DNA of 39,923 nucleotides from contig CAITRH010000744.1 of assembly GCA_903894755.1 (NCBI GenBank), positions 1 through 39,923 on the forward strand, in the 5' to 3' direction. The position numbers and the translations under genes were made by a program. The stretch is from an uncultured delta proteobacterium. GTDB lineage: Bacteria; Myxococcota_A; Polyangia; Polyangiales; Polyangiaceae. The notes under the pieces were generated by a model. It did not search any database. It worked only from the letters and a program-made list of their open reading frames with translations, and was not told where the DNA came from. Each line of letters begins with the position of its first letter. Positions within the stretch are counted from its first letter, which is position 1. This document shows, piece after piece, positions 1-39,923 of this stretch.

Positions 1-76
1 CCATCCGATAGACCAGCTCCATAAACTGCTCCCGGCTGAATGCGTCCAACGCTGGCGGTAGTTGAAACGTTTGCAT
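1..76 (-). CDS. Start of a probable transposase-like ORF, cut by the window edge
   Basis: On the minus strand an ATG at 76 opens a frame that runs off the left edge without a stop. About 25 residues are visible, including LPPALDAFSREQFMELVYRM. A short N-terminus of this style (LPP, then an acidic/aromatic helix) resembles the beginning of IS66-family TnpC proteins, but that is an impression from very little sequence. A mobile element here would explain why the kinase pseudogene just to the right has lost its N-terminus. It could equally be an unrelated host gene. The family is uncertain; that an open frame starts here is clear. Confidence 0.35.
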   Translation of the reverse strand, partial: MQTFQLPPALDAFSREQFMELVYRM

Positions 77-135
77 TTGACGATTAGACGCTGCCAACGC
101 AAAAAAGGTTCACGCTCCGGTCTTTTTTTTTCTGC

Positions 136-1228
136 GTGTCCGTCCGCTCAGGTCGACAACACTTCGGACTGGACGCTAATCAATTACGTCTCAACAGGCA
201 CGCAGCCGACAATGACGCCGTCCGAGCCTTCCTTCGCGAGGCCGCAGTGACGGCCATGCTTCACCACCCCAACATTGTGGCGACCTACGAGCTCGGCGAG
301 CACGACGGCCTTCCGTTCATCGTCATGCAGTTGATCCAAAACGTCTCCCTCGCCAGGCTGATGCAGCGACTGGCTGAACGACAGGAGCCGCTCGCTCCGG
401 ACTACGCGGCCAGGATCATCGCCCAGGCCGCTACAGGCCTTCACGCCGCTCACGAGCTTTCGTTGCAGACTTCGGTATTGCAAAGTTTGCTTACGCTGAC
501 CGTGCAACCACCGAGGGGGCCATCAAGGGGAAGTTCGGGTACATGTCGCCGGAACAGACCGAGGGCCGTTCCCTGGATCGTCGCTCGGACATTTTCGCTC
601 TAGGGACCGTACTCCACGAGACCATCAGTGGACATAGGCTATTTTCAGGAGAGTCTCCCGCGGAGACAGTGCTTCAAATCCTCACCAAGGTCCCTCCTCC
701 CTTGCACCGCGTTCGCGCAGGCGTGCCCGAATCACTGAGCGCCATCGTGGCGCACTGCCGCGCTGCCTCGAGAAGCGGCCCGACGCGCGCTTCCCGACTG
801 CAGAAGCGCTCGCGTCTGCACTGCGCGACGAGCTCCGTGAGCGGGGTTCCCCTGTCGGCGAGCTCGACGTCGGTTCCCCGACGGGACTCGCCCCTCGCGC
901 GAAAGCGAGGTTCATCGGCGCTGCTGCGGCGTTCGGTATACTGGTTGTTGTCCTGCTCCTCGCATGGCGGTCCCCATGGAACAGGGGCCCCCGAACGCTT
1001 CCAGTGGAACCCACCGCAAGCGCTCCCTTCGCGCCTGCGTTTTCGGCAACATTGCAACCATCTATTCCGACGGCGCACTCTGCACCTGCGCTGTCCGCGA
1101 GTGCAAGCGCACGGCCGCCCCCTCCGTCTGTTCGTGCAACCTCCGCTGCCCCTCGTCCCCCGCCACGGAGCGTCGAGACGCCGAAACCCGCGAGTTCGTT
1201 CCGCGGGGTTCCGTTTTCGGAGTTGTAA
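136..1228 (+). pseudogene. Degenerate eukaryotic-type Ser/Thr protein kinase with C-terminal membrane anchor
   Basis: Kinase sequence is spread over three frames. Frame 1 (about 200-460) holds the alpha-C region and hinge (FLREAAVTAMLHHPNIVATY, then IVMQLI). Frame 3 resumes at 462 with VADFGIAK, the DFG magnesium-binding motif, followed by GKFGYMSPEQTEG (activation/P+1 loop) and a RRSDIFALGTVLHE helix. From about 755 the match moves to frame 2 (CLEKRPDARFPTAEALASAL), followed by a transmembrane segment (about 913-970) and a Pro/Ser/Ala-rich tail ending at 1228. The glycine loop and the VAIK lysine are missing. So is the HRD catalytic loop that should lie between LHAAHELS and DFG, because the frame jumps directly between them, implying a deletion. 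It therefore cannot encode an active kinase. Full-length relatives in Myxococcota have a cytosolic kinase, one membrane helix and an extracytoplasmic tail. Confidence 0.85.
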
Positions 1229-1305
1229 ACTACTGCCGGCCGCGACGAATGCCACGACCACCCGGTAACGCTTTGCAGCGACATGGAAACGTGAACATCA
1301 AGGGC

Positions 1306-1690
1306 GCGCGAAGTCCGCCCTAAACTTCGCAAAGTCCGTCCGAAACTTCGCAAAGTCCGTCCGAAACTTCGCAAAGTCCGTCCGAAACTTCGCAAAGTCC
1401 GTCCGAAACTTCGCGAAGTCCGCCCTAAACTTCGCAAAGTCCGTCCGAAACTTCGCAAAGTCCGTCCGAAACTTCGCGAAGTCCGCCCTAAACTTCGCAA
1501 AGTCCGTCCGAAACTTCGCAAAGTCCGCCCTAAACTTCGCAAAGTCCGCCCTAAACTTCGCAAAGTCCGCCCTAAACTTCGCAAACTCCGCCCTAAACTT
1601 CGCAAACTCCGTCTGAAGCGATGCAAAGTCCATCCGACACGGTCCAAACTCGGTCCGACACGGGAACAACTCGGTCCGACGGCTTGCGAG
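1306..1690. repeat. 21-bp tandem repeat array (array 1), 14 intact units plus degenerate flanks
   Basis: Units beginning aaacttcgc start at 1322, 1343, 1364 and so on to 1595, at exactly 21-bp steps (14 units). A partial unit lies upstream (1306-1321) and decayed copies continue to about 1690. Two sequence forms alternate irregularly (a cgtccg or a cgccct ending), with minor cgcaaag/cgcgaag/cgcaaac variation. Because 21 is divisible by three, long frames stay open through it on the minus strand (heptads such as FAKFRTD or LRSLGRT). I do not regard these as genes. The array fills the gap between the kinase pseudogene and the next minus-strand gene. It shares a core with the array at about 23.9-24.2 kb. 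Confidence 0.95.
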
Positions 1691-1725
1691 GAGCGTCAGG
1701 GCGGAGGAACGACCAACGGGATCAC

Positions 1726-2550
1726 TCAGTCGAGTTCGAGCACTGCAACAGGAGCATCCGATGCAAGGTCAGCGATCAGCTCGATGGCGCGAGGAGTCGA
1801 CTTGGGGTCCGTTCCCAAGCCGAAGTACTTGCCGTCTGTCCCGAGGAGCATGATCTGTTTCTCGTCGAAGGACGCCGCCTGGACATTGGAAAACAGTCCT
1901 GTCGCCGTAACGGCGCCCTGAGGGTCCGTGACTTCGACCTTGAGGCGCCCGGCTCCGCGCAGCCGCACGTAGACTCCGAGCTGGCCGGCGGTCGGTAACA
2001 GGTTCTGCAAGTAGATGGAGGCGAGTACCGGCCTCGATTTCGTACTGCCAGGGGACTCGGCTGCGCTCCCCGATCGGAACACTGCAGCCGCCATACCGTC
2101 GCATGCCGCCGCACAGCGAATGCAACCGCACCCGCACACCGATTGGGCGCCAGGGCCGGTGACAACGCTCTGAGGAGCGGGGGGAAAGCACGCCGCATTG
2201 GCGGCTGCCTTCGTCACCATCGCTGGGCAGCTCGCAGAACAGGCTGCTGGCAGTGGCGGGTATTGCAGACCGACGTCCGAGCACGACGTGCTGCACACCG
2301 ATCGTCCCAGACAGCCCTTCAAGGCGTCCAGCGGTATTCCACACGTCGAGTTGTTCGTGGGAACGGCCGCACACGTGTTTGCAGAGGAGCTCGCGTCTTC
2401 CTGAGGACAACTGATCGCGGGCGGGAGATCGTCGAGGCAGGCGACACAAACCCCGCCGATCGCGAGAACTGAGATCGATCGAAGGACAGTCAAAACTGCC
2501 CCGAAGCCGACAGCACGCCTCCGCGGCCGTTGCAGGGGGAGAAGACGCAA
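1726..2550 (-). CDS. Cysteine-rich exported (probable lipo)protein of unknown function
   Basis: A 274-residue frame has an N-terminal hydrophobic segment (VLRSISVLAIGGVCVACLDD) that could be a lipoprotein signal peptide with cysteine as the anchored residue, though the lipobox is not classical. The mature part has many cysteines (for example VCGCGCIRCAAACDG), suggesting a disulfide-rich extracytoplasmic domain. A C-terminal half without cysteines contains VRLRGAGRLKVEVTDPQG, likely a small beta domain. The natural start may be internal: a TTG near 2493 lies just before the hydrophobic stretch, whereas the upstream ATG adds an arginine-rich leader. I do not recognise the family. The gene is wedged between a repeat array and fragments, so it may itself be decaying. 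Confidence 0.55.
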   Translation of the reverse strand: MRLLPLQRPRRRAVGFGAVLTVLRSISVLAIGGVCVACLDDLPPAISCPQEDASSSANTCAAVPTNNSTCGIPLDALKGCLGRSVCSTSCSDVGLQYPPLPAACSASCPAMVTKAAANAACFPPAPQSVVTGPGAQSVCGCGCIRCAAACDGMAAAVFRSGSAAESPGSTKSRPVLASIYLQNLLPTAGQLGVYVRLRGAGRLKVEVTDPQGAVTATGLFSNVQAASFDEKQIMLLGTDGKYFGLGTDPKSTPRAIELIADLASDAPVAVLELD

Positions 2551-2734
2551 CCTCCAGTTCGATGCGCTCGCCCGCGCGCAGCGATACAGTGAGATGGCGC
2601 AGGACTGCTCCGCTGCTGTCTTCGAGGTCGACAGCGTGCTGGCCTGGAGTCAGATAGGCGACGAACCCAGCGGGTCGAGGCGCGGCTTGACCGATGCGCA
2701 CCGAGACGACACCAGAGACATCCCCACCATCCAC
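2551..2734 (-). pseudogene. Fragment of a PEGA-like beta-sandwich protein
   Basis: In the frame entering from 2734 the peptide reads SVRIGQAAPRPAGFVAYLTP, then GQHAVDLEDSSGAVLRHLTV and an ending close to GERIELEVASS. The pattern of a short strand, turn and G-x-H-x-(V/L) strand resembles PEGA-type surface domains, which are often at the C-terminal end of Myxococcota kinases and secreted proteins. No signal peptide or start precedes it. The frame then runs on antisense-like through the next gene without a natural end. It is best read as a gene remnant whose 5' part was lost at a junction near 2735, where a plus-strand fragment begins. Confidence 0.4.
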
Positions 2735-2998
2735 GCCAGGGTGCTGGCCCTTTCAGGCATCTACGGCGAACTGGACGGTGAGAACAACTACAACTACGCG
2801 ACCGTCTTCGCGCAGGTTTACCGCTCCATGACCGCTGACCAAAAGACCAAGCTCGCCATGCTCCACACCTCCATTCTTACGGGCTCCTATGCGGATGGAA
2901 CCCCGTTCGACTTCTTCCTGTATTCTGGGACCATCACGAATACGAGTGTTCTCAGCCCCTACATTGCCGACACGGACTATCTGTTCTTCGCTCCATAG
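2735..2998 (+). pseudogene. C-terminal remnant of a plus-strand secreted protein
   Basis: From about 2740 the plus frame reads as ordinary protein: VLALSGIYGELDGENNYNYA, then SMTADQKTKLAMLHTSILTG, SYADGTPFDFFLYSG and an end YIADTDYLFFAP at 2998. Upstream of 2735 the same frame is merely antisense to the PEGA-like fragment, so the true N-terminal part is missing. The text looks like the end of a larger extracytoplasmic protein with a Spy-like helix (TADQKxKLxxL), but I cannot name the family. It is interpreted as a truncated gene joined to foreign sequence at about 2735. Confidence 0.45.
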
Positions 2999-3010
2999 TC
3001 CCATGCTCCC

Positions 3011-3682
3011 TCATCGAAGCGCGCGATCGCCAGCATCCACGGCGTGAGCCAACACAAACTCGTGCCACGCCACCGTCACGGTCAGGTACGCTGCCCGATC
3101 GTTGGGACCCACCACCGGATCTCCCGCTAAGACCCCGTCGCTCCAACGAACCCCGCCGTGAAACCCAATCCACGGCCCTCGCGCCTGTCCCAGCACTGGA
3201 ACCTCGATGCCAAGGCCCGCCTGAAGCCCTGGACGCGACCGCAGTGAACTGTACGAAGGCTGGGAAAAGAACGCTCCCAGCTCCAACCCAAAAGAATCGA
3301 TGAGAAGGTCGAAAAATGCTCGGTTCACTGCCTTGCCCGTCAACCACCGTCCCAAAAACACCGGGCGCGCCTCGAACCCAAAGGAAATCACGCGACGCGG
3401 ATTCGCGTCCCCACCAAGTGCATCCTCGTAGTCCGCAAAAAGTCCAACGGTATCGAGGTACCGAAGCCGAAGATCCAGCGCACCTCGTGGCGCTCCGGGT
3501 CCAAAGGTCGCCCCAAGCCCCCCCACAAGAGCCACGTCCCCGTCAAGCCGCCCATAGGTCGCGTCCGGGTTTGCCCCGCGCGCCGAGCTGTCCGCACGGC
3601 GTTCCTCAGCCTCCACAGGAATGGCAAGCAGCAGCAGCAGTAGCACCAACGCAGTACGAAATCGCTTCACGGAGATTCCCAT
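3011..3682 (-). CDS. Exported protein of unknown function, probable outer-membrane barrel
   Basis: From ATG 3682 the product has a clear signal peptide (MGISVKRFRTALVLLLLLLA, cleavage near VEA-EE), giving about 223 residues in total. Alternative upstream starts only add a poorly conserved leader that would run into the divergent cstA promoter region. The mature protein alternates short hydrophobic strands with glycine turns (LVGGLGATFGPGAPRGALDL, then LRLRYLDTVGLFADYEDALG, and a late AYLTVTVAWHEFVLAH), typical of a small outer-membrane beta-barrel. No enzymatic motif is visible. It is transcribed away from cstA with only 34 bp between the starts, so promoter elements of the two genes must overlap. 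Confidence 0.7.
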   Translation of the reverse strand: MGISVKRFRTALVLLLLLLAIPVEAEERRADSSARGANPDATYGRLDGDVALVGGLGATFGPGAPRGALDLRLRYLDTVGLFADYEDALGGDANPRRVISFGFEARPVFLGRWLTGKAVNRAFFDLLIDSFGLELGAFFSQPSYSSLRSRPGLQAGLGIEVPVLGQARGPWIGFHGGVRWSDGVLAGDPVVGPNDRAAYLTVTVAWHEFVLAHAVDAGDRALR

Positions 3683-3716
3683 AGCAGGAGCGAGCTTCTT
3701 GCGATACGACTTGTCC

Positions 3717-5777
3717 ATGACCGCTGCCTGGTGGATGCTCCTCACACTCGCCGTTCTCGCCATCGCATATCGCTACTACTCGGCGTTTCTAGCAGCCCGC
3801 GTGCTCTGTCTCGACGACACCCGGATCACTCCCGCCCATCGCCTCAACGACGGCCACAACTTCCATCCGACCCACCGCTGGGTCCTCTTCGGCCACCACT
3901 TCGCCGCCATCACCGGCGCTGGCCCGCTCATCGGACCAGTCCTCGCTGCCCAATTTGGATTCTACCCCGGCTTTGCCTGGATCCTTTTCGGCGTTGTCCT
4001 CGCCGGCTCGGTCCACGACTTCGTGATCCTCGTTGCCAGTGTGCGGCGAGGCGGAAGGTCCCTAGCAGAAATCTCCCGCGAAGAGCTAGGTCCCGTACTT
4101 GGCCTGGTAACGTCTATCGCGATCCTAGGCATCATCATCATTGCCCTTGCGGGGCTTGGCAATGTCGTAGTCGGCGCCCTTGCAGAAAGCGCATGGGGCG
4201 TGTTTACGGTCAGCTGCTCGATCCCCATCGCACTTCTCATGGGAGGCCATATCTATGGAATCCGCAAGGGCTCGGTCCGCGGCATTCGAGAGGCAAGCGC
4301 AGTGGGGGTGTTGCTTCTCCTAGGCGCACTGGTCCTAGGAAAAGCGGTAGCGGACTCGTCCTTCGCCGAGCATCTCAAACTGTCGCGCACGGCGTTGACC
4401 CTGGCGATGGCAGCTTATGGCTTTGTCGCAAGCATTCTGCCTGTATGGCTGCTCCTTTGTCCCAGGGACTACCTTTCCAGTTACCTCAAAATTGGCACCA
4501 TCGGGCTTCTGGTGGTGGGGATTGTGGTGGTAAACCCTGCTATCCAAATGCCAGGGGTGACTCAGTACATTCATGGCGGCGGGCCCATCGTGAAGGGACC
4601 GCTGTTTCCCTTCGTGTTCATCACCATTGCCTGCGGAGCCATCAGCGGCTTTCATGCGCTTGTTTCCAGTGGCACGACGCCAAAAATGATCGACAGGGAG
4701 AGCGATTGCCGTCCCATCGGTTACGGCGCCATGCTGATGGAGGGACTTGTGGGCATCACTGCTCTCATAGCTGCGTGTGTGATGCCCCCGGACGACTACG
4801 TGACCATCAACACGGACCCGTCCATTGCCATGGTGGCTTCGGCGACATCTCCGGGGTTGGCGAGGTCCCAGGCGGAGTTCGAAGGACTCGATTCGGTGCT
4901 GACCTCGCACGATCGTGGACTGTTAGGAATGAAGGAGGGGGAGCACGTGAGCAAGCTGACCCAAGCGAAGCTTCCAGCGTCCAGGCTGTTGGCGCTTTCC
5001 AACCGGACCTTGGCGGTGTTGGGCTATGGGGTAGATCCGGCAGGGTCCCATGCCATAACACTGACCGAAGGGGATTTTGCGCGCCTTGGGCTCAAGGTGA
5101 ACGAGCTTCCCGCGCTGTCGCAGGCGTCCGGCGAGGTGGTCGCAGCGCGCACGGGAGGAGGTGTGTCTTTGGCTGTGGGCATGGCACGGGTCTTCAGCGG
5201 ATTTCCAGGGATGAAAACGCTGCTAGCGTACTGGTACCACTTTGCGATCATGTTCGAGGCGCTGTTTATTTTGACCACCATCGACACGGGGACACGCATT
5301 GGACGGTTTTTGATGCAGGAGTTCCTTGGTAGGATTCGACCCTCGCTAGGGCATTCGACCAATCCGGTGGGGGCGGTACTTGCGACGACGTTGATTGTGG
5401 GGGGCTGGACCTACTTCATTTTGACAGGGAGCATCATGACCATCTGGCCCATGTTCGGGATTGCCAACCAGCTTCTAGCTTGCACGGCACTATGTGTGGC
5501 CACGACGATTTTGCTACGCGAAGGGAAACGTCGCGTTTACGCCTTGACGACGTTATGCCCGTTGGTTTTTGTTGCGACCACGACGATCACGGCGGGGGTG
5601 CAGAGCGTGCTGGGGATTTACTGGCCGCAGGCGCAGTTGCAGGCGACTCGGATGACGGGGCTAGTGAACACGGTGGTGACAAGTTTACTCCTTGCATGTG
5701 TGGTGGCCATCTTGGTGGGGAGCGCGGCGCGTTGGATTGGACTGGTGCGACGTCCGCAGGAGGCACAGGTCACGTGA
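3717..5777 (+). CDS. cstA: Carbon starvation protein A family permease (CstA/BtsT)
   Basis: The 686-residue polytopic inner-membrane protein matches the CstA family in length and in its run of some fifteen or more hydrophobic helices. Recognisable stretches are PTHRWVLFGHHFAAITGAGP near residue 45, the GAISGFHALVSSGTTPKMID segment in the middle, and FEALFILTTIDTGTRIGRF toward the end. CstA-type transporters carry peptides and/or pyruvate into the cell by cation symport and are induced when carbon is scarce. ATG 3717 was chosen because the following MTAAWWMLL begins the first helix, while the upstream part of the frame is antisense to the neighbouring gene. Its stop is one base from the end of the convergent barrel gene, leaving no room for a separate terminator. 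Confidence 0.95.
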   Translation: MTAAWWMLLTLAVLAIAYRYYSAFLAARVLCLDDTRITPAHRLNDGHNFHPTHRWVLFGHHFAAITGAGPLIGPVLAAQFGFYPGFAWILFGVVLAGSVHDFVILVASVRRGGRSLAEISREELGPVLGLVTSIAILGIIIIALAGLGNVVVGALAESAWGVFTVSCSIPIALLMGGHIYGIRKGSVRGIREASAVGVLLLLGALVLGKAVADSSFAEHLKLSRTALTLAMAAYGFVASILPVWLLLCPRDYLSSYLKIGTIGLLVVGIVVVNPAIQMPGVTQYIHGGGPIVKGPLFPFVFITIACGAISGFHALVSSGTTPKMIDRESDCRPIGYGAMLMEGLVGITALIAACVMPPDDYVTINTDPSIAMVASATSPGLARSQAEFEGLDSVLTSHDRGLLGMKEGEHVSKLTQAKLPASRLLALSNRTLAVLGYGVDPAGSHAITLTEGDFARLGLKVNELPALSQASGEVVAARTGGGVSLAVGMARVFSGFPGMKTLLAYWYHFAIMFEALFILTTIDTGTRIGRFLMQEFLGRIRPSLGHSTNPVGAVLATTLIVGGWTYFILTGSIMTIWPMFGIANQLLACTALCVATTILLREGKRRVYALTTLCPLVFVATTTITAGVQSVLGIYWPQAQLQATRMTGLVNTVVTSLLLACVVAILVGSAARWIGLVRRPQEAQVT

Positions 5778-5778
5778 G

Positions 5779-7212
5779 CTATCTCCACACCCCTAGACCA
5801 ATGCCACCGTTTATGTACCTAGGGGCCACGTCGAGGTAGGACGACAGGCGCCAGGTGGTCGCGCCGACAAGTCCCCACACGTTGAAAGGGAAAAGCTTGA
5901 CGTCTGCGCCAAAGGTGACGTGTTGACGGGCCGTGCCGTCGGGATATCGGGACGGCTCGAGGTAGGTCCCGACCCGCAGTTTCATGCGGTCGTGGAGTGG
6001 CTCGCCTTCCATCCCGAAGCGGGGCGCGAAGGAGACCGTTTGTCCAACCAGCTCGCGTTTCTGTTCGAGAAACCCTGCCACGGATACCGAGTTGTCGCTC
6101 GACCCGGTCACCAAGACCGACGCTAGCAGGAGAATCCGCTCCCTCGGCCAATTGGCATAACGCGCTTTTCTCACTGCTCGAAGCCGGTCCGACAGGGCAG
6201 CTAGCTCCTGGTCCTCGAGGGCGCGCGACGCTTGTTCTTGGCGCTCCAACTCCAGACGGGCGCTCTCGAACGCCGCCCCCTGAAGACCTGTCAACGCTTT
6301 GCCTGTCTCGACCTGCCGACCCGTGCGATCCAAGTCGATGCGTCGGCGCAAATCCGCCTCTTGGTCCCGTGGGTTTGGCCACGACGGATTGAGTGGACGG
6401 GGCCCGAGCTGGTAGGCCACTCCTAGCTCCGCCTCCCATGGAAGCCGCAGCTCACCTGGAAGCACAATGGAACCCACATGACGGACTCCCGTAGGATCGG
6501 TATCTCCCCCACTCCCCTGAACTGTGATCGGCGTACGCACGGTGGCACCGAGACGCCACTGGGTGCGGTCCGGAAGAACCACCACGCCGAGCTCCGGCCC
6601 GGCCCCGAGCATGCGCAGAAGCTCGTTGGGGGTGCTGATGCCTTGAAACATGCTGATGGAAACAAGCGCAACCCGGACTCCGCCTCCAACTACCAGTTGT
6701 CCTCCGAGCAACCCATAGGCAAGGAGCGCCTTGAAGCGCCACACCTGCATGGTGAGTCCTTCGAGGCCGGACTGCGCCGCCAGGTTGTACTGCTGCACTT
6801 GGGCTGTAGCCGTCGTGCCCCAGTAGCCAAACTGAAGGTTCAGGCCGAAGGAAAGCTCGTAGAAGTCTCCTACCCGCGATTTGGTGGTTCCCCCTTGCGT
6901 AGGCCCTCGGTTGTCGAAGTCCGTGTTGCCAAGGGTGCTCAGGACAGAAGCCCCAAGGGAGATGTCGTGATCCCACCATCCAGGACTGTAGGCCTCGCGA
7001 ACTGCAGGCGATGCTGCGTTGACCGCCGCCCCCTCGACCCCTTCGGCCGCCGCTGCATAGGCGCCTCCAAGGCCTGTCACTCGAATGGGCGCGAGCACGG
7101 GCCCCTGGTAAAGTTCCATTGAATAGTTGTTGTCTCGAATGGGCTCGGCCGCCGACAGGTTGCCAGCAAAGGCACACAACGCAAAGGCCAAGACCTCAGC
7201 GCGTTGCAGCAA
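5779..7212 (-). CDS. Outer-membrane beta-barrel protein, FadL/PorV-like
   Basis: The 477-residue product has a signal peptide (ending near GNLSAAEP). It then carries the motif RVTGLGGAYAAAAEGVEGAA followed by VNAASPA, the N-terminal signature of FadL/OMPP1-type and PorV-like barrels (GGAYTA...NPAGL in relatives). Amphipathic strands with glycines follow throughout, ending in an aromatic-rich region with the terminal residues LGVWR. An unusual charged, helical insert (about residues 300-370, rich in Arg, Glu and Leu) breaks the barrel pattern and may be a periplasmic coiled coil. It is the last gene of a minus-strand operon; its start overlaps the carbonic-anhydrase-like gene by 17 bp, suggesting translational coupling. 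Substrate unknown. Confidence 0.7.
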   Translation of the reverse strand: MLQRAEVLAFALCAFAGNLSAAEPIRDNNYSMELYQGPVLAPIRVTGLGGAYAAAAEGVEGAAVNAASPAVREAYSPGWWDHDISLGASVLSTLGNTDFDNRGPTQGGTTKSRVGDFYELSFGLNLQFGYWGTTATAQVQQYNLAAQSGLEGLTMQVWRFKALLAYGLLGGQLVVGGGVRVALVSISMFQGISTPNELLRMLGAGPELGVVVLPDRTQWRLGATVRTPITVQGSGGDTDPTGVRHVGSIVLPGELRLPWEAELGVAYQLGPRPLNPSWPNPRDQEADLRRRIDLDRTGRQVETGKALTGLQGAAFESARLELERQEQASRALEDQELAALSDRLRAVRKARYANWPRERILLLASVLVTGSSDNSVSVAGFLEQKRELVGQTVSFAPRFGMEGEPLHDRMKLRVGTYLEPSRYPDGTARQHVTFGADVKLFPFNVWGLVGATTWRLSSYLDVAPRYINGGIGLGVWR

Positions 7213-7651
7213 GCGTCACCGCATCGAACACCACGACCCCCGCCTCGATGCGGGCAAAGTACAGCGCAACTTCGATGGACGGGTGGGTGTTGGTGATCCA
7301 ACGAGCCGCTCCTCGCAGGTCGGCAAGCTGGCGACGAAGCATGGCCTCGGGAGACTCGAGACGATAGCGCTCCCGGTAGTAGCCGCATCCCTCGTGCGCC
7401 AGAAGCGTCACGTGTCGAAGGCCGTGTCCTCGGACCAAGAACGACGCTGCCGCGCGTGTCGTGTCGAGTGCTCCGGTGCCCGAAGAGGTCAAGTCGAGGA
7501 GGGCAGGTCCGCCCGGAATGGTCAGCGTGTCAAGACGCGCATGGCCAAGACCGTGCAGCAGCTCTTCAACCGCATCGGTGAAACGCCCGTCCGAGCAGTA
7601 CACCGCAAGAGCGTGCGGGTGCGACAGGTCGAAGCGTCTTGCGGCAGCCAT
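7196..7651 (-). CDS. Beta-carbonic-anhydrase-like zinc protein, short form
   Basis: The 151-residue product contains the three expected zinc ligands of beta-class carbonic anhydrases: Cys19 in CSDGR, then His86 and Cys89 in AHEGCGYY. The catalytic Asp-Arg dyad (Asp21, Arg23) of the CxDxR motif is also present. It is shorter than typical beta-CAs (about 190-220 residues), so parts of the dimer or active-site helices are reduced. Hydration of CO2 is plausible but unproven; a non-CA metal role is also possible. The start at ATG 7651 overlaps the TGA of the upstream gene by one base (TGATG), so a longer upstream start is unlikely. It sits between a conserved hypothetical and an outer-membrane barrel in one operon. 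Confidence 0.75.
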   Translation of the reverse strand: MAAARRFDLSHPHALAVYCSDGRFTDAVEELLHGLGHARLDTLTIPGGPALLDLTSSGTGALDTTRAAASFLVRGHGLRHVTLLAHEGCGYYRERYRLESPEAMLRRQLADLRGAARWITNTHPSIEVALYFARIEAGVVVFDAVTLAATR

Positions 7652-8079
7652 CAGCTTCTTGTTCGGGCGGTCAGGGGCCAGATTTTTCGGAATCCGACGG
7701 CGAGCACCCGCTGATCGTCCGAGATCACGATGGCGCCGTAGCGGCACTTCTCGGCCAGCTTGCCCTCCGCAAGATGCCCCGGCGCAATCTCGAAGCGAAC
7801 CCGCTCTCCCTCCCGAAGCTCCGCAAACATCCGAGCCTCCGCGGCAAGATGGCGCAGCAGCTCGGGAACGTCCCCCAAGAAAGGACTCTCAAACGCGCTA
7901 CGGGTCCGGTGCACCACACCGCCGTCGATCAAGATGTCAACCTCGATGGCCGAGGCAAACACGACGACGCCAGGGACGGAATCCCCCATTTCCATTTCGA
8001 CCGCAACGAGGCTCCCCGCCTCGAGGGTCGTACTGAATCGTCCCCCTAGACGCTGTCGGGCTCCGCCAATGGTGGTCAT
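7651..8079 (-). CDS. Conserved hypothetical protein, first gene of a three-gene operon
   Basis: This 142-residue soluble protein has no signal peptide or membrane segment. It has a beta-rich first half (LVAVEMEMGDSVPGVVVFAS, then VDILIDGGVVHRT), a helical middle (VPELLRHLAAEARMFAEL) and a late ISDDQRVLAVGFRKIWP strand. I do not recognise the family. It is translationally coupled to the carbonic-anhydrase-like gene through a one-base stop/start overlap. Starting at ATG 8079, it is divergent from the small lipoprotein locus at 8175, leaving about 95 bp for promoters in both directions. Confidence 0.6.
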   Translation of the reverse strand: MTTIGGARQRLGGRFSTTLEAGSLVAVEMEMGDSVPGVVVFASAIEVDILIDGGVVHRTRSAFESPFLGDVPELLRHLAAEARMFAELREGERVRFEIAPGHLAEGKLAEKCRYGAIVISDDQRVLAVGFRKIWPLTARTRS

Positions 8080-8174
8080 GCTCGGACCACGTCTACACGA
8101 AATCGCCCGTCTCCGCTAAACCTACGTCGAGAACCGCGACTTTGTGCCCGCAAAATTGAGTATAGGCTCTCGTC

Positions 8175-8566
8175 ATGAAACATCTTGCCCCCACCGTCGC
8201 AGCTCTCGTGCTCTTCATGTTTGCGTGCAAAGGCGAAGAGAGCGCGTCGAAGCCCAAACCGAGCAGCCTTCCAACCACCAAGACCTGTCGAAGGTGATGG
8301 ACCCGAAGATAGCCCCTAAGGATCTCCTCGAAGCAGGGTTCAAGGCCCACCGCGCAAGCGGCAAGGTGATCGAGGAAAAAGAGATCGCCCTGGGGAAGGT
8401 CCCGGGCCGCTCGTTGGTCGTCGAAACCAGCAAACATCGAAAATGGATGCGGACCTATCTTGCAGCAGACAAGACGCAGTACAGCCTCAACTGCGGGGGC
8501 CCGGTCGATCGCGCGGCCACCGACGAAAAGATTGCGGTGAAGGTGCTCGACTCGTTCAAGCTCTAA
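8175..8566 (+). pseudogene. Small lipoprotein gene with a frameshift
   Basis: ATG 8175 opens MKHLAPTVAALVLFMFACKG, a lipoprotein-type signal peptide, but that frame stops at about 8298. The second half lies in another frame and reads LSKVMDPKIAPKDLLEAGF, FKAHRASGKVIEEKEIALGK and RTYLAADKTQYSLNC, ending at 8566. The compositional switch lies between about 8250 and 8300. Joined, the parts make a roughly 130-residue lipoprotein with a short helix and a beta domain, so one indel separates the halves. Either the gene is newly inactivated or the consensus contains a one-base error. Function unknown. Confidence 0.6.
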
Positions 8567-8589
8567 CGGGCCGTCGTACGGAAGAAGAG

Positions 8590-9927
8590 TCAAGGGCTCG
8601 CCGCGTTCGTCCATCCCTTCGCCACCGCGCAGTTTCCGGCCGTCGACCACGACGGCGTCGCCATCTTCGTCGGACCCGCCACTACCAGCAGATCGTCGCC
8701 ACGACGACGCAACGCAAGGGGTCCCAACGTGGGCCGGTCAAAGCAAACAAAGGACCCCTCGCGACTTCGCGCCATCCCAAAACGTCGCTCGAACGCCGTC
8801 GCCAAGGCCTCGTACGCGCGACGGGCTCCCCCCTCGGGCACCGCGTCGTACCGAACACGCCAGCCGAACGCGATGGTGTCGCCGTTCATCATGAGAGCGC
8901 CGCGGTCTCCGCCCCATCCCGAAGCCACGCGCCGTGCGCTCTCCTTGTCGAGCCATCCCTCGAATGCGATGCGGGTTCCAAGCTCACCGTAGGAGTCGTC
9001 GTCCACGCGGCTCCATCCGGGGCCAGGAGGAGCCATCGGGGCGAGCTCGATGGCAGCTTCGTGCGTCTCCCACTTGCCTAGATGCAGGACCTGCTCGCTC
9101 GTGACAGGCGGATTGTCCCACGCCGCATCCACGGCATCCCAGCCTCCGCGACGACGCAGCGCGTGTACGAACTGCGTCCCATAGATGTAGGGCGCCGCAA
9201 GGGACGCACGCATGATCGCGGGAGCGTCGGCCCCTGGCCCATGTTGCATGCTTTCGAGAATTTGGTCGGCGAAGACGTCATCGGGAAGATCGAGTGCAGT
9301 CTTTGATGTCCCTGCGCGAGCGAGCATGACGTCGAACATGAGGCTGGTGGCGTCCCCTTCGGCGAGGGCGGAAACGGCGCTCGACTGGTCGCCTTGTCCT
9401 GGACGGTATTTCGAGCGGGCCTTCAGGTCCCAGCGTGAGTCCTGCAGCGCGTGAACGAGCTCGTGGGCGAGGGTGGCGGACGCTTCCTCTTCTCCGAGGT
9501 CTTCGGCGAGGTACATCGTGCCGTCGGCAGGCTCGTAGTAGCCGGCGAGCTGCGCCTCGAGGAGCGCGTATTCAGCAGCTTCGTAGTCGAAGCTCGTGGG
9601 GATGAACCCGAGAAGCTGCAGCACCATCCCCTCGTGACGAATGGCCTCGACGGGGATCTCTTTTGCGACGTGGTCCTTGATGCGCGCGATGAGCCCGGCC
9701 CGAGAGAGCACCACCCCTGGGATCGCGCGAGACGGTTGGATACGACGCGCCTCGGACACACGGGCGAGCATGCGGGCGATGAGACGCGCTTCGCGAACAT
9801 GGGTCGACGTTGGCGGTTGCGTCGCTGCGTGCGTCGCCGATGCACTTGGGAGCGGCGCGGGACGTGGCTCGATGCGAGACGTGGAACATCCCGCTAGGAC
9901 AAGGAGAACCGCGACGCTGCGGGTCAC
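8590..9927 (-). CDS. Lipoprotein with HExxH zinc metallopeptidase-like domain
   Basis: The 445-residue product starts with a good lipoprotein signal (VAVLLVLAGCS, lipid cysteine at residue 14) and a Ser/Pro/Thr-rich linker. The core contains LAHELVHALQD (residues 153-163), the gluzincin-type HExxH zinc motif, with a downstream SALAEGDATSLMFD whose glutamate could be the third zinc ligand. Before it lies LAGYYEPADGTMYLAED, typical of this family of predicted metallopeptidases. The C-terminal part (about 290-440) looks like a substrate or cell-wall-facing domain of unknown type. It is anchored in the envelope and probably acts on proteins or peptidoglycan-associated polypeptides; the substrate cannot be told. 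Its start overlaps the rpe stop by four bases (ATGA), so the two are co-expressed. Confidence 0.8.
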   Translation of the reverse strand: MTRSVAVLLVLAGCSTSRIEPRPAPLPSASATHAATQPPTSTHVREARLIARMLARVSEARRIQPSRAIPGVVLSRAGLIARIKDHVAKEIPVEAIRHEGMVLQLLGFIPTSFDYEAAEYALLEAQLAGYYEPADGTMYLAEDLGEEEASATLAHELVHALQDSRWDLKARSKYRPGQGDQSSAVSALAEGDATSLMFDVMLARAGTSKTALDLPDDVFADQILESMQHGPGADAPAIMRASLAAPYIYGTQFVHALRRRGGWDAVDAAWDNPPVTSEQVLHLGKWETHEAAIELAPMAPPGPGWSRVDDDSYGELGTRIAFEGWLDKESARRVASGWGGDRGALMMNGDTIAFGWRVRYDAVPEGGARRAYEALATAFERRFGMARSREGSFVCFDRPTLGPLALRRRGDDLLVVAGPTKMATPSWSTAGNCAVAKGWTNAASP

Positions 9928-10607
9928 GCCCAGGTGCTCCGCTCGGCGTTTTGCCGAAGGGTCATGATGGCGTTGTCGTAGGGCGGCTTGGTGAAGACCG
10001 CGTTGCCGGCCACGAGCACATTGGCTCCTGCCTCGCGAACGACAGACGCCGTGTCGGCACCGATGCCACCGTCGACTTCGATGTCCACGGGATGGCTCAC
10101 GGTGTCGAGCATCTGCCGCAGCGCACGAATTTTGGGGAGCACCTCGGGCAAGAAGGCCTGCCCTCCAAAGCCTGGATTCACACTCATCACCAGCACCAGG
10201 TCGACCAAGGAAAGTACGTAGCGCACGGTCTCCTCACTTGTAGACGGGTTCAAAGCGACCCCCGCGCGACGTCCCAGCCCCCGGATCTGTTGCAGGGTGC
10301 GATGAAGATGGGGCGAGGCTTCGACATGGACGGAGATGACGTCTGCGCCCGCATCGGCAAACGCGTCGACGTAGCGTTCGGGCTCGACGATCATGAGGTG
10401 CACGTCAACGGGAAGCCGCGTGGCTTTGCGCACGGCGCGCACGATGAGAGGACCGAGCGTGAGGTTGGGGACGAAGCGGCCATCCATGACGTCGACATGG
10501 ATCCAGTCGGCGCCGGCACGTTCGACAGCCTCGACTTCGTCGGCGAGGCGTCCGAAGTCGGCAGACAAGATCGACGGGGCGATGAGGAGACGGGGGCTGG
10601 CAATCAC
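9924..10607 (-). CDS. rpe: Ribulose-phosphate 3-epimerase
   Basis: The product interconverts D-ribulose 5-phosphate and D-xylulose 5-phosphate in the pentose phosphate pathway. This is a 227-residue TIM barrel with all family landmarks: LIAPSILSADFGRL at the N-terminus, DWIHVDVMDGRFVPNLT (metal-binding His and catalytic Asp), LPVDVHLMI, VLVMSVNPGFGGQ (phosphate loop), IEVDGGIG (second catalytic Asp) and VLVAGNAVF. The frame stays open upstream, but conservation begins at IASPRLLIAPS, so the GTG at 10607 is taken as start; this gives the usual length. The stop overlaps the start of the metallopeptidase lipoprotein by four bases. It is divergent from the GNAT gene. Confidence 0.95.
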   Translation of the reverse strand: MIASPRLLIAPSILSADFGRLADEVEAVERAGADWIHVDVMDGRFVPNLTLGPLIVRAVRKATRLPVDVHLMIVEPERYVDAFADAGADVISVHVEASPHLHRTLQQIRGLGRRAGVALNPSTSEETVRYVLSLVDLVLVMSVNPGFGGQAFLPEVLPKIRALRQMLDTVSHPVDIEVDGGIGADTASVVREAGANVLVAGNAVFTKPPYDNAIMTLRQNAERSTWA

Positions 10608-10718
10608 GCGGCTCGTGTGGCGGACTGCCCGAGGCCCGTCAAGCGCGAAGGAACCGCTAGCAGCGCAAGGGAGAGCGTGCGATAGGGCTTCCATTCGATC
10701 CGCGCGCTCAGGGAATTC

Positions 10719-11210
10719 ATGCAGACGCGTCGCATTACGAAAGCCGACTTCGACCGCATCGTCGAGGTCATCGATCGCTGGTGGGGAGGACCCATCAGTC
10801 CTTTTGCCCACCCCATTTTTTTCCACGAGCTTGGCCAACACGCGCTCGTAGCGGAGCTCGCCGGCGCGGGTGGGGTTCGATACGACGAGATTGTGGGGTT
10901 CTTGCTCGGCTTCGTGGCGGATCCCGCTGGGGAGTTGAACGGGCCTACGGGGTACGTTCACCTCATTGGAGTCCATCCCGAGCACCGACGTCGTGGGTTT
11001 GGACGGCAGCTCTATGAGCGTTTCGAGACGGGCTGTCGCGAGGCGGGATGTATCCGGCTCAAGGCCATCACCACGCCTGGCAATGCATCGTCCATTCGTT
11101 TTCACATGGCGCTAGGGTGGCAGGCCGAGGAGGTCGACGACTATGCGGGACGTGGCCGACGGCGTGTGGTGCTCACCCGCGTGCTCCCCGCTATCGTGAA
11201 GGCTGGCTAG
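10719..11210 (+). CDS. GNAT-family N-acetyltransferase
   Basis: The 163-residue product shows the GNAT fold in order: an N-terminal strand and helix (TRRITKADFDRIVEVID), a central strand (IVGFLLGFV), then YVHLIGVHPEHRRRGFGRQL, whose R-R-G-x-G-x-x-L loop binds the acetyl-CoA pyrophosphate. A final LKAITTPGNASSIRFHMALG follows, the usual N-x-x-A/S-x-x-F-Y/H helix. The acceptor substrate cannot be inferred. It is transcribed divergently from rpe, with about 110 bp between them, and is followed by a repeat element. Confidence 0.85.
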   Translation: MQTRRITKADFDRIVEVIDRWWGGPISPFAHPIFFHELGQHALVAELAGAGGVRYDEIVGFLLGFVADPAGELNGPTGYVHLIGVHPEHRRRGFGRQLYERFETGCREAGCIRLKAITTPGNASSIRFHMALGWQAEEVDDYAGRGRRRVVLTRVLPAIVKAG

Positions 11211-11284
11211 TGGCCTGCAGCGAAAGTCCTCAGCTTGTCCCGAATGCTCTGCGACGCTGGTTCGACCGGGGGTCGACACACGAC

Positions 11285-11390
11285 GCCCGCCACTCCGTTT
11301 TGGCCTGCGGTGCCTGCTCACGTACTTTAAATACGCTGCGCGGGCTCCTCGTCTGGCAGAAATGGCGGGTCTCGATCTGGACGTTGTTTA
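11285..11390. repeat. Copy A of a dispersed palindromic element (partial, one terminus)
   Basis: This stretch matches the reverse complement of the element at 14851-14999 over most of its length: cactccgttttggcctgcgg, the tgcctgctcacgtactttaa core, and gcgggctcctcg. The right end reads ggcgggtctcgatctggacg followed by ttgttta. Relative to the 14.9-kb copy it lacks the outer left terminus and an internal stretch of about 10-15 bp. The short palindrome around cgtactttaaatacg is shared. The rest of the 246-bp gap between the GNAT and porin genes holds nothing else I can recognise; the promoter of the porin is presumably in 11391-11456. Confidence 0.8.
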
Positions 11391-11456
11391 GGTTGGGTTA
11401 ACGAGCTCGCGATGGTGCCGGCTATGACGACGAGGATCCCTGGCGGTGGATAGACC

Positions 11457-13100
11457 ATGCACATGACTTCGAGATGTTTCGCATTCCGCGGCTGGCTCCT
11501 CGCGACAGCTCCTCTGGTGGCGCAGGCCCAGCCCCTAGCCCTCTCCCCCGAGCCCGCCCCCGCGCCAGCCCGCGTTCAGGAGCCTCCTGCTGTTGTCCCC
11601 CGCGCCACGGCTGCGGACGGGTTCCCGTTGGCTGGACGTTACGGTGAGTTCTTCTATCTTCGCGACGCTGACGACCTCTTTCGCCTCTATCTCCAGGGAC
11701 GTGCCCACATCGACGGGTATGTCCCTCTCGGTCCTGGGCTCTCCGACCTGGGCCCTGCCCTGGGCCTCAAACCGACGGTCTTTCTGCGTCGTGCCCGTGT
11801 CGAAATATCTGGCGAGTTTCTCACCAACTGGCAATGGCTCATCGGCGGCGAGTGGGGACAGAGCGCCGTCGACAACCCTGCTGCAACCACAGGAGCCCTC
11901 AACTGCTCGGTCGACGCAAAGACTGGAGCCTCGAGCTGCTCCCAACGCGCGGGTTCGGTGGAAGCTGCCAATTCTAAAGCGGCGCCTACCGATGTCTTGA
12001 TCAATTACCGCTTCCATAGCCTACTCAACTTCCAGGTCGGGCAGTTCAAGCTCCCGTTCACTCTCGAGAACCGCACCAGCGAGAACGTCACGCCGTTTCT
12101 CGAAAACTCGCTCGCAGTCCGTAACCTTGGCACCCCCCTGACCTCAGGACGGGACATCGGTCTCATGATCTGGGGGCTGACAAAGCCCTCCTATCTCCAC
12201 TACAGTGTGGGTCTCTTCAACGCAGAAGGGGCCAATCGTCCCAACGTAGACTCCAACGGCGACGTTGTCGGACGCGTGTTCGCCCATCCCTTCGTCGAAG
12301 CTGGCGTTCCGCTGCTCGCCCGACTCCAGCTCGGTGTCTCCTTCCGTTACGGGTTCCGTAGCGCCAAGTGGGTCGGCTACGACGTCAATGCCTATACCAC
12401 GTCTGGTGGGTACGCCTTCTGGAGACCCACCTACACCGATTCCAATGGAAACCTGGTGCACATTATCCCCAGTGGACGGCAGTCCGCGTTCGCCGCCGAG
12501 CTGTATTGGCCTGTCAGCCGCTTCGACCTACTTGGCGAGTTCGTGTACATCTCCAACAACACCCGCGAGGCCCGCGACTTTTACCAGCAATCCGCCTACA
12601 CTGAACGCTTTGGTTCGCTCCAGGGGTACGCCTATTACGCCACCCTGGGCTACTGGATTTTCGGGGAACGTCAATATGTCCGCAGGCCAGGATACCTCGA
12701 CCCGTCCCACATCGACTTCACCAAGCCAACGGCCCCCTCGCATGCGTCCCTCGAGGCCCTCGCCCGCTTCGAACAGCTGCGGGTCACCTACGACGGCGCG
12801 TCACGACAAGGGAGCACTGCCGACGCAAAGACCCCTTCCGGCGACATCAACGTCAATGCCTTCACCCTGGGTCTGAACTATTGGGCGACCAGGCGAGTCC
12901 GCATCACTGCCAACTACACGTACTACAATTTCCCAGACAGCGCGCCGGCCTCCGCGTCGGCGACAGGCGGACCGCTCCAGACCTCCGCCCAGCGCGCCGT
13001 TGCGCCCGGGCAGAACCTTGCAAGGGGACTCGATGACAGCGTTCGCGACACCAACCACGGCTTTCACGAGCTGTCTTTCCGCTTCGGCGTTGGCTTTTGA
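11457..13100 (+). CDS. Phosphate-selective-type porin (OprP/OprO family)
   Basis: A 547-residue outer-membrane protein with an N-terminal signal peptide (hydrophobic WLLATAPLVAQAQP). A Pro/Ala-rich linker is followed by a barrel. The family pattern is clear: FLRRARVEISGEFLTNWQWL (first hairpin), INYRFHSLLNFQVGQFKLPF, the segment LENRTSENVTPFLENSLAV, then TSGRDIGLMIWG. The last strand ends in FRFGVGF with a terminal Phe, as expected for BAM-dependent insertion. OprP-like porins are trimers that take up phosphate or polyphosphate, but distant members have other anion substrates, so specificity is not assured. A start at the second in-frame ATG (11463) is also possible. A small lipoprotein follows 15 bp downstream and is probably co-transcribed. 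Confidence 0.88.
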   Translation: MHMTSRCFAFRGWLLATAPLVAQAQPLALSPEPAPAPARVQEPPAVVPRATAADGFPLAGRYGEFFYLRDADDLFRLYLQGRAHIDGYVPLGPGLSDLGPALGLKPTVFLRRARVEISGEFLTNWQWLIGGEWGQSAVDNPAATTGALNCSVDAKTGASSCSQRAGSVEAANSKAAPTDVLINYRFHSLLNFQVGQFKLPFTLENRTSENVTPFLENSLAVRNLGTPLTSGRDIGLMIWGLTKPSYLHYSVGLFNAEGANRPNVDSNGDVVGRVFAHPFVEAGVPLLARLQLGVSFRYGFRSAKWVGYDVNAYTTSGGYAFWRPTYTDSNGNLVHIIPSGRQSAFAAELYWPVSRFDLLGEFVYISNNTREARDFYQQSAYTERFGSLQGYAYYATLGYWIFGERQYVRRPGYLDPSHIDFTKPTAPSHASLEALARFEQLRVTYDGASRQGSTADAKTPSGDINVNAFTLGLNYWATRRVRITANYTYYNFPDSAPASASATGGPLQTSAQRAVAPGQNLARGLDDSVRDTNHGFHELSFRFGVGF

Positions 13101-13115
13101 CAGGGACCAAGACGT

Positions 13116-13301
13116 ATGAAAACCACTCTCCTCAGCTCCGTGTTGACCGTGATTGTCCTGGGCGTGGCGGCGTGCTCCTCCGACGAAGGGAGTCCCAACC
13201 CTGCCCCCGTGGCCGACGCCTCCGACGCACAAAACGACCGCAGCTCGGCGGTCGACGCTCCCGCAGACAACGTTGTGGCTGCCGACGCTGCCGCGGACTG
13301 A
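13116..13301 (+). CDS. Very small Asp/Ala-rich lipoprotein
   Basis: A 61-residue product: a lipoprotein signal (MKTTLLSSVLTVIVLGVAAC, lipobox VAAC) followed by a low-complexity, acidic, alanine-rich stretch ending in VVAADAAAD. It has no folded domain and is reminiscent of the disordered tethers at the front of many Myxococcota lipoproteins, so it may be a free-standing remnant of a longer one. It lies 15 bp after the porin gene. A short inverted repeat and a run of five T follow the stop (13300-13321), too weak to call a terminator with confidence. Confidence 0.6.
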   Translation: MKTTLLSSVLTVIVLGVAACSSDEGSPNPAPVADASDAQNDRSSAVDAPADNVVAADAAAD

Positions 13302-13389
13302 CCTCTCAGGTCCCTGTTTTTCGGGCGAAACCGGTCGGCAGAAGCCCCTCAGTGAGGATGCGAAAGCATCACCTTCTCACCTGGTGCAC

Positions 13390-13516
13390 GGTAGCCTCAC
13401 CGGCTCTCCCCGGATGGGGGTCCTCCCCGGCGGGGAGAAACACCGGTTGCGATGTTGCCTCAGCTCTCCCCGCCGGGGAGGACCCCCATCCGGGAGAGAG
13501 CCAAGAACAGGCTACC
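13390..13516. repeat. Intergenic long-hairpin element
   Basis: Arms at 13404-13437 and 13466-13498 are reverse complements over about 33 bp with a single one-base length difference, around a 28-bp loop. Outside them, ggtagcct (13390-13397) pairs with aggctacc (13509-13516). The arms contain internal self-complementary ccccggcgggg stretches. Such a stem could work as a bidirectional terminator between the porin/lipoprotein operon and the convergent diguanylate cyclase gene, or be a REP-like mobile hairpin. It does not carry the TAAAC-type ends of the other elements here. The remainder of the 13302-13736 gap shows no gene. Confidence 0.85.
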
Positions 13517-13736
13517 TTGCGATGACTGACTAGCAAATCTCCGGGACGGCGCGTCACCGTCCCTGCGCTCGAGGCGCATAGGCTGGTGCACTCGCAACCT
13601 CACGGAGAGGCTTCTGCTCGACCAACGTTGCTTGCGTATTTTTCCCTTGTCTCCGTTGCGTTGAGGTGACCCTAGACGGCCCGTGAGAACTACACAACCC
13701 TTATGTGCTCATGGCGTCCAAATTAAGGAACCCCTT

Positions 13737-14840
13737 CTAGTTTTGCGCCTCGACGGTCCGGTCCCGTCCCGCCCGCTTGGCTTCGTAAAGCGCGCGGTCG
13801 GCTCGCTCGATCCAGCTCGTTCCGCTTTCACCCTGGCGAAGCTCGGCAAGCCCCGCGGACACCGTGAACCCGAAACTTGTCTCGCCGCGCTTTATCTGCA
13901 TCTTGCGAATGGACGTCAAAAGACGCCCTGCCAACATCCGTGCGTCGCCCATCCTCGTGTCGCGAAGCACAATGGCAAATTCCTCTCCGCCATAACGAGC
14001 TACGAAGTCCCCATTGCGAGGAAAACACCGAACGAGCGCATCCCCTAGCTTGCGAAGCACCTCGTCACCCGTGGGATGTCCGTAGTCGTCGTTCACCCGC
14101 TTGAAGTTGTCCACGTCCACCATGAGCAGACACGCCGCTTTTCCAAAAAGGCCATCGAGTGCCACCACCCGCTTGACATAGTCGTCAAATGCCCCGCGAT
14201 TGAACAGCTTCGTAAGCGGATCTTGAGCCCCTTGACGTCGTGCTTCGTCGAGCTCCGCAGTCAGCTGTTTGACCCGTCCCGCGAGCTCCTGAAGATGCGT
14301 CGCCTGGGCGCGCTTGCGCTCTTCAAGGAGCACCGTCACCGCCGTTACCACCCCCAACGCCGCGCGCCTAAGTTCGTCCGGCGAATTGCTCTCTGCGGCC
14401 TTCTTCAGCGTGTCAAGCTGTCCCCGGACACGCCCATCCACTTCGTTGTCGCCCACAATGACGTTGTTCAGACGCTGGATGAAGTCCCAGATGGTGTCGC
14501 GAAGCCCCGCGATCGAACGGTTCACCGTCGTCGCTTCCCCCTCGCGAATTTCAGTGAAAAAACGCCTAAGGCCGTTCCAATTACGACGCTTGGTGGGGGT
14601 CGAGGTTCCCGGAGGCGGGGCGAGGAGCAACACGTGACGTGCCCAGGCCTCGCATTGGTCCGCGATCTGCGCGGGTTCGAGCCCCTCGATGGGAAGCGTA
14701 TGGGTCGACACAAGCCGTAGCATCGCCGCGATCACGTCGAGCCCGACAGTCAGATCCTCTCCGCCTAGGTCGTCGCCAGGCGCGCTCGGAGGTGTGCTGA
14801 CCGTCACTTTTCCAGGTTTGATCGAGCCGCGCCCAAACAT
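13737..14840 (-). CDS. Diguanylate cyclase (GGEEF) with a helical N-terminal region
   Basis: The C-terminal half is a complete GGDEF domain: DPLTKLFNRGAFDDYVKRVV, then LLMVDVDNFKRVNDDYGHPT, the active-site loop ARYGGEEFAIVL, and RADRALYEAKRAGRDR at the end. An RNGD sequence lies five residues before GGEEF, so the RxxD product-inhibition site is present and the enzyme should make c-di-GMP under feedback control. The first 190 residues are helical with no recognised sensor domain, followed by a short coiled coil (LLEERKRAQATHLQELAGRV). The frame extends to a GTG at 14858, inside the terminus of the neighbouring repeat element. The first ATG, at 14840, is taken as the start; no Shine-Dalgarno sequence is obvious before it. 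Confidence 0.9.
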   Translation of the reverse strand: MFGRGSIKPGKVTVSTPPSAPGDDLGGEDLTVGLDVIAAMLRLVSTHTLPIEGLEPAQIADQCEAWARHVLLLAPPPGTSTPTKRRNWNGLRRFFTEIREGEATTVNRSIAGLRDTIWDFIQRLNNVIVGDNEVDGRVRGQLDTLKKAAESNSPDELRRAALGVVTAVTVLLEERKRAQATHLQELAGRVKQLTAELDEARRQGAQDPLTKLFNRGAFDDYVKRVVALDGLFGKAACLLMVDVDNFKRVNDDYGHPTGDEVLRKLGDALVRCFPRNGDFVARYGGEEFAIVLRDTRMGDARMLAGRLLTSIRKMQIKRGETSFGFTVSAGLAELRQGESGTSWIERADRALYEAKRAGRDRTVEAQN

Positions 14841-14850
14841 GCGCGGACTA

Positions 14851-14999
14851 TAAACCACGTCCAGATCGAGACCCGCCGTTTCTGCTAGACGAGGCTTTGG
14901 CCGAGGAGCCCGCGCAGCGTACTTAAAGTACGTGAGCAGGCACCGCAGGCCAAAACGGAGTCTGGCGGGAACAGCGGGTTTCGAGATGGGCGTGGTTTA
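14851..14999. repeat. Copy B of the dispersed palindromic element, complete with inverted ends
   Basis: The left end (taaaccacgtccagatcgag) and the reverse complement of the right end (taaaccacgcccatctcgaa) agree over about 27-37 bp, giving terminal inverted repeats around a roughly 75-bp core with its own palindrome (gtacttaaagtac). The 149-bp length, matching ends and lack of coding potential fit a MITE-like or REP-like non-autonomous element. The core recurs inverted at 11285-11390. The element begins 11 bp upstream of the diguanylate cyclase ATG, so it has replaced or supplies that gene's upstream region. Confidence 0.85.
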
Positions 15000-15024
15000 A
15001 CCCAAGGGGACAAGGCGCGGCGCA

Positions 15025-15942
15025 TTACGGCCTGGAACGCATGATCTTCCTGGGGATCAATCCCCTTTGCGAAAGGATCTGCTTGGCCTCTTGCTGAAGT
15101 AGCGGATGGATGCGCTTGCCTTGTACAAACGCGCTTAGAAGATGCGGGTTCATGTCGGCGAGCTTGCGCAAGGCTCTTGACGCCCCCTTCATGTCGCTTT
15201 GTCCGGCGTAGGCGAAGGCGCGTGCACGCCACATCTGCATCTTGATTTCCGCGTATTCGGGATCGTCCGGGTTGAAAAGCTCGAGGAGATCCATGGCTTT
15301 CTTGGCCTGCCCCGTTCGTCCCCAAGCCTCTCCCGCCACCGCCGCAAACATCGCTCGGGTCTTGGGCTCCTGTTGCTTGCCTACCTCCATTGCGTCGACG
15401 AGGGACCGCGCAGGTCCTGTTTCACCGAGCATCAAGTGGATCATCGCGCGCATGGAACGCACTTGGTCCGCCACGGGAGCGAGCTGTCTCTCGATAGGGA
15501 TCGTTTCGAGCGTCGAAAGGGCCTTGCGTGGATCTTCCTGAAGCTCCAACTGGGCACGGGCCAACAGAGCCTGGGTGTCGTTTTTCTTGAAATCCGAGTC
15601 GAGTCTTTTCAATGCCTCTTTCCGTCCCTCGGCCGTGTCCGCAGACTGGAGAAGCTTGTTGAGAGCCTGAGACTTCTTTGCGAAACGCCACGCCCAGACC
15701 GCAAGTCCCACCGCCGCCACGGTCACGACAGCCGTCACCAAAAGAGGGATCCGACTCTTGGTCCAACTCGCAATCCCTGCGGCCAGAATCCAAACTACCA
15801 CCGCACCTCCGCCGAAACGGAGCGCAATGCGCTTTAGGTCGAAGGGAGATTGGACAGGTCGCGAAGGGTCGGGTTTGGAGAGGTCGCGAAGCTCTTTCTG
15901 GACATCTGCGGCGCTCTTCTTGCGCTTACGGTCGGCTGGCAC
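15025..15942 (-). CDS. Inner-membrane protein with TPR-like cytoplasmic or periplasmic domain
   Basis: The 305-residue product starts with a highly charged segment (MPADRKRKKSAADVQKELRD), followed by two membrane helices (ALRFGGGAVVVWILAAGIAS and IPLLVTAVVTVAAVGLAVWAW, about residues 41-85). A helical C-terminal 200 residues has TPR-like periodicity (ALLARAQLELQEDPRKALST, AEIKMQMWRARAFAYAGQ). No catalytic motif is seen. It probably works as a protein-interaction scaffold at the membrane. It is divergent from the pentapeptide-repeat gene, with about 100 bp between starts, and ends 26 bp from repeat element B. Confidence 0.65.
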   Translation of the reverse strand: MPADRKRKKSAADVQKELRDLSKPDPSRPVQSPFDLKRIALRFGGGAVVVWILAAGIASWTKSRIPLLVTAVVTVAAVGLAVWAWRFAKKSQALNKLLQSADTAEGRKEALKRLDSDFKKNDTQALLARAQLELQEDPRKALSTLETIPIERQLAPVADQVRSMRAMIHLMLGETGPARSLVDAMEVGKQQEPKTRAMFAAVAGEAWGRTGQAKKAMDLLELFNPDDPEYAEIKMQMWRARAFAYAGQSDMKGASRALRKLADMNPHLLSAFVQGKRIHPLLQQEAKQILSQRGLIPRKIMRSRP

Positions 15943-16044
15943 AAGGGGCGTCTAGCGCGGAGGCCCACGGCAAGCAAACGACCGTTTGGACCGCGTGTGC
16001 GAAGGGCTTGTACCAAACGCTCGCCCCAGGTGATCCTCGCGGTC

Positions 16045-17244
16045 ATGCCGTCCGACGCTCCTCGTCCCCTCGCCCAAACCCTTCCCCTTTCCGCCTCCCT
16101 CCCCGAGCAGTTTCGACGTCACCCCCCCTCCATTGCGTCGCGCGACGAGCTCGTTCAACGCGTTCGTGAAGGGCGCGCGTCAGGGGCCACCCTCGTCGGC
16201 TTGGACCTCTCTGGAGTGGTCCTCGACGGTGCGGAGTTGTCCCGTACCATCTGGCGCGACGTAGACCTCACCGGAGCTTCGTTCGCAGGCGCTAACTTGA
16301 CCGCAGCCCGGATGGACCGGGTGCTTCTCTTGCGAGCCAACCTCACCGGCGCCCGTCGGACTGGCCTGGAGCTGGGACGTGCCAGCATCACGCGGCGTCA
16401 GGTCGACGAGGGACTGGTGCTGCACGCTCCGCTTCGTGTCCGTCCACGCCGCGAGCTTGGAGAAACGGAGTCGACCAAACCGTCCCTGTTTGCCTTGTTC
16501 AAACTGCTGTCGTCCGGATTTGCCGAGTCGGTCTTTCGGAGCGCGTCCCGCTACCACTCGTGGGTAGACCCGGCCACCGGCCCCACTGGACACGAGCCTC
16601 ACATCTACGGGCTCTACCCGACGTCGGGAACAACCGCCGAAGCCTTCGGTCAAGCGCTTTCCGAGCTGGCGTTCCCATTTCTAGAAGAAACAAGCGGACA
16701 CCTTCGCAACGCCACGCAGGCGTTGGCTCCGGTCCTTGCCGAGGCGCTCCGTTACTACGACGAGGGGCAGCACGGCGACGACCGCTTCGCTCACGGACAG
16801 GCGCTCCATGCACCGCTCGAAGCCGCGTTTTCAGCCTTCGACAAGAGCTTTACGGACCTGGCCGATCGGCTTGAGCGTGGCGTGCATCCAGCCGACGCCC
16901 GCGCGGTCCAGAGCTCTCCGGAGGCTCGCTGGCTCGGGTTGGCCCAGGCCGTGTTCTGGGAGGCCGTGGGACCGCTGCACGCGTTGAACCTCGAGGCCCT
17001 CTTGGCCGCGGTCGAAGGGCTCGAGGCGACCCTTCGTGCAGCGTCGGGTCCACTCGTGCCGTCCGGGATTGCGTTTGCCAGAGCGTCGAGGCGGTTTGCA
17101 CGGGCATCGAAGAACCCCCAGGAGCCATCCGCCGCCGACAAAGCCCTGATCGCGGCAGGACAAGCGACGCAGGTCGCATGGCATCCCGCCTCTGTCGCCC
17201 ACGCGTACCGAGTCCTCATCGAGGCAAGCAACCGCACACGCTGA
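16045..17244 (+). CDS. Pentapeptide-repeat protein with large C-terminal domain of unknown function
   Basis: A 399-residue protein. Residues about 45-110 carry pentapeptide repeats of the A(D/N)LxG type (GATLVGLDLSGVVLDGAELS, then LTGASFAGANLTAARMDRVL and RANLTGARRTGL), which form a right-handed quadrilateral beta-helix. The remaining 290 residues are helical and unrecognised, with an aromatic HSWVDPATGPTGHEPHIYGL segment and an Ala/Leu-rich end. The frame is open further upstream, but that part is antisense to the divergent TPR-like gene, so ATG 16045 is preferred. The E2-like gene follows 30 bp downstream and may be co-transcribed. Role unknown. Confidence 0.7.
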   Translation: MPSDAPRPLAQTLPLSASLPEQFRRHPPSIASRDELVQRVREGRASGATLVGLDLSGVVLDGAELSRTIWRDVDLTGASFAGANLTAARMDRVLLLRANLTGARRTGLELGRASITRRQVDEGLVLHAPLRVRPRRELGETESTKPSLFALFKLLSSGFAESVFRSASRYHSWVDPATGPTGHEPHIYGLYPTSGTTAEAFGQALSELAFPFLEETSGHLRNATQALAPVLAEALRYYDEGQHGDDRFAHGQALHAPLEAAFSAFDKSFTDLADRLERGVHPADARAVQSSPEARWLGLAQAVFWEAVGPLHALNLEALLAAVEGLEATLRAASGPLVPSGIAFARASRRFARASKNPQEPSAADKALIAAGQATQVAWHPASVAHAYRVLIEASNRTR

Positions 17245-17274
17245 ACCGTCGCGGGTTAGACTCGGCCGCGTCCC

Positions 17275-18147
17275 ATGCCCAACGTAGAACTCGTCCCCCT
17301 CAAGCAACTCTCCGCGTTCCGTCGCATCGCCATCGGCACCTGGCAGACCTCGTACGACCCTACGGTGTACGGCTCCATCGACCTTCGTATGGAAAAGGCT
17401 CTCGCCTACATGGAGGCCTTTCGAGAGCGCACCGGAAAACGCATCACCGTCACCCACCTGGTGGCCAAAGCTGCCGCGGAAGCCTTGCACCGATGTCCCG
17501 AGGCCAACGCCATCCTGCGGTTCAATCGCATCTACCTCCGAAAGTCCGTCGATATCTCGATCTTGGTCGTCCAGCCCGACGAAGGTCGGAGCAAAGTCGA
17601 CCTGGCCACCTGCACCATTCGGAACGCAGACCAAAAGACCCTCTACGCGCTCGCCCTCGAGATCGAAGAACAGGTGGGAAAAGTCCGCAATCGTCAAGAC
17701 CCCGCGATGGAGCAAGGGAAAAAGACCCTAGGCATGGTCCCGCTCTTTCTCATCAACTTCATGCTCAAGGTCATCGCGTTTCTTACCTATGCGCTCAACC
17801 TCGACATGCGACGCTTTGGAATCCCACGGGACCCCTTTGGAAGCGTCACGGTCACCAACATCGGATCGCTAGGGCTCGACCTCGGGTTTGTCCCGCTCGC
17901 CCCCTACACACGCGTCCCCCTCATGGTCGCCGTAGGCGCCATCAAAGTACAACCCGTTGTCGAAGGAGAGCAGGTGGTCCCAGGAAAAGTCATGCGCCTC
18001 ACATCGTCCTTCGACCATCGTTTGATCGATGGGTTCCATGCGAGCGTGCTTGCGAAAGCCATGGTCGACTACCTGGAAACGCCGTTTGAACACCTCGACA
18101 AGATCGAAGACCTCCCCGCGACCCAAGAGACGCTCGCCACAGTCTGA
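17275..18147 (+). CDS. Stand-alone 2-oxoacid dehydrogenase E2-type acyltransferase domain
   Basis: The 290-residue product corresponds to the catalytic (2-oxoacid_dh) domain of E2 acyltransferases. It shows an N-terminal substrate-binding region, VTHLVAKAAAEALHRCPEAN, the FGSVTVTNIGSLGLD segment and the catalytic SFDHRLIDGFHAS (H-x-x-x-D-G, His near residue 247). The lipoyl and E1/E3-binding domains of ordinary E2 proteins are absent, and no E1 or E3 gene is nearby. A hydrophobic insert (LGMVPLFLINFMLKVIAFLT) replaces part of the usual core and could associate with membrane. It may acylate a small substrate using acyl-CoA like chloramphenicol acetyltransferase, which shares this fold; that is inference. 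Confidence 0.85.
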   Translation: MPNVELVPLKQLSAFRRIAIGTWQTSYDPTVYGSIDLRMEKALAYMEAFRERTGKRITVTHLVAKAAAEALHRCPEANAILRFNRIYLRKSVDISILVVQPDEGRSKVDLATCTIRNADQKTLYALALEIEEQVGKVRNRQDPAMEQGKKTLGMVPLFLINFMLKVIAFLTYALNLDMRRFGIPRDPFGSVTVTNIGSLGLDLGFVPLAPYTRVPLMVAVGAIKVQPVVEGEQVVPGKVMRLTSSFDHRLIDGFHASVLAKAMVDYLETPFEHLDKIEDLPATQETLATV

Positions 18148-18208
18148 ACCTCCCGTCGCCAGCTGCGATGGATGGTCCCGAGCCTCAGGAGAATTCCAAT
18201 TGGAAGCG

Positions 18209-18445
18209 ATGCAGCCCTTTCGTGCCCACGTTCAAAACGGCCGCCTCGTCATCGACGAGCCTACCAACTTGCCCGAGGGCGAGGTCGTCTACTTGACGCC
18301 GGTTGACGGCATACAAGGCGCAGACTTCGACGCGGACGAACGATCGGCGTTGCACCAAGAGCTGCAAGCCGCCATCGCCGAAGCAGACGCCGGGCAGACG
18401 GACGACTTCGCGCGGGTCATCGCCGAGCTGCAGCGACAACTGTGA
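18209..18445 (+). CDS. Putative antitoxin of a ParE/RelE-type pair
   Basis: A 78-residue acidic protein. Its N-terminus, MQPFRAHVQNGRLVIDEPTN then LPEGEVVYLTPV, matches the small beta-hairpin style of AbrB/DUF104-like antitoxins. The C-terminal half is a helix (LHQELQAAIAEADAGQTDD) that would wrap the toxin. It stops four bases into the toxin gene (GTGA overlap), the usual arrangement for toxin-antitoxin pairs. Start at ATG 18209; the frame is open upstream over the end of the E2 gene. Confidence 0.7.
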   Translation: MQPFRAHVQNGRLVIDEPTNLPEGEVVYLTPVDGIQGADFDADERSALHQELQAAIAEADAGQTDDFARVIAELQRQL

Positions 18446-18741
18446 AGGTTCATGTCTCGAAAAGGGCTCGTCGCCAGATCGAAAAGATCCATACCTGGTG
18501 GGTTGAACACCGACCTGCGGCCCGCGCGCTCTTTCTCGACGAGCTCGCCGCAGCGGACCGTCTTCTCCGCGTGACTCCTGAACTGGGCCTGGTGTACTGC
18601 GAGCAGAAGACCGGAACCGTCCGTCGTCTGCTGCTTCCAAAGACACATCATCACCTGTACTACCGATACCGAGCGGACCTCGAAGAGGTTACGATCCTCT
18701 GCGTTTGGGGGGCTCCGAAGGGCCACACGCCAGCGCTGTGA
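18442..18741 (+). CDS. ParE/RelE-superfamily toxin
   Basis: A 99-residue basic protein beginning at GTG 18442: MKVHVSKRARRQIEKIHTWW, then the helix hairpin RALFLDELAAADRLLRVTPE, LGLVYCEQKTGTVRRLLLPK, and the end HHHLYYRYRADLEEVTILCV with WGAPKG. This is the ParE/RelE fold signature: two helices, then strands with R-R-x-x-(L/I)-P and a final strand followed by W. Members either poison gyrase (ParE) or cut ribosome-bound mRNA (RelE); the sequence alone does not decide, though the length and R-x-(H/Y)xxxYR pattern lean to ParE. Confidence 0.85.
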   Translation: MKVHVSKRARRQIEKIHTWWVEHRPAARALFLDELAAADRLLRVTPELGLVYCEQKTGTVRRLLLPKTHHHLYYRYRADLEEVTILCVWGAPKGHTPAL

Positions 18742-18896
18742 CCGAGCCAGCGCAGTCTCCCCTAGCAAATCCAAACGATCCGCTGGCTCCTCGACCCTCC
18801 GTATCAAGGGTCCTCGAGTCTCGCGGCTCCGGGCCTCGTCGTTCACCGGGATGACACCTTGGACTGACCCGCGCGCTCTTATAGTGTGCGCCCGCC
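18742..18896. other. 155-bp gap with a possible dispersed intergenic repeat
   Basis: The gap holds gagccagcg and its complement cgctggctc about 30 bp apart, then another small inverted pair (gaccct/agggtc). A following cctcgagtctcgcggctccg region translates on the minus strand to HPGERRGPEPRDSR, a phrase often produced by intergenic repeats in high-GC genomes. No second copy is visible in this window, so the repeat status is a guess. The mgtE promoter probably lies in the last 60 bp (a cttatagtg box at about 18878). Confidence 0.3.
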
Positions 18897-20276
18897 ATGC
18901 GCCTCTCGTTCCTCCTCGGCCCGGATATCAAGCAAATCCTAAAGGAGGACCCCGACCAGGTGCGCGAGCTCCTCGACGAGCTCCACGCCGAGGACCTCGC
19001 CGACATCTTTTCTGAGCTCGACTCCGACGAGGCCGCTGCACTTCTTGCCCGCCTCCCCGCCGAGGACGCGGCTCCGATCTTCGAGCGCCTCGAGGAGCAC
19101 GAACAAGAAGAGATCGTCGCCCAAATGCCCACTGAGCACGTCGCCCAGATCGCCAGCGAGATGGCCGCTGACGACCGTGCCGACCTGTTCAACTCGCTCC
19201 CCGAAGCTGTCGGCGTCGAGCTCCTCGAAAGCCTCCAAAGAGTCGACCCGCAGGCCGCCGAAGAGGTGCGCGAAATCGAGCGCTGGCCCGACACCAGCGC
19301 CGGCCATCTCATGAACACTCGCTTCGTCATCGTCAGCCTCGGCCTCACAGCACGCGAAGCCATGGCCAGCATCCGAACCTACGCCAGCCAAAACGACGAG
19401 TTCGTCTACAACGCCTACGCCCTCCAGGGCGACCGCCTCGTCGGCGTCGTGTCGGTCCGCGACCTCATTGTCGCCGAGCCCGACGACCGACTCTCCGACC
19501 TAGTGCGCAGCCACATCATCAGTGTCCCCCCGACGCTCGACCAGGAAGACACCGCACGGCGCATGGCCAAATACGACCTCAACGCCATGCCCGTCGTCGA
19601 CGACCAGGGCGTCATGTTGGGCATCATCACCATCGACGACATCATCGACGTGCTCGTGCAGGAGCAGACCGAGGACGTTCAAAAGATCGGCGGTATCGAG
19701 CCGCTCGATGTCCCCTATTTCCAGACCAGTTTCCTCTCCTTCATCCGCAAACGCGGCGTCTGGTTGGTGGTCCTCTTCATCGAGGAGTTCTTCACGCAGA
19801 CCGCCATGCGCCACTACGACTACGTGCTCGATGCCATCAAAGGCGCGACCTACTACGTGCCTCTCCTCATTTCGACCGGCGGAAACTCCGGCGGACAATC
19901 ATCCAGTCTGATCATCCGCGGCCTCGCGGTCGGCGAGATCAAGAAGGGCGACTGGTGGCGCATCTTCATTCGTGAGCTCGGGATGGGCGTCGTGCTCGGC
20001 GCCATGCTCGGGTTCATCGGCATGCTCCGGGTCCTCATGTACAAGGATCAATCGTTTAAGTTTGCGCTCACCATCGGACTCACCCTCGTAGCGATCGTGA
20101 TGACCGGGTGCACGGTCGGTTCGATGCTTCCGCTGGTCCTCAAACGCTTTGGCGTGGACCCCGCCACGAGCTCGGCGCCGTTCATCGCAAGCCTGGTCGA
20201 CGTGCTCGGGATCATCGTCTTTGTGCACGTCGCAAAGGTCGTGATGGCCAGTGTCCTCGCAGGGGCGCATCCGTGA
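18897..20276 (+). CDS. mgtE: Magnesium transporter MgtE
   Basis: A 459-residue Mg2+ channel/transporter with the full MgtE layout. An acidic N domain (residues 1-130, repeated LLARLPAEDAAPIFERLEEH type helices) is followed by two CBS domains (about 135-265, ending in VDDQGVMLGIITIDDIIDVL) that sense cytosolic Mg2+, a plug helix, and five membrane helices. The pore signature PLLISTGGNSGGQSSSLIIR and the last-helix metal-binding region PFIASLVDVLGIIVFVH are present. The gate closes when Mg2+ occupies the N-CBS domains. It is followed after 38 bp by purM. Confidence 0.96.
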   Translation: MRLSFLLGPDIKQILKEDPDQVRELLDELHAEDLADIFSELDSDEAAALLARLPAEDAAPIFERLEEHEQEEIVAQMPTEHVAQIASEMAADDRADLFNSLPEAVGVELLESLQRVDPQAAEEVREIERWPDTSAGHLMNTRFVIVSLGLTAREAMASIRTYASQNDEFVYNAYALQGDRLVGVVSVRDLIVAEPDDRLSDLVRSHIISVPPTLDQEDTARRMAKYDLNAMPVVDDQGVMLGIITIDDIIDVLVQEQTEDVQKIGGIEPLDVPYFQTSFLSFIRKRGVWLVVLFIEEFFTQTAMRHYDYVLDAIKGATYYVPLLISTGGNSGGQSSSLIIRGLAVGEIKKGDWWRIFIRELGMGVVLGAMLGFIGMLRVLMYKDQSFKFALTIGLTLVAIVMTGCTVGSMLPLVLKRFGVDPATSSAPFIASLVDVLGIIVFVHVAKVVMASVLAGAHP

Positions 20277-20314
20277 CCGTTTACGTATCGCCCGACCGGG
20301 ACTAGCGTTTGCGC

Positions 20315-21370
20315 ATGTCCATCACGTATCTCGAGGCAGGGGTCGACATCCAGGCTGGCGACGCGCTGATCGAACGCATCAAGCCTCTCGCGCAGGCAAC
20401 ACGCATCCCCGAGGTGATCGGCGGGCTCGGAGGATTCGCTGGCCTTTGCCGAGTCCCGGGCGACATCGACGACCCGGTTCTTGTGAGCGGAACCGACGGG
20501 GTTGGAACCAAGCTCAAAGTCGTCTTCGCCGCAGACATGCACGACACCGTGGGGTTTGACCTGGTGGGAATGTGCGTCAACGACGTGCTCACCACCGGGG
20601 CGCGTCCCCTCTTCTTCCTCGACTACTTCGCCACAGGACGGCTCAACGTCGACCTGGCCGAACGCGTGATCCGCAGCATTGCGAGCGCCTGCAAAGAAGC
20701 GGGATGCGCCCTCCTCGGCGGCGAAACCGCCGAGATGCCCGGGATGTACCCTGACGGTGAATACGACCTCGCGGGCTTTGCTGTCGGTGTGGTCGCGCGC
20801 TCGCGCCTCATCGATGGAACTCGTGTCCAGGCCGGCGATGCGCTCATCGGACTCCCTTCGAGCGGCCTGCACTCCAACGGCTTTTCCCTGGCGCGCAAGG
20901 TGCTCCTTGAGAAAGCCAGGCTCCCACTCAAAGAGCCCATGGCGTCACTCGGCGGCCTCACCCTCGCCGAGGCGCTCCTCGTGCCGACCCGCATCTACGC
21001 GCGTCATGTCCAGGCCCTTCTTGCCACCGTCGACGTCCACGCCATGAGCCACATCACCGGGGGAGGCATTCCAGGAAACCTACCGAGGGTCCTGCCCGAG
21101 GGGCTCGACGCGGTGATTCAGTGCGAGTGGCCCCGCGCTCCCATTTTCGACCTGCTCGCAGAGCTCGGTCCGGTGGGATCCTCGGAGATGCATCGGACCT
21201 TCAACTGCGGTATCGGCTTCATCTTCGTGGTGGCCCAATCCGATTGCGACCGCGCGATCGCGTCCCTTCGCGCTCTGGGCGACGAGCCGGTGCTCCTGGG
21301 CGAGGTCGTCGACGAGGGACGCGACGTAGCCTTCGAAGACCGCGTGATCTGGCGCGGCGCGCGACCTTGA
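20315..21370 (+). CDS. purM: Phosphoribosylformylglycinamidine cyclo-ligase
   Basis: AIR synthetase of de novo purine synthesis: it closes the imidazole ring of FGAM using ATP. The 351-residue product has the PurM landmarks SGTDGVGTKLKVVFAADMHD (nucleotide and substrate loop), LVGMCVNDVLTTGARPLFFL, CALLGGETAEMPGMYPDGEY and LPSSGLHSNGFSLARKVLL. A TTG two codons upstream of the chosen ATG would add only Met-Arg. Its TGA overlaps the ATG of purN by one base, so the two are translationally coupled. Confidence 0.96.
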   Translation: MSITYLEAGVDIQAGDALIERIKPLAQATRIPEVIGGLGGFAGLCRVPGDIDDPVLVSGTDGVGTKLKVVFAADMHDTVGFDLVGMCVNDVLTTGARPLFFLDYFATGRLNVDLAERVIRSIASACKEAGCALLGGETAEMPGMYPDGEYDLAGFAVGVVARSRLIDGTRVQAGDALIGLPSSGLHSNGFSLARKVLLEKARLPLKEPMASLGGLTLAEALLVPTRIYARHVQALLATVDVHAMSHITGGGIPGNLPRVLPEGLDAVIQCEWPRAPIFDLLAELGPVGSSEMHRTFNCGIGFIFVVAQSDCDRAIASLRALGDEPVLLGEVVDEGRDVAFEDRVIWRGARP

Positions 21371-21987
21371 TGCGGCTCGGCGTCCTCGTTTCGGGCAGTG
21401 GAACCAACCTCCAAGCGATCCTCGATGCCGTGGCGACCGGCGCCCTCGACGCCTCCGTAGCGGTCGTGATCTCCAACGTCTCCACTGCAGCCGGACTCAC
21501 CCGCGCAAGCAACGCTGGGGTCGCCACCGAGGTGGTGAACCATCGCGAATATGCGAGCCGCGAGGCGTTCGATACGCGCCTTGTGGAGCGCCTTCGGCAC
21601 CATCAGGTCGACACCGTGGTCTTGGCGGGGTTCATGCGCATCGTGACGCGGGTGCTCCTCGAGGCGTTTCCAAGGCGCGTGGTGAACATCCATCCCGCCC
21701 TCTTGCCGTCCTTCGCAGGGGTCCATGCGCAGCGTCAGGCGCTCAACTACGGGGTGCGCGTGGCCGGGTGCACAGTGCATCTGGTCGACGAGGGGACCGA
21801 CACGGGCCCCATCCTGGCGCAGGCCGTGGTGCCGGTACTTGACGACGACGACGAAGAGAGCCTTGGCGCGCGCATTCTCGTTCAGGAGCACGCGCTATTG
21901 CCCAAGGTGCTCCAGTGGATGGCCGAGGGGAGAGTTCGCGTCGAGGAGCGTTTGGGTAGACGTCCACGGGTGTTTGTGACGGGCTGA
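21370..21987 (+). CDS. purN: Phosphoribosylglycinamide formyltransferase
   Basis: GAR transformylase, the folate-dependent step-3 enzyme of purine synthesis, 205 residues. It begins MRLGVLVSGSGTNLQAILDA (phosphate loop) and contains LAGFMRIVTRVLLEAF. The catalytic core is VVNIHPALLPSFAGVHAQ (Asn and His) and VHLVDEGTDTGPILAQAVV (catalytic Asp). It overlaps purM by one base and is followed three bases later by the FAD oxidoreductase gene. Confidence 0.96.
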   Translation: MRLGVLVSGSGTNLQAILDAVATGALDASVAVVISNVSTAAGLTRASNAGVATEVVNHREYASREAFDTRLVERLRHHQVDTVVLAGFMRIVTRVLLEAFPRRVVNIHPALLPSFAGVHAQRQALNYGVRVAGCTVHLVDEGTDTGPILAQAVVPVLDDDDEESLGARILVQEHALLPKVLQWMAEGRVRVEERLGRRPRVFVTG

Positions 21988-21990
21988 CCG

Positions 21991-23514
21991 GTGGCGAAGC
22001 ATTACGACGTGGTGGTGCTCGGCGGAAGCTTAGGAGCGCTGGCCACGGCGGCGTTGTTAGCGCGCCGGTCGTGGCGGGTGTTGGTGCTTGGCCAGGGGTA
22101 TCGCAGGTCGCTCTACGGGTTCGAGGGGCACACGCTCGCGCGTCGTCTGTTTACCTTTGTGAGCTACACGTCGCCCGTCTGGAGTCGGGTGATCATCGAG
22201 CTTGCGCAGTCGCAGGCGTTTCGGAAGCGCGTGATGGCCTTGGACCCGATGTTTCAGGTCCTTGGAAAGCGGCTTCGGCTCGATGTCCCGCCCGATGCGG
22301 AGCTGTTCGGGACCTACGTCGAGAGGGTGTTTCCAGGGTCTCGTCGCATCGTTGACGAGCTCTATATGGAGCTTGCGCGGACCAATGCGTCAGCCGACGC
22401 GGCGTTCGAGCGTGACGCGGTTTGGCCTCCCGGGACCTTTTGGGAACGTCGCGAGACCGAGCGCATCGCAGAGACCTTGCCGCATCTGGACGACGGCGAG
22501 GTGCCATCGTTTCTGGCACAGTTTCCACGGGATCATGGCTACCGGGCGTTGGTGGAGGTCCCCGCTGTATTTGCGAGCCACGCCACGAATTTCCCCTCGT
22601 TTGCGCTAGCTCGTTTGCACGGGGCGTTCACACGCGGCTTGGTTCGGTTGGCGCGTGGCGAGGACGAGGTGGTGGACTTTCTGGTCGATCGGATTCGCGC
22701 TCACGGGGGGCAAGTCGAGCTGGGCGAGCAGGCGGTGCGGATTGCGGTGAAAGCCGGGCGTGTGACTGGGGTCCTGCGTGAGGGAGAGGCGCGCGCGGTA
22801 GGGGCGAATTTTCTGGTGTCGAGCCTTTCGACGCGTGGGGTGGTGGACTTGGCTCCCGAGTTTCCGCTACCTCGGAGGGTCTTTGCGGGGCTTCCAGAGC
22901 TCTTTGCGAGGGAGTTCCGGTTTGTGCTGTCGGCGGTAGTACGTGACGAGGGGCTGGCCGAGCCACTGGGCCACGAAGCGTTTTTACTGCCAGATGACGC
23001 GAGGCTTCCGCGGGTGCATCTGACAAGGGGGACAGGCAGCGAACCGGGGACCAGTCTGTTGGTGGCCGAGGCGCTGTTTCCAGACGGGACTGCGGTACCC
23101 GTGGTGCGTGCGAGGCAGGTCGTGCTCGACATGGTGGCAGGGGTTCTTCCGTACCTAGAGCAGCACTTGGTACTGGTGGACTCGCCACACGATGGACTTC
23201 CCCTTTGGGACTACCGGACAGGGCGGCGACTGGAGGTAGAGCGGGCGTTATTGCGGTCAGGGGGAGCGAGTCTCGAGGCGGAGCCGATGGCGGCGCGGTG
23301 GTTGGTGGAGCCGTTTCACTTCCATGGTCTCGGGGCCGAGCCATTGCGGACGCCGCTAGGGGGAGCATTTATAGTGGGTCCCACGGTACTTCCAGCGTTG
23401 GGACAGGAGGGGGAGCTATTGGCCGCGTGGAGCGTGGCGCGGCTGATCACGAGGACCGATCGAGCGAGGGAGAAGATGCGGCGGGAGCTGTGGAGCCGTG
23501 TGGAGATAGGATGA
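21991..23514 (+). CDS. FAD-dependent oxidoreductase, phytoene-dehydrogenase-like
   Basis: A 507-residue flavoprotein with GTG start at 21991. The N-terminal Rossmann motif is DVVVLGGSLGALATAALLAR (a G-G-x-L-G-A variant of GxGxxG). The substrate-domain helices and a C-terminal GGAFIVGPTVLPALGQEGEL segment, which binds the FAD ribityl chain, follow the CrtI/protoporphyrinogen oxidase pattern. It probably oxidises or isomerises a lipid or isoprenoid, but nothing around it is a carotenoid gene, so the substrate is open. It sits three bases after purN and overlaps the next lipoprotein gene by four bases, so the purine genes, this enzyme and the lipoprotein look like one transcript. Confidence 0.75.
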   Translation: MAKHYDVVVLGGSLGALATAALLARRSWRVLVLGQGYRRSLYGFEGHTLARRLFTFVSYTSPVWSRVIIELAQSQAFRKRVMALDPMFQVLGKRLRLDVPPDAELFGTYVERVFPGSRRIVDELYMELARTNASADAAFERDAVWPPGTFWERRETERIAETLPHLDDGEVPSFLAQFPRDHGYRALVEVPAVFASHATNFPSFALARLHGAFTRGLVRLARGEDEVVDFLVDRIRAHGGQVELGEQAVRIAVKAGRVTGVLREGEARAVGANFLVSSLSTRGVVDLAPEFPLPRRVFAGLPELFAREFRFVLSAVVRDEGLAEPLGHEAFLLPDDARLPRVHLTRGTGSEPGTSLLVAEALFPDGTAVPVVRARQVVLDMVAGVLPYLEQHLVLVDSPHDGLPLWDYRTGRRLEVERALLRSGGASLEAEPMAARWLVEPFHFHGLGAEPLRTPLGGAFIVGPTVLPALGQEGELLAAWSVARLITRTDRAREKMRRELWSRVEIG

Positions 23515-23900
23515 AGTCCGTAGCGTTTGCGTTAGTTTTCCTGGCGACGTGTTCGGATCCGGCGGGTCGGGAGGCGCGGTCGTTGGTAGCGATGGTCGAC
23601 AGGTACCGATTGGTCGGAGCAGAGGCAAAACCAGGCGCGGCAGCGTCGGTACGAGCGCTATTGTGCAACGACAGTCAGGTGTGCGACGCGAAGCGGGTTT
23701 GTGTGGGGGGCATTGACGCGTTGGAGCGGTCGACGTCGCTGCGACGCGAGGTTGAGATCGCGGTTACCGAGGCAACTCGAGACCGCACGGAGCTCCTGAA
23801 AAAACTTGACGAAGCCGAGGCGCTTCTTCACGAGGGGGGCGAGAAGCTCGAACAGTGTGACAAGCAGTTGATGGCGTTGAGGACCAAGCATCGTCTTTGA
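23511..23900 (+). CDS. Small putative lipoprotein with coiled coil
   Basis: ATG 23511 (ATGA overlap with the preceding stop) starts a 129-residue product: MKSVAFALVFLATCSDPAGR, a signal peptide with a near-lipobox (LATC). A pair of cysteines (LLCNDSQVCDAKRVC) and a strongly helical, charged C-terminal region (LLKKLDEAEALLHEGGEKLE) follow, likely to form a coiled coil. I do not recognise it; this form is common for envelope-anchored helper lipoproteins in Myxococcota. Its coupling to the oxidoreductase suggests a shared envelope function. Confidence 0.6.
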   Translation: MKSVAFALVFLATCSDPAGREARSLVAMVDRYRLVGAEAKPGAAASVRALLCNDSQVCDAKRVCVGGIDALERSTSLRREVEIAVTEATRDRTELLKKLDEAEALLHEGGEKLEQCDKQLMALRTKHRL

Positions 23901-23934
23901 CCGCGGCTGTCGGAACCATGCTTATCGTCGGTTT

Positions 23935-24225
23935 CGGGAGATAAGCGCTCGGGATCGCCCTAAACCTACGAAGTTTCGGGACGCAAGCGCCAGGTTTCGG
24001 GAGACAAATGTCAAAGATCGCCCGAAACTTGCGAAGTTTAGGGACACAAGTGCTCGGTTTCGGGAGACAAGCGTCAAAGATCGCCCGAAACTTGCGAAGT
24101 TTAGGGACACAAATGCCAGGGATCGCCCGAACTCTGCGAAGTTTAGGGACACAAGCGCTAAAGATCGCCCGAAACCGACGAAAGTTCGTTCGAAACCGAG
24201 CAAGACCGCAGCTTGAGAAGGGCGA
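23935..24225. repeat. Tandem repeat array 2, built from 21-bp sub-units
   Basis: Copies of gatcgccc begin at 23953, 24016, 24079, 24121 and 24163, spaced 63, 63, 42 and 42 bp, all multiples of 21. The 63-bp period breaks into three 21-bp pieces with a common plan (gatcgcccgaaacttgcgaa, then g; tttagggacacaagtgctcg, then g; tttcgggagacaagcgtcaa, then a). Both strands stay open through it, giving low-complexity frames (NLRSLGTQ on plus, NFASFGRSL on minus) that I do not annotate as genes. It fills the gap between the small lipoprotein and the next gene. Confidence 0.9.
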
Positions 24226-24255
24226 ACCCTTCGAAACCATGGTAGCTTGACGTCC

Positions 24256-24594
24256 ATGGCAATCCTCTATCGCGACGAAACGATCACCTGCGACGACGAC
24301 GGGATCACAATTGACTGGTATCATTTCCCCTTGGGGACAGCCAAACGCATTACCTATACGGACATGAAGAAGCTCGAGACGTACAGGCTCGGGTTCATGT
24401 CAGGTCGCTACAAATACTGGGGAGGCAGCTTTCGGTACTGGCTGAACCTCGATTGGAAACGGCACAGGAAGACCACCGGCATCGTCGTGTACCACACGGG
24501 GTATGTGTGTCCGATCCTGACTCCCGACGATCCGGACGCAGTGTTGCGCATTTTGCAAGAGAAAACGGGACTAACCGCCACGAAGGCATTCTAG
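24256..24594 (+). CDS. Small hypothetical protein, PH-like fold possible
   Basis: A 112-residue soluble protein beginning MAILYRDETITCDDDGITID, continuing with a strand-rich, aromatic middle (RLGFMSGRYKYWGGSFRYWL) and ending in a helix (PDDPDAVLRILQEKTG). An antiparallel sheet closed by a C-terminal helix, with a 'P-D-D-(P/A)' turn before the helix, is the plan of bacterial PH-like domains that read membrane-protein or lipid partners. The likeness is only structural. ATG 24256 was chosen over a TTG at 24247. The next gene starts nine bases after its stop. Confidence 0.6.
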   Translation: MAILYRDETITCDDDGITIDWYHFPLGTAKRITYTDMKKLETYRLGFMSGRYKYWGGSFRYWLNLDWKRHRKTTGIVVYHTGYVCPILTPDDPDAVLRILQEKTGLTATKAF

Positions 24595-24603
24595 GAGACA
24601 GCG

Positions 24604-26046
24604 ATGAAGACCACGAGTACAAGGCTCCGGCAGTTCGGAGCCATGACGTTAGCGATGGGAGTGGGCGGGGGTTGGGCGTCTTCGGCCCAAGGGTTCTCCG
24701 AGGACATTTGCGTGCCCAAGGACGGCGGCGCAGTCCAGGAATGCGCCGTTCTTCCCGCCGCCTGCCTGCCGGTGGGGACCACCAGTAACGACTGCCTTGC
24801 AGCAGCACTCGTTGAGTTTCTTGCTGTCCCAGGCAAGACGGGATTCATGCGCAGCCTGGTGCATTCGGACATCACGCATCTTCTTGCCCAGGCCGCGGGG
24901 TTCTCGGCCGACGACGCGTATTGGATCGCGGCCTACGACGAGGTTCCCGACTATGGAATCTTCGAGCCCTTCGATCTCAATGGAATGCCAGTGGGCAATG
25001 GCACCCTGCGCACGGCGCAACTGGACGGGCTCGTACGCACCAATATTCCCACGGGAGGCGCGCTCTTTCATTACGTTGCACCGCGCAGCTCGCCCTCACC
25101 GATTGACGGGCTTCATCCCCAGGTAGGCAACGCGGAGATCGAGGGGCTCTTGGCGCATCTTCGCACGTGGGCGATGGCGGGAAGCGGCAATAGCCATCCC
25201 CTATGCACTGGGGGGCTGACCGTAGCCAGCGATGCTGGGGATCTCGCGACAGGAAATCCGTGTTATCCAGCAGCAGATGCGAGTGTCCCGTTGCGAGGAA
25301 GCTTTGCCATCTTGGGACCCACGGCCGTTCCATTTTCCATCACCACGGGCCCGCAAACTTTGGTGCCGAGCTCGAGCCCACCTTTGTTTTCCGACGCGTT
25401 TGACAGCCTCGTGGGTGGCGAGGGCGGCGATCCGACGCGGATCGCCAACGCGCGTCTGGGCATTTACCTCCATGTGCTCGGGGATCGTGTTTCCCACCAT
25501 GTGTGCTCAGACAAGTCCGCGCTTTCAGGTCCGACCGGTCCCGAGTCGGCGTTCCGACTCGACATGACCGATCCGGAGTGCGCGCAGGGGCCCCATGCGT
25601 TGAGGCATATCTGGGAACAGGCAGTGGACTTCAACCAGCTTACTCCGGAAAACAAGACGACCAATGCGATAGTGGGGGATGTCTACGAGGAGCTGGTGGT
25701 CTTTGCCAAACGGCGCGGAGTGGCAAACCCGCAGGCCGACGATGGGTCGCGCAAGACAGCGCTTTATGCGGCTATCCTGTCCGTGATGCAGAAAACTGGA
25801 GCTGACGTAAGGATCCGTGCGCTCGGGGCGCTTGCGTGTTCTTACGGATACGCCCCGTTTCCTGGAGCTCCGGCCTGTGCCAACGTGTCCGACGCGGGGG
25901 TCGACGCCGGGGTTGACGCGGGAACCGGCGGGGGAAGCCCGGGAAACTCGGGGTGTGCCGTGACGACGGGGGCGCACACTGCGGTTGCCGGGTTTCTTGC
26001 CGGTGTGGCGATGCTGGCGGCGTTGTTCAGGCGCAAACGAAGGTAA
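24604..26046 (+). CDS. Exported protein with MYXO-CTERM-like sorting tail; possible zinc phospholipase-like core
   Basis: A 480-residue product with a signal peptide (MTLAMGVGGGWASSAQGFSE). The C-terminal tail has an Asp/Ala/Gly linker (DAGVDAGVDAGTGGGSPGNS), then GCAV, a hydrophobic helix (AVAGFLAGVAMLAALF) and RRKRR. That is the Cys, transmembrane helix, Arg-cluster layout of MYXO-CTERM proteins, which are processed and displayed at the cell surface in Myxococcota. In the core, HSDITHLLAQAAGFSADDAY with WIAAYDEVPD and later IYLHVLGDRVSHHVCSDKS are rich in His and Asp, spaced like metal ligands in zinc-dependent phospholipase C/P1-nuclease-like helical enzymes; this is only a hypothesis. Its TAA stop is the first three bases of repeat element C. 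Confidence 0.65.
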   Translation: MKTTSTRLRQFGAMTLAMGVGGGWASSAQGFSEDICVPKDGGAVQECAVLPAACLPVGTTSNDCLAAALVEFLAVPGKTGFMRSLVHSDITHLLAQAAGFSADDAYWIAAYDEVPDYGIFEPFDLNGMPVGNGTLRTAQLDGLVRTNIPTGGALFHYVAPRSSPSPIDGLHPQVGNAEIEGLLAHLRTWAMAGSGNSHPLCTGGLTVASDAGDLATGNPCYPAADASVPLRGSFAILGPTAVPFSITTGPQTLVPSSSPPLFSDAFDSLVGGEGGDPTRIANARLGIYLHVLGDRVSHHVCSDKSALSGPTGPESAFRLDMTDPECAQGPHALRHIWEQAVDFNQLTPENKTTNAIVGDVYEELVVFAKRRGVANPQADDGSRKTALYAAILSVMQKTGADVRIRALGALACSYGYAPFPGAPACANVSDAGVDAGVDAGTGGGSPGNSGCAVTTGAHTAVAGFLAGVAMLAALFRRKRR

Positions 26047-26317
26047 ACCAAACCTACTTTGAGAATCCGCCGCTTCCTCGACCTCACCCCCACCTCACCC
26101 CCCAACCCCCCTCTCCCTCGACATCATCCTTGCCCTTGTGGGCAAGGACGATCGTCTTCGAGAGAGGGGGGCTCGGAACTGCGGCTCTCCTCCCCCCTCG
26201 CTCGAAGACAATCCTGATTGCCCGAATGGGCAAGAAGGATGTCGAGGGAGAGGGGGGCTGGGGGGGTGAGGTCTGCGCGAGCGGGCAAGTTGCGGTTCTC
26301 AAAGTGGGTTTGGTTTA
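26044..26317. repeat. Copy C of the dispersed element: 274-bp imperfect palindrome
   Basis: Terminal inverted repeats at 26044-26070 and 26292-26317 match over about 26 bp with few differences (both ends begin TAAACCAAACC when read inward). Inside, a second pair of long arms (about 26078-26165 and 26195-26270: cctcacccccc..., tctccctcgacat..., ttgggcaa-type segments) is again complementary, so transcripts would fold into one long rod. There is no coding potential. The first TAA is the stop codon of the upstream gene. The right half of the gap to 26459 shows no other gene. Confidence 0.9.
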
Positions 26318-26458
26318 ATTGCCGCCTGAGCGCGTTCGGTTGAATAGAGAGCCGTCCCCCTTCGTATGCTCTCATGCTAGGTGTCCGCGCGGCGGTGGTC
26401 GGGGGGCAGGCACGGCCCGCGTGGACTTGGTTTGAACCTGAAGAAGGAACGGCAAGAA

Positions 26459-27547
26459 ATGCAGACGATGCGGAATCTGTTGGGTGTTTTCCTGGGCGGC
26501 GCGATCGTGGTGTTCGGAAGCGGCGCGCTGGCCGACTGGCCCGTGGGGGTGGCCGCCATTCGGTCCGAGCCCAACAAGACGGTCCTGGTGACGGGAAGGC
26601 TCGAGTCGGGAAGGCCGATGGCCGACCTGTCGTGGGCGTCGAGCAGCTCCATGGCGTGCTTTCCCGCCACGCAAAACGCGAAGTTCAGGGGCAACCATGT
26701 CCTCTTCAGCACGAAGCTGCCCGCCCACGCGGAGATGTACATCACGGTCACGCCGACGGACCCGACCAAAGACCTGAGCATCTATGCGTACTCTATCGGG
26801 ACCAACAACTTTCGAGTCCCTCCCACTGTCCCGTCGGCTGTCAGCTGCGAGGCCGAGTACAAGTGGGATCGACCGAAAGCGGGAAGGACCCAGGGGGCAA
26901 GCCGCACAGTGCGTCTCAACGCCACCACCAACCCGTACAATGTGCTTATCGGAGTCAGCGGGCCCGCGGGCGCGACAACGGGCGAGTTCGCCCTCAGTAT
27001 CGAGCTCAAAGGCGGCGCGGCTGCAAGCACTGCTGCGCGGGGGGGCGCCGCTGCAGGACCCGCAACCGGATGGCCTGCTAACGTGACACCGGTGTCTGCA
27101 GCGAAAGGCCAGACGGTCGCTGTCACGGGAAGGCTCGAGTCAGGCGCTCCGATGGCCGATCTGTCCTGGGCGTCGAACAGCTCGATGGCGTGCTTTCCCG
27201 CCACGCAGAACGACAAGTTCCGAGGAAACCACGTGTTCTTCTCTGCGTCGCTTCCCCCGCGGTCCGAGATGTACATCACAGTGACGCCGAAGGATCCCAC
27301 CAAGGATGTCAGCATCTATGCGTACATGGTGGGGACCAACAACTACTCGCTTGCGCCGAACATCGCGTCGGCGGTGACCTGCGAGGCCGAATACAAGTGG
27401 GACCGTCCCAAGAGGGGCAGGACCCAGGACTCGACGCGCACGGTGCGCCTCAACGCAACCACGAACCCATACAACGTGCTTATCGGCGTCAGCGGTCCGG
27501 CCGGGTCCACGGCCGGCGAGTTCACGCTGAGCATCGAGACGAAGTAG
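26459..27547 (+). CDS. Secreted protein made of two tandem copies of one domain
   Basis: A 362-residue product with a signal peptide (LLGVFLGGAIVVFGSGALA-DW). Two copies of a roughly 150-residue domain (about 28-180 and 205-362) are nearly identical along most of their length. Each contains SSMACFPATQN, KFRGNHV, EMYITVTP, DPTK, CEAEYKWDRPK, RTVRLNATTNPYNVLIGVSG and a GEFxLSIE end. An Ala/Gly linker (GGAAASTAARGGAAAGPATG) joins them. The closing strands resemble bacterial pre-peptidase C-terminal (PPC-like) beta-sandwiches. There is one cysteine pair per copy. ATG 26459 follows a purine-rich ggaacggcaagaa ribosome site. No enzymatic motif; binding or surface structural role likely. Confidence 0.7.
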   Translation: MQTMRNLLGVFLGGAIVVFGSGALADWPVGVAAIRSEPNKTVLVTGRLESGRPMADLSWASSSSMACFPATQNAKFRGNHVLFSTKLPAHAEMYITVTPTDPTKDLSIYAYSIGTNNFRVPPTVPSAVSCEAEYKWDRPKAGRTQGASRTVRLNATTNPYNVLIGVSGPAGATTGEFALSIELKGGAAASTAARGGAAAGPATGWPANVTPVSAAKGQTVAVTGRLESGAPMADLSWASNSSMACFPATQNDKFRGNHVFFSASLPPRSEMYITVTPKDPTKDVSIYAYMVGTNNYSLAPNIASAVTCEAEYKWDRPKRGRTQDSTRTVRLNATTNPYNVLIGVSGPAGSTAGEFTLSIETK

Positions 27548-28077
27548 GACTTCCGCCGCGAGCTACTAGGTTGTAGACTGTCGAAGTGAAAACGACAGCG
27601 ATGTGGCTCCTGATTGCGATCACCCTGGGGGGAGTGCAGCTCACAAACTGCCCCCTTCCGCAGCTCCTCCTGCCGTTTGCGCCATGCGTCGAGGATGTCG
27701 CGTAGCTCGTCTCCTCGTCGGCCCGGGTTCGTCGCCTGGAAGGAACGAATGTGGCCCCCCTGGACGCCCGCTGGAACCATCAACTTGTGCGCATAGTCGA
27801 GGACCATCTCGACCTTATCGGGGGAAATCATATCGATCCGGTTCACGAGGGCGAGCAAGCCCTCTACGGAAACCTGCGACCCAATCAGCGACTTACCTCG
27901 TTTCTCCTGACCCGCCACTGCCGCGCGAAGGTGTGGAGCTTCGATCTGTTCCTTGATGCGCAGCGCTTCGGCGAGAGCCTCTTTCATGGCCACCGCTTGC
28001 GGCAGGCCGCGTAACCGCTCTACGAGTTCCTCGTACTCCGGCTTCCACGACTTGTCGCTGTTTCCGGTCTCGTGCAT
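27343..28077 (-). CDS. Helical hypothetical protein with foreign 3' end (truncated)
   Basis: From ATG 28077 the first 140 residues read as a real, charged helical protein: MHETGNSDKSWKPEYEELVE, then LPQAVAMKEALAEALRIKEQ, LRAAVAGQEKRGKSLIGSQV, SVEGLLALVNRIDMISPDKV and ILDAWRKRQEELRKG. Past about 27650 the frame runs antisense to the lipoprotein stub and to the 3' end of the duplicated-domain gene, and stops only at 27343, so the native C-terminus is lost. The EKRGKSLIGSQV stretch recalls a P-loop region but lacks a proper GxxxxGK(S/T). I cannot assign a family. Its start is divergent from the chemosensory operon. Confidence 0.5.
   Translation of the reverse strand: MHETGNSDKSWKPEYEELVERLRGLPQAVAMKEALAEALRIKEQIEAPHLRAAVAGQEKRGKSLIGSQVSVEGLLALVNRIDMISPDKVEMVLDYAHKLMVPAGVQGGHIRSFQATNPGRRGDELRDILDAWRKRQEELRKGAVCELHSPQGDRNQEPHRCRFHFDSLQPSSSRRKSYFVSMLSVNSPAVDPAGPLTPISTLYGFVVALRRTVRVESWVLPLLGRSHLYSASQVTADAMFGASE
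27586..27705 (+). pseudogene. Truncated lipoprotein N-terminus
   Basis: GTG 27586 (or ATG 27601) begins KTTAMWLLIAITLGGVQLTN followed by Cys, a plausible signal peptide with LTNC at the processing site. After about 22 residues the frame becomes antisense to the minus-strand gene ending here and stops at 27705. It is read as the 5' stub of a lipoprotein gene cut by a rearrangement near 27650. Confidence 0.45.
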
Positions 28078-28177
28078 GCTCGGTCCATCTGCAGGAGGCC
28101 TGTACCGTGTGCGCTCGCTCGTTCCATCCGCTTCGTTCTCGACGTGAGGCGACCGTAAGCTGCCGGGGGGACACCTC
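28078..28177. promoter_or_regulatory. Divergent upstream region of the chemosensory operon
   Basis: This 100-bp stretch is the only non-coding space before the eight-gene operon and must hold its promoter if the operon is autonomous. I see no convincing -35/-10 pair and no sigma-54 GG-N10-GC site. The start codon of the first cheW is GTG at 28178, preceded by a weak ccgggggg purine/pyrimidine mix. Confidence 0.3.
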
Positions 28178-28612
28178 GTGGAGGTGATCCTGCTGTCTGC
28201 CGGTAGCAGGCACTGTGCGGTCCCGCGCGAGCACGTGCTCGAGGTCATGCGGCCACTTTCCCTGCAAGCACTAACGGGGGCGCCAACCTACCTGCTTGGC
28301 CTCGCCGTGGTGCGAGGGCGTCCCACGCCCGTCGTCCATCTGGGCCTTTTGCTCGGGGAACAAGAGGCCTCCGTCGCTCGCTGGGTGACCGTACGCACGG
28401 GAGAGCGTCAGGTCGCCCTCGCCGTGAGTGCCGTGGAAGGGCTCGTATCCCTCGAGACGCATGCCTTCGAGGAGTCTGCGCCGCTCCTCGGTCTCTGTCG
28501 GGACAACGCCATCGCCGAGCTTGCGACCCGGGATGGGCAGCTCGTTTTTCTCCTCGAGACCAGCCGCCTGGTGGAGAAGTGCCCCTCCGTGCTGCCCGAA
28601 GGCTCACCGTGA
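28178..28612 (+). CDS. CheW-type coupling protein (WspB-like position)
   Basis: A 144-residue CheW domain from GTG 28178: EVILLSAGSRHCAVPREHVL (first strands), VMRPLSLQALTGAPTYLLGL, then AVVRGRPTPVVHLGLLLGEQ, the V-R-G-x-x-x-P-V-x-(D/H)-L signature, and a second sub-domain ending in VFLLETSRLV. CheW proteins bridge the chemoreceptor tip and the CheA kinase. First gene of the operon; its TGA overlaps the GTG of cheR by four bases (GTGA). Confidence 0.9.
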   Translation: MEVILLSAGSRHCAVPREHVLEVMRPLSLQALTGAPTYLLGLAVVRGRPTPVVHLGLLLGEQEASVARWVTVRTGERQVALAVSAVEGLVSLETHAFEESAPLLGLCRDNAIAELATRDGQLVFLLETSRLVEKCPSVLPEGSP

Positions 28613-30084
28613 GAAAGGGGGCGTCCGTCACCGATCCCATCGCGCTGAAACAATTCGCGAGCGCCGTCAAGGAACGCTTCGGGATCGAGACCGATGACCC
28701 GGTTCGCGCCGGATGGGAGGCCATTCTTGGCCGTCGTCAGCGCGCCGTAGAAGCCTCTTCAGCCTTTCAGTATGTCGCCAAGTGGCTCGCCGGTCAGCTG
28801 GGCCCCGAGGAGGACCGTGAGGTCGCTGTGGAGCTGAGCGTTCCAGAGACCTATTTCTTTCGCTATCCGGACCACTTCGAAGCGCTGGGCGAGGTGGTCC
28901 TTCCGTCGCTCCTCAAACGACCTGGGCTCTCGCGCACCGTGCGCGTGCTGTCCATCGGATGCGCGTCCGGGGATGAACCGTACTCGTTGGCCATCGTCCT
29001 GCGTGAGCGCGGGTGCACGGGCAGCGACTGGAACGTTGTGATCCGCGGGATCGACGTCAACGGAGCGATGCTGAGCAAGGCTCGGCAGGGACGCTACACC
29101 TCGTGGTCGCTGCGAAGCACGTCGGCCGATCTCCGGGCCCGCTATTTCCAAGAGGTCGGCGCGCGCGAGTTCGAAATTGCGCCGGAAATCCGCTCCATGG
29201 TCGACTGCTACGAGAGCAATCTGCTCGACGACGACCCGCGGATCTGGGGCCCCGAGCGCTACGACATCGTCTTCTGCCGAAACGTGATCATCTACCTGTG
29301 CCAGAGCGCCATCGCGCGGCTGGTGAGCAAAGTCGCCAGCGCGCTGACGCCCGGCGGGTTCTTCTTCGTGGGCCACGCCGAAAACCTCGGACACGTGCTT
29401 GCCGGGTTTGCAGCCTGTACCGCCGCAGGCTGCTACTTCCATCAGCGGGTCCAGACCGCGCTTCCGGAAACGTCTGTGTCGTCCACGTGGTCCATACCGG
29501 AGTCGCGTCGCGTCGAGACCGCGGATAGGCCCTCAGCACTGTCGCTCTCCATCCCGCACGCGCTGGCAGAGGAAATCGCCGCCCAGCGCGCCCTCGAGGA
29601 GGTGCTCGAACTGGTGCGTCAAGACCGTCCGGGCGAGGGGCTCGCACGGCTCGCAGCGATGCAGGGGGACATCGCCGACCGACGCGAGATCCGGATCGCA
29701 AAGGCGGCGTTGCTCGTCAATGCGGGAGGCGTGGCCGACGCGGAAACGCTGACCACGCAGCTTCTCGCGAGCGATCCGCTGGACGCCGAGGCTTGGTACA
29801 TTCGCGCACTTTGCCGTGAACGCAGCGGGGACCGGGTCGGGGCACTCGACGCGGCGGAGCGATCGGGACGAGCCGAGCCGGCGTTTGCCCTCGTGCGCCT
29901 CTACCTGGGGCTGCAGTGGAGCCGACGGGGCGATCGAATCCGCGCGCGGCAGGAGCTGGGCGACGCACTTCGCTTGCTTGGACGTGAACCCGAAGAACGC
30001 CTCCTTCTTTTCGGGGGGGGCTTCGGTCGAAACGCCCTGATGGACGTCTGCCGGCACGAGCTCGAACGCGCGGGGAAGGGGTGA
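28609..30084 (+). CDS. CheR-type receptor methyltransferase with C-terminal TPRs (WspC-like)
   Basis: A 491-residue protein. It has an N-terminal all-helical CheR domain (to about residue 80), then the SAM-dependent methyltransferase domain with VELSVPETYFFRYPDHFEAL, motif I VLSIGCASGDEPYSLAIVL, VIRGIDVNGAMLSKARQGRY and the CheR signature YDIVFCRNVIIYL. From about residue 300 it continues into a 190-residue TPR-like tail (AKAALLVNAGGVADAETLTT, DPLDAEAWYIRALCRERSGD). It methylates receptor glutamates. The fused TPR tail is the arrangement of Pseudomonas WspC rather than of the flagellar CheR. GTG start at 28609 overlaps the cheW stop; CheW2 follows after four bases. Confidence 0.93.
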   Translation: MRKGASVTDPIALKQFASAVKERFGIETDDPVRAGWEAILGRRQRAVEASSAFQYVAKWLAGQLGPEEDREVAVELSVPETYFFRYPDHFEALGEVVLPSLLKRPGLSRTVRVLSIGCASGDEPYSLAIVLRERGCTGSDWNVVIRGIDVNGAMLSKARQGRYTSWSLRSTSADLRARYFQEVGAREFEIAPEIRSMVDCYESNLLDDDPRIWGPERYDIVFCRNVIIYLCQSAIARLVSKVASALTPGGFFFVGHAENLGHVLAGFAACTAAGCYFHQRVQTALPETSVSSTWSIPESRRVETADRPSALSLSIPHALAEEIAAQRALEEVLELVRQDRPGEGLARLAAMQGDIADRREIRIAKAALLVNAGGVADAETLTTQLLASDPLDAEAWYIRALCRERSGDRVGALDAAERSGRAEPAFALVRLYLGLQWSRRGDRIRARQELGDALRLLGREPEERLLLFGGGFGRNALMDVCRHELERAGKG

Positions 30085-30088
30085 GTCC

Positions 30089-30628
30089 ATGGGACCCGAC
30101 TGGAACGAAGAGGTCGAGGCATGGCGCAAGGCCTTCGATCGGAGCTTCGCGCTTCCCGCGACGCTGGGGTCGCGCGCCGTGGAGAAATGCCGTCTGCTCG
30201 TCGTCGAGGTCGCCGGTCGTCGGTGCGCCTTCGATGTCGCGACGCTGGGTGGACTCCTCTCGATTCCGCGGATCGTTCCCGTTCCATCTCCGCTCCCCGA
30301 GTTCCTCGGGATCGTATCCGCCCGTGGCGTGCTCACTCCCGTGTACAGCCTTGCCGCGCTGCTCGGCTGGGAGCACGCGAACGAGGTCACCCACAAGTTG
30401 ATTCTGTGTCCGTCCCCCGAGAACCTCGCGCTGGCGACTGGAACGGTGCTTGGCTACGAAGAGCGCGCGCCCGAGGAGTTGATGAACTTTCAGGACACGG
30501 ACCCCGCGGGGCGGGCGATTGTCGCGGCGATGGCGATGGCGGACGGCACGCGAATCCCCATTCTCGGTCTGGGCCAACTGGTCCGTTACCTTGGTGCGCG
30601 AATCCGCGCGGCGAAAGAGAGCAGATAA
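30089..30628 (+). CDS. Second CheW-type coupling protein (WspD-like)
   Basis: A 179-residue protein with an extra N-terminal arm of about 30 residues (WNEEVEAWRKAFDRSFALPA) before the CheW fold: CRLLVVEVAGRRCAFDVATL, then LPEFLGIVSARGVLTPVYSL (the R-G-x-x-x-P-V-x-x-L signature) and IPILGLGQLVRYLG at the end. It is longer than CheW1, like WspD compared with WspB. Two coupling proteins in one operon suggest mixed receptor arrays. The MCP gene starts one base after its stop. Confidence 0.9.
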   Translation: MGPDWNEEVEAWRKAFDRSFALPATLGSRAVEKCRLLVVEVAGRRCAFDVATLGGLLSIPRIVPVPSPLPEFLGIVSARGVLTPVYSLAALLGWEHANEVTHKLILCPSPENLALATGTVLGYEERAPEELMNFQDTDPAGRAIVAAMAMADGTRIPILGLGQLVRYLGARIRAAKESR

Positions 30629-30629
30629 C

Positions 30630-32099
30630 ATGGCACGCAGATGGACCCTTGCCACAACGCTCAATCTGTCCTTCGGGGCGCTCCTTGGCTGTGTCGTCCT
30701 GTCCATCGCGGTCGGAGTGATGGCACTACGCTCGGTGGCCGTGGCCAATGATCGCGTGCTCACGGTCCATGTTCCCAACCAGCTCGATGCGGAGCGCTTG
30801 GCGAAGCACGGCGAGACCCTGGTTGCCGAGGCGCGCGGGGTGTTCCTCACGGGCGACTCGAGCTTCGAGAGCCCGATGCGAGAGGCGTCGGGCGAGTTCC
30901 GCAAGGACATCGAACGTCTGCGCAGCCGGGTGCGCACGGAGGAGGGGCGACGCATAGTCGACGCCATCGACGTTGCCGAACGCGATTTCCAGGGGGCGCT
31001 CGAGGAGGTGATCCGCGAGCGCAGGGGGGGGATGGGAATGGAGGAGACCCTCAAGGCCATACGCACCCGGACGCTTCCCCGGCGCATGGTCCTTGCCAAC
31101 CAGGCGCGCGGCTTGCTGGAACGCGAGGAGGGCTTCGTCATGGCCGGCCAGCGCGAGGTCGAGAGCGCGACGCGGTTCGCCCTGTGGTCGTTTGCCAGCG
31201 TGGGGGCGTTCGCATTGCTTCTGGGGGGAGCGATGGCGGTCCGGCTCAAGAGCTCGGTGACCCGGCAGATCGGCGGGGCGGTTCAGAGCATGAAGACCTC
31301 CACCACCGAGCTTCAGACCGCGGCGACGGAGCAGGCGTCGGTGCTCAAGGAGCAGGCCACCGCGATGAGCGAGATCGGCACGACCGTGACGGAGCTTTTG
31401 GCGACATCCCGGCAGATCGCCGAGAGTTCGCAGCGTGTCGCCACGGTCGCATCGGAGACCGCGGGCGCGGCGAACCACGGCAACCAGACCGTCATCCGGG
31501 CCCAGGAGTCGGTGACGAGCATCCGCAGTCAGGTCGATCTCATCGTCGGGCACATGCTCGATCTGGGGAAGAAGTCCCAACAGATCGGCGGGATTCTCGA
31601 GCTTATCAACGAGCTCTCCGAGCAGACCAACATCCTTGCCATCAACGCGACGATCGAAGCGGCCGGTGCTGGGGAGTCGGGGCGTCGCTTCGCGGTCGTG
31701 GCCGACGAGATTCGCAGGTTGGCCGACCGGGTGGCGAGCTTCACCAAGGACATCCGTGTGCTGATCGAAGAGATCCGGAGCTCCGTGAACACGACGGTGA
31801 TGGCGACGGAGGGGGGCTCGAAGGCCGTGGACAACGGCGCCAGGCAGGTCGGCGAAGTGGCCACGGCTTTCCAGGACATCGTGCGGCTGGTCGGGACGAC
31901 GACCGATGCAACGCGCGAGATCGAGCTGAGCACCAAACAGCAGACCACCGGAGTGGAGCAGGTCAAGATCGCCATCGGGGAGGTTGCCCAAGGGACGAAG
32001 GAGACCCAGGCTGCAGCGACGCAGACGCTCCAGACCGCGCGGCAGCTCGCCGAGACCTCCAGGGATCTCAGCGAGCTCATCGAGACGACGGGTGGCTAG
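30630..32099 (+). CDS. Methyl-accepting chemoreceptor (WspA-like), apparently without HAMP
   Basis: A 489-residue receptor. It has TM1 at about residues 10-32, a helical periplasmic four-helix-bundle type sensor (HVPNQLDAERLAKHGETLVA through MVLANQARGLLEREEGFVMA), and TM2 at about 188-208. A cytoplasmic hairpin follows, with its tip LSEQTNILAINATIEAAGAG followed by ESGRRFAVVADEIRRLADR, the universal CheA/CheW-contact region. Between TM2 and the hairpin only RLKSSVTRQIGGAVQSMKTS is found, not the usual 50-residue HAMP domain, and then a regular coiled coil begins. It ends in IETTGG with no CheR-tethering pentapeptide. The TAG stop lies at the left edge of a repeat element. Confidence 0.93.
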   Translation: MARRWTLATTLNLSFGALLGCVVLSIAVGVMALRSVAVANDRVLTVHVPNQLDAERLAKHGETLVAEARGVFLTGDSSFESPMREASGEFRKDIERLRSRVRTEEGRRIVDAIDVAERDFQGALEEVIRERRGGMGMEETLKAIRTRTLPRRMVLANQARGLLEREEGFVMAGQREVESATRFALWSFASVGAFALLLGGAMAVRLKSSVTRQIGGAVQSMKTSTTELQTAATEQASVLKEQATAMSEIGTTVTELLATSRQIAESSQRVATVASETAGAANHGNQTVIRAQESVTSIRSQVDLIVGHMLDLGKKSQQIGGILELINELSEQTNILAINATIEAAGAGESGRRFAVVADEIRRLADRVASFTKDIRVLIEEIRSSVNTTVMATEGGSKAVDNGARQVGEVATAFQDIVRLVGTTTDATREIELSTKQQTTGVEQVKIAIGEVAQGTKETQAAATQTLQTARQLAETSRDLSELIETTGG

Positions 32100-32248
32100 A
32101 CCTCACCCCCCGCTATTTCGCCCTTTCACAGCGCCCCCTCCCCATCGATGGGGAGGGGGAATGTGTAGGAGCGCGAAATCGCAGGGGGTGAGGTCTGCGG
32201 GATCGCGACGATGAAGGAAGATGCGCTTCTCAAGATGGGTTTGGTTTA
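32097..32248. repeat. Copy D of the dispersed element, inserted between the MCP and cheA genes
   Basis: The right end, 32223-32248, reads outward as taaaccaaacccatcttgag, the same terminus as element C. Inside, gacctcaccccccgctattt (32100-32119) pairs with the aaatcgcagggggtgaggtc region (about 32176-32196). An inner perfect stem, cccctccccatcgatggggagggg, lies at about 32144-32167. The left terminus is not intact: only TAG ACC, which is the MCP stop codon, resembles it. The right end stops three bases before the cheA ATG, so the element exactly fills the gap. Confidence 0.88.
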
Positions 32249-32251
32249 GCC

Positions 32252-34384
32252 ATGGCAAAGGACCCCTACCGCTTCTTTCGGGTGGAGGCGCGAGAGCTGC
32301 TTCAAGGGCTCGCCGAGGGGGGGCTCTCTGCCGAGCGGGGTGAGGGAGGGGTCGAGCTCGTCAAGCGTCTGCTCCGTCTCGCCCACACCCTCAAAGGGGC
32401 CGCTCGTGTCGTCAAATTGCTCGACATCTCCGAGCTCGCCCACGCGATGGAGGACGTCCTAGGGCCCTCGCGCGAGTCCGGCGTCGTGCCGCCCGAGGCC
32501 GCGCTCACGCTCTTGGCGCAGATTGACCAGGCGCGGGCGCGTCTCGCGGCGCTCGATGGGATGGACGCGGCTCCGAGTGCGCGCGTGGAGGTTCCATCCC
32601 CTCCGCTGAGCACGGCGGCTCCAGATCGAGCGCCGCCCCTACGTCGCGCCATTTCGAAGCCGGTGGAGCCCCGGGGCCCGTCCGCAAGCGCCATCGAAAC
32701 CGTGCGCGTCGACCTCCTGGAGGCCGATCGGCTCCTCGGACAGCTCGTCGAAGCACGGGTGCGCCTCACCCGGGTCCGCGATGGGGCCGGTCGCATCGAG
32801 CGTCTCCGTGACCTCGCCCTTGCGGGGACACGCGCGCTTGGTCGGATGCGCCAGGGGACGAGCGGAAGCGCGGCATCGCCGAGCGAGCTGGCGAAGCTGG
32901 GGGCGACTCTCGAGGAGCTGCTGCAGGTTGCGACCGAAATCGGCGAGACCACGTCTACGGGGCTCTTCGAGGTCAAACAGGCGCTCGGAACGGCCCATGA
33001 CCTCGCAGCGGGGATGCGACTGGTCTCCGTGCGGACGCTGTTTCCCGACCTCCGACGGGCCACCTACGATGCCGCCCGCGAGCTCGGTCGCCAGGTCCGT
33101 TTCGAGGGGGTGGGGGGGAGCGTCCGCCTCGACGAGCCCGTTCTAGGCCCGCTGCGCGAAGCGCTTCTGCATGCGGTACGAAATGCGGTGAGCCACGGCA
33201 TCGAGCCTCCAGAGGAGCGCACCCTTCGGGGAAAGCCGGCCGAGGGGCAGGTGGTGGTGACCGTGGAACTGGTGGGCGATCATGTGCGGGTCTGCTGCCG
33301 CGACGACGGCCGCGGCGTGGACCTCGGCTCCATACGAAGCGCCCTGGCTCGCCATGGCGTGCTCCCCGAGGGGCCGGAACTCGACGAGAACGAGCTGCTC
33401 GACTGCTTGCTTGGCGCGGGAGTGAGCACACGCCTCGACGTCGATGCCGTCGCGGGCCGGGGGGTTGGGCTCGATGTCGTTCGGGAGGTCGCGCGACGGC
33501 TTCGCGGTCGGGCCACGCTGCGCAACACGGCGGACGGTGCCGAGTTACGGATCCAAGCGCCGGTGTCCCTTGCCTCCCTGCAGGTGGTGGGGGTCACCGT
33601 GGGGAGCGTAGCTGCGTGGGTGCCCGTCGAGGCTGCGCGTGGAGCCCTGCGGGGACAAGAGAGCGAGATCGATGGGTCGCTCGGGTACGCGTCCGTACCG
33701 TTTGGAGATCGGCTGGTCCCCTTGGTCCCCCTTGCCACGGTGCTGGGACTCGATGTCGCGCCTGTCAGCCCGTGGTCGGCGCTTGTCGTCGAGGGGGCGG
33801 AGGGGCTCGTGGCTTGGCGGGTCGACCGGTTGACCGGAGTGCAGCGGATCGTGGCGCGCGGGCTGCCGGAGTTCATGGTCGCACACCGGGTGGTGACCGC
33901 TGCGGCTCTGAGCGCCACTGGTGAGCCGACGCTGGTGCTCGATCCTCGGGGTTCGGACGCGCACCGGGATTCCACGCCGCGCGAGGCCCCGGCAGCTCCG
34001 CGACGGCAACGGGTGCTGGTGGTGGATGACTCCCTTACCACGCGGATGTTGGAGCAGAGCATCCTCGAGTCCGCGGGCTACGAGGTCGAGGGGGCATGTT
34101 CGGGCGAGGAGGGATTGGAGAAGGCCCTGCAGGGAACCTTCGCGCTCGCCGTCGTCGACATCGAGATGCCCGGCATGAACGGCTTCGAGTTGGTCGAGGC
34201 GGTACGACGGGATCCCACCCTGCGGACCCTCCCGATCGTCATGGTAAGCTCGCGCAACGCGCAGAGCGACTTTGACAGGGCCAAGGGGGCGGGAGCGAAC
34301 GGGTACATCGTGAAGGGAGAGTTCGACCAGCAGCGGCTCCTGACGGTGATTGCCTCGCTTGCAGGAGAGTCGGCGGTCCCATGA
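32252..34384 (+). CDS. CheA-type histidine kinase with fused receiver (WspE-like)
   Basis: A 710-residue hybrid CheA. It has an Hpt domain (residues 1-105) with phospho-accepting His45 in RLAHTLKGAARVV, a Pro-rich linker, a dimerisation helix pair (about 150-230), and an HATPase domain. The HATPase shows the N-box LLHAVRNAVSHGIEPPEE near 305, the G1 box RDDGRGVD and the G2 box AGRGVGLDVVREVARRLRG. A CheW-like regulatory domain (about 450-575) and a C-terminal receiver (RVLVVDDSLTTRMLEQSILE, phospho-acceptor Asp near 635 in VVDIEMPGMNG, conserved Lys in YIVKGEF) complete it. No P2 domain is seen. The domain order is that of WspE. There is no clear Shine-Dalgarno because the repeat element abuts the start. 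The stop overlaps cheB by four bases. Confidence 0.95.
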   Translation: MAKDPYRFFRVEARELLQGLAEGGLSAERGEGGVELVKRLLRLAHTLKGAARVVKLLDISELAHAMEDVLGPSRESGVVPPEAALTLLAQIDQARARLAALDGMDAAPSARVEVPSPPLSTAAPDRAPPLRRAISKPVEPRGPSASAIETVRVDLLEADRLLGQLVEARVRLTRVRDGAGRIERLRDLALAGTRALGRMRQGTSGSAASPSELAKLGATLEELLQVATEIGETTSTGLFEVKQALGTAHDLAAGMRLVSVRTLFPDLRRATYDAARELGRQVRFEGVGGSVRLDEPVLGPLREALLHAVRNAVSHGIEPPEERTLRGKPAEGQVVVTVELVGDHVRVCCRDDGRGVDLGSIRSALARHGVLPEGPELDENELLDCLLGAGVSTRLDVDAVAGRGVGLDVVREVARRLRGRATLRNTADGAELRIQAPVSLASLQVVGVTVGSVAAWVPVEAARGALRGQESEIDGSLGYASVPFGDRLVPLVPLATVLGLDVAPVSPWSALVVEGAEGLVAWRVDRLTGVQRIVARGLPEFMVAHRVVTAAALSATGEPTLVLDPRGSDAHRDSTPREAPAAPRRQRVLVVDDSLTTRMLEQSILESAGYEVEGACSGEEGLEKALQGTFALAVVDIEMPGMNGFELVEAVRRDPTLRTLPIVMVSSRNAQSDFDRAKGAGANGYIVKGEFDQQRLLTVIASLAGESAVP

Positions 34385-35466
34385 CCCATCGCGTGCGGGT
34401 CCTGGTGGCCGACGACTCGACGACGGTGCGCATGCGGCTCTGCGAGATTCTGAGCTCCGATCGGCAGATCGAAGTGGTAGGCCAGGCTGCGGACGGAAGG
34501 CGTGCCGTGGAGCTTTGCCAGCATTTGCGTCCATCCGTTGTCACGCTCGACATGGCCATGCCGAAGCTCTCTGGGGCCGAAGCGACGGAGGTCATCATGG
34601 CCCGCTGTCCCACGCCGATTCTGATCGTGTCGTCGTCGACCAACCGGGGAGATCTTTTTCGAACGTACGATGCGCTGGCTGCGGGGGCGCTCGACGTCAT
34701 GGACAAGCCGCGCGGTGACGAGGCGGATGGGGTCTGGGAGCGCTTGTTTCTGTCGACGGTCAAGCTCGTCTCGCGCGTACGGGTCGTCACGCACCTGCGT
34801 GGGCGGTTCGCGCACCGCTCCTTGGCACCCTTGGCACCCATGGCGGCATCCCCGTGTCCGATGCCGCCATCCGAGCACTGGCAACCGGGCCTAGTGGCCA
34901 TCGGGGCTTCAACCGGTGGGCCTGCGGCGTTGCTCGAGATCCTGGGCCAACTGCCGTCCGACTTCTCGTTGCCCATCGTGGTGGTCGTTCACATCGCGGC
35001 GATCTTTGGAGACGGGCTTGCCGATTGGCTCGACAACGCCGTTCCGCTGGAAGTCCGCATCGCGGAGGATAGGGCGGCGCTGGGGCAAGGGGGCCGTGTG
35101 TGGCTGGCACCGGCAGACCGGCACCTTCGCGTCGTGGAAGGTGCTTTGCGTCTGGACTCGGGTCCCGAGAGGCATTCGTGTCGGCCGTCGGTGGATACGC
35201 TGTTCGAGTCTGTGGCTACGGAGTTTGGGCCACAGGCGATCGGAGCGTTGCTGACGGGGATGGGACGCGACGGGGCTCAGGGGCTCTTGGTGATGCGACG
35301 CGCTGGAGGGGTGACCATTGCGCAAGACGAGCCGTCGTCAGTGGTCTTTGGCATGCCGCGAGAGGCCATTACGATTGGGGCGGCGAGGGAGGTACTGCCG
35401 CTCTCGCTCGTGGGGCCCCGGCTCGTCGAGCTTGCGCCGGCTCCATGGCGCAGGAGGAGACCATGA
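34381..35466 (+). CDS. CheB-type methylesterase response regulator (WspF-like)
   Basis: A 361-residue protein: a receiver domain (VRVLVADDSTTVRMRLCEIL, phospho-acceptor Asp near 56 in VVTLDMAMPKLSG), a linker, then the methylesterase domain. The domain contains AIGASTGGPAALLEIL (catalytic Ser about 177), VVVVHIAAIFGDGLADWL (His about 204) and LLTGMGRDGAQGLLVMRRAG (Asp about 296), followed by QDEPSSVVFGMPREA. The full Ser-His-Asp triad is present, so it should remove methyl groups from the operon's receptor and provide adaptation. Loss of the equivalent WspF locks the Pseudomonas system on. It overlaps the next gene by four bases. Confidence 0.94.
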   Translation: MTHRVRVLVADDSTTVRMRLCEILSSDRQIEVVGQAADGRRAVELCQHLRPSVVTLDMAMPKLSGAEATEVIMARCPTPILIVSSSTNRGDLFRTYDALAAGALDVMDKPRGDEADGVWERLFLSTVKLVSRVRVVTHLRGRFAHRSLAPLAPMAASPCPMPPSEHWQPGLVAIGASTGGPAALLEILGQLPSDFSLPIVVVVHIAAIFGDGLADWLDNAVPLEVRIAEDRAALGQGGRVWLAPADRHLRVVEGALRLDSGPERHSCRPSVDTLFESVATEFGPQAIGALLTGMGRDGAQGLLVMRRAGGVTIAQDEPSSVVFGMPREAITIGAAREVLPLSLVGPRLVELAPAPWRRRRP

Positions 35467-37535
35467 CCCTCTCGGTGCTCGTTTTGGACGCGAGCTTGAC
35501 CGCCCGCAAGACACTGGCCGAGGCCCTGGAAGCAGAGGGGATTGCGGCGACCGACTGCGCGGACAGTGTGCCGACGGTGCTCGAAGGAAACTCCTTCGCA
35601 GTCATCGTCCTTGGGGCGGAGCTCGGCGATGGGCCCATGGCCGATCGGATCGAGGCGTTGGCTCCCCACCTGGCGGGCTCCGCGCGCATCTGGCTTTGCG
35701 ACATGGCGTCTCTGGGAGACACGAAGGCATTCGACGTCTCCCACGATGCGTTTGTCGGTGCGGACTACGACGTGGCTCAAGTCGCGGCGCTGGCGAAACA
35801 GCTTGCTCTGTCGAGTGCCTGCCAAGTTCGTCGGCAGCGCGTGCTGGTGATCGATGACTCGGCGACATTTCGCGAAGAACTCAGTGAGGCGTTGCGCGAG
35901 GCGAGCTACGAGGTCGAGACGGCTGCGAGCGGCGAGCAGGGGATCGAGCTCGCAGCGCAATGGCGTCCCGATGCCATCGTCGTTGACAGGATTATGCCGG
36001 GGATCGACGGTGCCACGGTCGTACGTCGCGTTCGAGTGCACCCGGTGCTCCGTCGGGTCCCCTGTCTTTTGCTCACGGCCGAGGGGGCCGAGGAGGCAGA
36101 ACTCGAGGCCCTCGAGGCGGGAGCCGACGCGTTCGTACGCAAGGACGAGGAGCTGGCGCTGGTCCTTGCGCGCCTTGGGGCCACGCTCCGGGGGGCGACC
36201 AGCCCCTATGAACTCCCGGAACCGACCCCCCAACGGCGTCCTCACGTGATCTTGGCGGTCGACGACAGCACCACCTACCTGCATGCGCTCGGGGACGAGC
36301 TCGCGGACGCCGGCTACGAAGTTGCGCTCGCCGCCAGCGGCCGCGAGGCGATGGAGCGGCTCGGCGGACAGAAGATCGACTGCATCCTGCTCGATCTGGT
36401 GATGCCAGGGATGAACGGCGACGAGGTATGCCAGAGAATCAAAGCATCCCCCGAGTGGCGCGACATCCCCATTGTGATCCTGACCGGGACCGACGAGCCG
36501 CATGCGATGATCCACAGCATCAACGCAGGTGCCGACGACTACATTGTCAAGTCCGCCGATCCCGAGGTCTTGAAGGCCCGTCTGAAGGCGCAGATACGCC
36601 GTAAGCAATTCGATGACGAGGCACGCCAGTGGCGTCTCTCGTCGCTGAAGCGCGAGATGGAGGCGGCCGAAGCGCGGGCGGCCTCGGAGCTTGCGGAGAC
36701 GCGTGCCGGACTGCTCGCCGACTTGGAGCGCAACAACCGCGAGCTTGTGAAGGCCAAAGAACGGGCCGAACGCGAGAGTCAGTTCAAGTCGCGTTTCCTC
36801 GCCAACGCCTCCCACGAGCTACGTACGCCGCTGACGGCCATCCTGGGCTTCTCGCAGCTCCTCGACAAGCAGACCTTCGGTGCGCTGAACCCGCGGCAGG
36901 CGGACTATGTGCGCAACATCGTGGTCAGCAGCCAGCACTTGCTGGCACTCGTCAACGACATCCTCGACTTGTCGCGCATCGAGGCCGGTCGTATGGCGCT
37001 GCAGTTCGAGTGGACGAACTTCGGTGAGCTCGCCCGCGCTGCGCGTACCGTGCTCACGCCGCTGGCGGACAAGCGGCAGGTCGAGCTCTACTACGACCTG
37101 CCGCCCGACGAACTCACCCACATGTATGCCGACCCGCTCCGCGTCAAACAGATCCTTTACAACCTGATCTCCAACGGGTTGAAGTTCACCCAGGCTGGAG
37201 GCACGGTCACACTGTCGGCCACGGTGATGGCGGGGAGGCTCGAGTTCTGCGTGGCCGATACCGGCGTGGGCATCAAGGTCGAAGACATGAAGCGCCTGTT
37301 CCAGGTGTTCGAGCGGATCGAGTCCGGCGACACGCGCCAGGAGGGGAGCGGGCTCGGCCTTGCGCTGACCAAGAAGCTCCTGGAGCTTCACCAAGGGAGC
37401 ATCCGGGTGACAAGTACGCCAGGACGAGGGTCCATGTTTACGGTGACCCTGCCGATATCACAGGACGCGTCTATGACCCCCCCGCCGCCGTCTCCCCCGC
37501 CGCCGTCCCCCCCGCCGCCCGCACAACCACCTTGA
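35463..37535 (+). CDS. Histidine kinase with three N-terminal receiver domains
   Basis: A 690-residue soluble protein without membrane segments. Receiver 1 (3-118) is degenerate: it reads LSVLVLDASLT where an Asp pair is expected and VIVLGAELGDG where the phospho-acceptor Asp should be. Receiver 2 (about 124-240) and receiver 3 (about 260-380) have intact acidic pockets, Asp (VVDRIMPGIDG and LLDLVMPGMNG) and Lys. A coiled coil (LKREMEAAEARAASELAETR) leads to HisKA with FLANASHELRTPLTAILGFS (His about 450) and an HATPase domain (NLISNGLKFTQAGG, VADTGVGI, GSGLGLALTKKLLELHQG). The last 20 residues are a PPPPSPPPPSPPPP tail. Start at ATG 35463 (ATGA overlap with cheB). It probably links CheA output to the downstream multi-receiver cyclase. 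Confidence 0.93.
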   Translation: MTLSVLVLDASLTARKTLAEALEAEGIAATDCADSVPTVLEGNSFAVIVLGAELGDGPMADRIEALAPHLAGSARIWLCDMASLGDTKAFDVSHDAFVGADYDVAQVAALAKQLALSSACQVRRQRVLVIDDSATFREELSEALREASYEVETAASGEQGIELAAQWRPDAIVVDRIMPGIDGATVVRRVRVHPVLRRVPCLLLTAEGAEEAELEALEAGADAFVRKDEELALVLARLGATLRGATSPYELPEPTPQRRPHVILAVDDSTTYLHALGDELADAGYEVALAASGREAMERLGGQKIDCILLDLVMPGMNGDEVCQRIKASPEWRDIPIVILTGTDEPHAMIHSINAGADDYIVKSADPEVLKARLKAQIRRKQFDDEARQWRLSSLKREMEAAEARAASELAETRAGLLADLERNNRELVKAKERAERESQFKSRFLANASHELRTPLTAILGFSQLLDKQTFGALNPRQADYVRNIVVSSQHLLALVNDILDLSRIEAGRMALQFEWTNFGELARAARTVLTPLADKRQVELYYDLPPDELTHMYADPLRVKQILYNLISNGLKFTQAGGTVTLSATVMAGRLEFCVADTGVGIKVEDMKRLFQVFERIESGDTRQEGSGLGLALTKKLLELHQGSIRVTSTPGRGSMFTVTLPISQDASMTPPPPSPPPPSPPPPAQPP

Positions 37536-37587
37536 GGGGACGGGGGCGCGGCAAGTTGAAATGCGGTCTCTGTGGGAGGGGAATGCG

Positions 37588-39600
37588 ATGGCAGCACGAA
37601 TCCTGGTTGTCGAGGACGAGCCTCTAATCCGTCAGCTCATTTGCGATCTGCTCGAGGACGCTGGCCATCAGGTCACGCGGGCGGGGAACGTGTCCGAGGC
37701 GTTGCAGCTCGCCAGGAGCTTCCACCCGGATCTTGTCCTCCAAGATCTCCATGTCCCGGGTGGGGGCGGCCAGATGGTGCTGCGCGAGTTGCGAACTATG
37801 GAAGGGTTGAGTGACCTTCCGGTGATTGTGGTCACGGCGCAGGCGATGACCGGGGATCGGGAGCGGCTCATCGCCATGGGTTTCGACGGGTACTTCAGCA
37901 AGCCCATCGACATCGAGACCTTTACGGAAATGGTCGAGAGCTACCTTGGGAACGTCCCGACCGCTCCATCGGAACCCGCCACACCCCGCGCTTCCCTTTC
38001 ACCAAACCCTGCGCAGAACGCGTTCTCTTCGGTGCTCCCGGCGCGCGCGCAGGCCCTCGTCGGTGCTGTCGAACACTGGCTCACGAGTCCTTCCGATGCT
38101 TCGCTGCGCGCCGAAGCCGGCCTCCTTGCGCACGCCCTGCGCGGGACCGCGGGATCCTACGGGTGTTCCGAGATCGCCGACGCCATCGAACGGATCGAGG
38201 GGTCGCTGGGGGACATGGCGACCGAGTGGACGCCGGATCAGTCTATAGCCCTCGAATCGCTGCGGCGGGCCGCTGCACCGGAGGTCGCCAAGGGACAGGG
38301 CCGTGTGAGCGTGCTGCCTTCCGCATCGCTACCCCTCGGGCGTTTGCTGATTGTTGACGATGACCGCGAGTTTCTTGCCTATGTGATCAGGCTTGGGCGT
38401 GCCATGTCCCTGGAGGTACTTGCCGCTCCGTCTTCCAAGGAGGCGCTCGAAACGGTCGCCGTGTTTCCGCCGGACGCGGCCATCATCGACGTTCGCCTTG
38501 GGAACGAGGAGCACGGTTTCGGGCTTGCGCGGCAGCTCCGCGACAACCCGAGGCTTGTCTCCTTGCCGATGGCGTTCGTCTCTCTCGACGGGAGCCTTGA
38601 GAATCGCATTGTGGCAGCCCACGCTGGCGCGATGCTCTTCCTGTCCAAGCCGCTCGAGGCCGCGGTTTTCCAGGACGCCGTAAGGCAGCTTCTTTCCGTC
38701 CCGCAAGCCGAGCAGACTTGTGTGCTCGTTGTGGATGACGACCCGAGTTTCCTCGATCTCATATCGGCCAGCCTGCGCGAGGAAGGGATTCGCGTCCACA
38801 CTCTGTCGGACCCGCGCGACATCCTGCCGATGCTCAGTCGCGCGAGGCCGGACCTGGTGCTGTTGGACCTGAACATGCCCCACATCACGGGGTTCGATGT
38901 CTGTCGTATGCTTCGCAGCCACCCTCAGCACAAGCACCTCCCCATCGTCGTGATCACTGCGCACACGAACACGGCCATACGGATCGAGGCGTTTGGCGCG
39001 GGAGCGGACGACTACGTACCGAAGCCTTTCTTGAAGCAGGAGCTTCAGGCGAGGGTGCGGGTGCGTGTCGAGCGGGCGCGCTGGCAACGTGAGCGGGCCG
39101 AGATCGATGTATTGACAGGCCTCCTCAGGCGACAGCCCCTGCTCGAGCACGCGTCTGCGCGGCTGGCCGAGGCGCAACGCAAGGGGCAGCCACTGTCGCT
39201 CGCTGTGCTCGACATCGATCTGTTCAAACCGGTCAACGACAACTTCGGACACCTGGCGGGCGATCGGGTTCTCTCGGGGCTCGGCGGCCTTCTCACGCGC
39301 CACTTGCGGCCGCAGGACCTGCGATGCCGCTGGGGAGGCGAGGAGTTCGTGGTGGTGCTGCCGGAGGTCGACGCGGTCACCACGAACGGCGTCCTCATGC
39401 GCATCCTGCGCGAGTTCGGTGTTCGGACGTTCGAGGGGGACAACGGCGAGCGTTTTCAGTGCACGTTCAGCGGGGGCGTTGCCTGTTTTCCGGGCGACGG
39501 CGGGACATTCAACGAGCTGTTCGCGGTCGCCGACCGGCGTATGTACGCGGCCAAGCGGGCAGGGCGCAGACGAATCCTATCGACCGATCGCATCGAGTAA
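37588..39600 (+). CDS. REC-Hpt-REC-REC-GGEEF diguanylate cyclase (WspR-like output)
   Basis: About 670 residues from ATG 37588, preceded by a good ggagggg ribosome site; a longer start at 37561 is less likely. The order is receiver 1 (RILVVEDEPLIRQLICDLLE, Asp in VLQDLHVPGGGG), an Hpt domain (His in LLAHALRGTAGSYGCSEIA), receiver 2 (LLIVDDDREFLAYVIRLGRA, AIIDVRLGNEEHG), receiver 3 (VLVVDDDPSFLDLISASLRE, LVLLDLNMPHITG, YVPKPF), then a GGDEF domain. The latter has LAVLDIDLFKPVNDNFGHLA, RWGGEEFVVVLPE and YAAKRAGRRR. RPQD lies five residues before GGEEF, so the RxxD inhibitory site is kept. The cyclase should be active and phosphorylation-controlled. Last gene of the operon, 52 bp after the kinase gene. 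Confidence 0.94.
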   Translation: MAARILVVEDEPLIRQLICDLLEDAGHQVTRAGNVSEALQLARSFHPDLVLQDLHVPGGGGQMVLRELRTMEGLSDLPVIVVTAQAMTGDRERLIAMGFDGYFSKPIDIETFTEMVESYLGNVPTAPSEPATPRASLSPNPAQNAFSSVLPARAQALVGAVEHWLTSPSDASLRAEAGLLAHALRGTAGSYGCSEIADAIERIEGSLGDMATEWTPDQSIALESLRRAAAPEVAKGQGRVSVLPSASLPLGRLLIVDDDREFLAYVIRLGRAMSLEVLAAPSSKEALETVAVFPPDAAIIDVRLGNEEHGFGLARQLRDNPRLVSLPMAFVSLDGSLENRIVAAHAGAMLFLSKPLEAAVFQDAVRQLLSVPQAEQTCVLVVDDDPSFLDLISASLREEGIRVHTLSDPRDILPMLSRARPDLVLLDLNMPHITGFDVCRMLRSHPQHKHLPIVVITAHTNTAIRIEAFGAGADDYVPKPFLKQELQARVRVRVERARWQRERAEIDVLTGLLRRQPLLEHASARLAEAQRKGQPLSLAVLDIDLFKPVNDNFGHLAGDRVLSGLGGLLTRHLRPQDLRCRWGGEEFVVVLPEVDAVTTNGVLMRILREFGVRTFEGDNGERFQCTFSGGVACFPGDGGTFNELFAVADRRMYAAKRAGRRRILSTDRIE

Positions 39601-39923
39601 GGGAGCCCAAACCCATTGGATTACCTAAGCCCCGCCGTAAAGCTGCTGCGCGACGCAAATCGTCGGTCGGGGTCGCTCAAAATACAGGAGTATTCCTCGC
39701 TCGCCCTTCCTAGCTTTGCGTCGCTCGCGACGCTTTTCGGCGAGGCTCTACCTAGCCCCTCCTGGCGGAGCCGGCACGTGAGCAAATCATGAAATGCCGC
39801 GATCACGCCCAACCCAGGGTTACCCACCGTGGGCTGATTTGACTCGCCCCTTCGGGGCTGCCAATCAACGCACGTCGTCATCATCTATTGCGTAAGGGCC
39901 CCCCGCTGGAAAGGACCACGAGC
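39601..39923. other. Right-edge intergenic stretch, no gene assigned
   Basis: About 320 bp without a supported gene. A minus-strand frame (39621-39884) is open for 87 residues, but its text (for example LLTCRLRQEGLGRASPKSVA) has no domain and no ribosome site; it looks like conserved intergenic or element-flanking sequence. A small hairpin (ccccttcgggg, about 39848-39858) and the pair cccaggg/ccctggg-like bases near 39810 are the only structures seen. No clear terminator follows the operon. Confidence 0.4.

Follow-up and report, generated by a model that had tools for sequence, protein, structure and literature searches.

A high-copy family of probable IS630-derived MITEs in the genome of an uncultured member of the Polyangiaceae

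Short repeats with a common degenerate terminus, present at four places in a 39,923-nt contig of an uncultured delta proteobacterium (the whole stretch analysed, here called the window), most probably belong to a high-copy family of MITEs derived from an IS630 insertion sequence (probability about 0.92). By their sequence, these ends represent terminal inverted repeats (TIRs) of a clade within the IS630 family, and the mobilising transposase was very probably of IS630 type. The first-pass annotation of the window had suggested MITE-like elements mobilised by one transposase or, alternatively, a REP/RAYT system; the former part of that interpretation is supported at the sequence level, with IS630 (DDE) as the family, and the latter is not upheld for the ends.

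Elements in the window and their terminus

The window contains the following elements and modules:

about 11285-11390: element A, A/B type, truncated, with its right terminus at 11390 (TAAACAACGTCCAGATCGAGACCCGC)
14851-14999 (149 bp): element B, a complete MITE with both ends, TIR TAAACCACG... and core gtacttaaagtac
26044-26317 (274 bp): element C, a complete MITE with both ends
26080-26273: core of C, palindrome GACCTCACCCC...GGGGTGAGGTC, a module that other genomes carry without TIRs
27546-27569, minus strand: solo end of a second IS630 element (IS630-a), an exact match to CTAGTAGCTCGCGGCGGAAGTCCT
32099-32248: element D, left TIR arm missing, starting at its own core palindrome, right terminus at 32248
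32099-32195: core of D, palindrome GACCTCACCCC...GGGGTGAGGTC with a CCCCCTCCCCATCGATGGGGAGGGGG hairpin
39815-39923, plus strand: CCCAGGG...CGCCCCTTCGGGGCTG core, interrupted by the contig end

Four copies in 21 kb had been claimed; the four loci are present, but only B and C are complete while A and D are truncated. Element A has lost its left end and, compared with B, shows an internal gap of 12 nt; B is one of seven elements in the sampled host genome that measure exactly 149 bp. The ORF at 24604-26046 uses the TAA of element C as its stop codon, and the right end of C, AAGTTGCGGTTCTCAAAG, translates to KLRFSK; element D nearly fills the spacer between the ORFs at 30519-32099 and 32252-34384. 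No TAAACC terminus was found within 150 bases upstream of CGCCCCTTCGGGGCTG in the core at 39815-39923. Host elements range from 52 to 300 bp and have no transposase gene inside.

As had been proposed, all six ends in the window fit one degenerate terminus. The 26-mer pattern TAAACCNNNCCNNNNTNGANANNCGC is matched at 11390, 14851, 14999, 26044, 26317 and 32248 (6/6 termini) with 0-2 mismatches each, and 13 of the 30 columns in an alignment of these ends are invariant. When up to three mismatches were allowed, the window held seven matches compared to a shuffle mean of 0.78, a number reached in 0/100 shuffles; the seventh match, at 22399, has three mismatches and is at chance level. In the host genome (6.78 Mb) the 26-mer was found 665 times with at most two mismatches and the reversed control 9 times. 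Neither of the refuting outcomes named beforehand, a likeness of A/B and C/D ends at chance level or a lack of other copies, was observed. The C/D-form terminus had 422 matches genome-wide and the A/B form 149 (at most three mismatches; control 0 in both cases), and a search of the genome_contigs collection with the exact C/D end gave no loci among the matches listed. Both end types co-occur on single elements, as in the chimeric L049:6176-6363 and L116:5031-5303, and the A/B-type and C/D-type ends are, by their sequence, best read as variants of one terminus. The two interior types recognised earlier were confirmed, and more than two exist genome-wide. The repeats also affect the assembly: 27 of 77 contig ends fall inside MITE/core modules compared to 6 of 359 internal windows, and fragmentation is therefore in part due to these modules.

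TA serves as the target, with a preference for CTAG. A C precedes the TA at 78/132 ends compared to 4813/15983 of NTA trinucleotides, and a search for target duplications gave one clear comparison of a filled and an empty site, in which a 52-bp element in L108 lies nested inside an IS630-a end, with duplication of TA, and the unoccupied form is present as 48 exact copies. Joining the flanks of 27 elements gave no further usable empty site; the matches obtained were discarded as self-matches to neighbouring repeats, except for the IS630-a end at window position 27546.

It could be argued that the repeats are regulatory or terminator hairpins maintained by selection and not mobile at all. The folds of C (z -16.1 relative to shuffles), B (z -13.4 / -10.5) and D (z -5.9) are strong, and in the window the elements lie by gene ends, which would suit such a role, but truncated A barely exceeds its shuffles (z -1.84), the ends are not present in 58 relatives (38 for the search with the C/D form), and the nested insertion, the TIRs and the TA/CTAG bias fit transposition. 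Immobile hairpins are thus an improbable explanation, and the host may make secondary use of the hairpins of mobile elements.

The ends as TIRs of an IS630 clade

IS630 relatives of about 1.2 kb with the same TIR are found in cyanobacteria and Microvirga, and their transposase is 57-65% identical over the fragment compared. The TIRs of these relatives were chosen blind to the MITE sequences. An inverted-repeat pair of at least 20/28 was present at 9 of 16 loci around IS630 relatives, and at eight such loci the 16 ends agree with MITE ends in 15-21 of 26 positions, compared to a best of 14-15/26 for 269 other 26-mers starting with TAAA. A clear TIR pair was absent at the remaining 7/16, in two cases because the locus lies at a contig end. 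The transposase matches the Pfam families DDE_3 and HTH_33; with NCBIfam NF033545 (IS630; cut-off 100 bits) locus L123 scored 129 bits and the host fragments 29-70 bits.

In the IS630 relatives the transposase C-terminus (of the type EEEKLRFST-stop) overlaps the right TIR. Similarly, at host locus L128 (C432) WVKDELDPEEEKLGI, followed by a stop, runs into TATACCAAACCTAATTTTAAATCCCC. KLR(F/V)S is read in the same position at 10/18 MITE ends of the "3p" class, one of which reaches a stop, although this count is partly circular, as the class had been delimited by the very motif that was then translated. Ends of the "5p" class make up 79/130, and 5/26 short pairs are 5p-5p; therefore the 5'/3' polarity has often been lost.

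The transposase itself is represented in the host by remnants on C432, C459 and C742, one of which runs into a TAAACC-type TIR, and the fragmented assembly yielded no intact copy with TAAACC ends. The fragment on C742 (L041) lacks its C-terminus and abuts an end of 5' type instead of 3' type; this locus is therefore a rearranged remnant. The proposed search for a DDE transposase with the same ends thus led to a TIR common to the 1.2-kb relatives and, in the host, to remnants only; in agreement with the earlier statement that the window encodes no such transposase, there were no IS630 matches on its contig. Three longer pairs of ends were rejected as autonomous copies: the 1012-bp pair in L108 consists of the 52-bp minimal element and a degenerate end, the 550-bp pair in L092 contains no transposase recognisable by eye, and the 1360-bp pair in L090 was dropped for its poor ends. 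The ORF between the L108 ends looks hydrolase-like by eye.

The make-up and the probable history of the elements are as follows. The shell consists of TIRs from an IS630 element (consensus TAAACCAAACCCATCTTGARAACCGC) with the outer TA as target, and encloses a palindromic core and no gene; in some copies the closing codons of the transposase gene apparently persist beside the right terminus. An IS630 transposase acting in trans probably bound the TIRs and excised the element, which then entered CTAG/TA sites and duplicated the TA. The cores may have been acquired by the shells through insertion or recombination and later amplified together with them, and recombination between cores may have exchanged ends with the second IS630 family.

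Palindromic cores and the second IS630 family

MITE identity is in itself ordinary. The usual description of a bacterial MITE is that of a single insertion sequence shortened by deletion. Here one palindromic core lies in IS630 shells of two unrelated kinds, and a different type of core is found shell-free and in other genomes. The palindrome GACCTCACCCC shared by C and D, searched for in relatives with a gapped pattern, occurs without TAAACC ends in seven related genomes; its build is REPIN-like, with a head sequence and a hairpin, and it is found as singles and inverted pairs, and the C-rich gacctcaccc arms are part of this independent repeat. The CCCAGGG/CCCCTTCGGGG core is present both in the TAAACC shell and in that of the second IS630 element, and one hybrid element has one end of TAAACC type and the other of IS630-a type. 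It is tempting to speculate that these are modular MITEs, in which shells from two IS630 families trade independent REPIN-like cores and core recombination switches the mobilising transposase; we put this forward tentatively, at somewhat short of even odds. The sharing of cores suggests how palindromic repeats become mobile and how a MITE could persist beyond the loss of its own transposase. Among the papers listed for a core fragment and for myxobacterial MITEs, none was recognised as describing these repeats.

The hybrid element also raises the question of whether the IS630-a transposase, and not that of the remnant clade, mobilises the TAAACC elements. The IS630-a transposase is encoded on C640, C549 and C155, with its 3' ends at three contig edges, and may be multicopy. 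However, its own end, CTAGTAGCTCGCGGCGGAAGTCCT, which has 128 genome matches with at most three mismatches, has no evident similarity to TAAACC... past the TA, and the TAAACC TIR fits a different transposase clade. IS630-a was set aside as mobiliser, as the ends differ, and we consider this role unlikely.

Least probable of all is a REP/RAYT system, in which a Y1 tyrosine transposase would move REP-like ends. This view is favoured by the strong palindromes and by one Y1_Tnp remnant in the host (C267). However, paired TIRs, a TA target and TIR homology to IS630 are at odds with REP, and neither termini nor GACCTCACCCC were present in the stretches examined around the Y1_Tnp loci of the host, where this remnant is the sole one, or of G162 and G018. 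Movement by an IS630 transposase is what we infer from the sequences.

Comparison with known repeat systems

The elements resemble IS630 insertion sequences (NF033545; L136 Microvirga ossetica, L140 Nostoc linckia, L146-L148) in TIR motif, TA termini and a right TIR overlapped by the transposase C-terminus, but the insertion sequences encode a transposase and are about 1.2 kb long. Like REP dimers/REPINs, as outlined in the portion of the source used here (PMC3733652), the GACCTCACCCC core combines a head and a hairpin and forms singles and inverted pairs. Unlike REPINs, it rides in an IS630 shell, a RAYT link was not found, and its head is neither GTAG nor CGTC, the tag by which REP is defined in that portion (PMC3733652). 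Correia/NEMIS of Neisseria are likewise described with TA termini, a TIR of ~24 bp and variants whose size depends on an internal segment (PMC2229807); the likeness concerns these described properties, and the relevant part of that account names no source insertion sequence. BOX of S. pneumoniae is also a small modular repeat, of 67 to 637 bp (PMC3049150), but its modules are internal to one family and the part of that source used here describes no core exchange between two TIR families.

The closest known system is, by analogy, probably pneumococcal RUP/IS630-Spn1. RUP of Streptococcus pneumoniae is given in the excerpts used as a simple 107-bp AT-rich unit with about 110 copies (PMC2229807, PMC3049150). 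The present MITEs, by contrast, have several core types, one of them common to a second TIR family; their palindromes are C/G-rich, their length varies between 52 and 300 bp and their ends number several hundred. They are like RUP, as described there, in being small and non-autonomous with IS630-like TIRs and a TA target, and in inserting in or near other insertion sequences (PMC2229807, PMC3049150). This likeness concerns described properties only; the elements are taken to work like RUP, and identity with RUP is not claimed.

Termini and elements

The six termini at 11390, 14851, 14999, 26044, 26317 and 32248, which the first-pass annotation had placed in one family, are present and all fit one degenerate 26-mer. 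The elements of the window that carry them are the following:

Element A, 11285-11390, one terminus retained
Element B, 14851-14999, complete
Element C, 26044-26317, complete
Element D, 32099-32248, one terminus retained

At up to three mismatches the 26-mer has seven matches in the window against 0.78 expected, a number reached in none of 100 shuffles; the seventh match (22399, three mismatches) is probably due to chance. In the assembly to which the contig belongs (6,777,678 bases, 778 contigs) the 26-mer has 665 matches at up to two mismatches against nine for the reversed control, and the further copies anticipated by the annotation are thus numerous. In 40 evenly numbered contigs (329 kb) there were 30 ends at the same threshold, with at least one end in 20 of the 40. 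MITE termini or cores were found at 27 of 77 tested contig ends and in 6 of 359 internal windows, which indicates that the repeats have often caused the assembly to break. In genomes from elsewhere in the family or order, none of them of the same genus, the A/B form of the end was found in none of 58 and the C/D form in none of 38.

The ends of A/B and C/D type are identical at 19-21 of 26 positions. Past TAAA the second A/B form agrees with C/D at 17 of 22 positions and the first at 15 of 22, values equalled by 2 and 23 of 200,000 letter shuffles, respectively, and the proposed likeness of the two types therefore exceeds chance. Both types are combined in L049:6176-6363 and L116:5031-5303, where an A/B-type left end is joined to a C/D-type right end. 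A sample of 81 stretches of the same genome (970 kb including the window), some of them picked because they held matches, contained 170 ends at up to three mismatches and 29 left-right pairs less than 3 kb apart. Of these pairs 26 span at most 300 bp, a few with poor ends on one side, and fall into groups of 149 bp (seven elements), 155-163, 185-198 and 268-300 bp, with one of 72 bp; the three longer pairs were inspected and dropped. Elements B, C and D fold far more strongly than their shuffles (z -5.9 to -16.1), while A does not fold far above them (z -1.84).

Element D occupies the spacer between ORFs that by their reading are putatively MCP-like and CheA-like, in surroundings with the appearance of a chemosensory cluster. 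The ATG of the second ORF lies three bases past the element, which places its ribosome-binding region within D. The window also holds a perfect inverted repeat of 30 bp around a 26-base loop (13409-13494), unlike the MITEs, downstream of ORF 11457-13100, and two regions of tandem repeats with 21-nt periodicity (1244-1726 and 23928-24167; spacings 21; 63, 63, 42) that are similar to each other when one of them is inverted.

Cores and shells

The palindrome GACCTCACCCC...GGGGTGAGGTC in the middle of elements C and D is a module independent of the shell, i.e., of the TAAACC-type terminal inverted repeats (TIRs). As a gapped pattern it has 140 matches in its own genome, 58 in a genome of the same order and another family (G162) and a few in six more, so that it occurs in 8 of 59 genomes, with a control of 0 throughout. 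The copies inspected in other genomes lack the TAAACC shell and differ in their flanks; among them are solo units and inverted pairs of about 106-182 bp. In the own-genome sample a terminus lies within 110 bases upstream at 61 of 82 sites, five sites are at stretch edges and 16 have none, although one or two of the latter show a degenerate terminus; the core is bare on both sides at L108:3487-3586 and L070:5044-5227. The B core was invariably within a shell in this sample, with both termini in eight of nine cases and one in the ninth.

A second core, CCCAGGG...CGCCCCTTCGGGGCTG, is found in 32 copies in the sample and by pattern in none of 58 relatives. A TAAACC terminus lies upstream of 19 copies and is missing from 11, the other two being at edges, and several of the 11 bear ends of IS630-a, a second IS630 element of the same genome with ends unlike TAAACC (128 genome matches at up to three mismatches, control 0). 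L058:2777-3057 is a complete IS630-a shell around this core, which is 71-76% identical to four elements with TAAACC shells in alignments of 204-238 bases (E 1e-28 to 1e-38) that exclude at least the outer 31-38 bases of the shell. L108:12283-12453 is a hybrid that has an IS630-a end at one side and a TAAACC end opposite. When up to four mismatches are allowed, 47 complete elements of any kind are found, three of them with IS630-a ends. The shared cores and the one hybrid suggest that cores may have been captured and exchanged between shells. At 39815-39923 of the window a CCCAGGG/CCCCTTCGGGG core without recognised shell runs off the contig end, and an exact solo IS630-a end at 27546-27569 overlaps the stop codon of ORF 26381-27547.

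Target site and transposase

The target duplication sought by the annotation was seen in one comparison of a filled and an empty site: in stretch L108 a 52-bp palindromic element is inserted at an IS630-a end, CTAGTAGCTCGCGGCGGAAGTCCT, of which 48 exact unoccupied copies exist in the genome, and TA is duplicated. A search with the joined flanks of 27 elements did not add another empty site that could be used. The base before TA is C at 78 and G at 9 of 132 ends, against 4813 C and 6322 G among the 15983 NTA trinucleotides counted on a single strand of this sequence.

Four matches to DDE_3 were obtained in the genome, three of which (C640, C549, C155) are IS630-a, whose end differs. The fourth, on C742, is a 41-residue fragment fused to a TAAACCAGACC... 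terminus. Further transposase remnants are present on C432, where the C-terminus WVKDELDPEEEKLGI and its stop are directly followed by TATACCAAACCTAATTTTAAATCCCC, and on C459; an intact copy was not found in this genome. Both the C742 and the C459 remnant (L041, L129) adjoin one CACTGCAG...CAGTGTCCGTGCAGG tandem-repeat sequence, which suggests a duplicated composite. A transposase gene between ends of this kind, for which the annotation had proposed to look, was found elsewhere in the phylum, in genome G125, where L123:624-1819 has both ends (TAAAGCAGATTTACTTCGAAAACCGG and TAAACCACTATTACTCCGAAAACCGG), is interrupted by one frameshift and one stop, and is assigned by NCBIfam to the IS630 family (129 bits, cut-off 100).

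Relatives of the remnant were found in 46 plasmid records (best 64% identity) and in 127 of 391 stretches from genome contigs, of which 80 were kept and 12 loci (L139-L150) inspected. For these, L136-L138 and L123 (16 loci; L136 and L137 are one element on two plasmids of a single strain) the best-matching pair of inverted repeats with TA as its first bases was sought without use of the MITE sequence. Nine loci had a pair matching at 20-23 of 28 positions, mostly 1.2 kb apart (913 bp at L145), and their transposase fragments were 57-65% identical to the query. No clear pair was found at seven: L138, L139, L142, L149 and L150 reach 14-18 of 28, and L143 and L144 are near contig ends. Eight of the nine paired loci supply 16 ends that agree with the consensus ends of the MITEs at 15-21 of 26 positions, against highest values of 14-15 for 269 other TAAA-starting 26-mers of the same loci. 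The transposases of these relatives end in an EEEKLRFST-like C-terminus with stop, whose codons overlap the right TIR. KLR(F/V)S can be read at the corresponding place in 10 of the 18 MITE ends classed as 3p, once continuing to the stop; this supports the link to IS630 but is not independent, as the class was defined by the same motif.

The REP/RAYT system offered as an alternative would place a Y1_Tnp gene between such ends. Of four genomes searched for Y1_Tnp, the own one has a single remnant, G162 and G018 have two matches each and G216 has none, and in the stretches examined neither the termini nor GACCTCACCCC flanked these loci, which argues against it. In G162 (L257, C176:338-676) a RAYT-like Y1_Tnp gene lies between different GC-rich inverted repeats, CGCCCGCTGAAGCGGG... 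and CTGCAGGAG..., possibly a separate REP/RAYT unit.

Proposed mechanism and closest known system

It is very probable that an IS630 transposase acting in trans bound the 26-bp ends and inserted the elements at the TA inside CTAG. Such an enzyme would explain the ends, the TA, the base bias and the copy number; that the elements have actually moved is inferred. Except for an intact partner, the tested features of an IS630-derived MITE were all found. The nearest known case is RUP/IS630-Spn1 which, as far as described in the parts of PMC2229807 and PMC3049150 consulted, has in common with the present MITEs the IS630-like TIRs, the use of TA as target and copies inserted in other insertion sequences. 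Unlike RUP as portrayed in those parts, one core is here common to two shells.

Follow-up and report, generated by a model that had tools for sequence, protein, structure and literature searches.

In Pseudomonas, the Wsp system couples a chemosensory (Che) array to a diguanylate cyclase, and the signal passes from WspE to WspR. In Che clusters that contain CheR-TPR, a kinase module is present in approximately 40% of the response regulators, and GGDEF or Hpt domains in others (PMC3447774). In the Che3 system of Rhodospirillum centenum, a second kinase, CheS3, is the sole phosphodonor of the output regulator; CheA3 phosphorylates one of the CheS3 receivers and thereby inhibits, rather than activates, this kinase (PMC3868531). 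Cluster 2 of Halomonas titanicae, a Che cluster resembling Wsp, contains an Hpt-REC-REC-GGDEF cyclase, and its receptor was assigned by the authors to the 40H class (PMC5907407). The stretch of DNA analyzed here (39,923 nucleotides, hereafter the window) carries an operon in which each element has a described precedent; no other locus that we examined combines the Che core, a triple-receiver kinase, and a REC-Hpt-REC-REC-GGDEF cyclase, and a literature search found no description of this combination. We read the locus, with a probability of about 0.6, as an ACF-type operon from a CheA lineage with a triple-receiver kinase, joined to a phosphorelay-type diguanylate cyclase and leading to c-di-GMP. 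The operon most likely controls c-di-GMP through the kinase and the cyclase, somewhat in the manner of Pseudomonas Wsp, but it stands outside the Wsp lineage.

Pfam matches far above chance revealed eight genes in 28178–39600, all co-directional (+), in the order cheW, cheR-TPR, cheW, mcp, cheA-REC, cheB, soluble kinase gene, and GGDEF gene, which agrees with the content and order given in the first-pass annotation. The gene cheW1 (28178–28612; 144 aa, GTG start; Pfam CheW 1.1e-17) encodes a WspB-like coupling protein and is followed by cheR with a C-terminal TPR (28609–30084; 491 aa; CheR 4e-47, TPR_16 1.4e-5) and by cheW2 (30089–30628; 179 aa), whose CheW domain at residues 36–166 (5.4e-12) is preceded by an N-terminal arm of about 35 residues. 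The receptor gene mcp (30630–32099; 489 aa; MCPsignal 5e-39; CHASE3 2e-4, below the Pfam cut-off) precedes cheA-REC (32252–34384; 710 aa; CheA parts and a receiver at 8.5e-23), in which motif positions identified an Hpt domain with His45, a HATPase, a CheW domain, and a receiver with Asp636. The gene cheB (34381–35466; 361 aa; Pfam 3.9e-58) encodes a receiver with Asp57 and a methylesterase, and its product was the sole whole protein given a specific name above the cut-off in an NCBIfam scan. The last two genes encode a soluble histidine kinase (35463–37535; 690 aa; Pfam HisKA/HATPase and receivers, no transmembrane segment) and a diguanylate cyclase (37561–39600; 679 aa; Pfam REC and GGDEF, alignment, AlphaFold2). 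As previously claimed, no CheY or flagellar gene was found by Pfam among the eight genes, and no pilus gene either; the contig stops at 39923, 323 bp past the cyclase gene.

The locus shares with Wsp a receptor signaling domain of WspA length, two CheWs, CheR-TPR, CheA-REC, CheB, and a receiver-controlled GGDEF output. However, the gene order is W-R-W-MCP-A-B in the window and MCP-W-R-W-A-B in Wsp, the triple-receiver kinase is additional, the CheA lies outside the Wsp clade, and the cyclase has a REC-Hpt-REC-REC-GGDEF architecture instead of the REC-GGDEF of WspR. In the receptor, two transmembrane segments (hydropathy maxima close to residues 15 and 188) flank the CHASE3-like periplasmic region. 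In a heptad alignment, the signaling domain matched WspA without a gap, and E. coli Tar required two gaps of 14 residues, indicating WspA length, or Tar plus 14 residues per arm. This length presumably fits receptor class 40H.

The junctions from cheW1 to the cyclase gene measure -4, +4, +1, +152, -4, -4, and +25 bp, and thus five of the seven are tight, including the 4-base overlaps of cheR with cheW1 and of the kinase gene with cheB; the exceptions are mcp-cheA (152 bp) and kinase-cyclase (25 bp). The mcp-cheA gap is filled by a sequence (32098–32248, no strand assigned) with 46-nt inverted arms at 32098–32196, for which an RNA hairpin of -74.9 kcal/mol was predicted (z -9, that is, 9 SD below shuffles). 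Its core and ends are also present in contig C329 of the same genome, and its 22-bp right end (32227–32248) recurs as the terminal inverted repeats that bound a related element (26044–26317). In our reading, the gap element is a MITE-like palindromic repeat, dispersed in the genome and here one-ended, and it may attenuate or split transcription. A single transcript for the eight genes is not assured because this hairpin repeat occupies the mcp-cheA gap, and the claim of one transcriptional unit is therefore not established. No Rfam match was found in 27500–39923, and sigma-70 promoter and terminator scans at the operon ends returned nothing useful, with two terminator-like sites falling within the cyclase gene. 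The element at 26044–26317 is itself MITE-like and spans 274 bp; its 22-bp terminal inverted repeats are 95% complementary, and it contains long internal palindromes. Its opening TAA supplies the stop codon of an ORF ending at 26046, and three contigs of the same genome, C329, C423, and C727, contain related ends.

To place the CheA, we collected CheA sequences from relatives of the source genome, from loci with kinase relatives, and from reference loci, the latter comprising Wsp of C. metallidurans, Mesorhizobium, and Novosphingobium (L059–L061), a Halomonas cluster-2-type locus (L058), E. coli, Pyxidicoccus, and Pseudomonas, including the canonical Wsp operon of P. flavescens (L263) and Pil-Chp. 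A 62-sequence CheA tree recovered the four Wsp references as a 100/100 clade without the window CheA, which fell in a separate 100/100 clade of ten together with relatives from its own phylum. Forcing the window and Wsp CheAs together cost 169 log-likelihood units (AU P = 5.6e-69). A FastTree tree of 82 rows gave the same grouping, the window clade now having 12 rows. The CheA tree and the AU test thus reject membership of Wsp by lineage, and the label "Wsp-like" given in the first-pass annotation does not hold in that sense. The window CheA also split, at starred branches, from the E. coli, Pseudomonas flagellar-type, and Pil-Chp CheAs and sat among CheA-REC clusters; the flagellar and Pil-Chp classes were rejected on this placement, consistent with the non-flagellar nature claimed earlier. 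The CheA of the Halomonas cluster-2-type locus was not in the window's clade. The cluster combines multidomain response regulators with CheR-TPR, and the operon has no flagellar or pilus genes, which corresponds to the published ACF criterion (PMC3447774). Tree placement and composition (CheR-TPR, CheA-REC, multidomain regulators) together support assignment of the operon to the ACF type.

The soluble kinase was confirmed to have three receiver folds as claimed, but only two of them are able to accept phosphate by their residues: receiver 2 with Asp175 (35841–36182, +; Pfam Response_reg, motif position) and receiver 3 with Asp311 (36249–36584, +; Response_reg at residues 263–374). Receiver 1, which Pfam does not recognize, has Gly51 at the position where 10 of 10 relatives keep Asp. 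The catalytic core (36786–37460, +; residues 442–509 and 557–666) matched Pfam HisKA (82 bits) and HATPase_c, with His451 and the N-box present, no transmembrane segment by hydropathy, and no HWE family among its Pfam matches. In architecture, the window resembles R. centenum Che3, which likewise has a CheA-REC and a soluble kinase with N-terminal receivers, one of them without Asp. CheS3, however, is an HWE kinase with a PAS domain and two receivers, whereas the window kinase has a HisKA core, no PAS domain, and three receivers; the degenerate receiver is REC2 in CheS3 and REC1 here, and the Che3 output is the single-domain CheY3 rather than a cyclase. Compared by its description, CheS3 is an analogue of the window kinase and not a demonstrated homologue. 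In the kinase relatives at L119–L121 and L135, the Asp of receiver 3 is replaced by Glu or Ala, possibly locking it on or off.

The product of the last gene, previously described as a receiver-GGDEF protein, proved to be more elaborate, with Pfam, alignment, and the AlphaFold2 model indicating REC-Hpt-REC-REC-GGDEF. Receiver 1 with Asp62 (37597–37950, +) and receiver 2 with Asp310 (38341–38709, +) were placed by alignment, model, and residue check, and receiver 3 with Asp436 (38719–39069, +) by Pfam, model, and residue check; the GGDEF domain (39097–39573, +) matched Pfam at 6e-36. Pfam found all three receivers and the GGDEF domain, and no transmembrane segment was present. Between receivers 1 and 2 lies the Hpt helical domain with His191 (38005–38289, +), which scored 22.9 bits, just below the Pfam cut-off of 24.6, while two homologues scored 38.8 and 32.9 bits; four main helices occupy this segment in the model. 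The AlphaFold2 model (mean pLDDT 80, pTM 0.49; GGDEF part pLDDT ~90) comprises a receiver, the helical Hpt segment, two receivers, a signaling helix, and the GGDEF domain, and its best PDB match was PleD, followed by DgcR and WspR. Asp62, His191, Asp310, and Asp436 are all intact, whereas many family members miss one or more of these phosphosites. The GGEEF active site (592–596) and the RxxD I-site (R583xxD586) are also intact, making a cyclase output enzymatically plausible. Caulobacter PleD likewise has two adjacent receivers followed by GGDEF, but it has neither the N-terminal receiver nor the Hpt of the window cyclase. Halomonas cluster 2 is similar in being a Wsp-resembling Che cluster with CheR-TPR, CheA-REC, and a cyclase with an Hpt and two receivers; it differs in that this cyclase has no N-terminal receiver, a CheY is present, the extra kinase is absent, and the gene order is different. 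Elsewhere in the window, a further GGDEF protein of 373 aa is encoded apart from the operon (13737–14858, -).

We then assessed whether the last two genes are conserved with the che genes. A triple-receiver kinase lay at or near cheA/cheB in 8 of 12 window-clade CheAs (window, L023, L119–L122, L129, L135), a fraction inflated because six of these eight loci were fetched via the kinase; among the clade CheAs fetched via CheA, two of six (window, L023) had it. In these small locus sets, the kinase adjoined CheA or CheB in L023, L119, L120, L121, L124, L129, and L135 and was near CheA in L122, with L124 showing the order cheB-kinase-cheW-cheR and no CheA on its short contig. Of the other four loci fetched via CheA, L024, L269, and L270 had a same-strand REC-REC protein, and L022 had neither this protein nor the kinase. 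Because the clade of the window repeatedly has triple-receiver kinases next to CheA, and because kinase-bearing regulators are frequent in CheR-TPR clusters (PMC3447774), the view that the kinase expands a Wsp system is not supported. No window-clade member other than the window had a GGDEF gene in the cluster, and conservation of the cyclase with che genes was not found in relatives, in a 379-genome sample of the phylum, or in named genomes. Many genomes of the phylum, and Obscuribacterales-type genomes as well, contain the cyclase family, and the signaling neighbors of its members are hybrid kinases and lone receivers: two-receiver hybrid kinases with lone receivers in L143–L145, L147, L148, L170, and L197, and a kinase fragment with a lone receiver in L141. 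Judged by gene content, these neighborhoods are phosphorelay settings. Because the kinase recurs and the cyclase relatives adjoin hybrid kinases, the kinase is a recurrent part of the che lineage and the cyclase seems to have been recruited to it locally; co-conservation, expected for both genes, thus held for the kinase and not for the cyclase. Apart from the window, a cyclase of exactly this architecture was seen close to che genes in L162 alone (9273–16272), from a MAG labelled Actinomycetota; there, the REC-Hpt-REC-REC-GGDEF cyclase gene lies after an HK-REC gene and before a receptor gene, with cheR/cheB on the other strand. In L163–L165, L168, and L169, mostly from Obscuribacterales/Melainabacteria-type genomes, a cyclase of the family with its REC1 Asp lost is followed by a lone receiver gene.

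In the scheme that follows, all phosphotransfers and their signs are inferred, as are the stimulus and the output to c-di-GMP. The membrane receptor with its periplasmic domain, the two CheWs, and CheA would form an array that CheR-TPR and CheB adapt. Phosphate from CheA His45 would have three kinds of target: the receiver of CheA itself, acting as a sink or brake; CheB; and either or both of the intact kinase receivers, whose phosphorylation would change the activity of the second kinase. Kinase His451 would phosphorylate Asp62 of cyclase receiver 1, from which the phosphate would travel via Hpt His191 to Asp310 of receiver 2 or Asp436 of receiver 3, promoting PleD-like dimerization and c-di-GMP synthesis, which product binding at the RxxD I-site would limit. 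That the array reaches c-di-GMP by exactly this path, through CheA, the triple-receiver kinase, and a receiver-Hpt-receiver relay within one cyclase, uniting the logics of Wsp and Che3, is a tentative proposal, and the idea that the surface or envelope is sensed is a guess by analogy with Wsp.

We favor an ACF-type operon with its kinase joined to a phosphorelay-type cyclase because of the domains and residues, the cyclase fold, the 100/100 CheA clade, the recurrence of the kinase, the phosphorelay neighbors of the cyclase relatives, and the Che3 and Halomonas precedents. It is weakened by the palindrome, which may split the operon between mcp and cheA, and by the sub-threshold Hpt score; the cyclase-che link rests on adjacency in one genome, as no other sampled clade member has the cyclase. 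CheA may switch the kinase either on or off, as the R. centenum kinase is inhibited by its CheA. Phosphorylated kinase receivers might accordingly shut the kinase off, as CheA3 does to CheS3 (PMC3868531), so that CheA activation lowers c-di-GMP; the pairing of CheA-REC with a multi-receiver kinase that has one receiver without Asp fits this, but the different kinase subfamily, the missing PAS domain, and the different position of the degenerate receiver do not. This sign variant of the favored explanation, whose likelihood overlaps with it, appears rather unlikely.

A direct route, in which CheA itself phosphorylates a receiver of the cyclase and the extra kinase serves as a parallel input or phosphate sink, would follow Wsp, where the same Che complement with a WspA-length receptor signals from WspE to WspR, and three intact cyclase receivers could accept phosphate from two donors. 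We consider it unlikely, given that the REC-Hpt-REC-REC-GGDEF family mostly adjoins hybrid kinases and not CheA, that related loci also have the kinase beside CheA, and that the CheA is outside the Wsp clade. Finally, the cyclase, or the kinase and cyclase together, could be an independent two-component pair that happens to follow the che operon, a view to which the 25-bp gap, the contig end just after, and the lack of conservation of the cyclase beside che genes elsewhere lend something. The kinase gene, however, overlaps cheB by 4 bases and has counterparts beside CheA in related loci, and the cyclase gene follows on the same strand after 25 bp, which makes a chance neighborhood improbable.

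On the favored reading, the operon would be a compact, testable case of chemosensory array rewiring, its Che core and second kinase sharing one lineage and its cyclase stemming from another source, a widespread family of phosphorelay cyclases. If the relay operates in the proposed way, receptor adaptation could tune c-di-GMP via several phosphotransfer checkpoints, in contrast to the one CheA-to-WspR step. For annotation, it is relevant that possession of Wsp parts is no evidence of Wsp ancestry. The same genome has a second che cluster (L054, contig C305 of G000, 357–10461) with CheA, CheW, a multi-HAMP receptor, CheB, and CheR; genes for a PAS protein and a GGDEF-EAL protein come next on that strand, and this cluster may also be connected to c-di-GMP.
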